This document shows positions 1-64,000 of a stretch of DNA of 64,000 nt, piece by piece. Source of the DNA: Gymnodinialimonas phycosphaerae (GTDB taxonomy: Bacteria; Pseudomonadota; Alphaproteobacteria; Rhodobacterales; Rhodobacteraceae); NCBI RefSeq assembly GCF_019195455.1, contig NZ_JAIMBW010000001.1, positions 1,798,001 through 1,862,000 of the forward strand, given 5' to 3'. Position 1 is the stretch's first letter; every line of letters begins with the position of its first letter. Made by a program: the position numbers and the translations under genes. The notes beneath the pieces were generated by a model, which ran no database searches, was not told the DNA's origin, and saw only the letters and a program-made list of their open reading frames with translations.

Positions 1-1
1 C

Positions 2-994
2 ATCTGGCAACCGGGCTCACGCGCCGCGATGGAGCCGCTTCTGGCCCGCGCCGCGCCCGTGTTCCCGCTTCTGATGTGGGCCGCGACCCTTGCCGTGGCG
101 ATGCTTGCTGTTGATCGGCTGGTGCTTCGGCACCTCAAGCGGTTGCGCGCAAGCATGCGCTCGTTCTCTCTGGATGAACCCAAGGATTCCTATTCGGCCC
201 TCGACAATGCACCGGCGGAAATCAACGATATTGCGAACACCTACAACAGAATGGTGGATCGCATCCTTGCCGATGGCCGCGATCTGCAAGAGACGATCAC
301 CGAGAAAGAGCTGTTGCTGCGCGAAGTGCACCACCGTGTGAAAAACAACCTCCAGCTGATCGCCTCAATCCTCAACATGCAGATGCGCGCGATCCCGGAG
401 GGGCCGTCCAAGAATGTTCTCAAGCGGGTGCAGGACCGGGTGATGAACCTGTCGTCGATCCACAAGATGCTCTATTCCGGCGACACCGTTTCCACCGCGC
501 AGGCGGACCGGCTGCTGGAAGAGGTCATTCAGGCAACGCTCGCGATCGGGATCAAGCCCGGCGCGGGGGTAAAGATCGAAACCCATCTTGAGCCGTTGAT
601 GCTGGACCCCGACCAGACCGTTCCCCTTGCCCTGCTGGTCACGGAAACGCTGACCAATGCCGCAAAATACCTTGGAAAGCCGACCGATGGCGCGCCCCAG
701 CTGGAGATCCGGTTGGATGTGGATGAAAATCAGCTTGTCCGCCTGTCAATCGCCAATACCGTGGGGACACGATTGCAAACCGACCTCGCGACCGAAGGAA
801 CCGGCCTGGGCGCAAAATTGATCGAGGCATTTGCCGCTCAATTGATGGGCGAGATGGATATCACTCACAGCGATACGGAATATCGTGTCACAGTAACATT
901 CAAGACCCACAACGACGGGCCCGCAAAACGCAAGATTGAACAAGCTCGCGAAGCAGATGCCGCCCCCCGCGCAAGCCGCGCCATTTCCAGCTGA
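2..994 (+). CDS. HisKA_2-family sensor histidine kinase (5' end outside window)
   Basis: The frame is open from the window edge, so this is the C-terminal part of a longer kinase. Numbering from the first in-window Met (base 29), a hydrophobic membrane segment (about 11-35) is followed by a HAMP-like stretch (36-85). The HisKA_2 dimerisation box REVHHRVKNNLQ has the likely phospho-acceptor His at 101/102. An HATPase region follows, with the N-box (LLVTETLTNAAKY) and the G-box (EGTGLGAKL). Kinases of this type often feed the PhyR-NepR-EcfG general stress response in alphaproteobacteria. EcfG-like promoters lie a few kb downstream, which fits, but no phyR, nepR or ecfG is inside the window, so the link is inference. 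The last residues, rich in Ala and Arg, look unstructured. Confidence 0.85.
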   Translation: MWQPGSRAAMEPLLARAAPVFPLLMWAATLAVAMLAVDRLVLRHLKRLRASMRSFSLDEPKDSYSALDNAPAEINDIANTYNRMVDRILADGRDLQETITEKELLLREVHHRVKNNLQLIASILNMQMRAIPEGPSKNVLKRVQDRVMNLSSIHKMLYSGDTVSTAQADRLLEEVIQATLAIGIKPGAGVKIETHLEPLMLDPDQTVPLALLVTETLTNAAKYLGKPTDGAPQLEIRLDVDENQLVRLSIANTVGTRLQTDLATEGTGLGAKLIEAFAAQLMGEMDITHSDTEYRVTVTFKTHNDGPAKRKIEQAREADAAPRASRAISS

Positions 995-1012
995 TCCCGG
1001 CAGGAGTATTCG

Positions 1013-2515
1013 ATGCAAGACAATCAGACGGCCGAGGACACGCCGGCAATCACGGAGTGTCAGGTCTGCTTCAATGCAGAGGACGCCTATCCCGCCTTCG
1101 AACAACTCTGCCTGTCCGCCCATACCGAGGTCATCGCAAGCTTTCGGGTCTTCGACCTGACGACGAAGCTGCGCAGCGACGCCGCCCGCCGGATCGGGCA
1201 GACCTGGTTCGACCTTGTGCTGCATATGCTGAATCAAGGGGTTCGCTTCGAGATCACCGTGACCGACTTCGATCCGATTGTCGCGACCGACGATCATCGG
1301 CGATCATGGACGAGCGCGCGCCAGATGGCGGCCGCGAACGAGCTGTCAGAAGGCGCGGCCCTGTCGTTTCGCATCGCCATGCACCCGGCCCGCGTCGGGT
1401 TTGTCCCGCGGCAAATCCTGAGCAAGAAGACCACCGACACCTTGAAGGACAGCGATGCCGACGCGCTGACGCCGGGGCTGGAAGATCTGTCACCCGGAGA
1501 TGATCTGCCATTGGTGCCTGCCACCCATCATCAAAAACTGGCCGTGATCGACGGGCAGACGCTCTATATCGGCGGCTTGGACCTTAACGATCGCCGCTAT
1601 GACACCAATGATCACGAGAGAGGGTCCGAGCAAACCTGGGCCGATATCCAAGCCATCGTGCGCGGCCCGGTCGTGGCGGCGGCCGAGCATCACCTCAGAT
1701 CCTTTCTCGACGTCACCGATGCGCGCATGGATGCGCCGCCGCAAGCGCCCGGGTTCTTGCGGACGCTGTCGGGCAAGCGCCCGCGCAACCTGCTGCACAT
1801 CGGCCCGAAGCCACTGGTGTCCGAGGTGGAGGACGCGCATTTGGCCGAGATCGAACGCGCGCGGGGCCTCATCTATCTTGAAACGCAGTTCTTCCGCCAC
1901 GCCCCCTTGGCCAAGGCATTGGCGGCCGCAGCAAAGCGCTGCGATGATATCGCCGTGCTGTTGGTCCTGCCAGCCGCGCCCGAGGATGTCGCCTTCAATG
2001 GCAATTCCAGTGAGGATGCTCAATTCGGGGCCGAAAAACAAACGAAAGCCCTGCGCATTCTGGCCGACGGACTGGGCGAGCGGCTTGCCATCGCGGCCCC
2101 GGCGAAGCCCGAGCATGCGGGCGAAACGACACCTGACGCCGCGACAATCAGCGGCGCGCCGTTGATCTATGTGCATTCCAAATTATCCTTGTTCGGCACC
2201 GACGCCGCGATCATATCTTCTGCAAACCTGAACGGGCGCAGCATGCATTGGGATACGGAAGCGGGGATTCATTTGACTGATCCCGCGATGGTGAAACCCC
2301 TCTGGCCGCGCGTGTTCGACCATTGGCTTGGGGCTCATGTTCCCGCCGACCCTTTTGGCAACCCACCCGCATTCATTGCCTCGATCAACGCCCTGCTGTG
2401 CAAGAATGCAGCGCTCGCGCCGCCGGACCGGCAACACCTGTTGCTGCCCTACGATACCGATCGCCACGCAGAGCTTGCCTCCGATCTGCCGGGTGTGCCT
2501 GACGCAATGGTCTAG
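1013..2515 (+). CDS. Phospholipase D-like domain protein
   Basis: A 500-residue protein with the two-repeat PLD architecture: phosphodiester transfer through a covalent phospho-histidine. The first HKD motif is intact (HQKLAVID: H173, K175, D180) and is followed by the usual IGGLDL strand. The second is HSKLSLFG (H388, K390), where Gly395 stands in place of the usual Asp, followed by the normal SSANLNGRS segment. The two catalytic His/Lys pairs are therefore present and only one supporting Asp is missing. There is no signal peptide. The start follows AGGAG (about 1002-1006) and lies 18 nt after the kinase stop, so the two are probably co-transcribed. Substrate cannot be read from sequence; phospholipid or nucleic acid backbones are both possible. 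Confidence 0.85.
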   Translation: MQDNQTAEDTPAITECQVCFNAEDAYPAFEQLCLSAHTEVIASFRVFDLTTKLRSDAARRIGQTWFDLVLHMLNQGVRFEITVTDFDPIVATDDHRRSWTSARQMAAANELSEGAALSFRIAMHPARVGFVPRQILSKKTTDTLKDSDADALTPGLEDLSPGDDLPLVPATHHQKLAVIDGQTLYIGGLDLNDRRYDTNDHERGSEQTWADIQAIVRGPVVAAAEHHLRSFLDVTDARMDAPPQAPGFLRTLSGKRPRNLLHIGPKPLVSEVEDAHLAEIERARGLIYLETQFFRHAPLAKALAAAAKRCDDIAVLLVLPAAPEDVAFNGNSSEDAQFGAEKQTKALRILADGLGERLAIAAPAKPEHAGETTPDAATISGAPLIYVHSKLSLFGTDAAIISSANLNGRSMHWDTEAGIHLTDPAMVKPLWPRVFDHWLGAHVPADPFGNPPAFIASINALLCKNAALAPPDRQHLLLPYDTDRHAELASDLPGVPDAMV

Positions 2516-2569
2516 CCACGATTAATCTATCTTGTTGCTCCGGCGTCGCCTGGAACATAAGGTGAACAA

Positions 2570-3805
2570 ATGGCAAAGCGTTCCCTTTCTGAAAAACTCG
2601 CCGTGCTCAGCGATGCGGCCAAATATGATGCATCCTGCGCCTCGTCGGGATCGACCCGACGCGACTCTCGCGATGGCAAGGGGCTCGGCTCGAACGAGGG
2701 GTCCGGCATCTGCCACGCCTATGCGCCCGATGGCCGCTGCATCAGCCTTCTGAAGATCCTGATGACGAATTTCTGCATCTACGATTGCGCCTACTGCGTG
2801 AACCGCGTGTCGTCGAATGTGGAACGGGCGCGGTTCAGCATCGACGAGGTCGTGAAGCTGACGATTGAGTTTTACCGGCGCAACTACATCGAAGGGCTGT
2901 TTCTGTCCTCGGGCGTGATCCGCTCACCGGATGCGACGATGTCGGACATGGTGCAGATCGCGCGTCGCCTGCGGCAGGAAGAGAACTTTCGCGGGTACAT
3001 CCACCTCAAGACCATTCCCGACGCGGCACCCGAATTGATCGCGGAAGCCGGGCTACTGGCGGATCGGCTGTCGATCAACGTGGAATTGCCAACGGACGCA
3101 GCGGTCGCCCATTACGCGCCTGAAAAGAAACCCGCGCAGATCCGCCAGGCGATGGCCAACGTGCGCATGCACAAGGAGGGCGCGGCAGAGCGGTCCTTCA
3201 CCGGCAAACGCCCACCACGTTTTGCGCCAGCCGGTCAGTCCACGCAGATGATCATTGGCGCCGATGGGTCGAATGACGCCACGGTTCTGGGCCAATCGAC
3301 GCGGCTATATTCCAGCTACAAGTTGAAGCGTGTCTACTATTCCGCGTTCTCGCCGATCCCCGACAGCTCTGCCAAACTGCCGCTGATCCGCCCGCCCTTG
3401 CAGCGCGAGCATCGGCTGTACCAGGCCGACTGGTTGCTGCGCTTTTATGACTTCCAGCTTGATGAAATCACCTCAGTCGCGCCGGATGGCAATCTGGATC
3501 TGGAGGTGGACCCCAAGCTGGCCTGGGCGCTGGCTAACCGCGCGGTGTTTCCGGTGGATGTGAACGCCGCCAGCCGCGAGATGCTGCTTCGAGTGCCGGG
3601 GTTTGGCGTGAAAACGGTCAAACGCATCCTGAGCACCCGACGCCATCGCAACCTTCGCTACGACGATATCGCGCGTATGGGGGCATTGATGAAAAAGGCG
3701 CGCCCGTTCGTGACGGCACTGGGGTGGACCCCCGGCGGCCTGCTTGACAGTGAGGCCCTGCGCGCCCGTTTTGCGCCACCGCCCGAGCAGCTGACACTGC
3801 TATGA
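2570..3805 (+). CDS. Putative DNA-modification/repair radical SAM protein (UdgX partner)
   Basis: A radical SAM enzyme of 411 residues with the cluster motif CIYDCAYC (C69, C73, C76). The C-terminal part carries a helix-hairpin-helix (PGFGVKTVKRIL, about residues 344-355) of the kind that binds DNA. This fits the family found beside UdgX-type uracil-DNA glycosylases (NCBI model rSAM_link_UDG). The next gene is exactly that partner and overlaps this one by 4 nt (ATGA), so translation is probably coupled. The reaction is unknown; a role in repair or modification of DNA is inferred from the HhH and the fixed partnership. Extra cysteines (C23, C48, C57) near the N-terminus may hold something further, but this is not established. 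Confidence 0.88.
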   Translation: MAKRSLSEKLAVLSDAAKYDASCASSGSTRRDSRDGKGLGSNEGSGICHAYAPDGRCISLLKILMTNFCIYDCAYCVNRVSSNVERARFSIDEVVKLTIEFYRRNYIEGLFLSSGVIRSPDATMSDMVQIARRLRQEENFRGYIHLKTIPDAAPELIAEAGLLADRLSINVELPTDAAVAHYAPEKKPAQIRQAMANVRMHKEGAAERSFTGKRPPRFAPAGQSTQMIIGADGSNDATVLGQSTRLYSSYKLKRVYYSAFSPIPDSSAKLPLIRPPLQREHRLYQADWLLRFYDFQLDEITSVAPDGNLDLEVDPKLAWALANRAVFPVDVNAASREMLLRVPGFGVKTVKRILSTRRHRNLRYDDIARMGALMKKARPFVTALGWTPGGLLDSEALRARFAPPPEQLTLL

Positions 3806-5277
3806 GCCGGATCATGACCCTACCCCGGATCGGGACGGCAGAGGCCTGGCGCGACGCGGCACGCGCGCATATGGTGGCCGGCACACCGCCGGATCAGATC
3901 GCATGGGGCGACACGACGACCGAACGGGGGCTTTTCGACGAACAGGCCGCCCTCCCCCCAGCAGGCAAGATCACCGTGCCGCGCGCCTTCATCGACATGG
4001 CCGACCGTGTCGTGTGGCACAGCGACCCGGCCCGCTTCGCGCGGCTCTATGCGTTCTTGTGGCGGCTGCGGGACGCGCCCCATCTGATGTCTGACAGGGG
4101 CGATGCAGATCTGGCCCGGCTACGCGCGATGGAGAAAAGCGTCCGCCGCTGCCAGCACAAGATGAAAGCTTTCGTGCGGTTCCGCGAGATCGGCGATCCG
4201 GCGGCCCCGCGACGGTCCTTTGCCGCGTGGTTCGAGCCGACCCACCACACGGTCGAGCCCACAGCCCAGTTTTTCGTGCGCCGCTTTGCCGACATGGACT
4301 GGCGCATCATCACCCCGGACATTTCCGCGGTGTTCGATGATGGCACGTTGAGGTTTCTTGAGGACCAGCCGAACCCGCAGCTCCCCGACGATGCAAGCGA
4401 GGCGCTGTGGATCACGTACTTCCAGAACATCTTCAATCCCGCGCGCCTGAAAGTTCAGGCGATGCAATCGGAAATGCCCAAGAAATACTGGAAGAACCTG
4501 CCCGAGGCCGCCGCGATCCCGGATCTGATCGCGGGCGCGCCGGCTCGTGCACGCACCATGGCGGCCTCCGCCCCCACGCTCGCCCCCCGGCGGGCGGCGT
4601 CGGCGCAATCGCAATTCAAGCGGTTCGTGTCGACGTGGGACGGCTCAGACGACGCGTTCGTCGCGGCCTTGCGCGGTTGCACGCGCTGCCCCCTCCACCG
4701 CGATGCGACCCAAGCGGTGCCCGGCGCGGGCCCCCGCGACGCGGCGCTGATGATCGTAGGCGAACAGCCGGGCGATCAAGAGGACCTTGCAGGCCAACCC
4801 TTCGTTGGTCCCGCCGGGCGTCTGTTCGATGAGATGGCGATGTCGGTGGGCCTCGACCGGTCGCGTGCCTACATCACCAATGCGGTCAAACACTTCAAAT
4901 TCACGCCACGCGGCAAGCGCCGCCTGCACCAGCGCCCCAACTCAGACGAGATATCCCATTGCCGGTGGTGGCTTGATGCTGAGGTGACGTGCGTTGCGCC
5001 GAAACTGATCCTCGCCATGGGCGCCGTGGCGGCAGAGGCGCTGACCGGGAATGGCAAGGATCTTCTGACGCGGCGCGGCAAGGTGGTAGAAACGACGGGG
5101 GGAACTCCAGTCCTGATCACCGTGCATCCGTCCTACCTGTTGCGTATTCCGGACGCCGACAAGAAGGCCGAAGGCTTGGCGTGGTTCAAACAGGACCTGG
5201 AAGCCGCTTTACGGTTTGCGGAAGGCGCAGAGCGCGAAAGCAAGCGCTGCATTGAAGGCGCGGAGCGCCGTGCCTAG
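3802..5277 (+). CDS. UdgX-family uracil-DNA binding protein with N-terminal DUF4130 domain
   Basis: A two-domain protein of 491 residues. Residues about 1-250 match the DUF4130 domain of unknown function that is typically fused or adjacent to this glycosylase. Residues about 275-470 are a uracil-DNA glycosylase superfamily domain with motif GEQPGDQED (320-328), the UdgX-specific loop KRRLH (372-376) and VHPSYLLR (441-448). In characterised UdgX the His of the KRRIH-type loop (here H376) forms a covalent bond with the uracil-derived sugar, trapping the protein on DNA. C293, C296 and C387 are candidate Fe-S ligands. The start overlaps the radical SAM gene by 4 nt. A low-complexity Ala/Pro linker separates the domains. 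Confidence 0.9.
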   Translation: MSRIMTLPRIGTAEAWRDAARAHMVAGTPPDQIAWGDTTTERGLFDEQAALPPAGKITVPRAFIDMADRVVWHSDPARFARLYAFLWRLRDAPHLMSDRGDADLARLRAMEKSVRRCQHKMKAFVRFREIGDPAAPRRSFAAWFEPTHHTVEPTAQFFVRRFADMDWRIITPDISAVFDDGTLRFLEDQPNPQLPDDASEALWITYFQNIFNPARLKVQAMQSEMPKKYWKNLPEAAAIPDLIAGAPARARTMAASAPTLAPRRAASAQSQFKRFVSTWDGSDDAFVAALRGCTRCPLHRDATQAVPGAGPRDAALMIVGEQPGDQEDLAGQPFVGPAGRLFDEMAMSVGLDRSRAYITNAVKHFKFTPRGKRRLHQRPNSDEISHCRWWLDAEVTCVAPKLILAMGAVAAEALTGNGKDLLTRRGKVVETTGGTPVLITVHPSYLLRIPDADKKAEGLAWFKQDLEAALRFAEGAERESKRCIEGAERRA

Positions 5278-5326
5278 GCCTTCCTGACAGTCGTGTCCAA
5301 CGGTCACCTCACGCGCATCGAAGCCG

Positions 5327-5352
5327 GGAACGGAATGGGGCATCTGTGCGTT
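5327..5352 (+). promoter_or_regulatory. Candidate EcfG (general stress sigma) promoter for the acidic small protein
   Basis: GGAAC at 5327-5331, a 17-nt spacer, then CGTT at 5349-5352, 61 nt before the ATG at 5414. The alphaproteobacterial EcfG consensus is GGAAC-N16/17-CGTT. The match is direct; promoter function is inferred. Confidence 0.45.
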
Positions 5353-5413
5353 GTGATGGAGAAGGCGCGCCAATCTCGGTGTGCCATTCATCAACCAAGG
5401 AGCGCTTCAGCCC

Positions 5414-5620
5414 ATGACCCAGCCGACAGTCAAGCACCCCGACCTCAAGAATTCTGAGTTGCACCACGACCTGAAAGACCAACCTGGTGACGCGGAGGAC
5501 CCCGACCATGCCGATGGCGACACGCAAGCGTCAGATAAGATCGAGAAAGCCGTCACAGAGTCAGACGATGACACCCAGATCGCCGATGCCCTCAAACGCG
5601 CGGTGTCAGACGATGGCTGA
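5414..5620 (+). CDS. Small acidic hypothetical protein
   Basis: A protein of 68 residues that I do not recognise. It is rich in Asp, Glu, His and Lys, has no cysteine, no membrane segment and no signal peptide, and is probably largely disordered with a short C-terminal helix (IADALKRAV). The ATG at 5414 is chosen because AAGGAG sits at 5396-5401; an in-frame codon at 5381 would start before that ribosome site. A stress-type promoter candidate lies upstream at 5327-5352. Small acidic proteins of this kind are common in general-stress regulons of alphaproteobacteria, but function is unknown. Confidence 0.6.
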   Translation: MTQPTVKHPDLKNSELHHDLKDQPGDAEDPDHADGDTQASDKIEKAVTESDDDTQIADALKRAVSDDG

Positions 5621-5814
5621 TCCACAAATCGGAAAAATGCTTGGGGCGTTAACAGGGAGCCGACCTTGTCCCTGCGCGAAGAACGACACAAACACCCGCG
5701 CGAATGTCATGTTCCGGCGCGGGCGCTTGTCACTCGTAGATCGCAGCGGCGTGGCAGCGACGAACCTCTCAAACCGATGTGCTTGGGCAGGGTGTTTTCA
5801 GGCGTTCACCTTTT

Positions 5815-6237
5815 TCAGGCGCTCCTGATGCGGGATGCGGTGTCCGCCTCGGACGCGCCGATGAAGGCCCAAGCCTTTGCGCGTTCGCTGGTATCAAATT
5901 CCTTGGCCTTCACCGCGATAACCTTGTCCATCCAGCCGATCATTTTAGCGGCTCTGTCGGGCGCGCCGATCACGGCATAGTGGCGAACTTCCGACAAGGC
6001 TCGAAACCGAGAGGCGATGTCATCGCTGTCGAACATTGCATCCCAGTCGCTACCGGTGAATGGCGTCATATCAAGCAGGATATCGACCTTTTAGTCGTGC
6101 TTATCGAACGCCTTGAGCATGAATTTGGCCAAGGCCTCGGATGCGTCGTCGTCCACGCGGCAGGTAATGCGAAACGCGTACGCCGTCGGCGATGTGGTCG
6201 GAATTTGTTCGATCGGGTCATGAGGCAATTGTGTCAT
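5815..6237 (-). pseudogene. SpoIIAA-like (STAS/SEC14-type) protein gene with an in-frame TAA
   Basis: Read from the ATG at 6237, preceded by a strong AAGGAGG (6244-6250), one frame runs through 140 codons to the stop at 5815 with a single TAA at codon 49 (6093-6091). Both sides are convincing: before it, a ferredoxin-like start ending FDKHD; after it, KVDILLDM and then HYAVIGAPDRAAKMIGW, typical of the SpoIIAA-like family (often about 120-125 aa). No frameshift is needed; a single A-to-T change of an AAA Lys codon would explain it. Options are a recent pseudogene, a sequencing error, or readthrough. An internal ATG at 6069 could give an 84-aa fragment without the N-terminal strands. An EcfG-like promoter lies at 6270-6294. 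Confidence 0.8.
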
Positions 6238-6269
6238 CTGAAACCTCCTTACTAGTAGGTCATCAAGAT

Positions 6270-6294
6270 AACGCGTCGCCCAGGCAGAGGTTCC
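6270..6294 (-). promoter_or_regulatory. Candidate EcfG promoter for the SpoIIAA-like gene
   Basis: On the minus strand GGAAC (6294-6290), 16 nt, then CGTT (6273-6270), ending 32 nt before the ATG at 6237. This is an exact match to the EcfG consensus. It stands back to back with the promoter candidate at 6523-6547. I see no gene in the 6238-6593 interval; it appears to be a divergent regulatory region. Confidence 0.6.
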
Positions 6295-6522
6295 AGACGC
6301 GCCAAGGCGCTTCGCGAAGTGCTGCGCGGGATGTAGTCGCGAACGCGTAAAAGAAGCGGCGATGTCAGGTGGATAGACATCGAGAAGGACAACAGCCGGG
6401 GCGTTTGAGCGGGCACGAGAAAGCCCAACACAAGGCGAGATGCGCGATTGGCGGGAACGTGGCGTCTTTCGGATGTGAGTTGGGGCAGGACCTCACGCCT
6501 CACGAAGTTGAACGATACGATT

Positions 6523-6547
6523 GGAACCAAATGCGCTGTCACATGTT
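6523..6547 (+). promoter_or_regulatory. Candidate EcfG promoter for the DUF2383 gene
   Basis: GGAAC (6523-6527), 16 nt, TGTT (6544-6547), ending 46 nt before the ATG at 6594. One mismatch to GGAAC-N16-CGTT. Position and divergent pairing with the box at 6270-6294 support it. Confidence 0.5.
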
Positions 6548-6593
6548 GAGTTGGCAAGAAACGTCAATTCTGATCCATGATGGAGAAGTCGCT

Positions 6594-7040
6594 ATGCAAG
6601 CCCATCAACACGTCACCCCCACCGACACGCGCCCCGTGGACGTGCTTTCCGCCGTCGCGACCGATGTCAAAGACGTCACCGAAGGCTACGTCACGATGAT
6701 TGACCGCGCGGAAGATGATTTGAAGCCGTTCGTTCAACTGCTTCGCGCACTTCACGTGAGCCACCTCCGCGAGTTGTTCGCCGAACTGCAGCATTTGGGC
6801 GGGCATCCGAAGGATACCGGGTCTTACATGGCAACGGTCCATACGGCCGTCGCCACCCTTCGCGACTGGACCGGCACGCTTGACGCGTCGGGCCTGCCGC
6901 AGATCATCGACGGGGAAGACACCATCATCGCATCCTATGACGCGGCGCTGAACGACCTTCAGAAGCACCCGGCCCAACGCAGCCTGATTGAGAAGCATCG
7001 CGCGGCCCTTGCCACGCATGTCGACGCGCTGCGCGACTAG
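6594..7040 (+). CDS. DUF2383 (PA2169-type) four-helix-bundle protein
   Basis: A protein of 148 residues, all helical in appearance, matching the DUF2383 / PA2169 family: ferritin-like four-helix bundles seen in stress-induced gene sets. It has no signal peptide and no membrane segment. The region EGYVTMIDRAEDD and the C-terminal helix ending ATHVDALRD are typical. The ATG at 6594 follows GGAGAAG (6582-6588); the longer frame back to 6369 has no ribosome site and overlaps the promoter candidate. Function in the cell is unknown; metal or membrane-stress roles have been suggested for the fold but nothing here proves one. Confidence 0.75.
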   Translation: MQAHQHVTPTDTRPVDVLSAVATDVKDVTEGYVTMIDRAEDDLKPFVQLLRALHVSHLRELFAELQHLGGHPKDTGSYMATVHTAVATLRDWTGTLDASGLPQIIDGEDTIIASYDAALNDLQKHPAQRSLIEKHRAALATHVDALRD

Positions 7041-7149
7041 GCCGCCACGCTCACCCAAACCAAACCACCTCTTGCGATGACTTTCGACGCCGGAGCCCCT
7101 CCGGTGCACGATGAAGGCTTGCGCAACGCCAACCCGAAGGAGACTTGAC

Positions 7150-7596
7150 ATGACAAATCGTAAATGCACGAAAGACGTCGAAGCAACAGTCAATGACGCC
7201 GCCAAGGACATTGCCGACACAGCCAAGGCCGAACTGTCGGCAAGCGGCGAAACGGTCAAGGACAACGCCGCCCACCGCGCCGAGCAAGAGGCCGAGCAGA
7301 TGCGCCGCGCTGGCGAGGCCTTCGACGGTAACCCCTTCGCCCGTGAGGCCGCGCATCACATTGCTGAAAACCTCAGCTCCGCCGCCCACGCCCTGCGCGA
7401 GGCGGATCTGTCGAGCATTCAACACGATGTCGCCGATTTCGCGCGCCGCAATCCGTTGGTCTTTTTCGGCGGCTCGGCGGCAGTGGGCTTCCTTGCCGCG
7501 CGCGCTCTGAAAGCGTCCGAGCGGGCTGAGCCTGCCACTGTGTCGCAACACCGTCTGCCCGATCAAAGCGCACGCGCCGAGTGGGGGCAGTCGTAA
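7150..7596 (+). CDS. YqjD/ElaB-like membrane-anchored protein
   Basis: A 148-residue protein with a long, charged amphipathic N-terminal region (about 1-95, alternating Ala, Glu, Lys, Asp) and one C-terminal membrane segment (about 102-119, NPLVFFGGSAAVGFLAAR). This layout matches YqjD/DUF883-type inner-membrane proteins; in E. coli these bind ribosomes and are stationary-phase induced. The ATG at 7150 follows AAGGAG (7138-7143). Its stop overlaps the ATG of the next gene (TAATG), and the third gene also overlaps, so all three are one operon equivalent to the yqjD-yqjE arrangement. Confidence 0.7.
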   Translation: MTNRKCTKDVEATVNDAAKDIADTAKAELSASGETVKDNAAHRAEQEAEQMRRAGEAFDGNPFAREAAHHIAENLSSAAHALREADLSSIQHDVADFARRNPLVFFGGSAAVGFLAARALKASERAEPATVSQHRLPDQSARAEWGQS

Positions 7597-7997
7597 TGGT
7601 CGAGCCAGGTCTTTCCCCCTCGGCCGCCGCATCCCTGATCGGCGACATCTTTTCGCAAGGTGTTCGCATCTTGCGGAAGGAGGCGTCGCTGGCAAAGGCC
7701 GAGTTGTCCGAGAACCTGGGCCGCGCCGGCGTGGCGCTTGGCCTTCTGGTCGGCGCCGTCGTTCTGGCTCTCGTGGCCCTTGTGACGCTCGCCGGGGCCG
7801 GTGTTGCCGGGCTTGTGGCGGCTGGCTGGTCCGTATGGCTCTCGGCCCTTGTGGTCGGCGGCGGCCTTGCGGTGATTGCCGCGATTTTCGCCACGATCGG
7901 CGTGCGCGGCCTGAAGCCCGAAAGCCTCGCGCCGTCGCGCAGCATCGAAAACGTGAAACGCGACTTCAACGTCATCAAGGAGCAGATCAATGCCTGA
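7596..7997 (+). CDS. Phage holin family (YqjE-like) membrane protein
   Basis: A protein of 133 residues with two close membrane segments (about 43-70 and 76-100) and cytoplasmic amphipathic ends, as in the YqjE / Actinobacterial holin-X-like family. Despite the family name there is no phage context; such proteins accompany YqjD-like proteins. The ATG at 7596 overlaps the preceding stop (TAATG); an alternative GTG at 7581 would add five residues. The end overlaps the next gene by 8 nt. Confidence 0.75.
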   Translation: MVEPGLSPSAAASLIGDIFSQGVRILRKEASLAKAELSENLGRAGVALGLLVGAVVLALVALVTLAGAGVAGLVAAGWSVWLSALVVGGGLAVIAAIFATIGVRGLKPESLAPSRSIENVKRDFNVIKEQINA

Positions 7998-8910
7998 CGC
8001 CGACAGGCTTGAGGAAGAACTGCGTTTGGAGCGTGAAGCTCTCCGCTCGAAGCTGAGCCTTCTGGGGTCACAATTCACGCCTGACCGCATGGCGACCCAA
8101 GCCAGCCAGACCGCCCAGGTTATCGGCGGCAAGCTGGTGCGCGGCGCAGTCGATGTGGCGCGGCACAACAAGATGCCCCTCGCTTTGACCGGCACGGGCC
8201 TTGCCTGGCTTGCCATCAGTGCTGCCGTCGGAACCCGCCCAAGCGCCCCGCGCGTGGCATACGACACACGCTCGGAACCGACTTCGCCGGGTCTTCGCGA
8301 TGAACACGTCAACGATCCATCCCTTGGCGACTTCGATGATCGGGTCGCCGCCGCTGACCGCGCGATGAAGCGCGACGCGGCATTGAACCCTCAGGAAGGA
8401 GATTACGATATGACCTACCCCAAACACGCCCCGACCGACAGCGACACCACGCGCATGGACCGCTTGCGCGAGACTATCGAAAACGGCCTCGATGGTCTGC
8501 CCGATGCCGCGAAACAGCGTGTGCGTGCCGCTCGCGAAGCCGCGATGTCCGCACAAGAGCGCGCCAGGATCGAGGCTGCCAAAGCTGCGGATACCGTGCG
8601 CACGACGGCCCATGAGAATCCCATGCTTGTCGGCGCCCTCGCGTTCGCCGCCGGGGCCGCGCTGGCCGCAATGCTGCCGCGCACCTCGACGGAAAATCGC
8701 ATTGTCGGCGGCCAACGTGACCGTCTGTTCGACGAAGCGGACCGCGTTCTGCAAGAAGAGCGCGCCAAGTTGACCGAGGCCGCGACAGGCTTCATCGCGG
8801 ACGGACAAGCCAAGGTGAAAGAGGCCGTGACCGGCGGCAGCAAAAACGCCGAAAAAGACCAGACGAGGGCGACGCGCAACGGCAAGGCCGAAGCTGCCGC
8901 TCAGGCCTGA
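7990..8910 (+). CDS. DUF3618 domain membrane protein
   Basis: A protein of 306 residues. The N-terminus (DRLEEELRLEREALRSKL) is the DUF3618 signature, followed by a short hydrophobic segment (about 60-78). A second hydrophobic segment at about 213-230 (LVGALAFAAGAALAAML) is followed by a long charged helix. The C-terminal half thus resembles the YqjD-like protein encoded two genes upstream, as if the polypeptide contained two tail-anchored units. It is the last gene of the three-gene operon and is followed by a clear terminator. DUF3618 proteins are described as nutrient-deprivation-induced; molecular role unknown. Confidence 0.75.
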   Translation: MPDADRLEEELRLEREALRSKLSLLGSQFTPDRMATQASQTAQVIGGKLVRGAVDVARHNKMPLALTGTGLAWLAISAAVGTRPSAPRVAYDTRSEPTSPGLRDEHVNDPSLGDFDDRVAAADRAMKRDAALNPQEGDYDMTYPKHAPTDSDTTRMDRLRETIENGLDGLPDAAKQRVRAAREAAMSAQERARIEAAKAADTVRTTAHENPMLVGALAFAAGAALAAMLPRTSTENRIVGGQRDRLFDEADRVLQEERAKLTEAATGFIADGQAKVKEAVTGGSKNAEKDQTRATRNGKAEAAAQA

Positions 8911-8924
8911 ACCACGATATACGC

Positions 8925-8956
8925 AAGGGGGCCCCTACAAAATGGGGGCCCCTTTT
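8925..8956 (+). terminator. Rho-independent terminator after the DUF3618 operon
   Basis: AAGGGGGCCCC and GGGGGCCCCTTTT form a GC-rich stem with one bulged G, an 8-nt loop and a T tract, 14 nt after the stop at 8910. Confidence 0.85.
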
Positions 8957-8987
8957 GCTTTCCCCCCATCACCCGAGGAAGCCAACC

Positions 8988-9977
8988 ATGTCCGCCACGT
9001 CTGACCGCGATACCGCAACTCATTACGGGGCCACCGCAAGGCGACCGACTGACATCACGCTCAAGGGTTATTGGCAAATCACCAAACGCATTGCCGGCCG
9101 GTTCAAGGAAGACCGCCTTGGGCTTGTGGCCGCTGGGGTGGCTTTTTACGCGCTTCTGGCACTGTTTCCCGGCCTGACGGCGTTGGTTGAGCTGAGGGGC
9201 CTCTTCATCTCGCCCGCCGAACTGGCGGAAACCTCCGAAAGCTTGGCGATAGCCCTGCCGGACGCCGCGCAGGAAATCGTCATGGGGCAGTTGACAGAGC
9301 TTTCAAACAACGCCTCCAGCGGCCTCAGCCTGGCGGCGATCTTCGGGATCGGTCTTGCAATCTTTTCCGCCAGCAAGGGGGTCAGCAACCTCATGGTCGG
9401 CCTCAACATCGCTTACGCCGAGACGGAAGAGCGTGGCTTCATACGACTGCAACTTACCATTTTTGCGCTGACGGCCTTTGCGGTCATCGCCTCCCTGACC
9501 GCGATCACGCTTCTGGCCGTCCTACCGGCGGCCTTCGCCTTGCTCCCCTTGCCATCGCGGCTGGAGGATATCGTTTCCATCGTGCGCTGGCCCGTCCTGT
9601 TCGCCCTGGTGGCGGCGGCCTTTACCGTGTTCTATCGCTTTGGCGCGTCGCGGCGGCCTGCGAAGTGGCGTTGGGTCGCGCCGGGCGGCGTGTCTGCCGT
9701 GGTGATCTGGATCGCGGCCTCGCTGGTCTTCTCGATCTACGTCCAGACCTTCGCCACCTATTCCGAAACTTTCGGCGCGCTGGCAGGTGCGGTGATCTTG
9801 CTGTTGTGGCTGTGGATTTCCTCGCTGGCCGTGCTTTTTGGGGCCGTCATCGATGCAGAGCTGGAAGCGCAAGTTGCACCTGACAGCACGACCGGGGCGC
9901 CGCGCGACATGGGGGACCGGGGGGCGACCAAGGCCGACATCTGCCAGGCAGGCCCGGACAACGGCGGCGCCGCCTAA
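8988..9977 (+). CDS. YihY/virulence factor BrkB family inner-membrane protein
   Basis: A protein of 329 residues with about six membrane segments, beginning after a short hydrophilic N-terminus. The conserved opening (LVAAGVAFYALLALFPGLTALV) and the central SASKGVSNLMVGLN motif mark the YihY/BrkB (UPF0761) family. Earlier descriptions as RNase BN are known to be wrong for E. coli YihY; transport or envelope roles remain unproved. The ATG at 8988 follows GAGGAA (8975-8980); a TTG at 8955 lies inside the preceding terminator and is rejected. It is convergent with the AI-2E gene, with only 2 nt between the stops. Confidence 0.85.
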   Translation: MSATSDRDTATHYGATARRPTDITLKGYWQITKRIAGRFKEDRLGLVAAGVAFYALLALFPGLTALVELRGLFISPAELAETSESLAIALPDAAQEIVMGQLTELSNNASSGLSLAAIFGIGLAIFSASKGVSNLMVGLNIAYAETEERGFIRLQLTIFALTAFAVIASLTAITLLAVLPAAFALLPLPSRLEDIVSIVRWPVLFALVAAAFTVFYRFGASRRPAKWRWVAPGGVSAVVIWIAASLVFSIYVQTFATYSETFGALAGAVILLLWLWISSLAVLFGAVIDAELEAQVAPDSTTGAPRDMGDRGATKADICQAGPDNGGAA

Positions 9978-9979
9978 GC

Positions 9980-11038
9980 CTATTCAGCCGCCTGCGGCGC
10001 CGCCCCCTGGCTGCCCGGTGCCTTCACGGGGGCCTTGTGCAGCTTGTGGGCGATGAACAGCAGCCAAACCACAATGGGGATCGCTACGAGGCCACCAAGT
10101 GGGCCCCAAAGGTACAACCAGAAGACCAGTGACAAGAACACCAGCAACGGGTTCATCGATACCTGTCGACCCACCACTGTGGGCGTCACGAACTGCGCTT
10201 CAACGAGGTTCATCAGCACGAACGATCCCATCGGGACGACCGACCAGAAACCGTCGAACACCGTCACCCCGACGATCAGCAAAGCGAAGGCGACCATCGC
10301 TGGCCCAAGGTAAAGAAGGAAGTTCATAAGGAATGTCGCCAACCCCCACATAAGCGGCTGCGGCATGCCGATGAACGTCATGGCGAAGGTAACGGCCGTA
10401 CCGAAGCCCGCATTCACCACCGTCACCGCCAGAAAATATCGCGACACGCGCGCCTCGGCGATCAGCAGAAGGTCGGCGCGCAACCGTGGCCAGATCCGTT
10501 CGATGCGGCGGTAGACATCCCGACGGGTAGAGAGGAAGAAATAAAACGTGCCCACGAACACAAGCATTCCGGATACGACGGACGGGCCGTAGGCCAGCGC
10601 ATCAAAGACGCTGGGGATCGGCATATCGGCAGTCGCGCCCTCCTCTGTCGCTGCGGCATCGCCCAAGGCACTTTCGACCGACGCCTGAAACTCGCGAACG
10701 CCCGAAAGCGCGCCCTGTAGTGCTTCAACGATGGTGCGAAGTTCGAACCGGATGAGCGGTGCATTGGAAATCGCATAGCTGAGCGTCGGCTCGAGCGCGA
10801 CGAATATGAATACCGTTGCGGTGATGAAGAGGAACAGGACAAGGAATGCGGCAACCGCTCTGGGCAAGCCGATCTTCTCCAACGCCTCAGACAGCGGTGC
10901 GCAGACGACGCCAAGCACGATGGCCGACGCAATTGGCGCAAGAAGCCCCTGCGCGACGTCCAGGGTGAAAATGATGGCAAGCGCGCAAAGCAGCACGATG
11001 GCAGGGGATGCAGCGATCTTGATTGGGCGATAGGACAT
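9980..11038 (-). CDS. AI-2E family transporter
   Basis: A membrane protein of 352 residues from the chosen ATG, with two N-terminal segments (AIVLLCALAIIF and a second by about residue 45), a large soluble loop (about 90-160) and a C-terminal group of membrane segments. The PLMWGLATFLMNFLLYLGP region is characteristic of the AI-2 exporter superfamily (PF01594). Members export signalling molecules, metabolites or Na+; the substrate is unknown. The start is uncertain: the ATG at 11038 has no ribosome site and lies only 7 nt after an EcfG-like promoter, so the mRNA may be leaderless; a TTG at 11083 would begin upstream of that promoter. Confidence 0.8.
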   Translation of the reverse strand: MSYRPIKIAASPAIVLLCALAIIFTLDVAQGLLAPIASAIVLGVVCAPLSEALEKIGLPRAVAAFLVLFLFITATVFIFVALEPTLSYAISNAPLIRFELRTIVEALQGALSGVREFQASVESALGDAAATEEGATADMPIPSVFDALAYGPSVVSGMLVFVGTFYFFLSTRRDVYRRIERIWPRLRADLLLIAEARVSRYFLAVTVVNAGFGTAVTFAMTFIGMPQPLMWGLATFLMNFLLYLGPAMVAFALLIVGVTVFDGFWSVVPMGSFVLMNLVEAQFVTPTVVGRQVSMNPLLVFLSLVFWLYLWGPLGGLVAIPIVVWLLFIAHKLHKAPVKAPGSQGAAPQAAE

Positions 11039-11045
11039 GCTTTGC

Positions 11046-11070
11046 AACGCGCGGCGCGCGCAATGGTTCC
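11046..11070 (-). promoter_or_regulatory. Candidate EcfG promoter directly before the AI-2E gene
   Basis: On the minus strand GGAAC (11070-11066), 16 nt, CGTT (11049-11046): an exact consensus match. The -10-like CGTT ends 7 nt before the ATG at 11038, so transcription would begin at or next to the start codon. Confidence 0.5.
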
Positions 11071-11083
11071 GCGCAAAGGTCAA

Positions 11084-11700
11084 GTGTCGCCCATATCTTC
11101 CCCGATGTGTGTGTCTGTTTCGGTCACAAGGTAGCAGAGTGAGTCGGGCCCTTCAGGGGGCGTACCCGCGACGGTCGCAGCCCCTGAACACACGCCTAAT
11201 TGGCCGCCTTAGGCACCGCGTGACGGTTTGTCGCGGAGCTGAAACGCGGGCATACATGCCCTTTTCTTCAGGCATCTGGACGTCACGCGCCCGCACCGTG
11301 CCCTCGTCAACCCGGTTCATGCCCTTGAAAATCAGGCTGTTACGCCATCCTCGACTCTCATGATTTACAAAATGGCGATATTTTTTGTGAATTTATTAAC
11401 AAACTGAGGCGTCACTGCCTCAATTCGAACGGATCGGCGGCGGCCCTTGTGTACCTTCATCGCAAGCGACCGGGCGGGGAACGCAGGCTCGGTTTGATGC
11501 GAGGGAGGAAGCATCATGAGCGACACACCGAAAAAAATGCCCGCAGGCTCCGCCCAACGCATGTCGATGCCGACGGCGGCACCCGCATGGGCGCGGCCTT
11601 GGTCGCGAACCCGTTTGTCGCCGACGCGCTTATCGAAAATCGCATGAACCGCACGCGCCAAGGTAGCGCCGCAGACATGCACCAAAAGGAGGGCCGACTG
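11084..11700. other. 617-nt intergenic region with one possible broken small ORF
   Basis: No gene is convincing between the AI-2E start and adk. There is a 14-nt palindrome GGGCATACATGCCC (11248-11261) and an AT-rich patch (about 11359-11404) that could hold a promoter. GAGGGAGGAAG (11500-11510) precedes an ATG at 11516; that frame gives only 43 codons before TGA at 11642. Coding-like codon use switches near the A7 run at 11529-11535 into the adk frame, which stays open to the adk start. This looks like a small frameshifted ORF or an adk extension, but I do not recognise the product. Confidence 0.4.
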
Positions 11701-12381
11701 ATGGACGGCGCAACGACACCGACAACAACCACGATCCTGATCCTTCTGGGGCCTCCGGGCTCGGGCAAGGGCACGCAGGCGCGCAAGCTGGAAGGAGACT
11801 TCGGCTTCGTTCAACTCTCGACCGGGGACTTGCTGCGCGCCGCTGTTGCAGCCGGGACCGAGGCCGGTCAGGCCGCGGATGAGGTGATGAAGGCAGGCGG
11901 ATTGGTGAGCGACGAGATCGTGCTGGCGATCCTGACCGATCGTTTGACCCACGACGATTGCAAGCAGGGTGTCGTGCTGGACGGGTTCCCGCGCACCACC
12001 GGTCAGGCCGAGGCCCTTGATCAGATGCTTGCCGATCGCGGCGAGAGCATCCGGGCGGTAATCTCTTTGGAGGTTGACGAAGTCGAGATGGTCAAACGCG
12101 TGGCCGGTCGCATGACCTGCGGTGATTGTGGCGAGGGGTTTCATGACCATTTCAAGCCACCCGCACAAGACGGCGTCTGTGACACTTGCGGGGCGCAGAA
12201 CATGACCCGCAGGGCTGACGACAATGCCGCTACCGCGATTTCGCGGCTGGAGGCTTACGCGGAACAGACGGCGCCCCTTGTGGCGCATTACGGCGCACGC
12301 GGCGCGCTGCACGCCGTCGATGCCATGCAGGCAATCGATGCCGTGCAGGACCACATCGCACGGATCGTCAAATCCGCCTGA
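11701..12381 (+). CDS. adk: Adenylate kinase (zinc-LID type), paralogue
   Basis: A protein of 226 residues converting ATP + AMP to 2 ADP. It has the P-loop GPPGSGKGT (17-25), the AMP-site segment STGDLLR (40-46), DGFPRT (94-99), and a LID with four cysteines (C140, C143, C160, C163) that should bind zinc. The first dozen residues (Thr-rich) extend past the usual start. The ATG at 11701 follows AAAAGGAGG (11684-11692). It does not sit in a ribosomal protein cluster, where the housekeeping adk of many bacteria is found, and lies just ahead of DUF4212/actP, so I infer a second copy tied to carboxylate uptake (ATP/AMP balance during acyl-CoA activation). Confidence 0.85.
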   Translation: MDGATTPTTTTILILLGPPGSGKGTQARKLEGDFGFVQLSTGDLLRAAVAAGTEAGQAADEVMKAGGLVSDEIVLAILTDRLTHDDCKQGVVLDGFPRTTGQAEALDQMLADRGESIRAVISLEVDEVEMVKRVAGRMTCGDCGEGFHDHFKPPAQDGVCDTCGAQNMTRRADDNAATAISRLEAYAEQTAPLVAHYGARGALHAVDAMQAIDAVQDHIARIVKSA

Positions 12382-12459
12382 AATCCCACGCGCCTTCGTC
12401 AAAGAGGGCACGTGCGGCGACGACACAAACAAACGACGACATGCATTAGGAGGAACAGC

Positions 12460-12747
12460 ATGGCAGACCCACGGGACGACACACCACAGACGGAAGCGAG
12501 GGATGACTCCGTCTACTGGAAAACCAACATCCGCATCATCACCATCTGCCTGGTCATCTGGGCCCTGGTCTCATTCGGCTTCGGCATCGTACTGCGCCCG
12601 CTTCTGGCGGGCATCGAAGTCGGTGGCACGGATCTGGGCTTCTGGTTCGCACAGCAGGGCTCGATCCTCGTCTTCCTCGCGCTGATCTTCTTCTACGCTT
12701 GGCGGATGAACCAGCTCGACAAGCAATACGGCGTGGACGAGGAGTAA
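12460..12747 (+). CDS. DUF4212 small subunit of sodium:solute symporter
   Basis: A protein of 95 residues with two membrane segments (about 25-48 and 63-83). The YWKTNIRII start and the FFYAWRMNQLDKQYG end are the DUF4212 signature. These proteins are always found next to ActP-like symporters and are believed to be a small partner subunit. The ATG at 12460 follows TAGGAGGAA (12447-12454). The symporter gene begins 6 nt after its stop. Confidence 0.88.
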   Translation: MADPRDDTPQTEARDDSVYWKTNIRIITICLVIWALVSFGFGIVLRPLLAGIEVGGTDLGFWFAQQGSILVFLALIFFYAWRMNQLDKQYGVDEE

Positions 12748-12753
12748 TCAGCC

Positions 12754-14535
12754 ATGGACCAATTTACCCTTAACCTTCTGTTTGTGGGCGCGTCCTTCGC
12801 GCTCTACATCGGCATCGCGATCTGGGCCCGTGCGGGCTCCACATCGGAATTCTATGCCGCAGGGCGTGGTGTCCACCCCGTCACCAACGGCATGGCCACG
12901 GCAGCGGACTGGATGTCTGCGGCCTCGTTCATCTCGATGGCGGGACTGATCGCGTTCACCGGCTACGACAACTCGTCCTTCCTGATGGGTTGGACTGGCG
13001 GCTATGTGCTTCTGGCCCTGTTGCTTGCGCCCTACCTGCGCAAGTTCGGCAAGTTCACCGTGTCCGAATTCATCGGTGATCGTTTCTACTCCAAGACCGC
13101 GCGCATGGTTGCCGTGATCTGCCTGCTTGTGGCTTCCATCACCTACGTGATCGGCCAGATGCAGGGTGTGGGCATCGCCTTCGGTCGCTTCCTTGAGATC
13201 GACGCCTTCTGGGGTCTGCTCATCGGTGCCTGTGTGGTGTTCGCCTATGCCGTCTTCGGCGGCATGAAGGGCGTGACCTATACTCAGGTCGCGCAATACT
13301 GCGTTCTGATCACCGCCTACACGATCCCGGCGGTCTTCATCTCTCTGCAACTGACGGGCAACCCGATCCCAGCCCTTGGCCTGTTCGGCAATACCGCCGA
13401 GGGAGAACCACTTCTGGCGACGCTGAACCAGATCGTCACCGATCTTGGCTTCAACGAGTATACGGCCGCCCACGGCTCGACCATCAACATGGTGCTCTTC
13501 ACCCTGTCGCTGATGATCGGTACCGCAGGTCTGCCTCACGTCATCATGCGCTTCTTCACGGTGCCCAAGGTGTCTGACGCCCGCTGGTCGGCTGGCTGGA
13601 CCCTGGTTTTCATCGCGCTGCTCTATCTGACGGCCCCTGCCGTTGGTGCCATGGCGCGCCTGAACATCTCGGACCTGATGTGGCCCAACGGGACACAGGG
13701 CGAGGCCGTGAGCCTTGAGCAGATCGAAAACGATCCCGAGTATGCCTGGATGGCAACGTGGCAGGCAACGGGTCTGCTGGGTTGGGAAGACCTGAACGGT
13801 GACGGTCGGATCCAGTACTACAACGACGGCAACGCCGATCTGCAGGCGCGGGCCGAGGCTAACGGTTGGGAAGGCAATGAGCTGACCAACTTCAACCGCG
13901 ATATCCTCGTGCTGGCCAACCCCGAGATCGCAAGCCTTCCGGGCTGGGTGATCGGCCTTGTGGCAGCAGGTGGCCTTGCGGCAGCTCTGTCCACGGCGGC
14001 GGGCCTGTTGCTGGCAATCTCTTCGGCGGTCTCCCATGACCTTCTGAAGGGACAGCTGACGCCGAACATGTCCGAGAAGTCCGAGCTTATGGCAGCAAGG
14101 ATTTCGATGGCAGCGGCGATTGTCGTGGCGGTTATCCTGGGCCTCAACCCCCCAGGCTTTGCAGCGCAAACCGTGGCCTTGGCCTTCGGCTTGGCGGCAG
14201 CCTCGATCTTCCCGGCACTGATGATGGGCATCTTCTCCAAGCGCATCAACAACACGGGTGCCGTGGCGGGCATGTTGGCCGGTCTGGTCACCACGCTGGT
14301 TTACATCTTCCTGCACAAGGGCTGGCTGTTCATTCCGGACACCAACTCCTTCACGGATGCGAACCCGATGCTTGGGCCCATTGCCTCGACTTCGTTCGGC
14401 GCGATCGGTGCATTGATCAACTTCGCCGTCGCCTACCTCGTGTCGGGCATGACGAAGGAGACACCGCAGCACATCAAGGATCTGGTCGAAAGCGTCCGTA
14501 TCCCCCGTGGTGCAGCTGGCGCCATCGATCACTGA
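12754..14535 (+). CDS. Sodium:solute symporter, ActP-like (acetate/carboxylate uptake)
   Basis: A protein of 593 residues of the SSS family, VC_2705-type subgroup, with about 13 membrane segments. GRGVHPVTNGMATAADWMS near residue 45 and the later GLAAALSTAAGLLLAIS match Na+/acetate permeases. A hydrophilic insert at about 310-385 (with DLNGDGRIQYYNDG, an EF-hand-like loop) is a feature of this subgroup. With DUF4212 it probably imports acetate or another short carboxylate with Na+. Codon use is the most highly biased of this region, suggesting strong expression. Confidence 0.88.
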   Translation: MDQFTLNLLFVGASFALYIGIAIWARAGSTSEFYAAGRGVHPVTNGMATAADWMSAASFISMAGLIAFTGYDNSSFLMGWTGGYVLLALLLAPYLRKFGKFTVSEFIGDRFYSKTARMVAVICLLVASITYVIGQMQGVGIAFGRFLEIDAFWGLLIGACVVFAYAVFGGMKGVTYTQVAQYCVLITAYTIPAVFISLQLTGNPIPALGLFGNTAEGEPLLATLNQIVTDLGFNEYTAAHGSTINMVLFTLSLMIGTAGLPHVIMRFFTVPKVSDARWSAGWTLVFIALLYLTAPAVGAMARLNISDLMWPNGTQGEAVSLEQIENDPEYAWMATWQATGLLGWEDLNGDGRIQYYNDGNADLQARAEANGWEGNELTNFNRDILVLANPEIASLPGWVIGLVAAGGLAAALSTAAGLLLAISSAVSHDLLKGQLTPNMSEKSELMAARISMAAAIVVAVILGLNPPGFAAQTVALAFGLAAASIFPALMMGIFSKRINNTGAVAGMLAGLVTTLVYIFLHKGWLFIPDTNSFTDANPMLGPIASTSFGAIGALINFAVAYLVSGMTKETPQHIKDLVESVRIPRGAAGAIDH

Positions 14536-14557
14536 CGCCGCCACTTGTGACATCGTT

Positions 14558-14587
14558 CTGCCCGCCCCGCATCCTCGGGGCGGGCAG
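14558..14587 (+). terminator. Perfect 12-bp hairpin between actP-like and DUF294 genes
   Basis: CTGCCCGCCCCG, 6-nt loop, CGGGGCGGGCAG. There is no T tract after it, so it is probably a partial terminator or an mRNA-stabilising hairpin that sets the ratio of symporter to downstream genes. Confidence 0.55.
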
Positions 14588-14611
14588 GACCCCCACCGCG
14601 AAAGCACCTGC

Positions 14612-16432
14612 ATGCCCCTTACCGACAAACTGACCCAGTTTCTTGCCTCGGTGCACCCCTACGATACTTTGGCCGAGGCCGATCTTGCCGCCTTGGCGAC
14701 GGTCTGCACAGTCACGCAAGCACCCGCAGGTCACACGATCTACGCCGTTGGCGATCAGATCGACGCCCTCTACATTCTTGTCAGCGGCGAAGTCGAGATA
14801 ACGGACGCGACCGGCGTTCAGCTTTCCCTCCTTGGCCCCCGCAATTCCTTCGGCGAACGCGCGCTTCTGCGCGGCGATGATGCAAGCCGCACGGCAGTCG
14901 CCCTTGCGGACGCAACGTTGATCGTGATGCCCGCCGCCACGCTGTTCGCCCTGATTGATACCCACCCGAGCGTTGCGACCTTCTTCGACCGCCGACGCCC
15001 GCCCAAACCCAACCGCAAAGACCTGGGCACGATGGTCGTCGCCGACCTGATGACCCGCGACCCGGTTGCCTGCGCGTCTGACGCGGCGATCCGCACCGCC
15101 GCCGCCGAGATGCACACGCGCCGCATTTCCTCCATTTGCATCGAGGACAATGGTCAATTCGAAGGCATCGTCACCTTGCGCGACCTAAACGGGCGCGTCA
15201 TCGTCGACGGACTGGACGCTTCAGGCCCGATTGCCAGCATCATGACCCGCGCGCCCTTGACGCTTGGCCCCAAGGCGCTGGTGACAGATGTGCTGCACCT
15301 GATGGTCGAGCGTGGCATCGGCCACGTTCCCATCGTGGAGGGGGGCCGCCTTGTCGGTATTGTCACTCAGACCGATCTGACCCGCGCGCAGGCCATGACA
15401 TCCGCCGATCTGGTGGGTCGCGTGGCCAAGGCCGCCACCCCCGAAGAAATGGCGCGCGCCACGCGCGAGATCCCGCAGCTGCTGGTGCAACTGATCAACG
15501 GCGGCAGCCGGCACGAGGTCGTTACCCGCCTGATCACCGATATCGCCGACACCGCAACGCGGCGTCTTTTGGCGCTGGCGGAGGCCGAGCTTGGCGCGCC
15601 CCCCGTCCCCTACCTCTGGCTTGCCTGTGGCAGCCAAGGACGGCAGGAACAAACCGGCGTGTCCGATCAGGACAATTGCCTGATCTTGTCCGATGACGTC
15701 AGCCAATCCGATATGCCCTACTTCGAGGCGCTGGCCAAATCCGTGAGTGATGGCCTCGACACCATCGGATACGTCTATTGCCCCGGCGACATGATGGCGA
15801 CCAACCCGCGTTGGTGCCAACCTGTCAGCACTTGGCGCAGCTATTTCCGCAACTGGATCGCCAAGCCGGATAACGAGGCGCAGATGCTGGCCTCGGTCAT
15901 GTTTGACCTGCGGCCTATCGGCGGCGATACCAGCCTGTTCGACGGGCTCCAGCAAGAGACGCTGGAGGCGGCGTCGGCCAATTCCATCTTCACCGCCCAT
16001 ATGGTCTCCAACTCCCTGAAGCATCAGCCCCCCCTGGGCCTGTTGCGCGGGCTGGCGACGATCCGGTCGGGCGATCACCGCAACCAACTGGATCTGAAGC
16101 ACAATGGCGTGGTGCCGATCACGGACCTGGCCCGTGTCTATGCCCAGCGCGGCCGTCTGGCGGCGGTCAACACCCGCGCGCGGCTGGAGGCCGCGATCGA
16201 GGCCGGTGTTCTGTCGACCTCGGGCGGGGCCGACCTGCTGGATGCCTATGACCTGATCGCGACCGCGCGCCTAGTGCATCAGGCGACATTGGTCAAAGGC
16301 GGCAAGAGCCCGGACAACTACCTTGATCCAGCAGCCCTCTCGGATTTCGAGCGCAGCCATCTGCGAGACGCTTTCGTTGTTGTAAAGACCATGCAATCGG
16401 CAGCAGGGTCCGGGAAGGGAGCACTTTCGTAA
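14612..16432 (+). CDS. cNMP-binding/CBS/DUF294 putative nucleotidyltransferase
   Basis: A protein of 606 residues with a cyclic-nucleotide-binding domain (about 15-130, SFGERALLRGD), two CBS domains (about 145-270), then the DUF294 nucleotidyltransferase-like domain with GSQGRQEQTGVSDQDN (G-S...D-x-D pattern of the GlnD type) and the DUF294_C helical domain. This family always accompanies ActP-like symporters and DnaQ-type exonucleases. Whether it modifies a protein (as GlnD does) is not known. The ATG at 14612 is chosen; a GTG at 14507 would overlap the symporter gene. Its stop overlaps the next ATG (TAATG). Confidence 0.85.
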   Translation: MPLTDKLTQFLASVHPYDTLAEADLAALATVCTVTQAPAGHTIYAVGDQIDALYILVSGEVEITDATGVQLSLLGPRNSFGERALLRGDDASRTAVALADATLIVMPAATLFALIDTHPSVATFFDRRRPPKPNRKDLGTMVVADLMTRDPVACASDAAIRTAAAEMHTRRISSICIEDNGQFEGIVTLRDLNGRVIVDGLDASGPIASIMTRAPLTLGPKALVTDVLHLMVERGIGHVPIVEGGRLVGIVTQTDLTRAQAMTSADLVGRVAKAATPEEMARATREIPQLLVQLINGGSRHEVVTRLITDIADTATRRLLALAEAELGAPPVPYLWLACGSQGRQEQTGVSDQDNCLILSDDVSQSDMPYFEALAKSVSDGLDTIGYVYCPGDMMATNPRWCQPVSTWRSYFRNWIAKPDNEAQMLASVMFDLRPIGGDTSLFDGLQQETLEAASANSIFTAHMVSNSLKHQPPLGLLRGLATIRSGDHRNQLDLKHNGVVPITDLARVYAQRGRLAAVNTRARLEAAIEAGVLSTSGGADLLDAYDLIATARLVHQATLVKGGKSPDNYLDPAALSDFERSHLRDAFVVVKTMQSAAGSGKGALS

Positions 16433-16950
16433 TGTTCATCGAACTGATCGCCACTGTCTTTGCAGGGCTCGCTTGCGCGGGTCTTGCAATGCTGCTGAAC
16501 CACGCCACGGGGAAACGCTTGCCGCGCTGGATCACGCCGGTTGCCGCCGGTCTGGGGATGCTCGCCATGACCATCTCCAACGAATACACGTGGTTCGACC
16601 GCACGGCCGAGCGTTTGCCAGAGGGCGTCGAGATCGCCATGACCGTGGATGAGCAAAGCTGGCTCCGCCCCTGGACCCAGCTTGCCCCCTACACCAAGCG
16701 CTTCGTGGCCGTCGACCTTGCCACCGCCCGCACGAACGCCGCCCTGCCCGATCAACGGCTTGCCGACCTCTACTTCTTCGGGCGCTGGTCGCCGGTCAAT
16801 CAGGCGCCGATGCTGTTCGATTGCGCGGGCGCACGGTCCGCGCTGCTCATAGATGGGGCCGAGTTCGCTGAGGATGGCTCGATCAGCGATGCCGATTGGC
16901 AAAACATGCCCGCCGACGATCCAATCCTCGCCCTGGTTTGCGAGACGTAA
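16432..16950 (+). CDS. Small membrane protein of the actP-DUF294 cluster (unknown function)
   Basis: A protein of 172 residues with two N-terminal membrane segments (about 3-22 and 33-50) and a soluble C-terminal part of about 115 residues, probably on the outer face. I recognise no domain. It overlaps the DUF294 stop and is followed after 1 nt by the exonuclease gene, so the three are translated as a unit. An equivalent ORF appears to be part of this cluster in related organisms, which is memory of the pattern, not a search. Confidence 0.7.
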   Translation: MFIELIATVFAGLACAGLAMLLNHATGKRLPRWITPVAAGLGMLAMTISNEYTWFDRTAERLPEGVEIAMTVDEQSWLRPWTQLAPYTKRFVAVDLATARTNAALPDQRLADLYFFGRWSPVNQAPMLFDCAGARSALLIDGAEFAEDGSISDADWQNMPADDPILALVCET

Positions 16951-16951
16951 C

Positions 16952-18364
16952 ATGCTCAGCCGCCTCTCGCTTCGCCTGCGCATCTTCCTTTTCTTCTGCC
17001 TCCTGGCCGTCGGAGGGGCCGGATTGGCGGCGGCGGCGCTGGCGTTTGGCTGGTCACGCAGCGATACGGCCCTGCCAATGGGGCCGTTCATCACCGCGCT
17101 GATCCTCTTCGTCTTTCTCAATACGGGCCTGACCCTCGGCATCTGGCTTTTGTTCGACGAGAACGTCGCCAAACCAATCGCCAGGTTGTCGGCGCAACTG
17201 CGGCTGCGTGCCCATTCGGGTGTGGACAGTGACGTGGATACGGCGGACGCGAAGCATCTGGGCGACCTGGCCCCCGCAGCCTTTGCCTTGTCGCGCACCA
17301 TCGGCAATACGCTTACCGATACGGCAGCACGCGTGGCCTCGGAAACGCAGCGCCTGCAAAGCGAGTCCGAGCGGCTCACCGCGCTGCTGAGCGAAATTCC
17401 AATCGCCACCATTCTTCTGAATCCGGCGCAGGAAATTGTCCTATACGACAGCCAGGCCGCCGAGATCTTGGGCCGGATCGCCCCCCCCCGCCTCAAGGCG
17501 CGTCTGTCGGACTATTTTGATCTGTCGGGCTTTGCCGAGGCCGCATCAAGGCTATCGGAAGGCTCGGGCGAAGCGTCCCTGCGCTTGGGCGATGCCAGCG
17601 GCACCCATGTTTTCGATGCACGGTTAAGGTCGCTCGGGAACGGCGATCACATGATCCTCATCGACGTGCCAGACACCGGGGCATCGCGTGTCGCGCCACG
17701 CCCCCTGGTCTACAACTTCGATTTTCTGAACCCTTCATATCCCCGAAATATCGACGAAGCGCCCCTGTCCGAACAGTGCTTTGTCGCCTTCGACACCGAA
17801 ACCACCGGTCTTTCCGTCCAAAATGACGAGATCGTCCAGATCGGTGCCGTGCGCATTCTGGGTGGGCGGATCGTCAAGGGGGAGGTGATCGATACCTATG
17901 TCGATCCCGGCCGCCCAATCCCGCCCGCGTCCACGCGGATCCATGGCGTGACCAACGAGAATGTGGCCGGTGCCCCGGATATCGGGACCGCAGGCCGCGC
18001 CCTCCACGACTTCGCCCGTGACGCTGTTCTGGTGGCTCACAACGCGCCCTTCGATATCGGATTGCTCCGCAAAAGCCGGTCGCGCACTGGCGCCGATTGG
18101 ACCCATCCGGTTCTGGACACCGTCCTGCTGTCGGCTGTCGTCTTCGGGACCAACGAAGAGCACTCCCTCGACGCCCTGTGCAAGCGCTTGTCCATCGAGA
18201 TCCCGGAAGACAAACGCCACACCGCATTGGGCGACGCCCAGGCAACGGCGGAGGTCCTGGTCAGGTTGCTCCCGCTTCTTGACGGACGCGGGATTACGAC
18301 CCTCAAGCAGCTCCTTTCCGAGACGCGCAAACATGGTCGCCTTCTGCGCGACATGAATGCCTGA
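16952..18364 (+). CDS. Membrane-anchored DEDDh 3'-5' exonuclease (DnaQ/PolC-epsilon-like)
   Basis: A protein of 470 residues. Two N-terminal membrane segments (about 9-30 and 45-68) are followed by a HAMP/PAS-like sensor region (about 70-255) and then a C-terminal exonuclease of the DnaQ-like family: FDTETTGL (ExoI, D-x-E), HNAPFDIGLL (ExoII), and HTALGDAQAT (ExoIIIepsilon, H...D). All DEDDh residues are present. The sensor-kinase-like front half fused to an exonuclease is typical of the ActP/DUF294 cluster; substrate may be a nucleotide signal or RNA rather than replicating DNA. This is inference. Confidence 0.85.
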   Translation: MLSRLSLRLRIFLFFCLLAVGGAGLAAAALAFGWSRSDTALPMGPFITALILFVFLNTGLTLGIWLLFDENVAKPIARLSAQLRLRAHSGVDSDVDTADAKHLGDLAPAAFALSRTIGNTLTDTAARVASETQRLQSESERLTALLSEIPIATILLNPAQEIVLYDSQAAEILGRIAPPRLKARLSDYFDLSGFAEAASRLSEGSGEASLRLGDASGTHVFDARLRSLGNGDHMILIDVPDTGASRVAPRPLVYNFDFLNPSYPRNIDEAPLSEQCFVAFDTETTGLSVQNDEIVQIGAVRILGGRIVKGEVIDTYVDPGRPIPPASTRIHGVTNENVAGAPDIGTAGRALHDFARDAVLVAHNAPFDIGLLRKSRSRTGADWTHPVLDTVLLSAVVFGTNEEHSLDALCKRLSIEIPEDKRHTALGDAQATAEVLVRLLPLLDGRGITTLKQLLSETRKHGRLLRDMNA

Positions 18365-18552
18365 AGCGCCACGCCTTTCAGTGCACGGACTTACGCGCCC
18401 CGGCGTTGGCCCTCTGTCTATTGTGCGGGGAGGTATTGGAGGTTTGGGTTTGGAGGGGATTGGGGTGTCACGACATCGGATCGAACCGGGGCCGGGCCTG
18501 GCTTGCCGTTTGAGGAGGCGGGGGTTGCCAGGGCGGGGTCAGCGTCGGGGAC

Positions 18553-18870
18553 GGCGGTAGAGCGGTCGCCCTGCGCCGCCGCCTGGGCTTTATCTTCCAG
18601 GGTCACAACCTGCATGAAAGCCTGACCGCCACCCGGAATGTGCTGTTGGGCTGCGGGTCCACGGAAAAGGCGATCCGGCCAAGCAAACCGCCGCTCTCGA
18701 CAAGGACACCGATCACACCGTCGTCGAAATGCTGCAAGCGCTTGGCCGGGTTCATGGAACGACAACCGTCATGGTCACACACGACCCCCAGATCATGGAA
18801 ATGGCCGACAGAGTAATAACCTCCGAAGACGGCCGCATCGTGAATGACACTCACACCGATGCCCCAAAAA
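18553..18870 (+). pseudogene. Remnant of an ABC-transporter ATP-binding protein (DevA/LolD-like)
   Basis: Two fragments in different frames. From about 18559, AVALRRRLGFIFQGHNLHE then SLTATRNVL is the Q-loop region of DevA/LolD-type ATPases. From about 18678 in another frame, AALDKDTD, then VMVTHDPQIMEMADRV (H-loop and C-terminal region). The Walker A part, the LSGGQ signature and most of Walker B are missing, so at least one internal deletion and a frameshift have occurred. No membrane partner is left. The stretch 18365-18552 before it holds no recognisable gene, only G-rich sequence (18434-18467). Confidence 0.75.
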
Positions 18871-18903
18871 AACGCCAACACCCGGCCCACTTCAGGCCGG
18901 GTG
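18864..18903 (-). terminator. Terminator of the polytopic membrane protein gene
   Basis: Minus strand: CACCCGGCC, 7-nt loop, GGCCGGGTG (18903-18879), then TTGGCG and a run of seven T (18870-18864). It lies 19 nt after the stop at 18923. Confidence 0.7.
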
Positions 18904-18922
18904 ACACGCGCAGGCGGGGCGG

Positions 18923-20137
18923 CTACTCCGCTGCCACGAGGGACGCAGGGTTGCGTTTTGCGAAGTGGCGGCGATACAGGACCGCAACCAGCACGATCAT
19001 CGCAACCTGGCTGGCCAGCGCGACAGCCGTCAGACCCCAGTAAGCGACACCGAACTTCGCGATGAGACCCGCACCCACAAGACCTTTGTTGATCCAGAAG
19101 TGCAGCATCACGCTGAGGGCGACGCCGGGGCAGACCAAGGCCCAGGACCCGGCCGAATTCCCCTCACCCCGCAAGAAGGCATCTGCGTATTTCTGACGCC
19201 GCAGGACCAACAGGCCAAGGACTAGGAAGGCAGACTGGATGGCAAGGATCGTCGTGGTCAGCACCAGGTTGTCCGCCATACCGCCGTGGGCCTCAAACGT
19301 GGTGTGGAGGCCATGTTCCTGACGCAGCATCATGATCCCCAAGACGGTCAGGATCGGGACAACGACCATCAGCGTCGGCGCGCTTTCCTTGGCAGTGCCA
19401 TGGTGCAGCATCGAGTTGAAGGCGAGAATCGCCGATACGATGGCGTAGAGACCGGCGACCGTACCCAGGAAGATCGACGCAATCAGTGAGACGCCCACGG
19501 TCAGCGGTACGGTGCTCATCGCGGCGGGGGCGGCCATGCCAACGGCTACCATTGCCAGGGCGAAAGCGGGAAGGAGCTGCGCGAAGGAGTTGTTCGCGGT
19601 GACGTCGAAGACACCGCCCTCGCTCAGCACACGGCCAAGGAAATCACCGATTTGGCGAAACGCCAGATAACCGATCAGCGCGAAGGCCACCAAAGCTGCG
19701 GGGAACAGGAATTCCACCACGTTCCAGAGACCCGGCACGAAGACGAGGCCAAGGATAAAGCCCGCGTTCACTGTCATCGCCAGCGCGAGCGGCATCGCCA
19801 GCAACAGGGTTTCGCCGTTGGAGTTGACCAGCTTGGTGTAGGCTTCGGTTTTGAGGAACTCGGACCGGCGCGCCAGGTTCCAGATCAGCAGCTTGACGTT
19901 GAGGAAGGCAAAGCCCGCGATGCCCGTCAAGGCAATCACAATGGCCGCTTTCATCCCGATGCCCCCTGTTGAGAACGCGAGCATGATGTCCTCGAACACC
20001 GGAACCGGCTGGCCGGGATGCGGCACCCAGAACATCAGGTACATGAAGAAAGTGACCGTAAGACCCCCGGCGCCCAAAGAGGCCAGAAAGTAGAGCGGTG
20101 ACCATGTGTCGGCGGGGCGATGAGCTTGTGAGTTCAT
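18923..20137 (-). CDS. Polytopic membrane protein (TsoY-like) of the sulfur island
   Basis: A protein of 404 residues with about ten membrane segments and short loops. It begins with a cytoplasmic stub (MNSQAHRPADTWSPLYF) and carries one striking cysteine (WALVCPGVALSVMLHF, about residue 340). It looks like the family NCBI calls TsoY, which I name from memory and with reserve; the general fold resembles TehA/SLAC1-type or NrfD-type bundles. The RBS is AAAGGAGACT. A GTGAC-N3-GTCAC palindrome shared with two other sulfur operons lies 55 nt upstream, so I infer co-regulation with persulfide genes. Transport or quinone-linked electron transfer are both possible. Confidence 0.6.
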   Translation of the reverse strand: MNSQAHRPADTWSPLYFLASLGAGGLTVTFFMYLMFWVPHPGQPVPVFEDIMLAFSTGGIGMKAAIVIALTGIAGFAFLNVKLLIWNLARRSEFLKTEAYTKLVNSNGETLLLAMPLALAMTVNAGFILGLVFVPGLWNVVEFLFPAALVAFALIGYLAFRQIGDFLGRVLSEGGVFDVTANNSFAQLLPAFALAMVAVGMAAPAAMSTVPLTVGVSLIASIFLGTVAGLYAIVSAILAFNSMLHHGTAKESAPTLMVVVPILTVLGIMMLRQEHGLHTTFEAHGGMADNLVLTTTILAIQSAFLVLGLLVLRRQKYADAFLRGEGNSAGSWALVCPGVALSVMLHFWINKGLVGAGLIAKFGVAYWGLTAVALASQVAMIVLVAVLYRRHFAKRNPASLVAAE

Positions 20138-20192
20138 GGCAAGTCTCCTTTATTGATGGAGGTGTCTTGCCACGCGATCCGACGAGTCGTCT

Positions 20193-20205
20193 GTGACCAT
20201 GTCAC
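20193..20205 (-). promoter_or_regulatory. GTGAC-N3-GTCAC palindrome, copy 1
   Basis: GTGAC CAT GTCAC, perfect 5-bp arms, 55 nt before the ATG at 20137. The same element occurs at 28915-28927 and 44541-44553. Proposed operator for the Crp/Fnr protein at 28971-29636. Confidence 0.6.
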
Positions 20206-20334
20206 TGTTGCCCCGAAAAACGCGGTCGTTGAGAAAAGAAGTGACCAAGGGCGCTGCGCACGAACGCCCGCAAATCATGTAGTAAGCGCCCCCCCGGGGG
20301 TGACAGGCAAAGCGACGAACGCCCGCAACGCGTG

Positions 20335-21354
20335 CTAGATATCCGCCAGCGCCACAGCCTTGCCGGTTTCCGCTGAACGGCTGATCGCCTCAAGAACCTG
20401 GATGTTGTGAACCATCTCGGCGGCGGTGAACGGATAGTCGGCACGACCCATGGCCGCATCGGCAAAGGCTTCGAGATTTGCCGTCACTGCATCCTCCCAA
20501 TCGTAGTCCCGTTGAACGACGGGCTGGCCTGATTGCGCCGTCAGGACCCGCACAATGCCGTCGGGCGTATCCGGGTGGCTGTCGTTCAGGACTTCAACCC
20601 ACTTGTCGGTGCCAAAGACGTGCATTCGGATGAAATGGGGCGTGTGAAGGACGGCGCTGAAAGTGGCGGTCATCCCGGCCACGAACTTCATCTGCACGGT
20701 TACAACATCGCCCGTCTCCCACCCCAACGATCGGTCTGCGGTGAAAGCGTGCAGCACCTCGATTGGCCCGAAGAACGAGATCAACAGATCGCTCAGGTGA
20801 ATGCCCATGCCCGTCATGCCCGCAGCGGGCGAAATCTCTTTGCGGGTGCGCCAATCGTTGGCGGGCACGCCGATCAGCTTATCGTGGCTGAAGGCCGCTT
20901 CCGCGTGCATGACCGTGCCCAGGGCCCCCTGTTCGAGGGCCGCGCGCAGGGCCAGCATGGCGGGTTCAAAGCGCCGCTCATGGCCAATGCCAAGCTGAAC
21001 GCCCGCCTCCGCGCAGGCCTGCACCGAGCGGCGCGCGCTGTCGGCTGTCAGGCCCAATGGCTTCTCGCAAAACACATGCTTGCCCGCAGCGGCAACCTGC
21101 GCGACTTGCGCCTCGTGCAGCGGATTGGGGGTGGTAAGGATCACGGCATCAACCTCGGACAGGGCCAAGGCCGGGGCGAAATCATCCCATGCGGTCAGGC
21201 CCATAGCCTCGATGTTGGGGTGATTTTGCGCGGCAGGCTCGATCACTCCGGCGACACGCAGCCACGGATGATCCTGCAACCGCGTGGCAATGTGCTTGCC
21301 CCACCAGCCGAACCCGGCAATGGCCAAGACAAACGGTTGCGGCACGTCGTTCAT
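20335..21354 (-). CDS. Gfo/Idh/MocA family NAD(P)-dependent oxidoreductase
   Basis: A protein of 339 residues with an N-terminal Rossmann fold (IAGFGWWGKH) and the family's EKPLGL catalytic-lysine motif, then the C-terminal alpha/beta substrate domain. The likely substrate is a sugar, inositol or related polyol; the sequence does not say which. The ATG at 21354 follows GGGGGGAT. It stands alone between sulfur genes with no obvious metabolic partner. A decayed dapA-like aldolase gene lies just upstream on the same strand, so this may be the survivor of a small catabolic operon. Confidence 0.8.
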   Translation of the reverse strand: MNDVPQPFVLAIAGFGWWGKHIATRLQDHPWLRVAGVIEPAAQNHPNIEAMGLTAWDDFAPALALSEVDAVILTTPNPLHEAQVAQVAAAGKHVFCEKPLGLTADSARRSVQACAEAGVQLGIGHERRFEPAMLALRAALEQGALGTVMHAEAAFSHDKLIGVPANDWRTRKEISPAAGMTGMGIHLSDLLISFFGPIEVLHAFTADRSLGWETGDVVTVQMKFVAGMTATFSAVLHTPHFIRMHVFGTDKWVEVLNDSHPDTPDGIVRVLTAQSGQPVVQRDYDWEDAVTANLEAFADAAMGRADYPFTAAEMVHNIQVLEAISRSAETGKAVALADI

Positions 21355-21527
21355 GGGATCCCCCCTCTATTCATTCGGTCTGGTGCAATGCGCGTTTGAC
21401 GCGCGCCGCCCCATCAAAACCGTTGCGCCAGCGTAGCGACAGCGGCCCCATCAGGCCAAATTATGTAACCTGATGTGAGCCCACAGATATCGTGATGCGC
21501 CCTTCCCGGCGTCTTGCACAGCGTCCT

Positions 21528-21999
21528 TCATTGCCCGGGCGTCCAAGGCGCTTCCGGCGCGCGCCAAACCCGCCAGATCGTTTTCCAGGCGGCCTTTTGC
21601 TCATCCGACAGCGGCAACGGCGGCGGCTGCATTTGTAGCCGCCCCTTATCCCCGTGCGCCGGGCGTTCGTCGTTTTCATCACTGCCATCAACGGATATTT
21701 CGACGCCGTGGCGCGAGGCGACTTTTAGGACCTCCATCGCAGCATCACCGGCGGGCCCGTTCGCCAAGCCGGGCAACCTACGCCTTTGGCGGGGTGTTGT
21801 TGATGGCGCCCGCGATAATCGGGCCGAACTCTGCCCGCAGGCGCAGAACCAGATCGGTGGAAAATGGGACCAGTGACATCTGCGGGAAGTGATAAAGGAA
21901 GACGCGAAGTTCATCGCGCCCGACCTGCTCGATCAGGCGTGCATGATGCGTGAACAGCGCGTCACCGGATGGCCCCTTGTCGTAGTGGGCCGCCAAGTT
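21528..21999 (-). pseudogene. Remnant of a dihydrodipicolinate synthase/NAL-family aldolase
   Basis: Minus-strand fragments in two frames. 21999-21778 encodes HARLIEQVGRDELRVFLYHF then a segment ending FGPIIAG, the middle of DapA-family aldolases just before the catalytic Lys (usually in G-I-K-D-S); here it runs into INNTPPKA and a stop. From about 21670 to 21528 in another frame, QMQPPPLPLSDEQKAAW resembles the family's C-terminus. The N-terminal part, the catalytic Lys segment and about 60 following residues are missing. The surrounding 21355-21527 and 22000-22106 hold no gene; AT-rich sequence with an imperfect repeat ATGCATT-N4-AATGTAT (about 22038-22055) may be the promoter of the next gene. 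Confidence 0.7.
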
Positions 22000-22106
22000 G
22001 GGGCGACATCGATTTTTCTGGCGCGCCCGCCTTATATATGCATTTCTGAATGTATTGACCTATCACCGATAATCCTTCGCGCCTAAGGCGAAGGGGGAGG
22101 CCCCAC

Positions 22107-23024
22107 GTGAACACCCTGACCCGTCGCCAATCGCTGGGATTTTTGGCAGCCGCCGCAATACTTCCCAAACAAGTCTTCGCTGCCGAGCGTGTCGATTTGG
22201 GCACGATGCAACTGGTCACGCTGAGTGACGGCAACCTGACGCTTCCTGCCAACCTGGTGTTTGCGCCTGTGGCGGATCGCGATTTGCTGTCCGTCGTCGC
22301 CCCCCTTGGGATCGAGGATTTGACAGCCCCCCTCACCCCACCCTGCAACGTCACGCTTATTCGCGATGGCGCGCGGACCATTTTGTTCGACTGCGGCGCG
22401 GGTCCGGCGTTTCAAGCCAGCGCCGGACGCTTGCTGGACGCGCTTTCTGCCGAAGGGCTCAGCCCGGATGATGTCACGGATCTTGTCTTTACCCATGCCC
22501 ATCCCGACCACCTCTGGGGGGTGCTGGACGACTTTGATGAGCCGATGTTTCTAAACGCCACCCATTGGATCGGCCGCGAGGAACGGGATTACTGGACGGC
22601 ACCGGACACGGTGGACACCATCGGCGCGGACCGCACCGCCTTTGCCGTGGGTGCCGCCCGACGCCTGTCGGCCATTGAAGGCGCGTTGGAAACCTTTGAG
22701 GACGGGCAAGAGATTTTGCCTGGCATCGCCGCCCATCTGACGCAAGGGCATACGCCCGGCCATGTCTCGTTCGAGGTGGCCAATGGGGGGCAGACCGCCA
22801 TGATCATCGGCGACGCCATCGCCAATGACCACATTGCCCTCGCGCGGCCCGATTGGCCGGCGGGCTCGGACCAGGACCAGGAGATCGGCGCGCAGACCCG
22901 TAGGCGCTTGGTGGAACGCTTGGCCGATGAAGACATCATCGCCGTTGGCTTCCACTTGTCCAATGGCGGCGTTGGACGGGTCGAGCGCACCGCTGACGGG
23001 TTTCGCTTCAACCCGCAGGTCTAG
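22107..23024 (+). CDS. Exported MBL-fold metallo-hydrolase
   Basis: A protein of 305 residues with a signal sequence of twin-arginine appearance (TRRQSLGFLAAAAILP, cut near residue 25) and a metallo-beta-lactamase fold. The metal motif THAHPDHLWG and a later QGHTPGHVSFE give the two-metal site. The start is a GTG at 22107 after GGGGGAGG (22093-22100). Paracoccus has MBL-fold sox proteins (SoxG/SoxH) and this could be a SoxH-like relative set apart from the sox operon; that is inference. It is convergent with the SulP gene, with 3 nt between stops. Confidence 0.75.
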   Translation: MNTLTRRQSLGFLAAAAILPKQVFAAERVDLGTMQLVTLSDGNLTLPANLVFAPVADRDLLSVVAPLGIEDLTAPLTPPCNVTLIRDGARTILFDCGAGPAFQASAGRLLDALSAEGLSPDDVTDLVFTHAHPDHLWGVLDDFDEPMFLNATHWIGREERDYWTAPDTVDTIGADRTAFAVGAARRLSAIEGALETFEDGQEILPGIAAHLTQGHTPGHVSFEVANGGQTAMIIGDAIANDHIALARPDWPAGSDQDQEIGAQTRRRLVERLADEDIIAVGFHLSNGGVGRVERTADGFRFNPQV

Positions 23025-23027
23025 CCG

Positions 23028-24764
23028 TCAGGCCGCGTCGGTTGAGGGGCCGCCCCGCGACAACGCCCGCCATGCGTCATATTGCGACAGGAAAATCCGG
23101 CCATTCAGCGCATCCGCCAGGTGAGAGGTCTTGAGCCTGTCCATCACCGGTCCCTTTACCTCCGACAGGTGCAGTCCGATACCCATGTCCTTCAGGCGCA
23201 GGTTGATCGCCTCAAGGCTTTCGAGGGCAGAGTAATCGACCTCGTTAACGGCCGAGAACATCAGGATGACGTGCTTCACGTCGGTTCCCGGCCTGATACG
23301 GTCCTGCAAGAGATCCTCCAGGAACCTTGCGTTCACGAAGAACAAGCTTTGGTCGACGCGTAGCGTGACGATCTCGGGGACCGTCTCGACAGCGTGGCGG
23401 TGGATGTTTCGGAAATGCTGGGTGCCGGGCACAAGCCCGACCTCCGCCACGTGGGGGCGCGAGGTTTTGTAGAGATGCAGCGCCACGGACAGGACGACCC
23501 CAGAGGCCACGCCGATCTCGACTCCGAAAGCTAGCGTCAGGGCGATCGTGGTGGCGACCGCCATGAAGTCTGACCGAGAATAGGCCCACGTTTTCCTCAG
23601 GATCGTCAGATCCACGAGGCCCAGGACCGCGACGATGATCGTCGCCGCAAGGGTGGCGTTGGGCAGGTAGTAAACCAGGGGCGTCAGCGCCACGGCGGCC
23701 AGCATCAAGCCAAGGGCGGTGAAGGCGCCCGCGGCGGGCGTCTCTGCCCCGGCGTCGAAGTTCACAACAGAGCGAGAGAAGCCACCCGTCACCGGGAAAC
23801 CGCCGGAAAACGCCGCGCCAAGGTTCGCGGCGCCAAGGCCAATCAGCTCTTGGTTGGGGTCGATACGCTGACGTTTGCGCGCGGCCAGCGTTTGCGCGAC
23901 CGAGACGGATTCGACGAAGCCGATGACCGAAATCAGAACCGCAGGCAGCCAAAGCGCGCGGATCAGATCCATCGACAGGCTCGGCAAGGTGAAGGGCGGC
24001 AAGCCCTGCGGCACCTCGCCCACGATGCGGACGCCTAGGTCGTCCAGGTTCAAGACCCAAACGGCCAACGTAGTTGCCACGACGGCGAAAACCGGGCCCG
24101 CCTTGGTCGCCACATCGGCGAGTGTCGCCCCTGCGCCCAGACGCTTCAGCAACGGCTTCAACCCCTTGCGGACCCAGAACAGGAACGCGGTGGCCGCCAC
24201 GCCAATCACCAACGTGGGGCCATTGATATCCGACAGATGCGATGCGAGGGAGCTCAGCAGCTCGGGCAGCGTATGCCCATGGGCGCCAATGCCCAGAATA
24301 TGTTTCAACTGGCTGGCAGCGATCAGAATGCCAGAGGCGGTGATAAAGCCCGCAATCACCGGATGACTGAGGAAATTCGCCAGAAACCCAAGCCGCAAGA
24401 TCCCCGTGAGGGCCAGGAAGGCCCCCGACAGGAATGCCAGCGTCAGCGCCGCGACGCCGTAGCCAGCCGTGCCTTGCTCGGCCACTTCTGCCAGGGCCGA
24501 AACCGTCAGCAATGAGACAACCGCCACCGGCCCCACGGCAAGCGAGCGGCTGGTGCCGAAAATGGCGTACAGGATGATCGGCACGATCGAGGCGTAGATC
24601 CCCGCCTCGGGCGGCAGGCCGGCCAGCATCGCATAAGCCAGGGACTGCGGGATCAGCATGATCGTGACGATCAGCGCGGCGATCATGTCGTTGGAGAAGG
24701 CCGTGCGGTCGTAGGTGCGCCCCCATTGGAGGACGGGAATGAAGCGTGCGATGCGGTTGAACAT
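23028..24764 (-). CDS. SulP family inorganic anion transporter with STAS domain
   Basis: A protein of 578 residues: about 12-14 membrane segments followed by a C-terminal cytoplasmic STAS domain (about 440-560). QSLAYAMLAGLPPEAGIYAS near the N-terminus and the ELIGLGAANLGAAFSGGFP segment are SulP hallmarks. SulP proteins exchange sulfate, bicarbonate or other anions; next to a persulfide-oxidation operon, sulfite/sulfate movement is the likely job. The ATG at 24764 is chosen because the longer frame (to 24941) would overlap the SQR gene; the ribosome site is weak, and the gap from the SQR stop is 71 nt. Confidence 0.88.
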   Translation of the reverse strand: MFNRIARFIPVLQWGRTYDRTAFSNDMIAALIVTIMLIPQSLAYAMLAGLPPEAGIYASIVPIILYAIFGTSRSLAVGPVAVVSLLTVSALAEVAEQGTAGYGVAALTLAFLSGAFLALTGILRLGFLANFLSHPVIAGFITASGILIAASQLKHILGIGAHGHTLPELLSSLASHLSDINGPTLVIGVAATAFLFWVRKGLKPLLKRLGAGATLADVATKAGPVFAVVATTLAVWVLNLDDLGVRIVGEVPQGLPPFTLPSLSMDLIRALWLPAVLISVIGFVESVSVAQTLAARKRQRIDPNQELIGLGAANLGAAFSGGFPVTGGFSRSVVNFDAGAETPAAGAFTALGLMLAAVALTPLVYYLPNATLAATIIVAVLGLVDLTILRKTWAYSRSDFMAVATTIALTLAFGVEIGVASGVVLSVALHLYKTSRPHVAEVGLVPGTQHFRNIHRHAVETVPEIVTLRVDQSLFFVNARFLEDLLQDRIRPGTDVKHVILMFSAVNEVDYSALESLEAINLRLKDMGIGLHLSEVKGPVMDRLKTSHLADALNGRIFLSQYDAWRALSRGGPSTDAA

Positions 24765-24835
24765 GGGGAAACCAGGATGGTGGCGCGCCGAGGTCTCCCG
24801 GCGCGCGCGTTGAAAGGGTCTTGCTTGGATGGTGC

Positions 24836-26515
24836 CTACTGCGCGGCGACCTTCAGCTTCTCGGGCCGGGCCATCCATTCCTTGCCCCGCAGCATCGCCT
24901 TCCAGTAGATCGGCGGCAGTAACTTCTCTTTCAGGAACCACGCGGCCCGCGTGGGCTTGGTGCCATCGACAAGGAACTTCGGGAAGCTAGGCAGCAACAC
25001 CCCGCCATAACCGAATTCCGCCAGCACGATCTTGCCGCGCTCGACCGTCAGGGGGCACGAGCCATAGCCGTCGTACTGCGCCGTGGCCGAGCGTCCGTCG
25101 ATGTCGGCGGCGATGTTTTCGGCCACCACGGGCGCTTGCTTGCGCGCGGCGGCGGCGGTCTTGGCGTTGGGGGCGTTCATCACATCGCCCAAGGCCCAGA
25201 TGTTGTCATAGGTCTTGTGGCGCAGCGTCGACTGCTCCACGTCGACCCAACCGGCCGCGTCGGCCAATGGTGAGACGCGGATGAAATCAGGCGCGGTCTG
25301 CGGCGGGCAGACATGCATCATGTCGAAATCCACCGTGACCTCGCGCGGCTCCGCATCTGGTTCCTTGACCGCAAAGGTGGCCCGTTTGGCAGGGCCGTCG
25401 ACGGCGACAAGGTTGTGGAAAAAGTTCACGTCGGCGTTGTATTTCTTGATGTAGCTCTCCAGCGCGGGGACATAATCCTTCACGCCGAACAGGACGCCCC
25501 CAGCGTTCATGAACTGGATGTCGATGTCTTTCAACACGGCCCGGCGATGCCACGCATCCGCCGACAGATAGAGCGCCTTTTGCGGCGCGCCCGCACATTT
25601 GATCGGCATGGGCGGCTGGGTGAACAGCGCCCGGCCTTCCTTCATCTCTTGCACCAACTGCCACGTGTAGGGCGCGAGATCATAGCGGTAGTTCGAGGTC
25701 ACGCCGTTGCGGCCCAACGTGTCCTCCAACCCCTCTACGCTGCCCCAATCGAGCTTCAGGCCCGGACAGACGACGAGGCGCGTATACTTCACCACGCGAC
25801 AGCCATCGAGCACGACGGCATTGTTCTTGGGCTCAAAGGCCGCGACGGCGGACTTGATCCAATGCACGCCGCGCGGGATCAGCGAACCCATCGTCTTGGC
25901 GGTGTCCTGGGCCTCGAAAATACCGCCACCAACCATGGTCCAACCGGGCTGATAATAGTGGATGTCAGCCGGATCGATGATTGCAATGGACAGGTCCGTT
26001 GTGCGCGTCTGCAAGCTGGCGGCCACGGAAATGCCCGCCGCCCCCGCGCCCACGATGACGATATCATAGGAGGCATCGCCGGTGTCCGTGGGGGTCTTGC
26101 CGCCATTGGCGATGCGGCGTGCCACACCGTTCATATCGTAGCCCGCCGCCTTGGTCGCCGCGAGGATATCCGCGATCGGCTTTTCCTTTGCCTGCGCCAG
26201 TGACCACAAGGTGGCAGATCTTGTACCGGTCCGGCAATAGGCGAGGATCGGGCCCGGCAGTTCGCGCAAAGCCGCCCCGAATTCGGCCGCGTCAGCGTCC
26301 GTCACCATGCCGGCCGTGATGGGGATATACCGCACCTCAAGACCCGCCACCTCGGCCGCAGCTTCGATTTCCTCGAAGCTCGGCTGATCCGCCCCTTCCC
26401 CATCGGGGCGGTTGCAGATAATGGACCTGATGCCCTCAGCTTTGAGAGCGGCAACGTCAGCCGGTGCAATTTGTGGGCTGACCGACACTGCGTCGGATAT
26501 TTTTCGAAGGTCCAA
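24836..26515 (-). CDS. Fused phosphatase-like (DUF442) / sulfide:quinone oxidoreductase
   Basis: A protein of 559 residues. Residues 1-110 are a beta-lactamase-hydrolase-like DUF442 domain with an intact phosphatase loop CRTGTRS (94-100). Residues about 148-559 are a flavoprotein of the SQR family (GAGAAG 156-161; KCAGAPQKALYL with redox C307; HYYQPGW; C-terminal YDGYGSCPL). The enzyme oxidises sulfide to a persulfide and passes electrons to quinone. Compared with the mitochondrial-type enzyme, the second redox Cys (in G-D-C) is Val445 here; C250 and C403 are possible substitutes. It starts with TTG at 26515 after GGAGAAAG, 21 nt after the EF-hand gene, in the persulfide operon. Confidence 0.88.
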   Translation of the reverse strand: MDLRKISDAVSVSPQIAPADVAALKAEGIRSIICNRPDGEGADQPSFEEIEAAAEVAGLEVRYIPITAGMVTDADAAEFGAALRELPGPILAYCRTGTRSATLWSLAQAKEKPIADILAATKAAGYDMNGVARRIANGGKTPTDTGDASYDIVIVGAGAAGISVAASLQTRTTDLSIAIIDPADIHYYQPGWTMVGGGIFEAQDTAKTMGSLIPRGVHWIKSAVAAFEPKNNAVVLDGCRVVKYTRLVVCPGLKLDWGSVEGLEDTLGRNGVTSNYRYDLAPYTWQLVQEMKEGRALFTQPPMPIKCAGAPQKALYLSADAWHRRAVLKDIDIQFMNAGGVLFGVKDYVPALESYIKKYNADVNFFHNLVAVDGPAKRATFAVKEPDAEPREVTVDFDMMHVCPPQTAPDFIRVSPLADAAGWVDVEQSTLRHKTYDNIWALGDVMNAPNAKTAAAARKQAPVVAENIAADIDGRSATAQYDGYGSCPLTVERGKIVLAEFGYGGVLLPSFPKFLVDGTKPTRAAWFLKEKLLPPIYWKAMLRGKEWMARPEKLKVAAQ

Positions 26516-26536
26516 GATCTTTCTCCTCGTTATGGT

Positions 26537-27022
26537 TTAACGGCGACCGAAGTCGTCTGTTGTCACGATGCCGTCGCCATTGCGGTCCAGCATCTGTAAC
26601 CACGCGGCTGCCTGAGCCAGGAACTCGGCCTCGCTGACTTCGCCATTGCCATCGACATCGTTGAATTCAAGCGTCATACCCGCCGCGGCGCGCTGCATCG
26701 GGCTGCCATTGCCGCCCCCGTTGCCATTGCCGTTGCCGCTGCCGCTGCCGTGGCCCGGCTCATTGGCCATGTCGTTTTCACGTGCCTCATCGAACATCAC
26801 GTATTCTTCACCGTCGATTGCGCCGTTTTCATCAGCATCGAAGGTAAAGAACACGTCGCCGCGCCGAGTACGGATTTCATCCACCGTGACGACGCCGTCG
26901 CCGTCCAGGTCCCAGTTCACAATGAAGTGGTCACCGGGTGCGGCCAAAGCAGGCGCAGCACTGAAAGACAGTGCTGCCCCCAAAGCGACGGCTGGCATCG
27001 TCGAGAAAATCGAGTTCTGCAT
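26537..27022 (-). CDS. Exported EF-hand calcium-binding protein
   Basis: A protein of 161 residues with a Sec signal peptide (cut after about residue 28, PALAA) and four EF-hand loops: 38-49, 62-73, 122-133 and 146-157, each with the D-x-D/N-x-D/N-G pattern. The pairs are separated by a Gly/Ser/Asn linker (92-106). It should be periplasmic and bind up to four Ca2+. It lies between persulfide dioxygenase (32-nt gap) and the SQR fusion (21-nt gap), so it belongs to the same operon. A calcium role in this pathway is not something I know of; a structural or signalling role for periplasmic sulfur handling is inference. Confidence 0.85.
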   Translation of the reverse strand: MQNSIFSTMPAVALGAALSFSAAPALAAPGDHFIVNWDLDGDGVVTVDEIRTRRGDVFFTFDADENGAIDGEEYVMFDEARENDMANEPGHGSGSGNGNGNGGGNGSPMQRAAAGMTLEFNDVDGNGEVSEAEFLAQAAAWLQMLDRNGDGIVTTDDFGRR

Positions 27023-27054
27023 CAGTCTGTTCCTTTATGTGGCTGCTCGCGACC

Positions 27055-27939
27055 TCACAGGCCGTTGACCGGCACCTTGAGCATCGGGTTTCCGTCGGCA
27101 TCCTTGGGAATTTCCCCCGCACGCATGTTCACTTGCAGGGAAGGGATGATCAGCTTGGGCATATCCAGCTGTGCATCGCGCTCAGTCCGGAACTTGATGA
27201 AGTCTTCACGGGTCTTGCCGCCGCCCACGTGGATGTTGTGGGCTTTCTCTTCGGCCACCGTGGTTTCCCACGCGATATCGCGACCGTTCGGGCCATAGTC
27301 GTGGCACATGAACAGACGCGTTTCGTCGGGTAGTGCCAGCACCTTCTGGATGCTGTCATAAAGCTCTCCGGCGTCGCCGCCGGGGAAGTCGGCCCGCGCC
27401 GAGCCGCCATCGGGCATGAACAGCGTGTCCCCCACAAAGGCCGCATCACCCATCACATGCACCATGCACGCAGGCGTGTGGCCCGGTGTGGCCATCGTAA
27501 ACACCTGCATCTCGCCAATCATGTAGGTGTCACCATCGTGGAACAGCGCATCGAACTGGCTGCCATCGCGTTGGAATTCGGTACCTTCGTTGAAGACCTT
27601 TCCGAAGACGTCCTGCACGACCATGATGTTGGCCCCAACGCCGATCTTGCCGCCCAGTTTTTCCTGGATATACGGCGCGGCGGACAGGTGGTCAGCGTGG
27701 ACGTGGGTTTCGATGATCCACTCCAGCTTCAAGCCCTGTTCCTGAATGCGAGCAATCAATGCGTCGGCGTGATCATAGGTAATCCGCCCTGCGGCATAAT
27801 CGATGTCCATGACGCTATCGACGACGGCACACGATGTGCTGGCCGGGTCACGCACGATGTAGCTGATGGTATTGGTTGCATCGTCGAAAAAACCTTCGAC
27901 GACAGGTGAAATGTCCATATTGATTGGATACTGGGTCAT
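27055..27939 (-). CDS. Persulfide dioxygenase-like MBL-fold protein (Blh/ETHE1 type)
   Basis: A protein of 294 residues with the MBL motif ETHVHADHLSA (H79, H81, D83, H84), then TPGHTPACM and GDTLFMPDGGSARADFPGG, which is diagnostic of the ETHE1/Blh persulfide dioxygenases. The enzyme uses non-heme iron and O2 to turn glutathione persulfide into sulfite. With the SQR fusion downstream it completes sulfide to sulfite. It starts 11 nt after the second small YeeE gene. Confidence 0.9.
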   Translation of the reverse strand: MTQYPINMDISPVVEGFFDDATNTISYIVRDPASTSCAVVDSVMDIDYAAGRITYDHADALIARIQEQGLKLEWIIETHVHADHLSAAPYIQEKLGGKIGVGANIMVVQDVFGKVFNEGTEFQRDGSQFDALFHDGDTYMIGEMQVFTMATPGHTPACMVHVMGDAAFVGDTLFMPDGGSARADFPGGDAGELYDSIQKVLALPDETRLFMCHDYGPNGRDIAWETTVAEEKAHNIHVGGGKTREDFIKFRTERDAQLDMPKLIIPSLQVNMRAGEIPKDADGNPMLKVPVNGL

Positions 27940-27950
27940 GTCTGTATTCC

Positions 27951-28391
27951 TTACGATTGAGGAGCGTTGGGTTTGCGCGCGGCGGCGGATTCGATGGTGC
28001 GGGCCAGAATAATGCCGACCAGCAAAGCGGCGGTGAAGGCGAAAACCTCCCAGCGACCGGTGCCAAGGGCCGGAAGGGCACCGCCCGGGCAGAACCCCGC
28101 GATTCCCCAGCCGATGCCGAACAGCGCCGAGCCGCCAATCAGGCGCGCATCGAGATCACGGCGTTGCGGGACAAGGAACTCCCGCCCGAACACGGGCGTT
28201 TTCCGCCCGAAAACCAGTTTGTACCCGATGAAGGTCGTCACAAGGGCGCCCCCCATCACGAAGATCAGCGACGGATCCCACGCCCCCGCCACATCAAAGA
28301 AGTTCAGGACCTTGGCGGGGTTCGCCATCCCTGAGATGGAAATGCCCACCCCAAAGATCGTCCCAATTACATAGGCTGCAAAAAGACGCAT
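27951..28391 (-). CDS. YeeE/YedE-type half transporter (DUF6691-like), second subunit
   Basis: A protein of 146 residues with four membrane segments, matching one repeat of the YeeE/YedE sulfur-compound transporters (GFCPGGALPALGTG with the conserved Cys, about residue 110; FGVGISISGMANPAKVLNFF at the front). Half-size proteins like this work in pairs, and the partner gene ends 3 nt before it. In Xylella/Agrobacterium-type bigR operons the same pair accompanies Blh. Presumed substrate: thiosulfate or another reduced sulfur species. Confidence 0.88.
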   Translation of the reverse strand: MRLFAAYVIGTIFGVGISISGMANPAKVLNFFDVAGAWDPSLIFVMGGALVTTFIGYKLVFGRKTPVFGREFLVPQRRDLDARLIGGSALFGIGWGIAGFCPGGALPALGTGRWEVFAFTAALLVGIILARTIESAAARKPNAPQS

Positions 28392-28394
28392 CTT

Positions 28395-28826
28395 TTATCC
28401 TCCGAACACGTGGCGCACGACGTAAACCGTGGCCAGGGTGACGACCATGAACGTCCCGGTCGCAACGATGGAACGGGGCGACAGGCGCGCCATGCCGCAT
28501 ACCCCGTGACCCGAGGTGCAGCCGCCGCCGAAGGTCACACCGACGCCCACGATCAGCCCGCCGACCAGCAGCATCACCGTGCTCACAGGTACCTGAACCG
28601 CTGGCATCGCGCCGCTGATCGCCAGGACGACGAGAGGGCCCGTGACCATGCCGGCCACTGTCGCGGCGCGCCATGCGAAATCGGATTTGGAGGCCGGATA
28701 GACCAGCCCCGCAAGGATGCCTGTCGCCCCCATGACCCGCCCGTGGAACAGCATGAGCAGTGTCGCGCCCAAGCCGATGAGCACGCCGCCCAAGAGGGAT
28801 ATCCAAGGGGTGAATTCAGTCTCCAT
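28395..28826 (-). CDS. YeeE/YedE-type half transporter, first subunit
   Basis: A protein of 143 residues with four membrane segments and the Cys motif GGGCTSGHGVCGMARLSPRS, the signature of the other half of the YeeE/YedE fold. The ATG at 28826 follows GGAGAGAC; an in-frame codon at 28850 has no ribosome site. It is the first gene of a six-gene operon (YeeE half, YeeE half, PDO, EF-hand, SQR fusion, SulP). A GTGAC-N3-GTCAC palindrome lies 88 nt upstream. Confidence 0.88.
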   Translation of the reverse strand: METEFTPWISLLGGVLIGLGATLLMLFHGRVMGATGILAGLVYPASKSDFAWRAATVAGMVTGPLVVLAISGAMPAVQVPVSTVMLLVGGLIVGVGVTFGGGCTSGHGVCGMARLSPRSIVATGTFMVVTLATVYVVRHVFGG

Positions 28827-28914
28827 GTCGTCTCTCCATTGTGGATGCACAGCCGATTCAACGCCGACCGCGCTTGTGTCTGCATGTATCTAAGACAGCT
28901 GCCACCAACGTTCA

Positions 28915-28927
28915 GTGACGAAGTCAC
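28915..28927 (-). promoter_or_regulatory. GTGAC-N3-GTCAC palindrome, copy 2
   Basis: Plus-strand reading GTGAC GAA GTCAC. It lies in the 144-nt gap between the Crp/Fnr gene stop and the persulfide operon. On the minus strand it reads GGTGACTTCGTCACT, nearly identical beyond the arms to copy 3. Confidence 0.65.
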
Positions 28928-28970
28928 CAAACCATGCAGATTTTTAGATGAGACCGCAAAAAGGAAGGTT

Positions 28971-29636
28971 TCAGCCGTTTGCGAGGTCTTGCAAAGCGTC
29001 CCGGTCGAGGATCCGTACAAGCCCGCGTTGTTGTTCCAACCAACCGCGGCGTTGGAATTCATGCAACTGCCGGGACACGACTTCCCGCGCGGTGCCAAGC
29101 TCGGTGGCCAAGGCCTGGTGCGTGGCGGACACTGTCTCGGAGGTTCCGGCCAAATCCAACAATCGCGCTGCCAGGCGCATGTCGATGCGCCCGAAGGCGA
29201 CATCCTCGATGATCTTGAACAGGCCAGTCATGCGATGAGCATAGGCTGCAAGGATGAAATCCCGAAATATCGGCTCGGCGGACACGAGCGCATCGAAAGT
29301 GGCCTTGGGCAGCGCAATCGCGGTGACGTCGGTCTCTGCCACCCCTTCGGCAAGATAGGCCTCGTGGGCCAACATGCAGGCGGTGGTCATGACACAGCTT
29401 TGCCCCGCCTCAACCCGGTAAAGCACGATTTCCCGACCGCCCTCGGACGTCTGAGAGACACGCACCGTGCCCGACAGCAAGAACAGGAGGTTTTGCGGAA
29501 CATGCCCTGCGCCGAAGATCTGATCCCCCTTCTTTGAGCGCAGGATCTTTCCATCGCGCAACAGCACGTTGCGCACGTGATCCGGCAACCGTGACAATCC
29601 CGTGAACCGCTGCGTCCAATCCTCTGTTTCGCTCAT
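28971..29636 (-). CDS. Crp/Fnr family transcriptional regulator of the sulfur island
   Basis: A protein of 221 residues with an N-terminal cNMP-like sensor domain and a C-terminal winged helix (recognition helix within GTAREVVSRQLHEF, about 181-194). It lacks the N-terminal Cys cluster of FNR, so it is not an Fe-S oxygen sensor. It does hold two close cysteines (C81, C87) in the segment after the beta-roll, where thiol-responsive members of the family have them. Its position directly upstream of the persulfide operon, and the recurring GTGAC palindromes, suggest it senses sulfane sulfur and controls these genes; this is inference. Confidence 0.85.
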   Translation of the reverse strand: MSETEDWTQRFTGLSRLPDHVRNVLLRDGKILRSKKGDQIFGAGHVPQNLLFLLSGTVRVSQTSEGGREIVLYRVEAGQSCVMTTACMLAHEAYLAEGVAETDVTAIALPKATFDALVSAEPIFRDFILAAYAHRMTGLFKIIEDVAFGRIDMRLAARLLDLAGTSETVSATHQALATELGTAREVVSRQLHEFQRRGWLEQQRGLVRILDRDALQDLANG

Positions 29637-29721
29637 CCGCTCTACCTATCGTGATTGGCCGCAGCGGCGGCGCAAGGGCTGCCGATGACCGGTTGTGGTG
29701 TATTGAGTCGTGGCGTTTTCA

Positions 29722-30792
29722 CTAAGCGACGGAAGGCCGCCGCACCGTTTCCAGATAGGTCAACACCAGCGATGTTGCTACCCCTCCGCCCCAGATCGAC
29801 AGGGCCGCAACCCATGCCGTCACCGCCATGATCGCGCCGCCGGACATCGCCGCGCCCACGGCACATCCGCCCGCCAACATTGCACCGAAGCCCATCAAGA
29901 CGGCACCCACGAGGTAGCGCTCCATCGGCGTGTCGCTACTGAAGCGCTCAATGTGCCATTCCCGGAACAGGATCGCAGCCCCTCCCGCCCCCAGAAACAC
30001 GCCGGGGACAAGGCCAAGACCGAAGGACAAGGGCACCGAGCGTTCGGCCACGAAGGCCATGAGTGTATCCGTCGCGGGCCCGGTGAAGGTCACGCTGGAC
30101 ACGTCAAAAACCTCGAACGAAACCTGGGACAGCGCGTAGGTGGCCCACCAGCCAAGGGTGACGGCGCCCCCTACGCACGCGGCGGCAAAGATCTTCGTCC
30201 AAGCCAGTTTCCTATACCGCGCAAGCCCGATCGACACGGCAAGCGCCGCCACGGCACCCCACGTCACAACGGCGGTGGACAGCGACAGGACATACCCAAG
30301 ATCACGCCCGTCGCCGCTGATCACCCAAAGTTGCGACAGGTATTCGCGCGACGGGGCGAGGATCCCACGCAGCGACGATTGCGCCACGACCGTCAGAACC
30401 AGCCCGGTGATCAGCGCGCGCAGGTTCCCGGTCGCAGACAGCACCAGCAAGCGGCTGGCGCAACCACGTGCCAGAACCATGCCGATCCCGAAAAGCATGC
30501 CGCCGATGATCGCGCCGGAGAGGCTTCCCACGCCCGACAAGGGGCGCGCTTGCGACACGTCCAGCGCGCCGAACAGAATGGCACCCTGCGTGGTGGCCAG
30601 CGCCGCGAAAAAGGCCACCAGCCAGACCGACATGCGCGGCCCAAGGACCCTTTGCGACACCTCCACCGTCGAGGCCCGTAGGCAGAAGGCGGACCGCTGC
30701 GCCGCCACGCCGAAGACAAGGCCCACGCTTAATCCCGCCATGAGCAGAACCATGTCGTCGCCGAAGGTATCGATAAGGTATTCTAGGGGCAT
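29722..30792 (-). CDS. Full-length YeeE/YedE family transporter (TsuA-like)
   Basis: A protein of 356 residues with about nine to ten membrane segments and internal duplication, typical of the YeeE/TsuA thiosulfate importer family. Conserved cysteines sit in ARGCASRLLVLS and AGGCAVGAAMSGG, which in the solved YeeE structure relay the substrate through the membrane. An FNR-like box lies 54 nt upstream at 30846-30859. It is followed by the Crp/Fnr gene (85-nt gap). Confidence 0.88.
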   Translation of the reverse strand: MPLEYLIDTFGDDMVLLMAGLSVGLVFGVAAQRSAFCLRASTVEVSQRVLGPRMSVWLVAFFAALATTQGAILFGALDVSQARPLSGVGSLSGAIIGGMLFGIGMVLARGCASRLLVLSATGNLRALITGLVLTVVAQSSLRGILAPSREYLSQLWVISGDGRDLGYVLSLSTAVVTWGAVAALAVSIGLARYRKLAWTKIFAAACVGGAVTLGWWATYALSQVSFEVFDVSSVTFTGPATDTLMAFVAERSVPLSFGLGLVPGVFLGAGGAAILFREWHIERFSSDTPMERYLVGAVLMGFGAMLAGGCAVGAAMSGGAIMAVTAWVAALSIWGGGVATSLVLTYLETVRRPSVA

Positions 30793-30845
30793 GGCGCTCT
30801 CGGGATTGACTGCTGCCGTCCTATCCGCCGCCCCGGTTTCATGCC

Positions 30846-30859
30846 TTGACCCACATCAA
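30846..30859 (-). promoter_or_regulatory. FNR-type box upstream of yeeE
   Basis: TTGAC-CCAC-ATCAA, close to the FnrL/FixK consensus TTGAY-N4-RTCAA. It lies between the hemA stop (30861) and the YeeE start. Confidence 0.5.
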
Positions 30860-30860
30860 T

Positions 30861-32099
30861 TCATTGCGCCGCAAGCGGCACGCGGGCGATGTTGCATTGG
30901 GCCCAGAGGTCCTCCAGCGCCGCGACGAGGGCGTCGATGTCGGCGGCGGAGTGTACCGGCGACGGCGTGATACGCAAACGCTCGGTTCCCTTGGGCACTG
31001 TGGGGTAGTTGATCGGCTGGATGTAGATGCCGAACCGCCGCATCAATTCGTCCGAGATGAAGCGGCATTTGTTGGGATCGCCCACCATGACGGGGATGAT
31101 GTGGCTATCGTTTTCCAGATGTGGGATGCCGATCTGATCCAGCCGCCCGCGCACTTCCGCGACGCGGGCCTGATGGGCGGCGCGCTCGACATCGCTGGTC
31201 TTGAGGTGACGCACCGCGGCACAGGCACCTGCCGCCACGGCGGGCGGAATGGCGGTGGTAAAGATGAAGCCCGACGCAAAGGAACGTACGAAATCCACGA
31301 TCTCGGCAGAGGCCGCGATATAGCCGCCCATGACGCCGTAAGCCTTGCCAAGCGTCCCCTCGATCACCGTCAGACGATCCATCAGCCCTTCACGCTCTGC
31401 GATACCACCGCCACGGGGGCCGTAAAGGCCAACGGCATGGACCTCATCAAGATAGGTCATTGCGCCATAACGCTCGGCCACGTCGCAGATCTCGGCGATG
31501 GGGGCAATATCGCCATCCATCGAGTAGACGGATTCAAACGCCACGATGATCGGACGCCCGGGTTTGATGCTGGCCAATTGGCGTTCCAGATCTTCCGGGT
31601 CATTATGCTTGAAGATGCGCTTCTCAGCACGGGAATGGCGGATGCCTTCAATCATGCTGGCGTGGTTGCCCGCGTCCGACAGCACCACACAATCGGGCAA
31701 GCGCGCCGCCAGCGTGCCAAGGCTTGCCCAATTCGACACATAGCCCGAGGTGAACAGCAAGGCCGCTTGCTTGCCGTGCAGGTCGGCCAGCTCTGCCTCC
31801 AGATCCACATGGGCGTGGGTCGTGCCCGAGATGTTGCGCGTCCCGCCCGCACCCGCGCCGGTTCGATCCAGCGTCGCGTGCATCGCCGCGATCACGTCCG
31901 GGTGCTGGCCCATGCCGAGGTAGTCGTTGGAACACCAGACGCTGACATCGCGCCGGGCGTCGCCGTCACGGTTTTCGGCCTTCGGATAGGCACCACGCGC
32001 GCGCTCAAGATCGGCGAAGTAGCGATAGTTTCCTGCATCCTTGAGGTCGTTCAGTTGCGATGCGGCGAAAGCCTGATAGTCAAAACCGCCGTCGATCAC
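30861..32099 (-). CDS. hemA: 5-aminolevulinate synthase
   Basis: A protein of 412 residues that condenses glycine and succinyl-CoA to 5-aminolevulinate, the first step of heme synthesis in alphaproteobacteria (C4 pathway). It shows the family landmarks [14 protein letters not shown] (54-67), the Gly-rich [13 protein letters not shown] (80-92), [12 protein letters not shown] (216-227) and the PLP lysine K252 in TLGKAYG. The start is a GTG overlapping the stop of the DUF302 gene, so it is translated as the last gene of the sox operon. Since SoxX, A, D and E are c-type cytochromes, this would couple heme supply to sox expression; whether it is the only hemA of the genome cannot be told. Confidence 0.95.
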
Positions 32100-32536
32100 T
32101 GCTCACGCGCCTCGATGATGATAGCGTCAAGCATCGCTTCGACCTCTTGCATGGGGCCATCGGGATAGGCGCGGTGTCCGAAGACGACGCCGTCGCCCAT
32201 GTCGGCCACGAAGATCGAATAGGGGCAATGGACGATGTTCATCGGGTCCGCCTCCATCACGCGGCGCGATACGGCGGCCGAGCAGAACAGGTAGATGTCG
32301 GCGTTGTTGAAGATTTCGACGTCCGAGCCCACGTCCGCGCCGGTCCGCGCCAGCATTTCGCCCACATGGCTGACGTAATCGATGACCAGCCCCCGGTCGA
32401 TGATCGCGTTCTCCAGCGCGAAGGTGCCGTCCTCGAAACTGCCGTCGAATTCATAGGTGATGACATCCTGGGCCGTGGCGACCATGGGGCACAGAAGACC
32501 GATGCCCAGGGCGATGGCTTTAACAAACGTCTGCAT
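32096..32536 (-). CDS. DUF302 domain periplasmic protein in the sox operon
   Basis: A protein of 146 residues with a Sec signal peptide ([13 protein letters not shown], cut after VATA) and a DUF302 domain (segments [33 protein letters not shown]). DUF302 proteins occur in sulfur-oxidation gene sets but their activity is unknown. Two cysteines (C85, C104) lie in the mature part. The ATG at 32536 follows AGGAGATAAGACC. The stop overlaps the GTG of hemA. It takes the place where Paracoccus has soxG/soxH. Confidence 0.8.
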
Positions 32537-32568
32537 GGTCTTATCTCCTGCGTTGAGAAGGGGTATGC

Positions 32569-32591
32569 GAAGGGCGCGGTATGCGCCCCTC
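32569..32591 (-). terminator. Intercistronic hairpin between soxF and the DUF302 gene
   Basis: Minus strand GAGGGGCGC, loop ATACC, GCGCCCTTC (9 bp with one G-T pair), with no T tract. Likely attenuating or mRNA-stabilising rather than a full stop. Confidence 0.45.
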
Positions 32592-32603
32592 GCGGTTGTT
32601 TGG

Positions 32604-33866
32604 TTAGCCGAGCATGTCCTCGGTGATGGCGTCGTACCAGCCAAGGCTTTCGCGGTAGGTTTCAGCGCGGACTTCCGAGGTTTCGTCGAGTTGGCTGACG
32701 AAGCCGCCGGTCGACACGATGCCCTCGTCCGAGGCCTCGTAGTTGGCACCAACCTTGATGCCGTCATCGGTATCGATCAGCGACCAGCAGGTGTTCGAGA
32801 AACGTGCCGGGAAGGCACGGCCATCGGTCAGCGCGGCCACGATGGCGTTTGCGGCGACCTTGGCCTGGCTGTTGGCCGAGAAGCCGGATTTCGGCATCGC
32901 GCCCTGTTGCGCCGAGTCACCCAGGATATGGATGCTTTCGTCAACGCGGCTGGACATGTCGTAGGCCGAGACCGGTGCCCAGTTACCATCGTTGAGGTCC
33001 GCCTGGAACACGATGCTGCCCGCGCGCATGGCGGGGATAACGTTGCACACGTCCACATTCTCGACGGCGCCGTCAATCGACAGGGTCATCGCGGCGGGAT
33101 CAACTTCGACCACGCCACCGCCGAAGTCCGGGCCGATCCGCTCGATCATGCCCGAATAGTGGCGCTGCCAGCCGTCCTCAAACAGGGCCTGCTTGGAGAA
33201 CGTCTCTTTCGGGTCCGCGATAAGGATGCGGGCCGTCGGGTTGATGTCGCGCAGCAAGTGGGCAACCATCGATACCCGCTCATACGGGCCGGGGGGGCAG
33301 CGATAGGGGTTGGGCGGGGCGACCATGGCGAAAGTGCCGCCTTCCGGCATCGCTTCGACCTGCGCTTTCAGAAGCTGGGTCTGGCTACCGGCCTTGTAGG
33401 CGTGGGGCATCGCGTTTTGCGCGGCCAATGACCAGCCGGGAACCGAATCTTCGATGAAGTCGATGCCGGGCGACAGCACGAGGCGGTCGTAGGGCACGGA
33501 CTCTCCCCCCGCCAGGCGCACGATCTTGGCGTCACGATCTACCGCAACCGCCCAATCGTGGACCACGTTCACACCGCCGGTGGCCAGATTGCCATAGGTA
33601 TGGCCAAGGCCATCGAAGTCGCGGAAACCGCCGATGTAGAGGTTCGAGAAAAAGCAGGTGTAGTAGGCCCGCGACGGCTCGATCAGGGTGACATCAACCG
33701 CGCCATCACTGTCACGCGCGATATAGCGTGCAGCGGTTGCACCACCGGCACCACCGCCCACGACCACGACCTTGGGCCGAGAATGCCCATCGGCGCGCAC
33801 GATCATCGGCGCGGCCATCGCTGCCGAGAAGGCGACCGTCGTCCCCAGGAAACCACGTCTGTTCAT
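32604..33866 (-). CDS. soxF: SoxF, flavocytochrome c sulfide dehydrogenase flavoprotein
   Basis: A protein of 420 residues with a twin-arginine signal (NRRGFLGTT), a Rossmann FAD motif VVGGGAGG (35-42) and the flavocytochrome c fold. C71 in YYTCFFSN is the residue that in FccB links covalently to FAD, and C190 in PYRCPPGPYE is one of the redox cysteines. It oxidises sulfide in the periplasm and passes electrons to the SoxE cytochrome encoded immediately upstream. The gap to soxE is 81 nt. Confidence 0.92.
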   Translation of the reverse strand: MNRRGFLGTTVAFSAAMAAPMIVRADGHSRPKVVVVGGGAGGATAARYIARDSDGAVDVTLIEPSRAYYTCFFSNLYIGGFRDFDGLGHTYGNLATGGVNVVHDWAVAVDRDAKIVRLAGGESVPYDRLVLSPGIDFIEDSVPGWSLAAQNAMPHAYKAGSQTQLLKAQVEAMPEGGTFAMVAPPNPYRCPPGPYERVSMVAHLLRDINPTARILIADPKETFSKQALFEDGWQRHYSGMIERIGPDFGGGVVEVDPAAMTLSIDGAVENVDVCNVIPAMRAGSIVFQADLNDGNWAPVSAYDMSSRVDESIHILGDSAQQGAMPKSGFSANSQAKVAANAIVAALTDGRAFPARFSNTCWSLIDTDDGIKVGANYEASDEGIVSTGGFVSQLDETSEVRAETYRESLGWYDAITEDMLG

Positions 33867-33947
33867 ATTGTATTCCTCCCATTGTGCGCGCCATGTGCCG
33901 CGTCTTCTTTAATTGGCCTCTCCCGGGCCAAATGATGTCGCTCCGCC

Positions 33948-34643
33948 CTATTGGGAAGCGGACTCGAAAAAGGCGGCAAGCGCCGCAATCTCTTCATCGC
34001 CCAATCGCGACGTAACCATGTTCATGACCTGATGCTCCCTCTCGCCATTGCGATAGGCCGTGAGCCCCATGATGAAGACCGATGGCGCCAGACCGGCGAT
34101 GGAGGGGATATCCTCTCCACCCGAGTTTCGGTGGCATGCGGTGCATTCCGTGGACAGGTACTCGCCGTAGGCGACGTCGCCTTCGATCGCCAGAATGGCT
34201 GCGATCTCGGGGCTTGGGCCGGTGTCGGCACTGATCTGCGCTGGCGTATCTGCCGGTCCACCTTCTTGCAGAAGAAAGGCAATCAGATCAGTGCGATCCG
34301 TCTCGCTTCGAATGCCACGAAAGACCATGCTGGTGCCCGGGAGGTAGTCGCGCGGACTCTCCAGGAAGCGGTCCAGAACAGCCTCGGACCACACGGCGCC
34401 CTCGACGCCCGCCTCGGCCAGCGGGGCCGAGTATTCGTAGCCATCGGCAGTGCCAACCACTCGTCCGACAACACCGTTGAGCTGCGGGCCAATCCGGTTG
34501 ACGGCCCCCTCCCCGATCATGTGGCAGGCGGCGCAGGGGCGATACAACATCTCGCCCCGGGCGGGATCGCCCTCGGCCCAAGCGCCCGCGGCGCTCAGGA
34601 CAAGGGCGAGGCTTCCCGCCAGTATGTGGGAGCGGGACGGCAT
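33948..34643 (-). CDS. soxE: SoxE, diheme c-type cytochrome
   Basis: A protein of 231 residues with a Sec signal (cut after GAWA, about residue 23) and two heme c sites, CAACH (37-41) and CTACH (167-171). It is the electron acceptor of SoxF and resembles c4-type cytochromes. The ATG at 34643 begins 1 nt after the soxD stop; the longer upstream frame lies inside soxD and is rejected. Confidence 0.9.
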   Translation of the reverse strand: MPSRSHILAGSLALVLSAAGAWAEGDPARGEMLYRPCAACHMIGEGAVNRIGPQLNGVVGRVVGTADGYEYSAPLAEAGVEGAVWSEAVLDRFLESPRDYLPGTSMVFRGIRSETDRTDLIAFLLQEGGPADTPAQISADTGPSPEIAAILAIEGDVAYGEYLSTECTACHRNSGGEDIPSIAGLAPSVFIMGLTAYRNGEREHQVMNMVTSRLGDEEIAALAAFFESASQ

Positions 34644-34644
34644 C

Positions 34645-35691
34645 TTACTGCGCCGGTCCGCTTGCCTGGATATAGGCGATGACCGCTGCGATATCATCCT
34701 CGGATGACAGCCCCCGGAACGACATCCGGTTGCCCCGCAGAAAGCCCCGTGGATCGGTCAGATAGGCCGCCAGGTTTTCCTCGGTCCAGACCAGACCGTC
34801 CTCTGCCGCACCCGTCATGGCGGGGGAATAGCGGAAGCCCTCGACATGGGCCGCTGCGGCACCCACAACGCCGTTCAGGATCGGTCCTGCGCCGTTGCGC
34901 GCGTCCTCACCTACTTGGTGACAGGTCTGACACTGACGGAAGACGCCCTCGCCCGCTGCGACCAGCTCCGGATCGGGGCCGGTGTCTTCGGGGGCGGCCT
35001 CTTCCTCCGCCTCTGCGGCGTCATCGCCCGCCCCTTCTTCTTCCGGCGTCACATCCAGAACCATAGCGTTCATCGTCACCTCGACGGGGCCGTCCGTGCA
35101 GTCGGTCATGCAGGGCTCTTGGGTGAACAAGGGCAATTCGACCTCGGCGCGGTCGTCCATGAAGAACGCGTCCTCGTTGGGCATCTCGACGTCCGCGAAG
35201 GTTTCGTTCGACAGGACGAAATCGTCGTCGACCACCTCGTTGAGATAGAGGAGATAGGCGGTGATCGCATAGACCTCATCATCGCTAAGCGATTGCGCCG
35301 CGCCGTAGGGCATTGCGCGGTGAACATAGTCCCAAACCGTCGACAGGTACGGCCAGTAAGAACCGATTGTCTTGACCGGGTCTTCCCCGTCCAGCGTACC
35401 AAAGCCGCCCGCGAGCACGGGCCAACGGCCCACCGCCTCGCCGAAATCGCCGTGACAGGCCGAGCAGTAATCCACGAACAGCTCTTCCCCGGTCCAGACA
35501 TCGCCGGAGCCCACGGGAAGGCCTTCGCCATCTGGGCGAATGTCGATGTCCCATGCGGCGACTTCTTCGGGAAGTGCCTCGCGGCCAAGGCCGAACCCAC
35601 CCTCGCGGGAGGGGGCTGCCGCCTCTTGCGCGACGGCATAGATCGAAGTGGAGGCCAGCAGGATGCCTGCGGTCAATGCTATCTTTTTCAT
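34645..35691 (-). CDS. soxD: SoxD, diheme cytochrome subunit of sulfane dehydrogenase SoxCD
   Basis: A protein of 348 residues with a Sec signal peptide and two heme c motifs, CSACH (76-80) and CQTCH (254-258). The two domains are joined by a very acidic linker (about 217-241) that is probably disordered. SoxCD oxidises the sulfane sulfur held on SoxY, drawing six electrons. The ATG at 35691 begins 4 nt after the soxC stop. A pair of extra cysteines (C194, C198) lies between the hemes. Confidence 0.93.
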   Translation of the reverse strand: MKKIALTAGILLASTSIYAVAQEAAAPSREGGFGLGREALPEEVAAWDIDIRPDGEGLPVGSGDVWTGEELFVDYCSACHGDFGEAVGRWPVLAGGFGTLDGEDPVKTIGSYWPYLSTVWDYVHRAMPYGAAQSLSDDEVYAITAYLLYLNEVVDDDFVLSNETFADVEMPNEDAFFMDDRAEVELPLFTQEPCMTDCTDGPVEVTMNAMVLDVTPEEEGAGDDAAEAEEEAAPEDTGPDPELVAAGEGVFRQCQTCHQVGEDARNGAGPILNGVVGAAAAHVEGFRYSPAMTGAAEDGLVWTEENLAAYLTDPRGFLRGNRMSFRGLSSEDDIAAVIAYIQASGPAQ

Positions 35692-35695
35692 GATC

Positions 35696-36967
35696 TTATC
35701 CAACCTCCACGTTTTCGGCTGTCCCATCCTCAGACAAGGCCCAGGTCTGAATGGAGTTGTTGTGGTAGATGGAGTTCTCGCCCCGGATCTCTCGCAGTTG
35801 GTCCTTGGTGGGCTGCACGTAGCCGGTGGAATCCATCGCCCGGCTTTGCAGCAACAACGGTGAGCCATCCCAGTCGAATTCATAGTAGAAGCGGTGCATC
35901 GACTTGTCGAAACTGGGGCCCGACATGCGCGCTTGGTTCCAGTTCTGACCGCCATCAAGGCTGACATCGACCCGCGGGATCGAGCCGCGCCCGGACCACG
36001 CCACACCGGTGATCACGGTCGGCCCCGGCCCGTGCAGGATCGGCGCCTGCGGCGAGGGGTTGGTGATGACGGATTTCGCATCCATCACCCAGGTGAAGCG
36101 GCGTGCTTCGCCATCTTCCAGAAGGTCGGTGTATTTCGACGTCTCTTCACGGTGGTGCCACGGCTGGTCGCCGACTTCGATCCGACGCAGCCATTTGACC
36201 CACATGTTGCCTTCCCAACCGGGCACGACAAGACGCATGGGATAGCCTTGTTCTGCCCGCAGCCGCTCACCGTTCATGTGGGTGGCGACAAGGCAATCGT
36301 CCAAGGCTTTCTCCAGCGGGATGGAGCGGGTCATGCCAGAGGCATCAGCCCCCTCGGGCAGAATCCAGGCCGCGTTCGTACGCACGCCGGCCTCTTCCAG
36401 AAGTAGCCGCAAAGGCACGCCGGTGTAGACGACGTTGTGGATCATCCCGTGGGTGAACTGGCAGCCATTCAGCTGCGCGCCGCGCCATTCCATGCCGGTG
36501 TTGGCCGCACATTCCAGGAAATAGGTCCGGTTCTCACGCGGGAAGCGCATGATGTCTTCGACGGTGAAGACCATGGGCGTATCGACGAGGCCGTTGATCA
36601 TCAGGCGATGCAGGCCGGGGTCAACCTCGGCCACGCCGCTGTGGTGACGCTCGAAGCAGAGGCCGTTGGGGGTGATGATCCCGTCCAACTCGTGCAGGGG
36701 TGTGAAGTTGATCGAGCTGACGCTATCGGCGGTCAGCCACGGCACGTTGCGGCGTATGACATGGGCCTCATGGGGCGATGGCATCCCGTAAGGGGACGCA
36801 TCGACGCCCGCGCCGAGGTACTGCTGCCACGGCTGCATCTCGGTGATCGCCGGATCAGGGGCTGCCTGGGCATGGACCATCTGGCCCGTCGCCACAGCAC
36901 CCGTTGCAACGGCTGCCCCTTGGAGGAATTTGCGGCGGCTGGTTGGTTTTGCGGTCTCGTCGGACAT
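35696..36967 (-). CDS. soxC: SoxC, molybdenum subunit of sulfane dehydrogenase
   Basis: A protein of 423 residues with a twin-arginine signal (SRRKFLQGAAV) and the sulfite-oxidase fold. The Mo-binding Cys is in YFLECAANTGMEW. The substrate-site region matches the SoxC branch rather than free sulfite dehydrogenases, and the partner soxD follows directly. The ATG at 36967 after AAAGGAAC is chosen; a TTG at 37006 overlaps soxB by 4 nt and has no good ribosome site. Confidence 0.94.
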   Translation of the reverse strand: MSDETAKPTSRRKFLQGAAVATGAVATGQMVHAQAAPDPAITEMQPWQQYLGAGVDASPYGMPSPHEAHVIRRNVPWLTADSVSSINFTPLHELDGIITPNGLCFERHHSGVAEVDPGLHRLMINGLVDTPMVFTVEDIMRFPRENRTYFLECAANTGMEWRGAQLNGCQFTHGMIHNVVYTGVPLRLLLEEAGVRTNAAWILPEGADASGMTRSIPLEKALDDCLVATHMNGERLRAEQGYPMRLVVPGWEGNMWVKWLRRIEVGDQPWHHREETSKYTDLLEDGEARRFTWVMDAKSVITNPSPQAPILHGPGPTVITGVAWSGRGSIPRVDVSLDGGQNWNQARMSGPSFDKSMHRFYYEFDWDGSPLLLQSRAMDSTGYVQPTKDQLREIRGENSIYHNNSIQTWALSEDGTAENVEVG

Positions 36968-37002
36968 CGGGTTCCTTTCTCGATCGGCAGAGGGGGTGTC
37001 GC

Positions 37003-38697
37003 TCAATTCGCGACGACATCCACGGAATTGTTGGGTTCAATCTCGACGGTGCCCTGCGCGCGGATGTGGTCTTCCAGCACATCCCAGATCGCGGGGCCCT
37101 CGGTGTCTTCGTTCACGCTCGCCCATCCGGCGACGACGTAGGTTTGATCCGCTTCGATCCGCTCTCCGGTTTCCAGCAAGGTCATCTCGGTGATGCGGTT
37201 GCCTTGGGATTGCGAGGTGTCGATACGGTAGCCCATGCCCCCGATGCGGACCATGTCGCCGCCTTGCTGATAGTAGGGGTCGGGGTTGAAGATGTTTTCG
37301 GCCACGTCCTCGAAAATTGTCTTGAGCAATTCACCGGTCATCTCGGTCCGGTAGGCCTCGGGGTAGGTCATGGCGGTGACGTTGTAGATATCCTCTCGGG
37401 TGATGTTCTGGCCGGGCAGCACCGCGGCGCCCCAGCGGAAGCCGGGGGACAGGGCGATCTGGGCATCGCGTTGGGAAATCAACGCGTTACAGATCACATC
37501 GTCCCACGTGCCGTTGAAGTTGCCCCGGCGATAAAGGAGCGAGCCTGAAGTGCCGATGACCTCGGACATTTCCTCTTCGAACGGCGCGCGGGTCTCCGCC
37601 ACAAGCGCGGCCATCGTAGGATCGGGCGCAATCACGTCCGAAAAGATCGGGATCAGGCGATGATCCAGCCCTTGCAGGCCTCCATCGCGAATATCGAGGT
37701 CCACGCGGCTGACGAATTTCCCGTGCGAGCCGGACGCGATCAGGAAGGTGTTGCCGACCTGGACCGGCTCGGGCAGCGCATCATGGGTGTGACCCGTCAG
37801 GATCACATCAATGCCGGGAATGTCGCGGGCGAACTGACGGTCGACGTCAAAGCCATTGTGGGAGAGCAAGACCACGACCTCGGCGCCAGCTGCCCGGACT
37901 TCTTCCACCACTTCCGCGATACGCTCGCGGCGCAGGCCGAAGGAGTATTCGGGGAACATCCAGGACGGGTTCGCGATCGGCATATAGGGGAAAGCCTGCC
38001 CGATCACGGCGACCATCGTGCCGCCGCGCTCGAACATCTTGTAGTCGTCGAAGACCGGCTCGTCCCATTCGATGTCGAAAATGTTGGCGCCAAGGAACGC
38101 CGGGTTCAGCGGGCCTTCCACGATCTCGCGCACCCGGTCCGAGCCGAGGGTGAATTCCCAATGCGACGTCATCGCTTCGGTGCCAAGCGCGTTGAAAAGC
38201 TGCACCATGTCGGCGCCTTCCGTGCGCAGCGCGGGCAGCGAGCCCTGCCATGTGTCCCCGCCATCGAGCACGATCGCCTCGGGCCGGTCACCCTTGATGG
38301 AATTGACCACCGTGGCGATGCGGTCGAGGCCGCCCATACGGCCATAGGTTTGTGCCAGTGAGGTGAAGTCCGTGTAAGTCAGCGCGTAGTCCATTTCCGA
38401 CCCGCGGGTGATGCCGTAGGCGGCGCGGAACGCGTCCCCCACAAGGTGCGGCGGCTGGCCAAAGGCGGCGCCCACGCCAAGGTTGAACTCAGGTTCGCGG
38501 AAGTAGATTGGCTGGGTCTGGGCGTGGATGTCTGTGATATGGATCAGGGTGACGTTGCCGAAGGTGCTGGACCCGATCAGGCCTTCCTGGGTCAGGGTCT
38601 GCTGCGCGGCAAGGCGCGACCAATTGCCGAAGCCAGACGCCCCATAGAGCGCCGTGGTGGCCATGGCAGCTTGGACAAAGTGACGTCTGGAGATCAT
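37003..38697 (-). CDS. soxB: SoxB, dimanganese thiosulfohydrolase
   Basis: A protein of 564 residues with a twin-arginine-like signal (ISRRHFVQAAMATT) and a 5'-nucleotidase-type metallophosphatase fold. Metal-ligand motifs are ITDIHAQ (D56, H58), DGGDTWQGS (about 145-153), TSHWEFTLG in the place of the nucleotidase GNHE, and GHTHDALPEP. It removes the terminal sulfone as sulfate from the SoxYZ-bound substrate. The ATG at 38697 is the natural start. It has its own upstream regulatory region (hairpin 38744-38772, operator 38715-38730). Confidence 0.95.
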   Translation of the reverse strand: MISRRHFVQAAMATTALYGASGFGNWSRLAAQQTLTQEGLIGSSTFGNVTLIHITDIHAQTQPIYFREPEFNLGVGAAFGQPPHLVGDAFRAAYGITRGSEMDYALTYTDFTSLAQTYGRMGGLDRIATVVNSIKGDRPEAIVLDGGDTWQGSLPALRTEGADMVQLFNALGTEAMTSHWEFTLGSDRVREIVEGPLNPAFLGANIFDIEWDEPVFDDYKMFERGGTMVAVIGQAFPYMPIANPSWMFPEYSFGLRRERIAEVVEEVRAAGAEVVVLLSHNGFDVDRQFARDIPGIDVILTGHTHDALPEPVQVGNTFLIASGSHGKFVSRVDLDIRDGGLQGLDHRLIPIFSDVIAPDPTMAALVAETRAPFEEEMSEVIGTSGSLLYRRGNFNGTWDDVICNALISQRDAQIALSPGFRWGAAVLPGQNITREDIYNVTAMTYPEAYRTEMTGELLKTIFEDVAENIFNPDPYYQQGGDMVRIGGMGYRIDTSQSQGNRITEMTLLETGERIEADQTYVVAGWASVNEDTEGPAIWDVLEDHIRAQGTVEIEPNNSVDVVAN

Positions 38698-38714
38698 GGT
38701 TGGCCTCGATATAT

Positions 38715-38730
38715 ATTCGTGATTTCGAAT
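38715..38730 (-). promoter_or_regulatory. Perfect ATTC-N8-GAAT operator upstream of soxB
   Basis: ATTC (38715-38718), 8 nt, GAAT (38727-38730), 17 nt before the soxB ATG. ATTC-N8-GAAT is, from memory, the site reported for the persulfide-sensing repressor SqrR of Rhodobacter. The likely binder here is SoxR (43005-43361). Confidence 0.65.
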
Positions 38731-38743
38731 GTTTAGACTGAAA

Positions 38744-38772
38744 CCCCTCCCCGACGGCATGTCAGGGAGGGG
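38744..38772 (-). terminator. Strong hairpin between soxA and soxB
   Basis: Minus strand CCCCTCCCTGAC, loop ATGCC, GTCGGGGAGGGG: 12 pairs with one T-G, then TTTC. It lies 8 nt after the soxA stop and probably separates soxXYZA from soxBCDEF transcription. Confidence 0.65.
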
Positions 38773-38780
38773 AAAGGGTC

Positions 38781-39650
38781 TTAGTTTCGGACGGAGGGAC
38801 CTTCGACGGTCAGACCGTTGCCGCGCGTGGCGACATAGAGTTCCAGCGCGATGAACTCATCGCTACCTGGGGCAAAGGACTCCGCCCGCGTGTCGCGGAT
38901 GCACCCAAAGAAGCGCCCATGGACCGAGTTCAGGCGCGAGTTACGCAGACGGTACGTCGGGAAGCCGTTGATCTGGCCCTGGCTCAAGTGATCGGCACGA
39001 ATGTTGTTGCCGTAGTTCTGTTCGTGACAGTTGGCGCAGCTCAACTCCAAAAGACCATAGCGGGTGTAGTAGATCTCTTCGCCCTGCTCCCATGTGGACT
39101 GGGCCGGGCCATCCATGGCAACGTCAATCACCATGCCGCGGCTGACAGAAGAAATCAGCGCGGACATCTGGCGCATTGGCCCGCTGTCGTAGCCGTAGGC
39201 TTCCGCGCCCATCCGCTCGGTCATGCATTCGGTGATCTGCATCTCGACCGTCTGGACTGTGCCGTGCTCTTCATCCCACTGGGGATATGTCGCGCGCACA
39301 CCGGCAAGGCTTTCGGGATTCTCATGGCAAGAGGCGCAGCTTTGCCCCTCGGTCCCCATGACCGTGTTGAACGTATCGCGGGCAAGGTCGACGTCCAGCA
39401 TGGCGGGGTTGTCGAAGTCATCTGCCTGCATCGCTTGCGTTCCGGGAGAACGGAACACCCAGCCCGAGTAGATCGTGTCGAAGACATCCTCCAGAAATTC
39501 CGGCGGATCCGTTTCCACGATCATTTCGATGTCACCGTTCACGATCAGGATGTTCTCATCCCCGATGTCGGAAACCGCCGCAGTGGCGGCGACAATCGCC
39601 GCGATCGCAGCGCTTCCCGCAACGAATAAGGGTTTGCGTTTGATAGCCAT
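38781..39650 (-). CDS. soxA: SoxA, diheme cytochrome c of the SoxAX complex
   Basis: A protein of 289 residues with a Sec signal peptide and two heme motifs, CASCH (105-109) and CANCH (205-209). C142 is the expected distal ligand of the first heme, and C250 in FFGCIRDTRAE is the active-site cysteine (persulfide ligand of the catalytic heme). SoxAX joins thiosulfate to SoxY. This is the two-heme form typical of Rhodobacteraceae. It starts 30 nt after soxZ. Confidence 0.95.
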   Translation of the reverse strand: MAIKRKPLFVAGSAAIAAIVAATAAVSDIGDENILIVNGDIEMIVETDPPEFLEDVFDTIYSGWVFRSPGTQAMQADDFDNPAMLDVDLARDTFNTVMGTEGQSCASCHENPESLAGVRATYPQWDEEHGTVQTVEMQITECMTERMGAEAYGYDSGPMRQMSALISSVSRGMVIDVAMDGPAQSTWEQGEEIYYTRYGLLELSCANCHEQNYGNNIRADHLSQGQINGFPTYRLRNSRLNSVHGRFFGCIRDTRAESFAPGSDEFIALELYVATRGNGLTVEGPSVRN

Positions 39651-39680
39651 GATTGTCGTCCTCCCGATGACGGCTAGAGC

Positions 39681-40010
39681 TTAGCTGACGGTGATGTCTG
39701 CGGTTTCCTCGTAGATGGAACCGTCATCGTCGTACCAAGTGAAGTTGAACGTGCCCGTCTCGTTCACCACCGCTTCGAACTGGAAGTAGGGGTTGGTCGA
39801 GATCGACGGCTCGATCGTGACGTCGATCACGTTGATGCCGTTGAAGTCACACACGAAGCGGTTGATGATCGACCGCGGGATGATGTTGCCATCACCGTCG
39901 CGGCGCTGGCCGCTTTCCATGACGTGGCTGATCAGCGACCGGACGGAGACGATGTCTCCGGCGGAGGCTTCACGAGGGACGCGGACGCGGGGTGTTACGT
40001 TATCTGCCAT
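39681..40010 (-). CDS. soxZ: SoxZ, carrier-complex subunit
   Basis: A protein of 109 residues without a signal peptide, as usual: SoxZ is exported together with SoxY. It is an immunoglobulin-like beta sandwich (VRVPREASAGDIVSVRSLI; NTGTFNF-type strand near the end). It starts 17 nt after soxY. Confidence 0.95.
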   Translation of the reverse strand: MADNVTPRVRVPREASAGDIVSVRSLISHVMESGQRRDGDGNIIPRSIINRFVCDFNGINVIDVTIEPSISTNPYFQFEAVVNETGTFNFTWYDDDGSIYEETADITVS

Positions 40011-40027
40011 TGTTCTTTCTCCCTAAC

Positions 40028-40450
40028 TCAGCCGCCGCAGCCGCCGATGGTGACGCGCACGGTCTGGCTGGCGCTCACAAATGATCCGTCTGGCATGCGC
40101 GCGATCGCCATGACATCTTGTTCCCCGGCCAGGCGAATACGCGTGGACGCCGCTGACGACCCGGACGCCGGGCCGAAGTTGAACGTGGCCACATCCGGGT
40201 TCGGGTTACCGGTGGCGAGGACAATGATCGCCTCCGCACCGGGGGCATCGACCTCGATCGGGACGGTGTTGCCGTTCTCGGCAATCTCGGGGGCGATCAG
40301 TGTCATGCCGCCATCGGCCATATCGGCGCCACTGGTGAAGGCGTTGATCGCATCTTCGACCTCTTGGGCCGTAGCAGTCAGTGGCATCGCCAGGAAAGCC
40401 GCGACTGCGGTCAGGCCTGTGCCAACAAAAGTTCTGCGGGTCATCGACAT
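40028..40450 (-). CDS. soxY: SoxY, sulfur-carrier protein
   Basis: A protein of 140 residues with a twin-arginine-like signal (TRRTFVGTGLTA) and the C-terminal swinging arm GGCGG (136-140), whose C138 carries the sulfur intermediates through the Sox cycle. It forms SoxYZ with the product of the next gene. Confidence 0.97.
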   Translation of the reverse strand: MSMTRRTFVGTGLTAVAAFLAMPLTATAQEVEDAINAFTSGADMADGGMTLIAPEIAENGNTVPIEVDAPGAEAIIVLATGNPNPDVATFNFGPASGSSAASTRIRLAGEQDVMAIARMPDGSFVSASQTVRVTIGGCGG

Positions 40451-40492
40451 ATCGAATGATCTCCTTGGATGGAACGGGGGGTTAAGCTTTGA

Positions 40493-40969
40493 TTAATCTC
40501 TGAGCGTGAGCAGGTAGGCTACGACGTCCTCGATATCCTGCGCAGACAGGATCGGGGACAACGGACCTTCCGCCGCGTTGCCGGTGTACCCGTCGCCGGG
40601 GCGCGTGAAGCCCGAGACGCGGTAGAATGAAGGCATGACAGAGTCCGGGAAAACCGCCTTGGCGTTCACCATGATGCCGCGCAGCGCCGCTTCTTCCCAG
40701 CGGTCCCCTGCCCCATCAAGCGAGGGCCCGACCTCTCCATGGAAGTCGTACGCGTCAAGGGCGGTGACCTGATGGCACGCAATGCAGTTGCCCAGGCCCC
40801 GGTCGGTCATCACTTCGATACCCCGTGTCGGATTGCCGGGCACGCCCGTCAGCGATTCGGCGACGTCGCCGTATTCGTTAGATACGACATCATCAGGGGA
40901 TGTAACGTCGGCATGTGAAGTGGTTGCGGCTAAAGCCAGACCAGCCACCAAGATGATATGGCGTTTCAA
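40493..40969 (-). CDS. soxX: SoxX, monoheme cytochrome c of SoxAX
   Basis: A protein of 158 residues with a Sec signal peptide (KRHIILVAGLALAATTSHA), one heme motif CIACH (62-66) and the Met ligand M112 in VMPSFYR. The TTG at 40969 is chosen since GGAGGA (40981-40976) directly precedes it; the in-frame TTG at 40984 would place the ribosome site inside the gene. Its upstream region (40970-41095) carries an FNR-like box and AT-rich repeats. Confidence 0.93.
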   Translation of the reverse strand: MKRHIILVAGLALAATTSHADVTSPDDVVSNEYGDVAESLTGVPGNPTRGIEVMTDRGLGNCIACHQVTALDAYDFHGEVGPSLDGAGDRWEEAALRGIMVNAKAVFPDSVMPSFYRVSGFTRPGDGYTGNAAEGPLSPILSAQDIEDVVAYLLTLRD

Positions 40970-41027
40970 GTTCGATCCTCCCAAGGTCGATTCAGTCTCC
41001 CGTCGTATACCGTAGACGCAGGCTCAC

Positions 41028-41064
41028 GAATAATTCAACTACACATTTGCATTTTTGCATATGA
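41028..41064. promoter_or_regulatory. AT-rich repeat cluster upstream of soxX
   Basis: GAATAATTC (odd palindrome, 41028-41036) and TGCATTTTTGCA (about 41048-41059) lie in the soxW-soxX gap. They share ATTC/GAAT half-elements with the soxB operator but in the opposite order, so SoxR binding is only a possibility. Confidence 0.35.
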
Positions 41065-41077
41065 AATCGGCCCGACA

Positions 41078-41091
41078 TTGACTTCGATCAA
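41078..41091 (-). promoter_or_regulatory. FNR-type box in the soxW-soxX gap
   Basis: TTGAC-TTCG-ATCAA, 108 nt before the soxX start and 4 nt after the soxW stop. It matches TTGAY-N4-RTCAA and suggests redox or oxygen control of soxXYZA. Confidence 0.45.
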
Positions 41092-41095
41092 CGAG

Positions 41096-41668
41096 TCAGT
41101 CGTTTTCCGGCGACTGGGTGAGCAGCTGCCGCGCGTGGTATTGTTGGAAACTTTCTTCTCCGGCATAGCCTTCCTCAAGCACCCAATTGAACATGTTGAA
41201 AGTGGTCCAACGGCCGAAAGCGCCGGGCATTGTGGCCACCGCGGCCTCGATCCCAGTGGCGTCCGGCGCAACCTCCTGTGGAAAAAACAGAATCGTCGGG
41301 GTGAACAAGATCCGCCAGCGCCGGACGACTTCACTTTCCGACATGACCTCTCCGTCGAAATCGACAACCTCGGTGCTGCCGTACATGTTCAGGCGCACGA
41401 CGAAGAAATCGTCGGTCAGCAACTGCTCAATCTCGGGGACAACGAAGACCTCTTCGTACATCTCCGCGCAGTAAATGCAGCCGCGCTGCTCGATGATGAT
41501 GGCAAGGCGCTGGCCGTTGGCGGTAGCTTCCTCCAGATCCTCGCGCATGTCGCGGAAGGTCTCCATCAACCACGGAGCCACGTGGAGCCCGTCGGCATTC
41601 AACTCGGCCTGCGCAGCAAGCGGGCTCAATGCCAAAGCCCCGGCTACCATCAATGATCTCAAGAACAT
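41096..41668 (-). CDS. soxW: SoxW, periplasmic thioredoxin
   Basis: A protein of 190 residues with a Sec signal peptide (cut after AAQA) and a thioredoxin fold with CIYC (C64-C67) and the cis-Pro segment FTPTILFF. It receives electrons from SoxV and keeps Sox cysteines reduced. The ATG at 41668 follows GGGGAGGAAAGCG. It lies 28 nt after soxV. Confidence 0.9.
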   Translation of the reverse strand: MFLRSLMVAGALALSPLAAQAELNADGLHVAPWLMETFRDMREDLEEATANGQRLAIIIEQRGCIYCAEMYEEVFVVPEIEQLLTDDFFVVRLNMYGSTEVVDFDGEVMSESEVVRRWRILFTPTILFFPQEVAPDATGIEAAVATMPGAFGRWTTFNMFNWVLEEGYAGEESFQQYHARQLLTQSPEND

Positions 41669-41696
41669 ATCGCTTTCCTCCCCTAGCGTTGGGCTG

Positions 41697-42437
41697 TCAG
41701 CCCATCGACTGAAAAACTTCGAAATTCGTGATCATCCACTGCCCGATGTAGTTCATCGCGTTCGTCGCGATCAGGACGCCAAAAATGACCAAGGCACCTC
41801 CGGTGATCTTCTCGACCTTGCCCAAGTGCCGGCGGAACCGGGACATAAGGGCCATGAACGGCCCAACGAAAGCGGCCGCCAGAATGAAGGGCAGCGTCAT
41901 TCCCAGCCCATAAGCCGTCAGCAGCCACGCCCCCTGCCCCGCCGTATCGGTGCCGGCCGCAGTGAAAAGGATCGCCGCAAGGATCGGACCGACGCAGGGC
42001 GTCCAGCCAAAGGCAAAGGCCAGTCCGATCAGGTAGGAGCCGCCAAGGCTGAGGTTGCGAGTGCTGCCCGCCTCGGACCGCCATTGGCGGTTCAGGATGC
42101 CAATGCGGAACACGCCGAGGAAGTGCAGGCCCATCACGATGATCAATGCCGCTGCGATCCAACGCAGCACGTCGAACCATTCGCGCACCAACTGCCCCAG
42201 CGCCGAGGCCGAAGCCCCCAGCCCCACGAAAACCGTCAGCATGCCGGCCGCGAAAAACAAAGCGGCCACGATGGCCCGCGCGCGCACCGATCCCGAAATC
42301 GTGTCCTGCCCCGCGACCGTGTTCACACTTACCCCGGCAAGGTAACTCAGATAGAACGGCACCATCGGCAGGACGCAGGGCGACAGGAATGACAACAGCC
42401 CCGCAAGGAACGCGCCGATAAAACTGACGTCTAACAT
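41697..42437 (-). CDS. soxV: SoxV, CcdA-type thiol electron transporter
   Basis: A protein of 246 residues with six membrane segments of the CcdA/DsbD-beta type. The two redox cysteines are in LSPCVLPMVPFYL and WTPCVGPILAA. It carries electrons from cytoplasmic thioredoxin to SoxW and SoxS outside. First gene of the minus-strand sox unit; it is divergent from soxS with a gap of only 23 nt. Confidence 0.92.
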   Translation of the reverse strand: MLDVSFIGAFLAGLLSFLSPCVLPMVPFYLSYLAGVSVNTVAGQDTISGSVRARAIVAALFFAAGMLTVFVGLGASASALGQLVREWFDVLRWIAAALIIVMGLHFLGVFRIGILNRQWRSEAGSTRNLSLGGSYLIGLAFAFGWTPCVGPILAAILFTAAGTDTAGQGAWLLTAYGLGMTLPFILAAAFVGPFMALMSRFRRHLGKVEKITGGALVIFGVLIATNAMNYIGQWMITNFEVFQSMG

Positions 42438-42460
42438 TAACCCTCATCCCGGTCACTTCG

Positions 42461-42883
42461 ATGCAAACACATTCAAGAATTCATATTAGATGTGCTTTCG
42501 AGCGCGGGTCAATTACCCGTTGCGTGGCGATGTTGCTTTGCACGCTTGGGTTGATCTCGACTTTGGGCGCCACGCCCGCGCGCGCCGAGATGTCGTTGCT
42601 GATGTTTGAAGAGGTCGGCTGCATGTGGTGCGCGCGCTGGAATGCAGACGTCAGCCCGGAATACCCGATCACGCCCGAGGGCATCGCCGCGCCCTTGCGT
42701 CGTCTGGACATCCACGACGCCCTGCCAGAGGATCTGGCACTGACGTCGCGCCCCCGTTTCACACCGACCTTCGTGTTGATCGAAGATGGAACCGAGGTGG
42801 GCCGGATCGAGGGCTATCCCGGCGAGGATTTCTTTTGGGGTCTGCTGGCCCGTTTGATCGCCCAAGCCACGCCAGAGGATTAG
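42461..42883 (+). CDS. soxS: SoxS, periplasmic thioredoxin-like protein
   Basis: A protein of up to 140 residues with a hydrophobic signal (about 24-42, cut near ARA) and a thioredoxin-like active site CMWC (C54-C57). In Paracoccus, SoxS reactivates SoxYZ by reducing its cysteine. The start is doubtful: no ribosome site precedes the ATG at 42461, and a weak ATTC-N8-(G)AAT-like element lies over its first codons (42471-42486); an ATG at 42530 or GTG at 42524 would leave a signal peptide without a positive N-region. Confidence 0.82.
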   Translation: MQTHSRIHIRCAFERGSITRCVAMLLCTLGLISTLGATPARAEMSLLMFEEVGCMWCARWNADVSPEYPITPEGIAAPLRRLDIHDALPEDLALTSRPRFTPTFVLIEDGTEVGRIEGYPGEDFFWGLLARLIAQATPED

Positions 42884-43004
42884 GCGAAACGCTTGCGGTA
42901 TTGATTTTTTTGCAAGGATTGTGCCATTTTGGTAGCCCTGCACCTGCAGAAAACATAAGCAGGAGGGGCTCGATTGTCCGAATTTCACTGAAAACAGCAC
43001 ACCC

Positions 43005-43361
43005 ATGGCGCCCCAAACTGCACAGACCCGATCCATTTTGCCCGACCCGGGCGAACCGATGGACGATGCGAAGTGGAACCGTGTGCGCGACAATGCGCAA
43101 GAAGCGACCGACTTTCTGAAAGCGCTTAGCCATGAGGGTCGCCTGATGATCCTGTGTTCGCTCGCCCATGGCGAGAAATCCGTGACCGAGTTGGAACAGA
43201 TGCTGTCGCAACGCCAGGCTGCCGTGTCGCAACAGTTGGCACGGTTGCGCCAGGAGCGGCTGATTTCAGCGCGCCGCGAAGGCAAGCAGATCTTTTACAG
43301 TTTGACAGATGACCGCGCGCGCCGGATCATCGAACAAGTCTACGAGTTGTTCTGCGCATAA
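43005..43361 (+). CDS. soxR: SoxR, ArsR-family persulfide-responsive repressor (SqrR/BigR type)
   Basis: A protein of 118 residues with a winged helix-turn-helix (TELEQMLSQRQAAVSQQLARL region). The cysteines C51 and C117 are 66 residues apart, exactly as C41 and C107 of Rhodobacter SqrR, which form a tetrasulfide bridge on meeting persulfide and release DNA. The first 18 residues are extra and the start may be at Met19 (43059). It overlaps nothing; the next gene, a YeeE, begins 46 nt after its stop. A perfect candidate operator is in front of soxB. Confidence 0.92.
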   Translation: MAPQTAQTRSILPDPGEPMDDAKWNRVRDNAQEATDFLKALSHEGRLMILCSLAHGEKSVTELEQMLSQRQAAVSQQLARLRQERLISARREGKQIFYSLTDDRARRIIEQVYELFCA

Positions 43362-43407
43362 CCCCAGTGTCGGCCTTTGCTGTCACCAGGTGCGCATCGG
43401 AGGGAAC

Positions 43408-44463
43408 TTGCTCGACACCATTGGTGAATCGGCTGCGATCCTGCTTGTTGGCGGGGTAGGTGGCACCCTTCTTGGCCTGGCCGCGCGCCTGGGCAAGTTC
43501 TGCACGCTTGGCATGGTAGAGGATGCGCACTTCGGCCAGGACTTCGGACGCATGTGGATGTGGGTGACGGCGCTTGGCGTGGCGATCACCATGAACTTCG
43601 GTGCGGATGCGCTGGGATATATCGATCTGTCGGCGACCGGCCTTCTGTCAACGCGCTTTTCCGTTCCCGGCGCACTCCTCGGTGGCCTTCTGTTCGGCTA
43701 TGGCATGGCCCAGTCGGGCAACTGTGGCTACGGTGTTCTGGCCCGACTGGGCGGCGGTGACATCCGTGCCCTGATGATCGCGCTGGTGATGGGGATCACG
43801 GCGACCGCCACGATCTTCGGCGTGCTGTCGGGAATACGCAACGGGCTGTTCCCGTTCGAGCCGTCCCCCGGCGCTCCGCAAGGTCTTGCCCATTGGGTGG
43901 GCGACGCATTTGGCCTGTCCGCAAACGCCATCGGGCTGACCGTTGGGATCCTGGCGCTTCTTGCCTCCATCCGCTTCCAGACAACCGGCCACCGCCTGCG
44001 TCGGGTAGCATGGGGGGCGGTCGTGGGCGTTGCCATCAGTTCCGGCTTCATCGGCACCTATTCCATCGCTACCCAAGGGTTCGAGCCTTGGCCTATCGCC
44101 TCCCATACCTTCACCGCGCCGGTCGGAGACACGATTCACTACGCCATGTATTCCACCGGCCTTCTGCCGAAGTTCGGCATCGGGTCGGTTCTGGGGGTTC
44201 TGATCGGCAGCGTGATCGGCAGCCTGATCCAGGATGGCTTCCGCTGGGAAGCCTGCGATGACCCCAGAGAGCTGCGTCGCCAATTGGCCGGTGCCGCGAC
44301 CATGGGCTTCGGCGCCGTGCTGGCGGCTGGGTGCAGCGTCGGACAGGGCCTGTCCGCGCTGTCGATGTTCTCGGCGACCGCGCCCCTTGTCGCGGTCAGC
44401 ATCTGGTTCGGCGCATGGCTGGGGCTGAAGCACCTGATCTACGGGTTCGAACGCGCGACCTAG
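43408..44463 (+). CDS. YeeE/YedE family transporter beside soxR
   Basis: A protein of 351 residues with about ten membrane segments and two YeeE repeats. Cysteines sit in SGNCGYGVLARLGGG and AAGCSVGQGLSALS, the substrate-relay positions of the family. The TTG at 43408 is chosen since GGAGGG lies just upstream (43399-43404). Transcribed with soxS and soxR. It is the fourth YeeE/YedE protein of the island. Confidence 0.87.
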   Translation: MLDTIGESAAILLVGGVGGTLLGLAARLGKFCTLGMVEDAHFGQDFGRMWMWVTALGVAITMNFGADALGYIDLSATGLLSTRFSVPGALLGGLLFGYGMAQSGNCGYGVLARLGGGDIRALMIALVMGITATATIFGVLSGIRNGLFPFEPSPGAPQGLAHWVGDAFGLSANAIGLTVGILALLASIRFQTTGHRLRRVAWGAVVGVAISSGFIGTYSIATQGFEPWPIASHTFTAPVGDTIHYAMYSTGLLPKFGIGSVLGVLIGSVIGSLIQDGFRWEACDDPRELRRQLAGAATMGFGAVLAAGCSVGQGLSALSMFSATAPLVAVSIWFGAWLGLKHLIYGFERAT

Positions 44464-44540
44464 GTTCTTGCCCCCGGACGCTCCAAGACGCCTTCCTCAC
44501 GTCAGTGTGATGGAAAAGCCGGTGAAACCGAGCCAGCTTT

Positions 44541-44553
44541 GTGACTTCGTCAC
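44541..44553 (+). promoter_or_regulatory. GTGAC-N3-GTCAC palindrome, copy 3
   Basis: GTGAC TTC GTCAC, 55 nt before the ATG at 44609. The wider sequence TGTGACTTCGTCACC is nearly the same as the minus-strand reading of copy 2. Confidence 0.65.
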
Positions 44554-44608
44554 CAAACTCTTTCTCCAAACCTGTCAAAACAGCTCCAGTAGCCACAGGA
44601 GAACCACC

Positions 44609-44800
44609 ATGTTTGAACGCAACGTAGGAAACATTGACCGCATCGCCCGCTTCGCCCTTGGGGCGCTGCTGATCGTCCTTGCCCTGACGGGCACCATCGG
44701 CATCTGGGGCTGGATCGGCGTCATTTTCGTCGCCACCGCTGCGATGAATTTCTGCCCCATCTACCGGGTCTTCGGCTTCAAGACATGCCAGGATTGCTAG
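44609..44800 (+). CDS. DUF2892 (YgaP-type membrane domain) protein
   Basis: A protein of 63 residues with two membrane segments, matching DUF2892, the membrane part of YgaP-type rhodanese proteins. It opens NVGNIDRIARFALGALL and ends NFCPIYRVFGFKTCQDC, with three cysteines near the C-terminus, a common ending in this family. The ATG follows CAGGAGAACC. It has its own promoter region with the sulfur-island palindrome; function is unknown but sulfur-linked by context. Confidence 0.85.
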   Translation: MFERNVGNIDRIARFALGALLIVLALTGTIGIWGWIGVIFVATAAMNFCPIYRVFGFKTCQDC

Positions 44801-44834
44801 CGCACGTCACCGCAATCCGCCGCCGATCCTGCCC

Positions 44835-46442
44835 CTAAACGACGCGCAGTTCACCGGCGTTTACGACATAGGCAAAGCCGTTGCCTGGCAGTTTCAGCAT
44901 GCCCGCGTCCAAGGCCGCCGCCGAAGGCCCGGTCAGGCGGGCATCCGCGCCCACTGTCACCAAGATCGCGTCCGGCGATAGGTTGAAGATGCAAGTCAGC
45001 GTCTCTTCAGCCACCCGGCGGAAGGCCAATAGCGGCTCGGGCAGGTCCAGGAATTCAGTTGCCCCGTGGCTGAGCGCGGGGCTGGCTTTGCGGAACGCAA
45101 TGGCGGCCTTGTAGAAGGCGAGGATGCTGTCCGTGCCTTGGCTGTCGACGGCATGGGCCGCTTGTGGAGCCTTCACCGGCAGCCACGGCGTCCCGGTCGT
45201 GAAACCCGCGTTGGGCGCGTCCTTCTCCCATACCATTGGCGTGCGACAGCCGTCGCGGCCCTTGACGCCGGGCCAGTAGCGGATGGCGGGCGGATCGTTC
45301 AGTTCGTGGAATTCCATCTCGGTTTCCAACTGCCCCAGCTCCTCGCCCTGATAAATGCCGATGGTGCCTTCGAAGGCCATCAGCATGGCGCAGGCCATGC
45401 GCGCCATGGCGTCGTGGCTGACGGCATACTCTTCCCACCGCGAAACATGACGGGGCACGTCGTGGTTGGAGAACGACCAATACGGATGCCCATCAGGCGC
45501 GCCCTGCTGGAAGCCCTCTATGCAATTGCGAAAGTGCTCGGCGCTGAAATCGGGACCCAGCATCGCAAAGCTGTAAGCCATGTGCAGGCGGTCCGTGCCC
45601 TTGGTATAGTCGCCCATGATCTCGATCGAACGGCGGCCCATTTCGCCCACTTCTCCCACCATCATGATGTCATCGTATTGGTCGGCAAGCGTGCGCAGGC
45701 GTTCAAGGAATGCCAGGTTCTCGGGCCGGGTCTTGTTGTAGATGTTGTCCTGCATCCCGTAGAGATCGGTTGCCATGACCTGCGGTTTCGCCTGTGCAGG
45801 CGGGTTGGAGCGCAGCTGCTGATCGTGGACGTAGTAGTTGACGGTATCGAGGCGGAAGCCATCGAGCCCCCGGTCCAGCCAGAACTTGCACGTCTCCAGA
45901 ATCGCGTCCTTCACGTCCGGGTTGTGGAAGTTGAGGTCCGGCTGCGAGGCAAGGAAATTGTGCAGGTAATACTGCCCCCGCTGGGGGTCGAATTCCCACG
46001 CGGGGCCACCGAAATGGCTGTGCCAATTCGTGGGCGGTGCGCCGTCGGGCAGCGGGTCGGCCCAGACATACCAATCGGCATAGGCGTTGGTGCGATCCTG
46101 TCGTGAGGCCTTGAACCACTCGTGCTGATCCGAGGTGTGGGACAGAACCTGGTCGGTAATCACCTTCAGGCCCAGCCCGTGGGCCGTCTCGATCAGGCGG
46201 TCGAAATCATCCAGCGTGCCGAACAGCGGATCGACGGCCAGATAATCCGACACATCGTAGCCCATATCGGCCTGTGGGCTTTTGAAGATGGGCGACAGCC
46301 AGATGCAATCGGCCCCCAGATCCGCCACATGGGACAGGCGCCGGGTTATGCCTGCAAGGTCGCCAACCCCATTGCCGGTGCTGTCTTGATACGACCGGGG
46401 ATAGATCTGATAGATCACCGCATCGCGCCACCATTCTTTCAT
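44835..46442 (-). CDS. Alpha-glucosidase, GH13 family (AglA-like)
   Basis: A protein of 535 residues with the GH13 barrel: nucleophile D199 (GFRLDTVN), acid/base E264 (VGEVGEM) and D328 (FSNHDVPRH). The opening WWRDAVIYQIYPRSYQD is that of the GH13_23/30 oligo-1,6-/alpha-glucosidases. It has no signal peptide, so it acts on imported maltose-type sugars or on products of glycogen breakdown. The ATG follows GAGGGGAGACGAC. Divergent from glgB across a 185-nt gap with a LacI-type palindrome. No sugar ABC transporter is near. Confidence 0.9.
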   Translation of the reverse strand: MKEWWRDAVIYQIYPRSYQDSTGNGVGDLAGITRRLSHVADLGADCIWLSPIFKSPQADMGYDVSDYLAVDPLFGTLDDFDRLIETAHGLGLKVITDQVLSHTSDQHEWFKASRQDRTNAYADWYVWADPLPDGAPPTNWHSHFGGPAWEFDPQRGQYYLHNFLASQPDLNFHNPDVKDAILETCKFWLDRGLDGFRLDTVNYYVHDQQLRSNPPAQAKPQVMATDLYGMQDNIYNKTRPENLAFLERLRTLADQYDDIMMVGEVGEMGRRSIEIMGDYTKGTDRLHMAYSFAMLGPDFSAEHFRNCIEGFQQGAPDGHPYWSFSNHDVPRHVSRWEEYAVSHDAMARMACAMLMAFEGTIGIYQGEELGQLETEMEFHELNDPPAIRYWPGVKGRDGCRTPMVWEKDAPNAGFTTGTPWLPVKAPQAAHAVDSQGTDSILAFYKAAIAFRKASPALSHGATEFLDLPEPLLAFRRVAEETLTCIFNLSPDAILVTVGADARLTGPSAAALDAGMLKLPGNGFAYVVNAGELRVV

Positions 46443-46580
46443 GTCGTCTCCCCTCTCTCAGCCACTTTTTTACTGGCATGATATGTCGCGTCGGCCCAAG
46501 CTACGGATGTTGCCCCCCAGTGACAAAGCAAACTCTGCAACGCTTGCAAGTTGGGGCAGGCAATGACAGAGCGGTAATGT

Positions 46581-46588
46581 TAGCGCTA
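46581..46588. promoter_or_regulatory. LacI-type operator candidate between aglA-like gene and glgB
   Basis: TAGCGCTA palindrome inside GGTAATGTTAGCGCTACC, 39 nt before the glgB start. LacI-family sugar repressors bind centres of the form NGCGCN. No lacI gene is in the window. Confidence 0.4.
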
Positions 46589-46627
46589 CCATAATCGCGT
46601 GCATCGGCTGTGGAAGAGGGACAGATC

Positions 46628-48586
46628 GTGGCGAAAAAGACATCAAAAGCCCCGAATGCAGGTGCAAAGGCGCCCGCAACTCCCTCGCCGGAGGCAACGC
46701 CCCCTGCCCCCGCGATCTCGGACTTCGACCGCTATCTGATCGGCGAAGGCACGCATCGCCAGCTTTGGCGCGTACTCGGGGCCCATGTGCAGCCCGGTGC
46801 CACCCATTTCGCCGTTTGGGCGCCCAATGCACAGGCCGTCTCTGTGATCGGGGATTTCAACAATTGGGATGCGGGACAGGCACCGATGGCGCGCTCGGGA
46901 GCCAATGGCCTGTGGGAATTCACGATCCCGAACGTGGGCGACGGCGCACTCTACAAGTATCACATCGTGGACGCGCACGGAGCGGTGCGCCTGAAAGCGG
47001 ACCCGGTGGGGTTCGGTTCTCAACACCCGCCCGAGCAGGCCTCGGTCGTGCGCGATATCGACGGGTATGGCTGGCGCGATGCTGGATGGATGGCGACGCG
47101 GGCGCAAGCGGCCGACCGCACCGCGCCCGTTTCGATCTACGAGGTTCACCTTGGGTCTTGGCGGCGCAAGTACGACGACGGCGGCAGGCCGCTTTCGTAT
47201 AAAGAACTGGCCGAAGACCTCGTGGGCTACGTCAAGCAAATGGGCTTCACCCATATCGAGTTGATGCCGGTGTCTGAATATCCCTTTGATGGGTCCTGGG
47301 GCTACCAACCCGTCGGCCTTTATGCGCCCACGATCCGTTTTGGCCCGCCGCACGAGTTCCGCGATTTCATTGATGCCGCCCATGTGGCAGGCTTGGGCGT
47401 TTTGCTCGATTGGGTACCGGGGCATTTCCCGACGGACGACCATGGGCTGGCGATGTTTGACGGCACACACCTTTACGAACACGCCGATCCAAGGGAGGGG
47501 TTCCACCAGGATTGGAACACCCTGATCTACAACTATGGCCGCACCGAGGTGCGAAATTACCTGGTGGCCAACGCACTATACTGGATGGAGGAATACCACC
47601 TCGACGGTCTGCGCGTGGATGCCGTCGCCTCCATGCTCTACCGTGATTATTCCCGCGATGAGGGGCAGTGGGTGCCAAACCATGAGGGCGGGCGAGAGAA
47701 CTTCGAGGCCATCGCTTTCCTGCAAGAGATGAACGTCGCCGTCTACGGCGCGGACGCCTCCGTCATGACAGTGGCCGAGGAAAGCACCAGCTTTCCTGGC
47801 GTATCCCAGCCCGTGCACACGGGCGGCCTCGGGTTTGGATACAAGTGGAACATGGGCTGGATGAACGACACGCTCAGCTACATGGAGATGGACCCGATCC
47901 ACCGCCAATACCACCACGATGAGATGACCCGCCCGATCATGTGGCAGTTCACCGAAAACTTCATTCTGCCCATCAGCCACGACGAAGTCGTACATGGCAA
48001 AGGCTCCATGCTGGCGAAGATGCCGGGCGACGAGGGCCAGAAATTCGCCAACCTGCGGGCCTATTATGGCTACATGTGGATGCATCCGGGCAAGAAGCTG
48101 ATCTTCATGGGAAGCGAATTCGCGCAGCCCGAGGAATGGTCCCATGACGCCGAACTGAATTGGCACGCCGCAAGCCAGCCCGCCCACGCAGGCGTGCAAA
48201 CGCTGATCCGGGACCTCAACCACCTCTATACCAGCACCCCCGCGCTCCATGTGGGCGACTGCGTTCCGGAAGGCTTCGCGTGGATCTGCAATGATCCGGC
48301 ACAATCGACGCTTGGGTTTGTGCGCTATGGCAGCAAGGGCGATGCGCCCGTCGTGGTGATGTGCAACTTCACGCCGGTCGAACGCTCGGCTTTCCGCATC
48401 GGCGTGCCCGAAGCGGGGCAATGGGACGAAGTGCTCAACACCGATGCACACGCTTATGGCGGCAGTAATATCGGCAACTTGGGTAGTGTGGCGTCACAGG
48501 ACATTGCCTGCGACGGGCACCCACAATCCGTGGTGCTGACGTTGCCACCGCTTTCAACGGTCGTCTTGCGGCTTCAAGATTCATAA
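46628..48586 (+). CDS. glgB: 1,4-alpha-glucan branching enzyme
   Basis: A protein of 652 residues making alpha-1,6 branches in glycogen. A short Ala/Pro-rich N-terminus is followed by a CBM48 domain (about 40-130) and the GH13_9 barrel: nucleophile Asp in [16 protein letters not shown], acid/base Glu in [13 protein letters not shown], and [13 protein letters not shown]. The N1 domain of longer E. coli-type enzymes is absent. A GTG at 46628 after GAGGGA (46616-46621) is chosen over the GTG at 46610. First gene of the glycogen operon. Confidence 0.94.
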
Positions 48587-48607
48587 AGGTTCGGGGAGGA
48601 ACCAGGA

Positions 48608-49864
48608 ATGGAAACGAAACGACTGACGCAACGCTCCATGGTGTTTGTTTTGGCGGGGGGCCGGGGAAGTCGCCTGCGCGAATTGACCGACCGCCGCGTG
48701 AAACCTGCCGTGCCTTTCGGCGGCAAATCCCGCATCATCGACTTTGCCCTGTCGAATGCCGTGAACTCCGGCATTCGCAAGATGGCGATCGCCACACAAT
48801 ACAAGGCGCATTCATTGATCCGGCACCTGCAACGGGGCTGGACCTTCTTTCGCGCCGAGCGCAACGAGTTCCTTGACATCCTGCCCGCATCCCAACGCAC
48901 CGGCACCGAGGCGTGGTACGCCGGCACCGCAGATGCGGTGACGCAGAACATCGATATCGTAGACAGCTACGGCGTGGATTACATCATCATCCTTGCGGGC
49001 GATCACATCTACAAGATGGACTACGAGATCATGCTGCGCGAGCATGTGGAGAATAACGCCGACGTCACCGTCGGCTGCCTGACCGTGCCGCGTATGGAAG
49101 CCACGGCCTTCGGCGTCATGGCCACCGATGCGGAGGGGCGCATCACCTCGTTCCTCGAAAAGCCCGCCGATCCCCCAGCCACGCCGGAAGATCCGGACAT
49201 GGCGCTGGCCTCCATGGGGATCTACGTCTTCAAATGGTCGTTCCTTCGCGATCTGCTGGAGAAAGACGCGCTCGACACCAATTCCTCCCACGATTTCGGC
49301 AACGATCTGATCCCCGAGATCGTCAAGAACGGCAAGGCCATGGCGCACCGCTACGACAAAAGCTGCGTCCGGGCCGATGGCGCGCCGGTCTATTGGAAGG
49401 ACGTGGGCACCGTCGATGCCTTCTGGGAGGCGCACATCGACCTGACCACCTTCACCCCGGACCTCAACCTCTGGGACCGCGATTGGCCGATCTGGACCTA
49501 TTCCGAAAGCGTGCCGCCCGCCAAGTTCATCCACGATGAACGCGACCGGCGGGGCATGGCGATTTCGTCGATGGTCTCGGGCGGCTGCATCATTTCAGGC
49601 ACCGAAGTGCGCAACTCCTGCCTGTTCACCAACGTCCACACCAATTCATATGCCGTACTGGATCACGCCGTCGTGCTGCCCAACGTCGTCATCAACCGCC
49701 GGGCGCGGCTGCGGCAGGTGGTGATTGACAGCGGTGTGATCATCCCAGAGGGCCTCGTAGTCGGCGAAGACCCCGTCGAAGACGCCAAGTGGTTCCGCGT
49801 GACCGAACGGGGCACGACGCTGATCACGCAAGACATGCTTGATGCGCGTGACGCATCGGCATGA
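48608..49864 (+). CDS. glgC: Glucose-1-phosphate adenylyltransferase
   Basis: A protein of 418 residues making ADP-glucose. It has the nucleotide loop [15 protein letters not shown], then [19 protein letters not shown], a Rossmann-like catalytic domain and a C-terminal left-handed beta helix. The start follows GGGGAGGAACC. It overlaps glgA by 4 nt (ATGA). Confidence 0.96.
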
Positions 49865-51285
49865 CACGCGTTCTGTCCGTCGCCTCTGAATGCGCACCGC
49901 TGGTGAAAACCGGCGGCTTGGCTGATGTGGTTGGCGCCCTGCCAATCGCCATGGCCGCCTTCGGGGACGAACTGCGCACCCTGATCCCCGGCTATCCCGG
50001 GGTCTTGGAGAAGGTGAGCCAAGGTGAGGTCGTGGCAGAATTCACCGACCTCTTCGGCGGTCCCGCGCGGGTGGAAGCGGTACAAGCCGCGGGGCTCGAG
50101 TTGTTGATCCTTGTGGCCCCGCATCTTTTTGAGCGCGCGGGCGGCCTGTACAACGATGCGATGGGCCAGGATTGGCCCGACAACCCTGAACGCTTCGCGG
50201 CCCTCAGTTTTGCGGCCGCGCAGATCGCCGCTGACGGGCTTGGTGATTGGCACCCAGATGTGGTCCATGGCCACGATTGGCAGGCCGGGCTGGTGCCCGA
50301 ATACCTCGCCGCCCTGGGTTGCGCCGTTCCGTTCATTCTTACCGTCCACAACGTCGCCTTCCACGGCAATGCGCCGGGCGATCGGATCGCCGCGCTGCGG
50401 CTGGACCCGGGGCGGTTCCACGCGGATCACTATGAATTCTGGGGCCAGATCAGCGCACTGAAGGCCGGACTTATGGGCGCGGCCCAGATCACCACTGTGT
50501 CGCAAACCTATGCGGAAGAGCTGATGACGCCGCATTTCGGGATGGGCATGGATGGCGTCTTGCGGCATCGCCGTCGCGACTTGCATGGCATTGTCAACGG
50601 CATCGACATCGACGTCTGGAACCCCGCGACCGACGCGGAAATCACCCCATACACGACGCTGAAGGGCAAGGCCGCCAACAAGAAGGCCTTGCGGGCAGAG
50701 TTTGGCCTCGGCCCGGCAAAGGGCCCACTTTGCGTGCTGGTGTCGCGCCTTACGGACCAGAAGGGCATCGACCTGCTGCTTCACGCGCTGCCCGCTTTGC
50801 TGGATCGCGCGGGGCAAGTGGCGGTCCTTGGCTCCGGCGATCCGGCCCTTGAAGTCGCGCTGCTGGAACGCGCGGCCGATGACCCTAACCTTGCGGTGAA
50901 GATCGGCTACGACGAGGCACTGTCGCACCGCATGATGGCGGGCGGCGATTGCATTCTGGTGCCCTCCCGGTTCGAGCCTTGCGGGCTGACGCAGCTTTAC
51001 GGTCTGCGCTATGGCACCCTGCCCCTTGTGGCCCTCACGGGCGGTCTTGCGGATACCGTGATCAACGCCTCGCCGGCCGCCTTGGCGGCGAAGGTGGCAA
51101 CCGGCATCCAGTTCTCTCCGATCACGGCCGAGGCGCTGGCCAATGCATTTACCCGCCTCTGCGATCTCTACGCCGAGCACAAGGTCTGGACGGCGATGGT
51201 GCGCAACGCCATGAAGGCCCCCGTGGGCTGGGACACCTCCGCCGCCCGCTACCACGCGCTTTACGAGGCCACCGCCCAAAAATGA
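49861..51285 (+). CDS. glgA: Glycogen synthase
   Basis: A GT5 glycosyltransferase of 474 residues that adds glucose from ADP-glucose. The KTGGLADV motif near the N-terminus binds ADP-glucose, and the C-terminal [18 protein letters not shown] is the GT-B catalytic segment. It overlaps glgC by 4 nt. Confidence 0.96.
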
Positions 51286-51294
51286 TTGGCACCG

Positions 51295-55018
<3,724 letters not shown>

Positions 55019-55087
55019 AGGCACCTGTTCCTTCCGGCCGAAACGTGGCATGGCGTCCGCCACAAGCACGAGCATCGGAACCTTTCC

Positions 55088-57490
55088 ATGAACGCCCCAA
55101 GCCAGATCACGTCAGACTTCTCCTCCAACGACTTGCACGCGCGGATCGCGCAGCATCTGACGTATACGCTTGGCAAGGACAGGGCGCACGCCAGCACCTA
55201 TGATTGGCGCATGGCTGTCAGCCACACGATCCGCGACCTGATCGTGGAGCCGTGGTTCGCCGCCACCCGCCGCACCTACGAGGCACAGGGAAAGCGGGTC
55301 TACTACCTGTCGATGGAATTCCTGATCGGGCGCATTCTGGAAGATGCGATGATCAATCTTGGCCTGCATCGGCAGATCGAGGCGGTTCTGGCCGAAGAGG
55401 GCATCGCGCTGGCCGATGTAATCGAGGATGAGCCGGACGCAGCCCTTGGCAACGGCGGTCTGGGGCGATTGGCGGCGTGTTTCATGGACAGCCTGTCGAC
55501 GATCGGGTGCCCCGCATTCGGCTATGGCATCCGCTACGAGCACGGGCTCTTCCGGCAGCGGTTCGAGGGCGGGCGACAGGTGGAAACGCCCGAAGATTGG
55601 CTGAACCAGCCCCACCCCTGGGAGTTCGAGCGTCCCGAGGCCGCCTATACCATCCCTTTCAAGGGCACGGTCTGGGACGGTATCTGGACCCCGTCTGAGA
55701 CGGTTCTGGCCCGCGCCTATGACACGCCTGTCGTCGGCTGGCAGGGACAATGGGCCAACACCTTGCGCCTGTGGGGCGCGCATCCGACGGAGCTGTTCGA
55801 CCTTGATCGGTTCAACTCGGGCGATCACACCGCCGCCGCCCACCCCGAGGCCCTGGCCCGCACGCTCTCACGCGTGCTCTACCCCGAGGACGCCACCGAC
55901 GGCGGCAAGGAATTGCGCCTGAAGCAGGAATTCTTCCTCGTCTCCGCCGCGTTGCAGGACCTGCTGCGGCGTTTCACCACTGAATATGACGACCTGAACC
56001 TGCTGTCTGAAAAAGTCGCGATCCAGATGAACGATACGCATCCGGCACTTGCGGGCCCCGAGATGATCCGCTTGCTGATGGTAGATCACGGGCTGGACTG
56101 GGACGCCGCGAAACGCATCGCGCAGGGCTGCCTCAACTATACCAACCACACGCTTCTGCCCGAAGCGCTGGAGCGGTGGTCGACCTGGCTGATGGGCCGC
56201 GTGCTGCCCCATCACATGCAGATCATCGAGCGCATTGATGCCGAACATCGCGCCGCCACGGGCTGCCCCCCGCACCTTGGGATCGTCTGGCAGGACCAGG
56301 TTCACATGGGCACGCTGGCCTTCGTGATGGCGTCCCACGTCAACGGCGTCTCGGCGCTGCACAGCGATCTGATGGCCAAGACGGTGTTCGCGGACCTTAA
56401 CGCCGTCTACCCGGGGCGGATCCTCAACCAAACCAACGGCGTCACGCCGCGCCGATGGATGCGGCTGGCCAACCCGGGCCTGTCGCGCCTGATCACCGAT
56501 GTGATCGGCGCAGGCTGGGAGGCGGAACTGGATCGTTTGCGCGACCTTGGCGCCCACGCGGACGACCCCGATGTCCTTGCGCGCCTCGCCGCCGCCAAGC
56601 GCGCCAACAAGGTGGCGCTGGCCGATTGGGTGGCCGCGAAAACGGGGATCACTCTGAACCCGGACGCCCTGTTCGATGTACAGATCAAGCGCATCCACGA
56701 ATACAAACGCCAATTGCTCAACGTCTACGAGACCATCGCGCGCTGGCAGGCGATCCGCCAGACCCCGGACGCCGATTGGGTGCCGCGCGTCAAGATCTTC
56801 GGCGGCAAGGCCGCGCCCGGCTATTGGGTCGCCAAGGACATCATCCGCCTGATCAACGACGTCGGGGCTGTTGTGAACAGCGACCCCTTGATGCGGGACC
56901 GTCTGAAGGTGATCTATCCCGCCAATTACAACGTCTCCATGGCGCAGCGGCTGATCCCGGCGGCGGACCTGTCGGAACAGATTTCCACGGCAGGCAAGGA
57001 AGCGTCGGGCACCGGGAACATGAAGTTCACGATGAACGGCGCGCTGACAATCGGCACGCTTGACGGTGCCAATGTCGAAATCCGCGACCGTGTGGGGGCC
57101 GAAAACTTCTTCCTTTTCGGCATGGATGCGGACGGCGTGCAGGCCCGCTACGCCGTTCCCGACCATGCCCGCAAGGCGATCTTGGCCAGCAAGGTCCTGC
57201 AAGAGGTCTTGCAGGTCATCTCCGAAGGCCGCTTTTCCCCAGACGAGCCCAAGCGCTACCATGGTCTGGTCGACGCGACCTGGAACCATGACCCATTCCT
57301 CGTAGCCTCGGATTTCGACGCCTACCTGTCCGCCCAGGCGCAGGCGGACGCCGCATTCAAGGACCCCGATCACTGGCACCGCCTTGCCCTGCGCAACATC
57401 GCAGGTTCTGGCCATTTCTCCTCGGATCGCACGATCAGGGGGTATATGGCAGATATCTGGGGCGCCGAAAGCCTGCTGCAGGACACGTGA
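55088..57490 (+). CDS. glgP: Glycogen/starch/alpha-glucan phosphorylase
   Basis: A GT35 enzyme of 800 residues releasing glucose-1-phosphate. The PLP lysine is in EASGTGNMKFTMNGAL, with TLDGANVEI after it; IQMNDTHPALAGPEM and RIHEYKRQLLNV are further family landmarks. It starts 69 nt after pgm; the gap holds no hairpin. Confidence 0.96.
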   Translation: MNAPSQITSDFSSNDLHARIAQHLTYTLGKDRAHASTYDWRMAVSHTIRDLIVEPWFAATRRTYEAQGKRVYYLSMEFLIGRILEDAMINLGLHRQIEAVLAEEGIALADVIEDEPDAALGNGGLGRLAACFMDSLSTIGCPAFGYGIRYEHGLFRQRFEGGRQVETPEDWLNQPHPWEFERPEAAYTIPFKGTVWDGIWTPSETVLARAYDTPVVGWQGQWANTLRLWGAHPTELFDLDRFNSGDHTAAAHPEALARTLSRVLYPEDATDGGKELRLKQEFFLVSAALQDLLRRFTTEYDDLNLLSEKVAIQMNDTHPALAGPEMIRLLMVDHGLDWDAAKRIAQGCLNYTNHTLLPEALERWSTWLMGRVLPHHMQIIERIDAEHRAATGCPPHLGIVWQDQVHMGTLAFVMASHVNGVSALHSDLMAKTVFADLNAVYPGRILNQTNGVTPRRWMRLANPGLSRLITDVIGAGWEAELDRLRDLGAHADDPDVLARLAAAKRANKVALADWVAAKTGITLNPDALFDVQIKRIHEYKRQLLNVYETIARWQAIRQTPDADWVPRVKIFGGKAAPGYWVAKDIIRLINDVGAVVNSDPLMRDRLKVIYPANYNVSMAQRLIPAADLSEQISTAGKEASGTGNMKFTMNGALTIGTLDGANVEIRDRVGAENFFLFGMDADGVQARYAVPDHARKAILASKVLQEVLQVISEGRFSPDEPKRYHGLVDATWNHDPFLVASDFDAYLSAQAQADAAFKDPDHWHRLALRNIAGSGHFSSDRTIRGYMADIWGAESLLQDT

Positions 57491-57503
57491 AGGAACCCGC
57501 GCC

Positions 57504-58964
57504 ATGACCAACCCTCTCTATAACGCCCTGCTCAAACACCAGTCCGACGACGCTGTGTTCCTGGATGTGCCGGGGGGCGGCGCGCTAAGCTATGGGGCCC
57601 TGCGTCACGCGATTTCTACCGCTGCTGGGGCCTTGGGGGCGGCGGGCGTTGAACCGGGCGACCGGGTGGTCTGCCAGATCGCCAAATCGCCCGAGGCGCT
57701 GATCCTCTACCTTGCCACCGTCGCGGCGGGTGCGGTCTTCGTGCCGCTCAACACTGCCTATACGCCCGTGGAACTGGACTATTTCCTGGAAGATGCCGAG
57801 CCCGCCCTGCTGGTCCTGGACGAGACGACCCAAGCGGCCAAGCCCGTGGCAGAGGCGCGCGGTGTCGCGACGGCCGCGCCGCTCGATCTGGTGAATTCTA
57901 CCGCGACTCCGTTGGCCGCGCCTGCCCCGCGGGAGACCGGCGATCTGGCCGCGATCCTCTATACCTCCGGCACCACCGGGCGCTCAAAGGGCGCGATGTT
58001 GACCCACGGCAACCTGATCTCCAACGCGCAGGCCCTGAAGGTCTGCTGGCGCTTCACCGCCAAGGACGTTCTGCTCCACGCCCTGCCGGTCTTCCACACT
58101 CATGGCCTGTTCGTGGCCACCAACGTCACGCTGGCGGCTCATGGACGGATGATCTTCTGCCCCTCGTTCAACCTCGATCAATTGGCCGAGTTGATGCCGC
58201 AGGCGACCTCGATCATGGGGGTGCCGACGTTCTACACCCGAATGATCGGCGACGCGCGCTTTGACAAGGCGGCGATGAAACACATGCGCCTGATCATTTC
58301 GGGCTCCGCCCCTTTGCTGGCTGGCAGTCACCGCGCGTTCGAGGCCCAGACAGGCCACGCGATCCTGGAACGCTACGGCATGACCGAGACCAATATGATC
58401 ACCTCCAACCCCTTCGCCGGCGAACGGCGCGCGGGCACCGTCGGCCACCCGTTGCCCGGCGTGTCCCTTCGGCTGGCCAACCCCGACGACGCGGGCATCG
58501 GCAGTATCGAGGTGCGCGGCCCCAACGTCACCCCCGGCTATTGGCGTAACAAGGAAAAGACGGCGGAAAGCTTCACCGAGGATGGCTGGTTCATCACGGG
58601 TGACCTAGGCATCAAGGACACCGAAGGCTACGTCTCCATCGTGGGTCGTGAAAAGGACTTGGTGATTTCGGGCGGCTTCAACATCTACCCCAAAGAGGTG
58701 GAGGTCGAAATCGACGCGCTGCCCGGCGTGCTGGAAAGCGCGGTCTACGGCGTGGCGGATGCTGATCTGGGCGAGGTCGTCGCCGCAGCCGTGGTGCTTG
58801 AGTCCGATGGCGCCACCGACGCCGACGCAATTCTCGCGGCGCTCACCGACCGCCTCGCGCGATTCAAGGTCCCGCGTCATGTGCGGATCATGAACGAGTT
58901 GCCTCGTAATGCCATGGGAAAGGTGCAGAAGGCTGCACTTCGGACGGATCATCCTTCTGTGTAG
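57504..58964 (+). CDS. matB: Malonyl-CoA synthetase (MatB-like acyl-CoA ligase)
   Basis: An ANL-family ligase of 486 residues. The AMP-binding loop YTSGTTGRSKGAMLTHGNL, the ERYGMTETNM motif and the C-terminal lysine segment PRNAMGKVQKAAL are all intact. The sequence fits malonate ligases of the MatB/ACSF3 group; a methylmalonate or other short dicarboxylate substrate is possible. It begins 13 nt after glgP, after AAGGAACC, and thus seems part of the glycogen operon. The 202-nt gap after it (58965-59166) is AT-rich with nothing recognisable. Confidence 0.87.
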   Translation: MTNPLYNALLKHQSDDAVFLDVPGGGALSYGALRHAISTAAGALGAAGVEPGDRVVCQIAKSPEALILYLATVAAGAVFVPLNTAYTPVELDYFLEDAEPALLVLDETTQAAKPVAEARGVATAAPLDLVNSTATPLAAPAPRETGDLAAILYTSGTTGRSKGAMLTHGNLISNAQALKVCWRFTAKDVLLHALPVFHTHGLFVATNVTLAAHGRMIFCPSFNLDQLAELMPQATSIMGVPTFYTRMIGDARFDKAAMKHMRLIISGSAPLLAGSHRAFEAQTGHAILERYGMTETNMITSNPFAGERRAGTVGHPLPGVSLRLANPDDAGIGSIEVRGPNVTPGYWRNKEKTAESFTEDGWFITGDLGIKDTEGYVSIVGREKDLVISGGFNIYPKEVEVEIDALPGVLESAVYGVADADLGEVVAAAVVLESDGATDADAILAALTDRLARFKVPRHVRIMNELPRNAMGKVQKAALRTDHPSV

Positions 58965-59166
58965 AAAAACGAGAAAAGGTAAAGATACGTTTTTGGTGAT
59001 TTTTGATGTATTTTTCTTAAAATCAATTGCTTGAACGCATTTCTTCATGTCATTGAACGTTGGTGAAGTATTCAATTAATACACGTTCACAACAGCGATC
59101 TCTTGGCACTCTACCCACTACAATCGAAGCCAGCGCCTCACGGATCTCACTGTGCGCTAGGAGGGG

Positions 59167-60492
59167 CTATCGCACAAAGCTCCGGGCGATGGCTGGCAGA
59201 TCGATTCGTGCGCCAACGCGGGTAGCCAACAGGTATAGCCCGCCGATCTTGCGTTGCAAAAACAGGGTGTCGGCGGGCGGAATGTGCCACAGCTCGCGCT
59301 CCTGCCCAATCACCTGGCCCCGCTGGCGCAGTTGATCGGCGAGGGTCGAGGTGGCGAAATCGAACGTTTCCGCCCCGCGCAGGGCGCTGAAACCCAGCTC
59401 GGCCATGTCGAGGATCGCGTCCCGTTGGGCCTTGCTTAGGTCGGGTTTGATGAAGCCGATCCCCGCCAGTTCCACCATGATGTCGTCGCGCATCCCTTCC
59501 AGGCCCGCCTGCAGAAGGCGTCGGTGCCCTTGGGCGAGTTCCTCTGGGATATCGCGCGCCGCCCCGAAATCGAGCAGCACGATCTGCTCGGTCTCGGCGC
59601 GCCATTGGTAGTTGGCGAAGTTCGGGTCGGTCTGCATGACGCGAAAGTCGAACAATTCGCGCAGACACAACTCGATTAGCGCGCTGGCGGCCCGGTCGCG
59701 CACGGCGGGGGCGGCCTCGGACAAGGCTTCGATCGGGGCGGATGGCTCGAAACTCATCGCCAGTGCGTCGCGGGTCGAGAGATCCGGGCGATGGTGGGGC
59801 ACGATGAAGCGGGTATCGTCCTCCAGCAGGTCCGCGAAGCGGCGCAAATAAGAGCCTTCACGTACATAATCCGCCTCTTCATGGAGCTGTCGGCGCGCCT
59901 CTTGCATCAGCGGCGCGATGTCCAACTCGCGCGGCCACATCCCAGACCATCGGATCAATGCGGCGGCATTGTCCAGATCGCTGTCAATCGAGTTGCGAAC
60001 CCCTGGATATTGCAGCTTCAACGCCAGCCGCATGCCATCGGCCGCCGTGGCGCGGTGCACTTGACCGATGGAGGCAGCAGCAAGGGGCTGCGGGTCGAAG
60101 CTGTTGAACTTGCGCCGAAATTCGCTGCCATAGACCGCTTCCAGCACGGATTTCAGTTGCTTTGGGGGCATTGCGTCGGCCTCCGCCCGCAGGCGGGCGA
60201 GGATCTTTGCCAATTCCGGCGGCAACACGTCTTCGCTTTCCATCGACAGCAGCTGACCCAGCTTCATCGTGGCGCCACGCATTTCGGCCAGTCGCTCGGT
60301 GATGCGGGTGATGTTGCCAGGCGTCAGCATCAGCGCCGCCATATCGGGCCGTTCTCCGCGCAAAGCTGCGGCCGCGCGCCCCACGGCGGCACGGCTGGCG
60401 AGCCCCGTGGCCAGGCCGCCCATGCGCGCGAATCGTGCCACGCGTCCCGTGGGGACGGCATTCGGGCGCAAGGTGGGTGGCTGATTGGTCAT
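59167..60492 (-). CDS. ABC1/AarF (UbiB-like) kinase-family protein
   Basis: A protein of 441 residues of the atypical kinase family. It has the KxGQ motif (MKLGQLLSMESEDVLP), the AAASIGQVHRA loop in place of a Gly-rich loop, LKLQYPGV with the catalytic Lys, and VLLDFGAARDI (metal Asp). It lacks the C-terminal membrane anchor of UbiB itself, so it is a soluble paralogue. UbiB-type proteins act as ATPases in ubiquinone synthesis; this one's target is unknown. Confidence 0.87.
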   Translation of the reverse strand: MTNQPPTLRPNAVPTGRVARFARMGGLATGLASRAAVGRAAAALRGERPDMAALMLTPGNITRITERLAEMRGATMKLGQLLSMESEDVLPPELAKILARLRAEADAMPPKQLKSVLEAVYGSEFRRKFNSFDPQPLAAASIGQVHRATAADGMRLALKLQYPGVRNSIDSDLDNAAALIRWSGMWPRELDIAPLMQEARRQLHEEADYVREGSYLRRFADLLEDDTRFIVPHHRPDLSTRDALAMSFEPSAPIEALSEAAPAVRDRAASALIELCLRELFDFRVMQTDPNFANYQWRAETEQIVLLDFGAARDIPEELAQGHRRLLQAGLEGMRDDIMVELAGIGFIKPDLSKAQRDAILDMAELGFSALRGAETFDFATSTLADQLRQRGQVIGQERELWHIPPADTLFLQRKIGGLYLLATRVGARIDLPAIARSFVR

Positions 60493-60562
60493 GGCGGATC
60501 CAGTGAAGACGGCGGGCTAGGTTAACACCTAGCGCGGTCCAACCGCCTGCAAAGGGAGGCGC

Positions 60563-61588
60563 TTAGGACGGCCGCGCCATTCCCCCTTCGTGCGCCAATG
60601 CATAGCGTCCGCGCCCCGCCTTCTTCGCTTGGTAAAGCGCGCCATCGACGTCGGCCAGAACCTGTTCGATCGACGGGCGTGTCAGGTATTGCGCCGTCGA
60701 GACGACACCGATGCTTGCAGAGACGCGGCAATCGTTGTTTTCGAACCGAACAGGTTCTTGAATCCGCTCTATCAGGCGGGTTGCGATGCAGCTTGCGACT
60801 TCCGGGGCCAGGGCGGGGCGCAGGATGATCAGAAACTCATCCCCCCCCACCCGCGCGGGAAAATCAGTGCGCCGCAATTCGTAGCCGAGGATGCGGCCGA
60901 CCGCGACCAGAACGGCATCGCCCGCCGCATGGCCGTAGGTGTCGTTGACGTGTTTGAAGCGGTCGAGATCTATGTTCAGCAACGAGAATTCATGGCTACG
61001 CTCCACCAGTAGGTGGTGCAACTCATGGTCCATGGCCCTGCGGTTGTTCAGACCCGTCAGAACATCCGTGCGTGCCTGGCGTTGGGCCGCGGCATGGGCC
61101 GCTTGCAGACGTTTTGACAGGTGCCGCGATAGCCCGGCGGTGGAGGAATTCGCCTCGTGCAGGTACAAAAGTTCAATCGTCTGATCACAGGGCGAAAAAT
61201 CATGGAGCGTCAGGGAAAAATCGCTGACCGCGCGGGCGAAGGACAGACCCAGCGAGATGTCCAGGATCATCCCATCGCCCCCCGGCAGCGGCATCAGCAC
61301 GGCGCGCAACGGCAGATGATCCGAGGTTTTCGGCACCAGCGACAAGCGGCGTCCCGCCTGAGCGATCATACCGGCGAAATCCGTGACCTCCGCCGGGCGG
61401 CGCAGGTCGAACACCTCTAGCAAGGGGACGCCCGTCACCGGTGCGCCGCGCAGGATCTTGGCAATCGTCGGACCGACGTGGCGAATGCGCCCTTCTGCAT
61501 TCAGCGCCACGTGCATGGGCATCAGCACATCAAGGACAGCCAAAGGCAAGTTCAAACCGGCTGTGCTGCCGGCGACATGCATATTCAT
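60563..61588 (-). CDS. Diguanylate cyclase with N-terminal H-NOX-associated (HNOBA) domain
   Basis: A protein of 341 residues. The N-terminal region (about 15-150) with HVGPTIAKILRG, VFDLRRP and SPCDQTIELLYLHEAN is an HNOBA/PAS-like domain, followed by a short coiled coil and a GGDEF domain. The GGDEF signature (248-252) is intact and the inhibitory I-site RRTD (239-242) is at the correct distance, so it should make c-di-GMP under product control. It overlaps the H-NOX gene by 4 nt (ATGA), a standard pairing in which H-NOX controls the cyclase. Confidence 0.92.
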   Translation of the reverse strand: MNMHVAGSTAGLNLPLAVLDVLMPMHVALNAEGRIRHVGPTIAKILRGAPVTGVPLLEVFDLRRPAEVTDFAGMIAQAGRRLSLVPKTSDHLPLRAVLMPLPGGDGMILDISLGLSFARAVSDFSLTLHDFSPCDQTIELLYLHEANSSTAGLSRHLSKRLQAAHAAAQRQARTDVLTGLNNRRAMDHELHHLLVERSHEFSLLNIDLDRFKHVNDTYGHAAGDAVLVAVGRILGYELRRTDFPARVGGDEFLIILRPALAPEVASCIATRLIERIQEPVRFENNDCRVSASIGVVSTAQYLTRPSIEQVLADVDGALYQAKKAGRGRYALAHEGGMARPS

Positions 61589-62172
61589 AGGGCTGCCTCC
61601 GCCAAGACGAACGCGCGTCCTTCGGCGTGATGCGAGTCGTGGATCTCGATCCGCAGGCAGTCGAATTCACCCTCTGGCGCGCCAAGGTCTAGGGATGCCA
61701 GTGCGCCATAATCGTCAGCCATGGCGCGCAAGGCCCCCAGCAGGATGGCACCCACACCCGGCAGCTTCCACCGCGCGCGCAGCTCAAACTGTGTGGCATC
61801 AACCTGCCTTACAAAGATTTCCGGCATCTCGATATCCGGGATCGCCATGCGCCCGCGGTCGGCCAGTTCATCCAACGACAGCACGAATTCGGTGAAACTG
61901 GCGCCCCCGAAACGCAGCAGTCGGCGCAATGGATCAAGCGGGGGATGAGTGATCAGGAAGGTGCCCAGATCCTCCAGCACCGATTCCTCGTCCTGATGCA
62001 TCGTCTGCGCCACGGCCTTGAAGCAGGACAGGGTCAGCACGTCCCTGTAGTGCAGCATCGCCTCGAATTCATCGATACGCAGATCGGCGATGGTTCGCAC
62101 CTCGGCCCACACGTCTTTCCCGTAGGTTTCGACAATGAACGCTTGAAGGGCGCGATTTATCATCCCGTGCAT
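61585..62172 (-). CDS. H-NOX (heme NO-binding) domain protein lacking heme ligands
   Basis: A protein of 195 residues starting MHGMINRALQAF, the standard H-NOX opening, and the same length as the family. However, the proximal heme His expected near position 102-105 (usual context LDxLH) is Ala104 in SLDELADRGRMA, and the YxSxR heme-propionate motif appears as LRARW (131-135). Heme binding by the usual mode is therefore doubtful. The fold, gene order and overlap with the cyclase are kept. The ATG at 62172 follows AGAGGAAGCG. Confidence 0.88.
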   Translation of the reverse strand: MHGMINRALQAFIVETYGKDVWAEVRTIADLRIDEFEAMLHYRDVLTLSCFKAVAQTMHQDEESVLEDLGTFLITHPPLDPLRRLLRFGGASFTEFVLSLDELADRGRMAIPDIEMPEIFVRQVDATQFELRARWKLPGVGAILLGALRAMADDYGALASLDLGAPEGEFDCLRIEIHDSHHAEGRAFVLAEAAL

Positions 62173-62254
62173 GACTAATCCGCTTCCTCTCGCAGGTGGT
62201 GTTCAAGGCCACGCTACGCGAGAGAGGTAAACAAATGATTTGCACTCGCAGGGT

Positions 62255-63814
62255 TCAAAAGTCTGTCGGCGCACCGCCTTCGGATTTGCGGCGCGCGACA
62301 AAGTCGGCCAACTCGTCGCGGATCGCGATATCCATTGGCGGCGGCTCGAATTCGCCCAGGATCGCCTTGTAAGTCTTATGCGCCCGCTCCGCCGTCCAGA
62401 CCGCGCCATCCAGACGCCAGGCCTCGTAGTTGCGCCAATCCGACAGGAACGGGCCGTAGAAGGCCTCTTGGTAGCGGTCTTGGGTATGCTGGCAGCCGAA
62501 GAAATGCCCCCCGGGGCCGACTTCATTGATCGCATCGAAGGCCAGATCGTCTTCCGTCACGCCCAGCATCTGAGGCTCGAAATAACGTTGGATGTGTTGG
62601 ATAACTTCGCAATCCATCACGAACTTTTCGGGGCTTGCGATCAGCCCGCCCTCCAGCCAACCGGCGGCGTGGTAGACCATGTTGGCCCCCGATTGCACCG
62701 CCGACCACAGCGAATTGGACGTCTCCCACATCGCCTGGCCGTCGGGCACATTGGCCGCGCAGACGCCGCTGGCGCGCATCGGCAGGCCGTAGAATCGCGC
62801 CATCTGGCCGGTCATTTGCGTTGCGCGCATGTATTCCGGCGTGCCGAACGCAGGCGCGCCAGACTTCATATCGACGTTCGAGGTAAACGTCCCGATCGCC
62901 ACCGGGCAGCCGGGTGCGATCCATTGCAAGAGCGCGATCGCCGCCAGGCCTTCAGCAAGGCTCAACGACACTGCGCCTGCCAGCGTCACCGGCGCCATGG
63001 CACCGGCCAGCGTGAAGGGCGTCACCACCACCGGCTGCCCCCGCCGCGCCAGCCGCATCGCCCCGTCAAGCATCGGGAAGTCGTGCTTCAGGGGGCTTAC
63101 CGAGTTGATGTTGGTATACATTCGAGGCGAGGCCTCGAATTCCTCGTGGGTCAGACCGCCTGCGATCCGAACCATTTCCATAACGTCTTCGACGCGCTCC
63201 TTGCCCAACGAATAGGCATGGGCGACCTTGTCGGTCAGTGTCAGCTTCTCGAACAGGCAATCGAGGTGGCGGACGCTGGCATGAACGTCAATCGGCTCTA
63301 CCGGGTAACCGCCCGCGAAGTGGATGCAGTTGAAGTACTGGGTCAGCTTGATGAACTCGACATAGGTCTCCATGTCGCCGGGACGTTTGCCGCGCTCCAG
63401 ATCCCATGCATTGGGTGGAGATGAAACGTTGCCAAACAGCATGACATTCTCACCCATGATCAGCTGCCGATCCGGATTGCGCGGGGTGATGGTATAGCTC
63501 GCGGGCGCGCGCGCGACCATTTCCTGCACGAATTCCGGGTCGAAAAAGACGTTCTGCCCTTCCACCTTGCAGCCCGCCTCACGTAGGTAGCCCACGGCCT
63601 CCTCGTTGAGGAACTCGATCCCGATCTCCGACAGGATCCGCATTGCGCCTTTGTGCAGGGCCTCGACGCCCTCGGGTGTCAGAGGCTCGGTCGGGCGGTC
63701 ATTGTTGCGGGGCAAACGCCAAGGTTGCTGGTCGATGACATGGGCCGCCGCGCGTGCGGCGCCTGCGGCTCGGCCACCGGCACGGCGACGACGGGTGGGG
63801 CTGGCTTCAGTCAT
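62255..63814 (-). CDS. Trimethylamine methyltransferase (MttB) family protein, non-pyrrolysine type
   Basis: A TIM-barrel methyltransferase of 519 residues of the MttB superfamily. There is no in-frame TAG, so it is of the MtgB/MtcB/MtpB group, which demethylates quaternary amines (glycine betaine, carnitine, proline betaine) onto a corrinoid protein. Landmarks are RPGDMETYVEF, YTNINSVSPLKHD and the closing NYEAWRLDGA. No corrinoid protein or reductive activator is in the window, so the substrate is open. The N-terminus is a basic Arg/Ala stretch. No good ribosome site precedes the ATG. Confidence 0.88.
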   Translation of the reverse strand: MTEASPTRRRRAGGRAAGAARAAAHVIDQQPWRLPRNNDRPTEPLTPEGVEALHKGAMRILSEIGIEFLNEEAVGYLREAGCKVEGQNVFFDPEFVQEMVARAPASYTITPRNPDRQLIMGENVMLFGNVSSPPNAWDLERGKRPGDMETYVEFIKLTQYFNCIHFAGGYPVEPIDVHASVRHLDCLFEKLTLTDKVAHAYSLGKERVEDVMEMVRIAGGLTHEEFEASPRMYTNINSVSPLKHDFPMLDGAMRLARRGQPVVVTPFTLAGAMAPVTLAGAVSLSLAEGLAAIALLQWIAPGCPVAIGTFTSNVDMKSGAPAFGTPEYMRATQMTGQMARFYGLPMRASGVCAANVPDGQAMWETSNSLWSAVQSGANMVYHAAGWLEGGLIASPEKFVMDCEVIQHIQRYFEPQMLGVTEDDLAFDAINEVGPGGHFFGCQHTQDRYQEAFYGPFLSDWRNYEAWRLDGAVWTAERAHKTYKAILGEFEPPPMDIAIRDELADFVARRKSEGGAPTDF

Positions 63815-63924
63815 GGGTCAGGCTTTCGAAAGGAGGCGGTCAGGACCTCGACCATCACCCAGTCCCCCCTGCCCGCGTTTGGCGGATAGCGACGGAGAGG
63901 CGTCGTATTTGACCCATCGCCCCG

Positions 63925-64000
63925 TTACCGCGTGTCAAGCCACCCCGCCAACGCCGCGATGTCCGGCAGCACGGCGTCCGCATGGGGCGCCAGATCCTCG
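63925..64000 (-). CDS. C-terminal end of a HAD-like hydrolase (continues past the window)
   Basis: The last 25 codons before a TAA at 63927-63925 read APHADAVLPDIAALAGWL then DTR. This resembles the C-terminus of HAD-family phosphatases. Only this tail is visible, so the call is tentative. Confidence 0.4.
   Translation of the reverse strand, partial: EDLAPHADAVLPDIAALAGWLDTR

Follow-up and report, generated by a model that had tools for sequence, protein, structure and literature searches.

Genes and operator copies of the window

The 64-kb window, by which we mean the whole stretch of Gymnodinialimonas phycosphaerae (host) DNA analysed here, carries a leftwards transcribed operon of sulfur genes with a TsoY-family gene to its left and a DUF2892 gene to its right. 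The operon, all on the minus strand, begins with a YeeE half-gene (28395–28850; Sulf_transp, Pfam PF04143), whose likely start, judged from the METEFTP beginning common to its relatives, is at 28826, and continues with a second YeeE/YedE half (27951–28391; DUF6691, PF20398), a persulfide dioxygenase-like protein (PDO; 27055–27939) of the metallo-beta-lactamase fold (PF00753), an EF-hand protein (26537–27022; assigned from Pfam), a sulfurtransferase-like (TIGR01244) domain fused to an SQR-like flavoprotein (24836–26515) that scores below the cut-off of the SQR model, and lastly a SulP-type permease with a STAS domain (23028–24941; PF00916 and PF01740), the true start of which is probably later than that of the ORF. 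The PDO matches positions 139–422 of the Blh model NF040641 with 365 bits, below the cut-off of 625. The TsoY-family protein (18923–20137, minus strand) matches NCBIfam NF047644 with 508 bits (cut-off 150), and the DUF2892 or YgaP-like transmembrane protein (44609–44800, plus strand) matches PF11127. A Crp/Fnr regulator gene, P0001 (28971–29636, minus strand; cNMP domain and HTH_Crp in Pfam), lies between the second palindrome described below and a large YeeE gene (29722–30792), where the original prediction had placed it; that account missed a further regulator in the window, an ArsR-family gene at 43005–43361 whose nearest curated family is BigR.

Perfect copies of the palindrome GTGAC-N3-GTCAC stand at 20193–20205, 28915–28927 and 44541–44553, as first reported, and these three compare with 0.02 copies expected from 100 dinucleotide shuffles, none of which contained three. 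Allowing up to one mismatch adds no further sites in the window, against 2.16 expected. Copy 1 (minus strand) reads GTGACATGGTCAC towards TsoY, with 55 nt between its end and the TsoY ATG, as had been claimed, and a one-mismatch site is found 51–54 nt before TsoY in both of the other genomes of the genus that have this gene. Copy 2 (minus strand) is located 43 nt to the 3′ side of the P0001 gene and reads TTTG-GTGACTTCGTCAC-TGAA towards YeeE; the first YeeE ORF begins 64 nt further on, and the likely ATG of that ORF lies at a distance of 88 nt. Genomes G004, G005, G007 and G008 likewise have a perfect site between crp and YeeE. Copy 3 (plus strand) is followed after 55 nt by the DUF2892 ATG (44609), again as predicted, and in G004 a perfect site lies at about this distance before a DUF2892 gene. 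The agreement of copies 2 and 3 outside the arms, also predicted, extends to the whole 13-mer, GTGACTTCGTCAC, when both are read towards their genes. The extended operator consensus is T-NN-GTGAC-AWN-GTCAC-YGA.

Distribution of the palindrome

The exact 13-bp pattern occurs 13 times in the host genome, and its reversed control not at all. Six of the matches are inside coding ORFs and represent background; the seven outside ORFs are at TsoY, the YeeE/PDO/SQR operon, two DUF2892 genes, cydA, a Crp-cydDC cluster and a peroxiredoxin gene. The regulon is wider than originally proposed, taking in a second DUF2892 gene, cytochrome bd and peroxiredoxin. With the spacer changed to any of the 20 other lengths between 0 and 20, the same arms give 100 matches in this genome in total, about five per length; in view of this number and of the six matches within ORFs, an exact match cannot by itself establish a regulatory site. 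Among individual loci, a site lies between peroxiredoxin and ALDH genes in G000 and G004, before a Prx-cydA pair at L092, and near cydA at L104.

All ten of the 13 genomes of the genus that have a Crp homologue (E <= 1e-6) have a perfect site beside it; nine of the ten have a single homologue match, and the site adjoins the homologue there too. The three genomes without a homologue contain nine exact matches, eight inside ORFs and one outside them without a known regulon gene nearby, and regulon-type sites are absent from all three. The sites therefore follow the Crp homologue in these relatives, a behaviour that had been suggested as a check of the prediction.

A broader comparison is provided by the 80 best loci of the Crp relative. 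When every 5-mer palindrome with a spacer of 0–12 is counted, GTGAC-N3-GTCAC ranks first, at 51 of the 80 (the next reaches 33), and other spacings (0–20) of the same arms are found at 0–2. A site with at most one mismatch lies between −20 and +400 of the crp stop, on the 3′ side, at 69 of the 80 best loci (46 perfect), compared with 0/80 for the reversed control near the stop and 1/74 for an upstream window of the same length; the other 11 have no such site beside the crp gene. Downstream of the site, the first gene that could be recognised belongs to the sulfur/DUF2892 type (DUF2892, PDO, YeeE or SQR) in 66 of the 69. Outside the host's class, a site adjoins the crp homologue at 14 of 21 loci, all in one family, and seven lack a site (up to one mismatch) beside the gene. 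Both the operator and its position, next to the regulator gene and upstream of sulfur genes, are thus conserved. The earlier view that a dedicated regulon is plausible gains support from the rank of the palindrome in the 80 loci and from its recurrence outside the class, with sulfur genes again downstream. Because the site stays linked to both crp and the sulfur operon, their arrangement does not by itself establish which protein recognises the palindrome.

Counts across the class are a weaker test. In a set of 142 genomes, 11 with a P0001 homologue (E <= 1e-30) and 131 without, the exact 13-mer count per genome was discarded as a marker of the regulator, being too noisy to separate the two sets by eye (G054 has the regulator and no sites, G094 no regulator and 14 sites). 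The sharper 19-letter pattern TNNGTGACNNNGTCACNGA is present in 5/11 genomes with the homologue, and absent from six, versus 11/131 without. It yields 17 loci, and a Crp gene is present in all six from regulator genomes and in none of the 11 others.

Promoter phasing and the regulator

The phasing of the site with the −10 element is also conserved: of 66 dereplicated sites, 48 have the TA of the −10 at +29/+30, other offsets averaging 1.8, as do 13 of 14 sites outside the host's class. In the window, the predicted −10 hexamer TAGATA (28887–28892, minus strand) stands at the fixed distance from operator 2; the other two promoters, those of copies 1 and 3, lack TA at +29/+30, and copy 3 has CA there. 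With the −10 at a fixed distance, the site would be centred near −41 of the predicted starts, the position predicted for class II activation.

P0001 contains an N-terminal cNMP-type sensor domain and a C-terminal Crp-type HTH (PF00027 and PF13545, both above curated cut-offs) and does not pass the NCBIfam CRP equivalog (35.2 bits, cut-off 266). Its recognition helix is TAREVVSR, and it has two cysteines in all, C81-x5-C87, located in the region of Crp's nucleotide-binding cassette. Both are kept in 80/80 sequences of the family alignment, a count that is biased because C81 is within one of the two search peptides; in a profile search C81 is kept in 30/30 and C87 in 28/30.

Proposed regulon and alternative readings

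We propose, and consider highly probable, that the N3 palindrome is the operator of the Crp/Fnr subfamily including P0001, and that this subfamily is a class II activator of sulfide and persulfide defence. A regulator dimer would sit on the operator, centred some 41 bp upstream of the start of transcription, and would act at sigma-70 promoters with a −10 and a poor −35. The predicted targets are DUF2892, YeeE/YedE, persulfide dioxygenase, sulfurtransferase-SQR and SulP genes, with TsoY, peroxiredoxin and cytochrome bd as additional candidates in the host, and the signal detected by C81-x5-C87 would probably be sulfane sulfur or a related thiol species. That P0001 binds the operator, activates from it and responds to such a signal we infer from sequence. 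A wider proposal, to which we give a little better than an even chance, concerns a branch of Crp/Fnr that occurs in two classes of a single phylum. In this branch a C-x5-C switch responding to sulfane sulfur would have replaced the nucleotide switch, and the operator would have become odd-spaced and centred on a base. Where the operons are not under the ArsR sensors SqrR/BigR, the branch would be the chief activator of defence against sulfide and persulfide and of respiration that withstands sulfide (cytochrome bd).

The host genome encodes four members of the P0001 Crp group, P0001 included, and P0001, P0002 and P0003 are each near a site; that the four share the operator, and that P0002 or P0003 is the main reader of some sites, is a serious possibility, if somewhat short of an even one. 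The cyd-linked P0002 has the same TAREVVSR helix as P0001, P0003 adjoins a perfect site and differs in this helix (SGRAYVTR), and L042, a 54%-identical host paralogue, has no site (up to one mismatch) within 1.4 kb. Against shared reading, the site is still alongside the homologue in the nine genus genomes with a single match. Sharing of this kind is compatible with an operator of the P0001 subfamily.

A second question concerns the signal. Other Crp/Fnr members sense O2, NO or CO, and the regulator could sense NO, peroxide or low oxygen rather than sulfane sulfur, the sulfur genes responding indirectly. Cytochrome bd and peroxiredoxin genes are general stress genes also, and a Bradyrhizobium DUF2892 gene is described in an operon affected by nnrR (PMC6710368); however, the genes found most regularly downstream of the site are DUF2892, PDO, YeeE and SQR, and P0001 has only two cysteines, whereas the FNR cluster is bound by four. 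We regard such a signal as rather unlikely.

It is very improbable that the sites are read by another regulator of the same operons, such as the BigR-like ArsR protein encoded in the window, with crp a mere neighbour. The yeeE-yedE-pdo2 genes of Acinetobacter are reported to be under BigR control (PMC7315123), but perfect sites are absent from 20 related PDO loci without such a Crp alongside, six of which have a window-like ArsR gene; an ArsR match is found at only one of the 80 crp loci; and the fixed −41 position fits an activator and not an ArsR repressor. The idea that the palindrome reflects chance or the base composition of a GC-rich genome, towards which the six exact matches in coding ORFs and the average of about five at other spacings might point, is already refuted by the excess of copies in the 64 kb, the first rank of the palindrome in the 80 loci, and the fixed position and −10 phase, outside the host's class too.

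Two further types of site are unlikely candidates. The SqrR-type site, ATTC-N8-GAAT, occurs once in the window (38715–38730), in line with chance (0.71 expected), and at none of these promoters, and the strict spacing argues against RegA/PrrA-type boxes.

Comparison with known regulators

E. coli CRP recognises GTGA half-sites with six bases between GTGA and TCAC and carries out class II activation from about −41. The half-site and the position are shared here, but five bases lie between GTGA and TCAC in the logo of the sites, in agreement with the original claim that the site differs from the N6 site of Crp (TGTGA-N6-TCACA), and P0001 has cysteines in the region of the nucleotide-binding cassette.

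FNR and the Rhodobacter FnrL resemble P0001 in the Crp/Fnr fold and the E-x-x-S-R recognition helix. The half-site here is also close to the TTGAC of FnrL sites such as TTGAC-N4-GTCAA (PMC2908626), but the spacer is N3 and not N4, the outer half-site position is G, and the regulon is one of sulfur genes. The site was also correctly described as unlike TTGAT-N4-ATCAA of FNR, GTGAC-N4-GTCAC being found at 2/80 best loci versus 51/80 for N3; the four-cysteine [4Fe-4S] set of FNR is absent from P0001. CrpK of R. sphaeroides is described as having FnrL-like targets (PMC4344238), and the P0001 subfamily may be one of groups A, B, C or G of PMC2908626.

HcpR of Desulfovibrio is likewise a Crp/Fnr regulator adjoining its target genes and using a GTGA half-site (TTGTGA-N6-TCACAA; PMC545781), but its spacing is even and its targets are hcp and sulfate reduction; the odd spacing of the operator differs from the FNR, HcpR and CooA sites given in the accessible reports. 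RedB of Rhodobacter capsulatus (rcc01561) also belongs to a little-studied Crp/Fnr subgroup of Rhodobacterales, with energy and biosynthesis genes as its described regulon and an AT-rich non-palindromic 12-bp motif (PMC9603854); the P0001 operator is a palindrome. The best solved relative of the family profile is the Crp/Fnr family structure PDB 3dv8 (1.8e-36), which has C-x5-C at the same place and whose record gives no target or signal.

BigR and FisR are reported to control PDO, YeeE or SQR genes (PMC9774590, PMC7315123), and SqrR/BigR, FisR and CstR resemble the proposed regulator in answering reactive sulfur through cysteine chemistry (PMC9774590), but are of the ArsR, sigma-54 activator and CstR types, and none is Crp/Fnr. 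The accessible part of the same review lists CstR, SqrR, BigR, PigS, FisR, OxyR, LasR and OhrR as reactive-sulfur sensors and names no Crp/Fnr protein there, and the titles and abstract openings of the open-access literature surveyed include none that deals with a Crp/Fnr protein regulating these genes or with this operator. The palindrome before sulfide-detoxification genes appears to be the switch of a little-studied two-cysteine Crp/Fnr-type regulator in many bacteria. With a Crp/Fnr activator that has an operator to itself, the reactive-sulfur sensors would gain a further family, the DUF2892 and YeeE genes recurring alongside would acquire a context, and regulons could be predicted from sequence in marine Alphaproteobacteria and in other groups. 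An odd spacer is not what one would expect of Crp/Fnr dimers, and raises the structural question of how a Crp-type dimer would read half-sites centred on a base pair.

The operator in the host genome and its relatives

The GTGAC-N3-GTCAC regulon is real by comparative evidence, with binding of the operator by the Crp/Fnr regulator P0001 predicted from sequence; the original prediction of a dedicated regulon stands, and the regulon is wider than was claimed and is also found in one further family beyond the host's class. The main evidence is a set of 80 loci. A genome scan for relatives of the Crp protein yielded at least 593 candidate stretches, 578 confirmed among them, and the best 80 loci were analyzed. 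GTGAC-N3-GTCAC is the commonest 5-mer palindrome (spacers 0–12) in these, present in 51 of the 80 with the runner-up in 33. Between −20 and +400 of the crp stop, 46/80 loci have a perfect site, 23/80 a site with one mismatch, and 11/80 neither; the reversed control never falls below two mismatches in this interval in the 80 loci, and only 1 of 74 loci has a site with one mismatch or none in an upstream control interval of the same length.

The three perfect copies in the window lie where they had been reported, at 20193-20205, 28915-28927 and 44541-44553, with 0.02 expected from shuffling, and no further copies with one mismatch are present in the 64 kb. The 4.32 Mb host genome (window at C1:1798001-1862000) contains 13 exact sites and no match to the reversed pattern. 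Its GTGAC and GTCAC arms occur 113 times with spacers of 0 to 20, and the N3 spacing exceeds the others, with 13 matches vs 100 over the remaining 20 spacings. Sorted by open reading frames, six of the 13 sites are within genes (L001-L005, L012) and seven are outside. The latter are located by TsoY (L006), the YeeE operon (L007) and DUF2892 (L008); after cydC and before cydA (L009); upstream of a small ORF, the Crp gene P0002 and cydDC (L010); between aldehyde dehydrogenase and 1-Cys peroxiredoxin genes (L011); and overlapping the stop of the Crp gene P0003, before a second DUF2892 gene (L013, L016). Pfam supplied the family names used, and the cyd names were read from the sequences rather than from a family call. 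The small ORF (84 aa; L014:11712-11966, minus strand) begins 55 nt past the L010 site.

Within the genus the sites track the Crp homologue. P0001 homologues are present in 10 of the 13 genomes (E ≤ 1e-6), and all ten have a perfect site adjoining the gene, at most 110 nt from, or overlapping, the crp 3′ end, with YeeE or DUF2892 next. The homologue-free genomes G001, G003 and G006 together have nine exact matches, eight within ORFs and one outside, the latter with no known target gene. The genus has 89 exact matches, and surroundings were read for 40, plus the host's 13 and those adjoining crp. Among those 40, the majority in genomes with the regulator are likewise within ORFs, and extragenic sites lie before DUF2892 (G002, G004), between peroxiredoxin and aldehyde dehydrogenase genes (G004) and before PDO-SQR genes (G008). 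In G005 a second perfect site (L033:1331-1343) is located upstream of the crp gene as well, and may reflect autoregulation there.

When 299 genomes from the phylum were searched with a profile, 78 gave matches, and among 30 loci listed, 21 are outside the host's class, all in family f153. In 14 of these 21 a perfect or one-mismatch site adjoins the gene, and in 13 of the 14 a DUF2892 gene is next.

Target genes

Genes following the sites were recognized with 23 host proteins as queries, such that unrecognized genes may intervene; of 69 loci, 38 have DUF2892 as the first recognized gene, 16 PDO, 11 YeeE and one SQR, and three have none. Further exact sites within crp loci are found before a peroxiredoxin-cydA pair (L092) and near cydA (L104). 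TsoY is present in 3 of the 13 genus genomes (E ≤ 1e-30), each with a perfect or one-mismatch site 51–55 nt before the gene.

PDO loci served as a negative control. Among the 30 best PDO relatives (L172-L201), the stretch includes the regulator gene in 14, and 13 of those have a perfect or one-mismatch site; so do 7 of the other 16, where the stretch may stop short of the gene. A second set comprised 20 more distant PDO loci (60–68% identity), 19 of them from genomes with one PDO match. None of the 20 has a regulator gene in the stretch beside PDO, or a perfect site, and three have a one-mismatch match, more than 700 nt from the PDO start. G161, from this set, has a regulator profile match elsewhere in its genome; the G034, G156, G157, G160 and G164 genomes have none at 1e-30. 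An ArsR gene resembling that of the window was recognized in 6 of the 20.

The window ArsR-family regulator (43005-43361, plus strand), which was absent from the original prediction, has two cysteines, and its gene adjoins a full-length YeeE gene and lies upstream of the DUF2892 gene; its best curated match is BigR, at 105 bits, under the cut-off of 155. In Acinetobacter, the yeeE-yedE-pdo2 operon is reported to be BigR-controlled, and CydAB to be raised by sulfide (PMC7315123). At 24836-26515 (minus strand) a TIGR01244 sulfurtransferase-like domain is fused to the SQR-like flavoprotein; the Blh model joins a like domain to the dioxygenase, whereas in the window the dioxygenase is a separate gene.

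The regulator and its candidate signal

Pfam assigns P0001 (28971-29636, minus strand) a domain of the cNMP type plus a Crp HTH; its recognition helix is TAREVVSR, and it contains only two cysteines, C81 and C87. Its three host relatives, L042, P0003 and P0002, are 54, 36 and 32% identical to it, and the helix is common to P0002 but not P0003. The L042 gene (G000:C1:1950777-1951418) immediately follows one for a peroxiredoxin-like protein, and its surroundings contain no operator.

C81 is kept in all 30 loci of the phylum search and C87 in 28; both are present in 80/80 of the best loci, a count biased because C81 formed part of one search peptide. The two align with the nucleotide-binding cassette region of other Crp proteins; the C-x5-C is retained in 3dv8, the closest relative of known structure. 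Because of this cysteine position, the 3dv8 motif and the target genes, our best guess is that sulfane sulfur is the candidate signal. The reactive-sulfur sensors named in the accessible part of PMC9774590 include no Crp/Fnr member.

Operator spacing and promoter geometry

The center of the operator is a base pair. No second Crp/Fnr operator with an odd spacing is known to us, and a literature search aimed at these found none. The novelty lies in this subfamily having an odd-spaced operator together with a sulfur regulon. Published descriptions give even-centered sites for FnrL (TTGAC-N4-GTCAA types; PMC2908626), HcpR (TTGTGA-N6-TCACAA; PMC545781) and CooA (TGTCGGC-NN-GCCGACA).

Removal of near-identical sequences reduced the 69 sites to 66, whose logo reads T at −9 (57/66), GTGAC, a spacer of A, A or T, and any base, GTCAC, G at +8 (61/66) and A at +9 (58/66). 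A TA step is present at +29/+30 in 48/66 sites, with 11 at the runner-up offset and a mean of 1.8 at the others, and in 13 of the 14 sites outside the class. Were this TA to open a −10 hexamer at position −12, the site would be centered at −41, and its positions +6 to +11 would coincide with a degenerate −35; class II CRP/FNR promoters have the site centered at −41. Window copy 2 has TAGATA at the −10 position, and copies 1 and 3 both lack the TA. CAAAAT or CAAAAC replaces it in the L039, L041 and L203 promoters, and window copy 3 has CAAAAC, perhaps an alternative type of −10.
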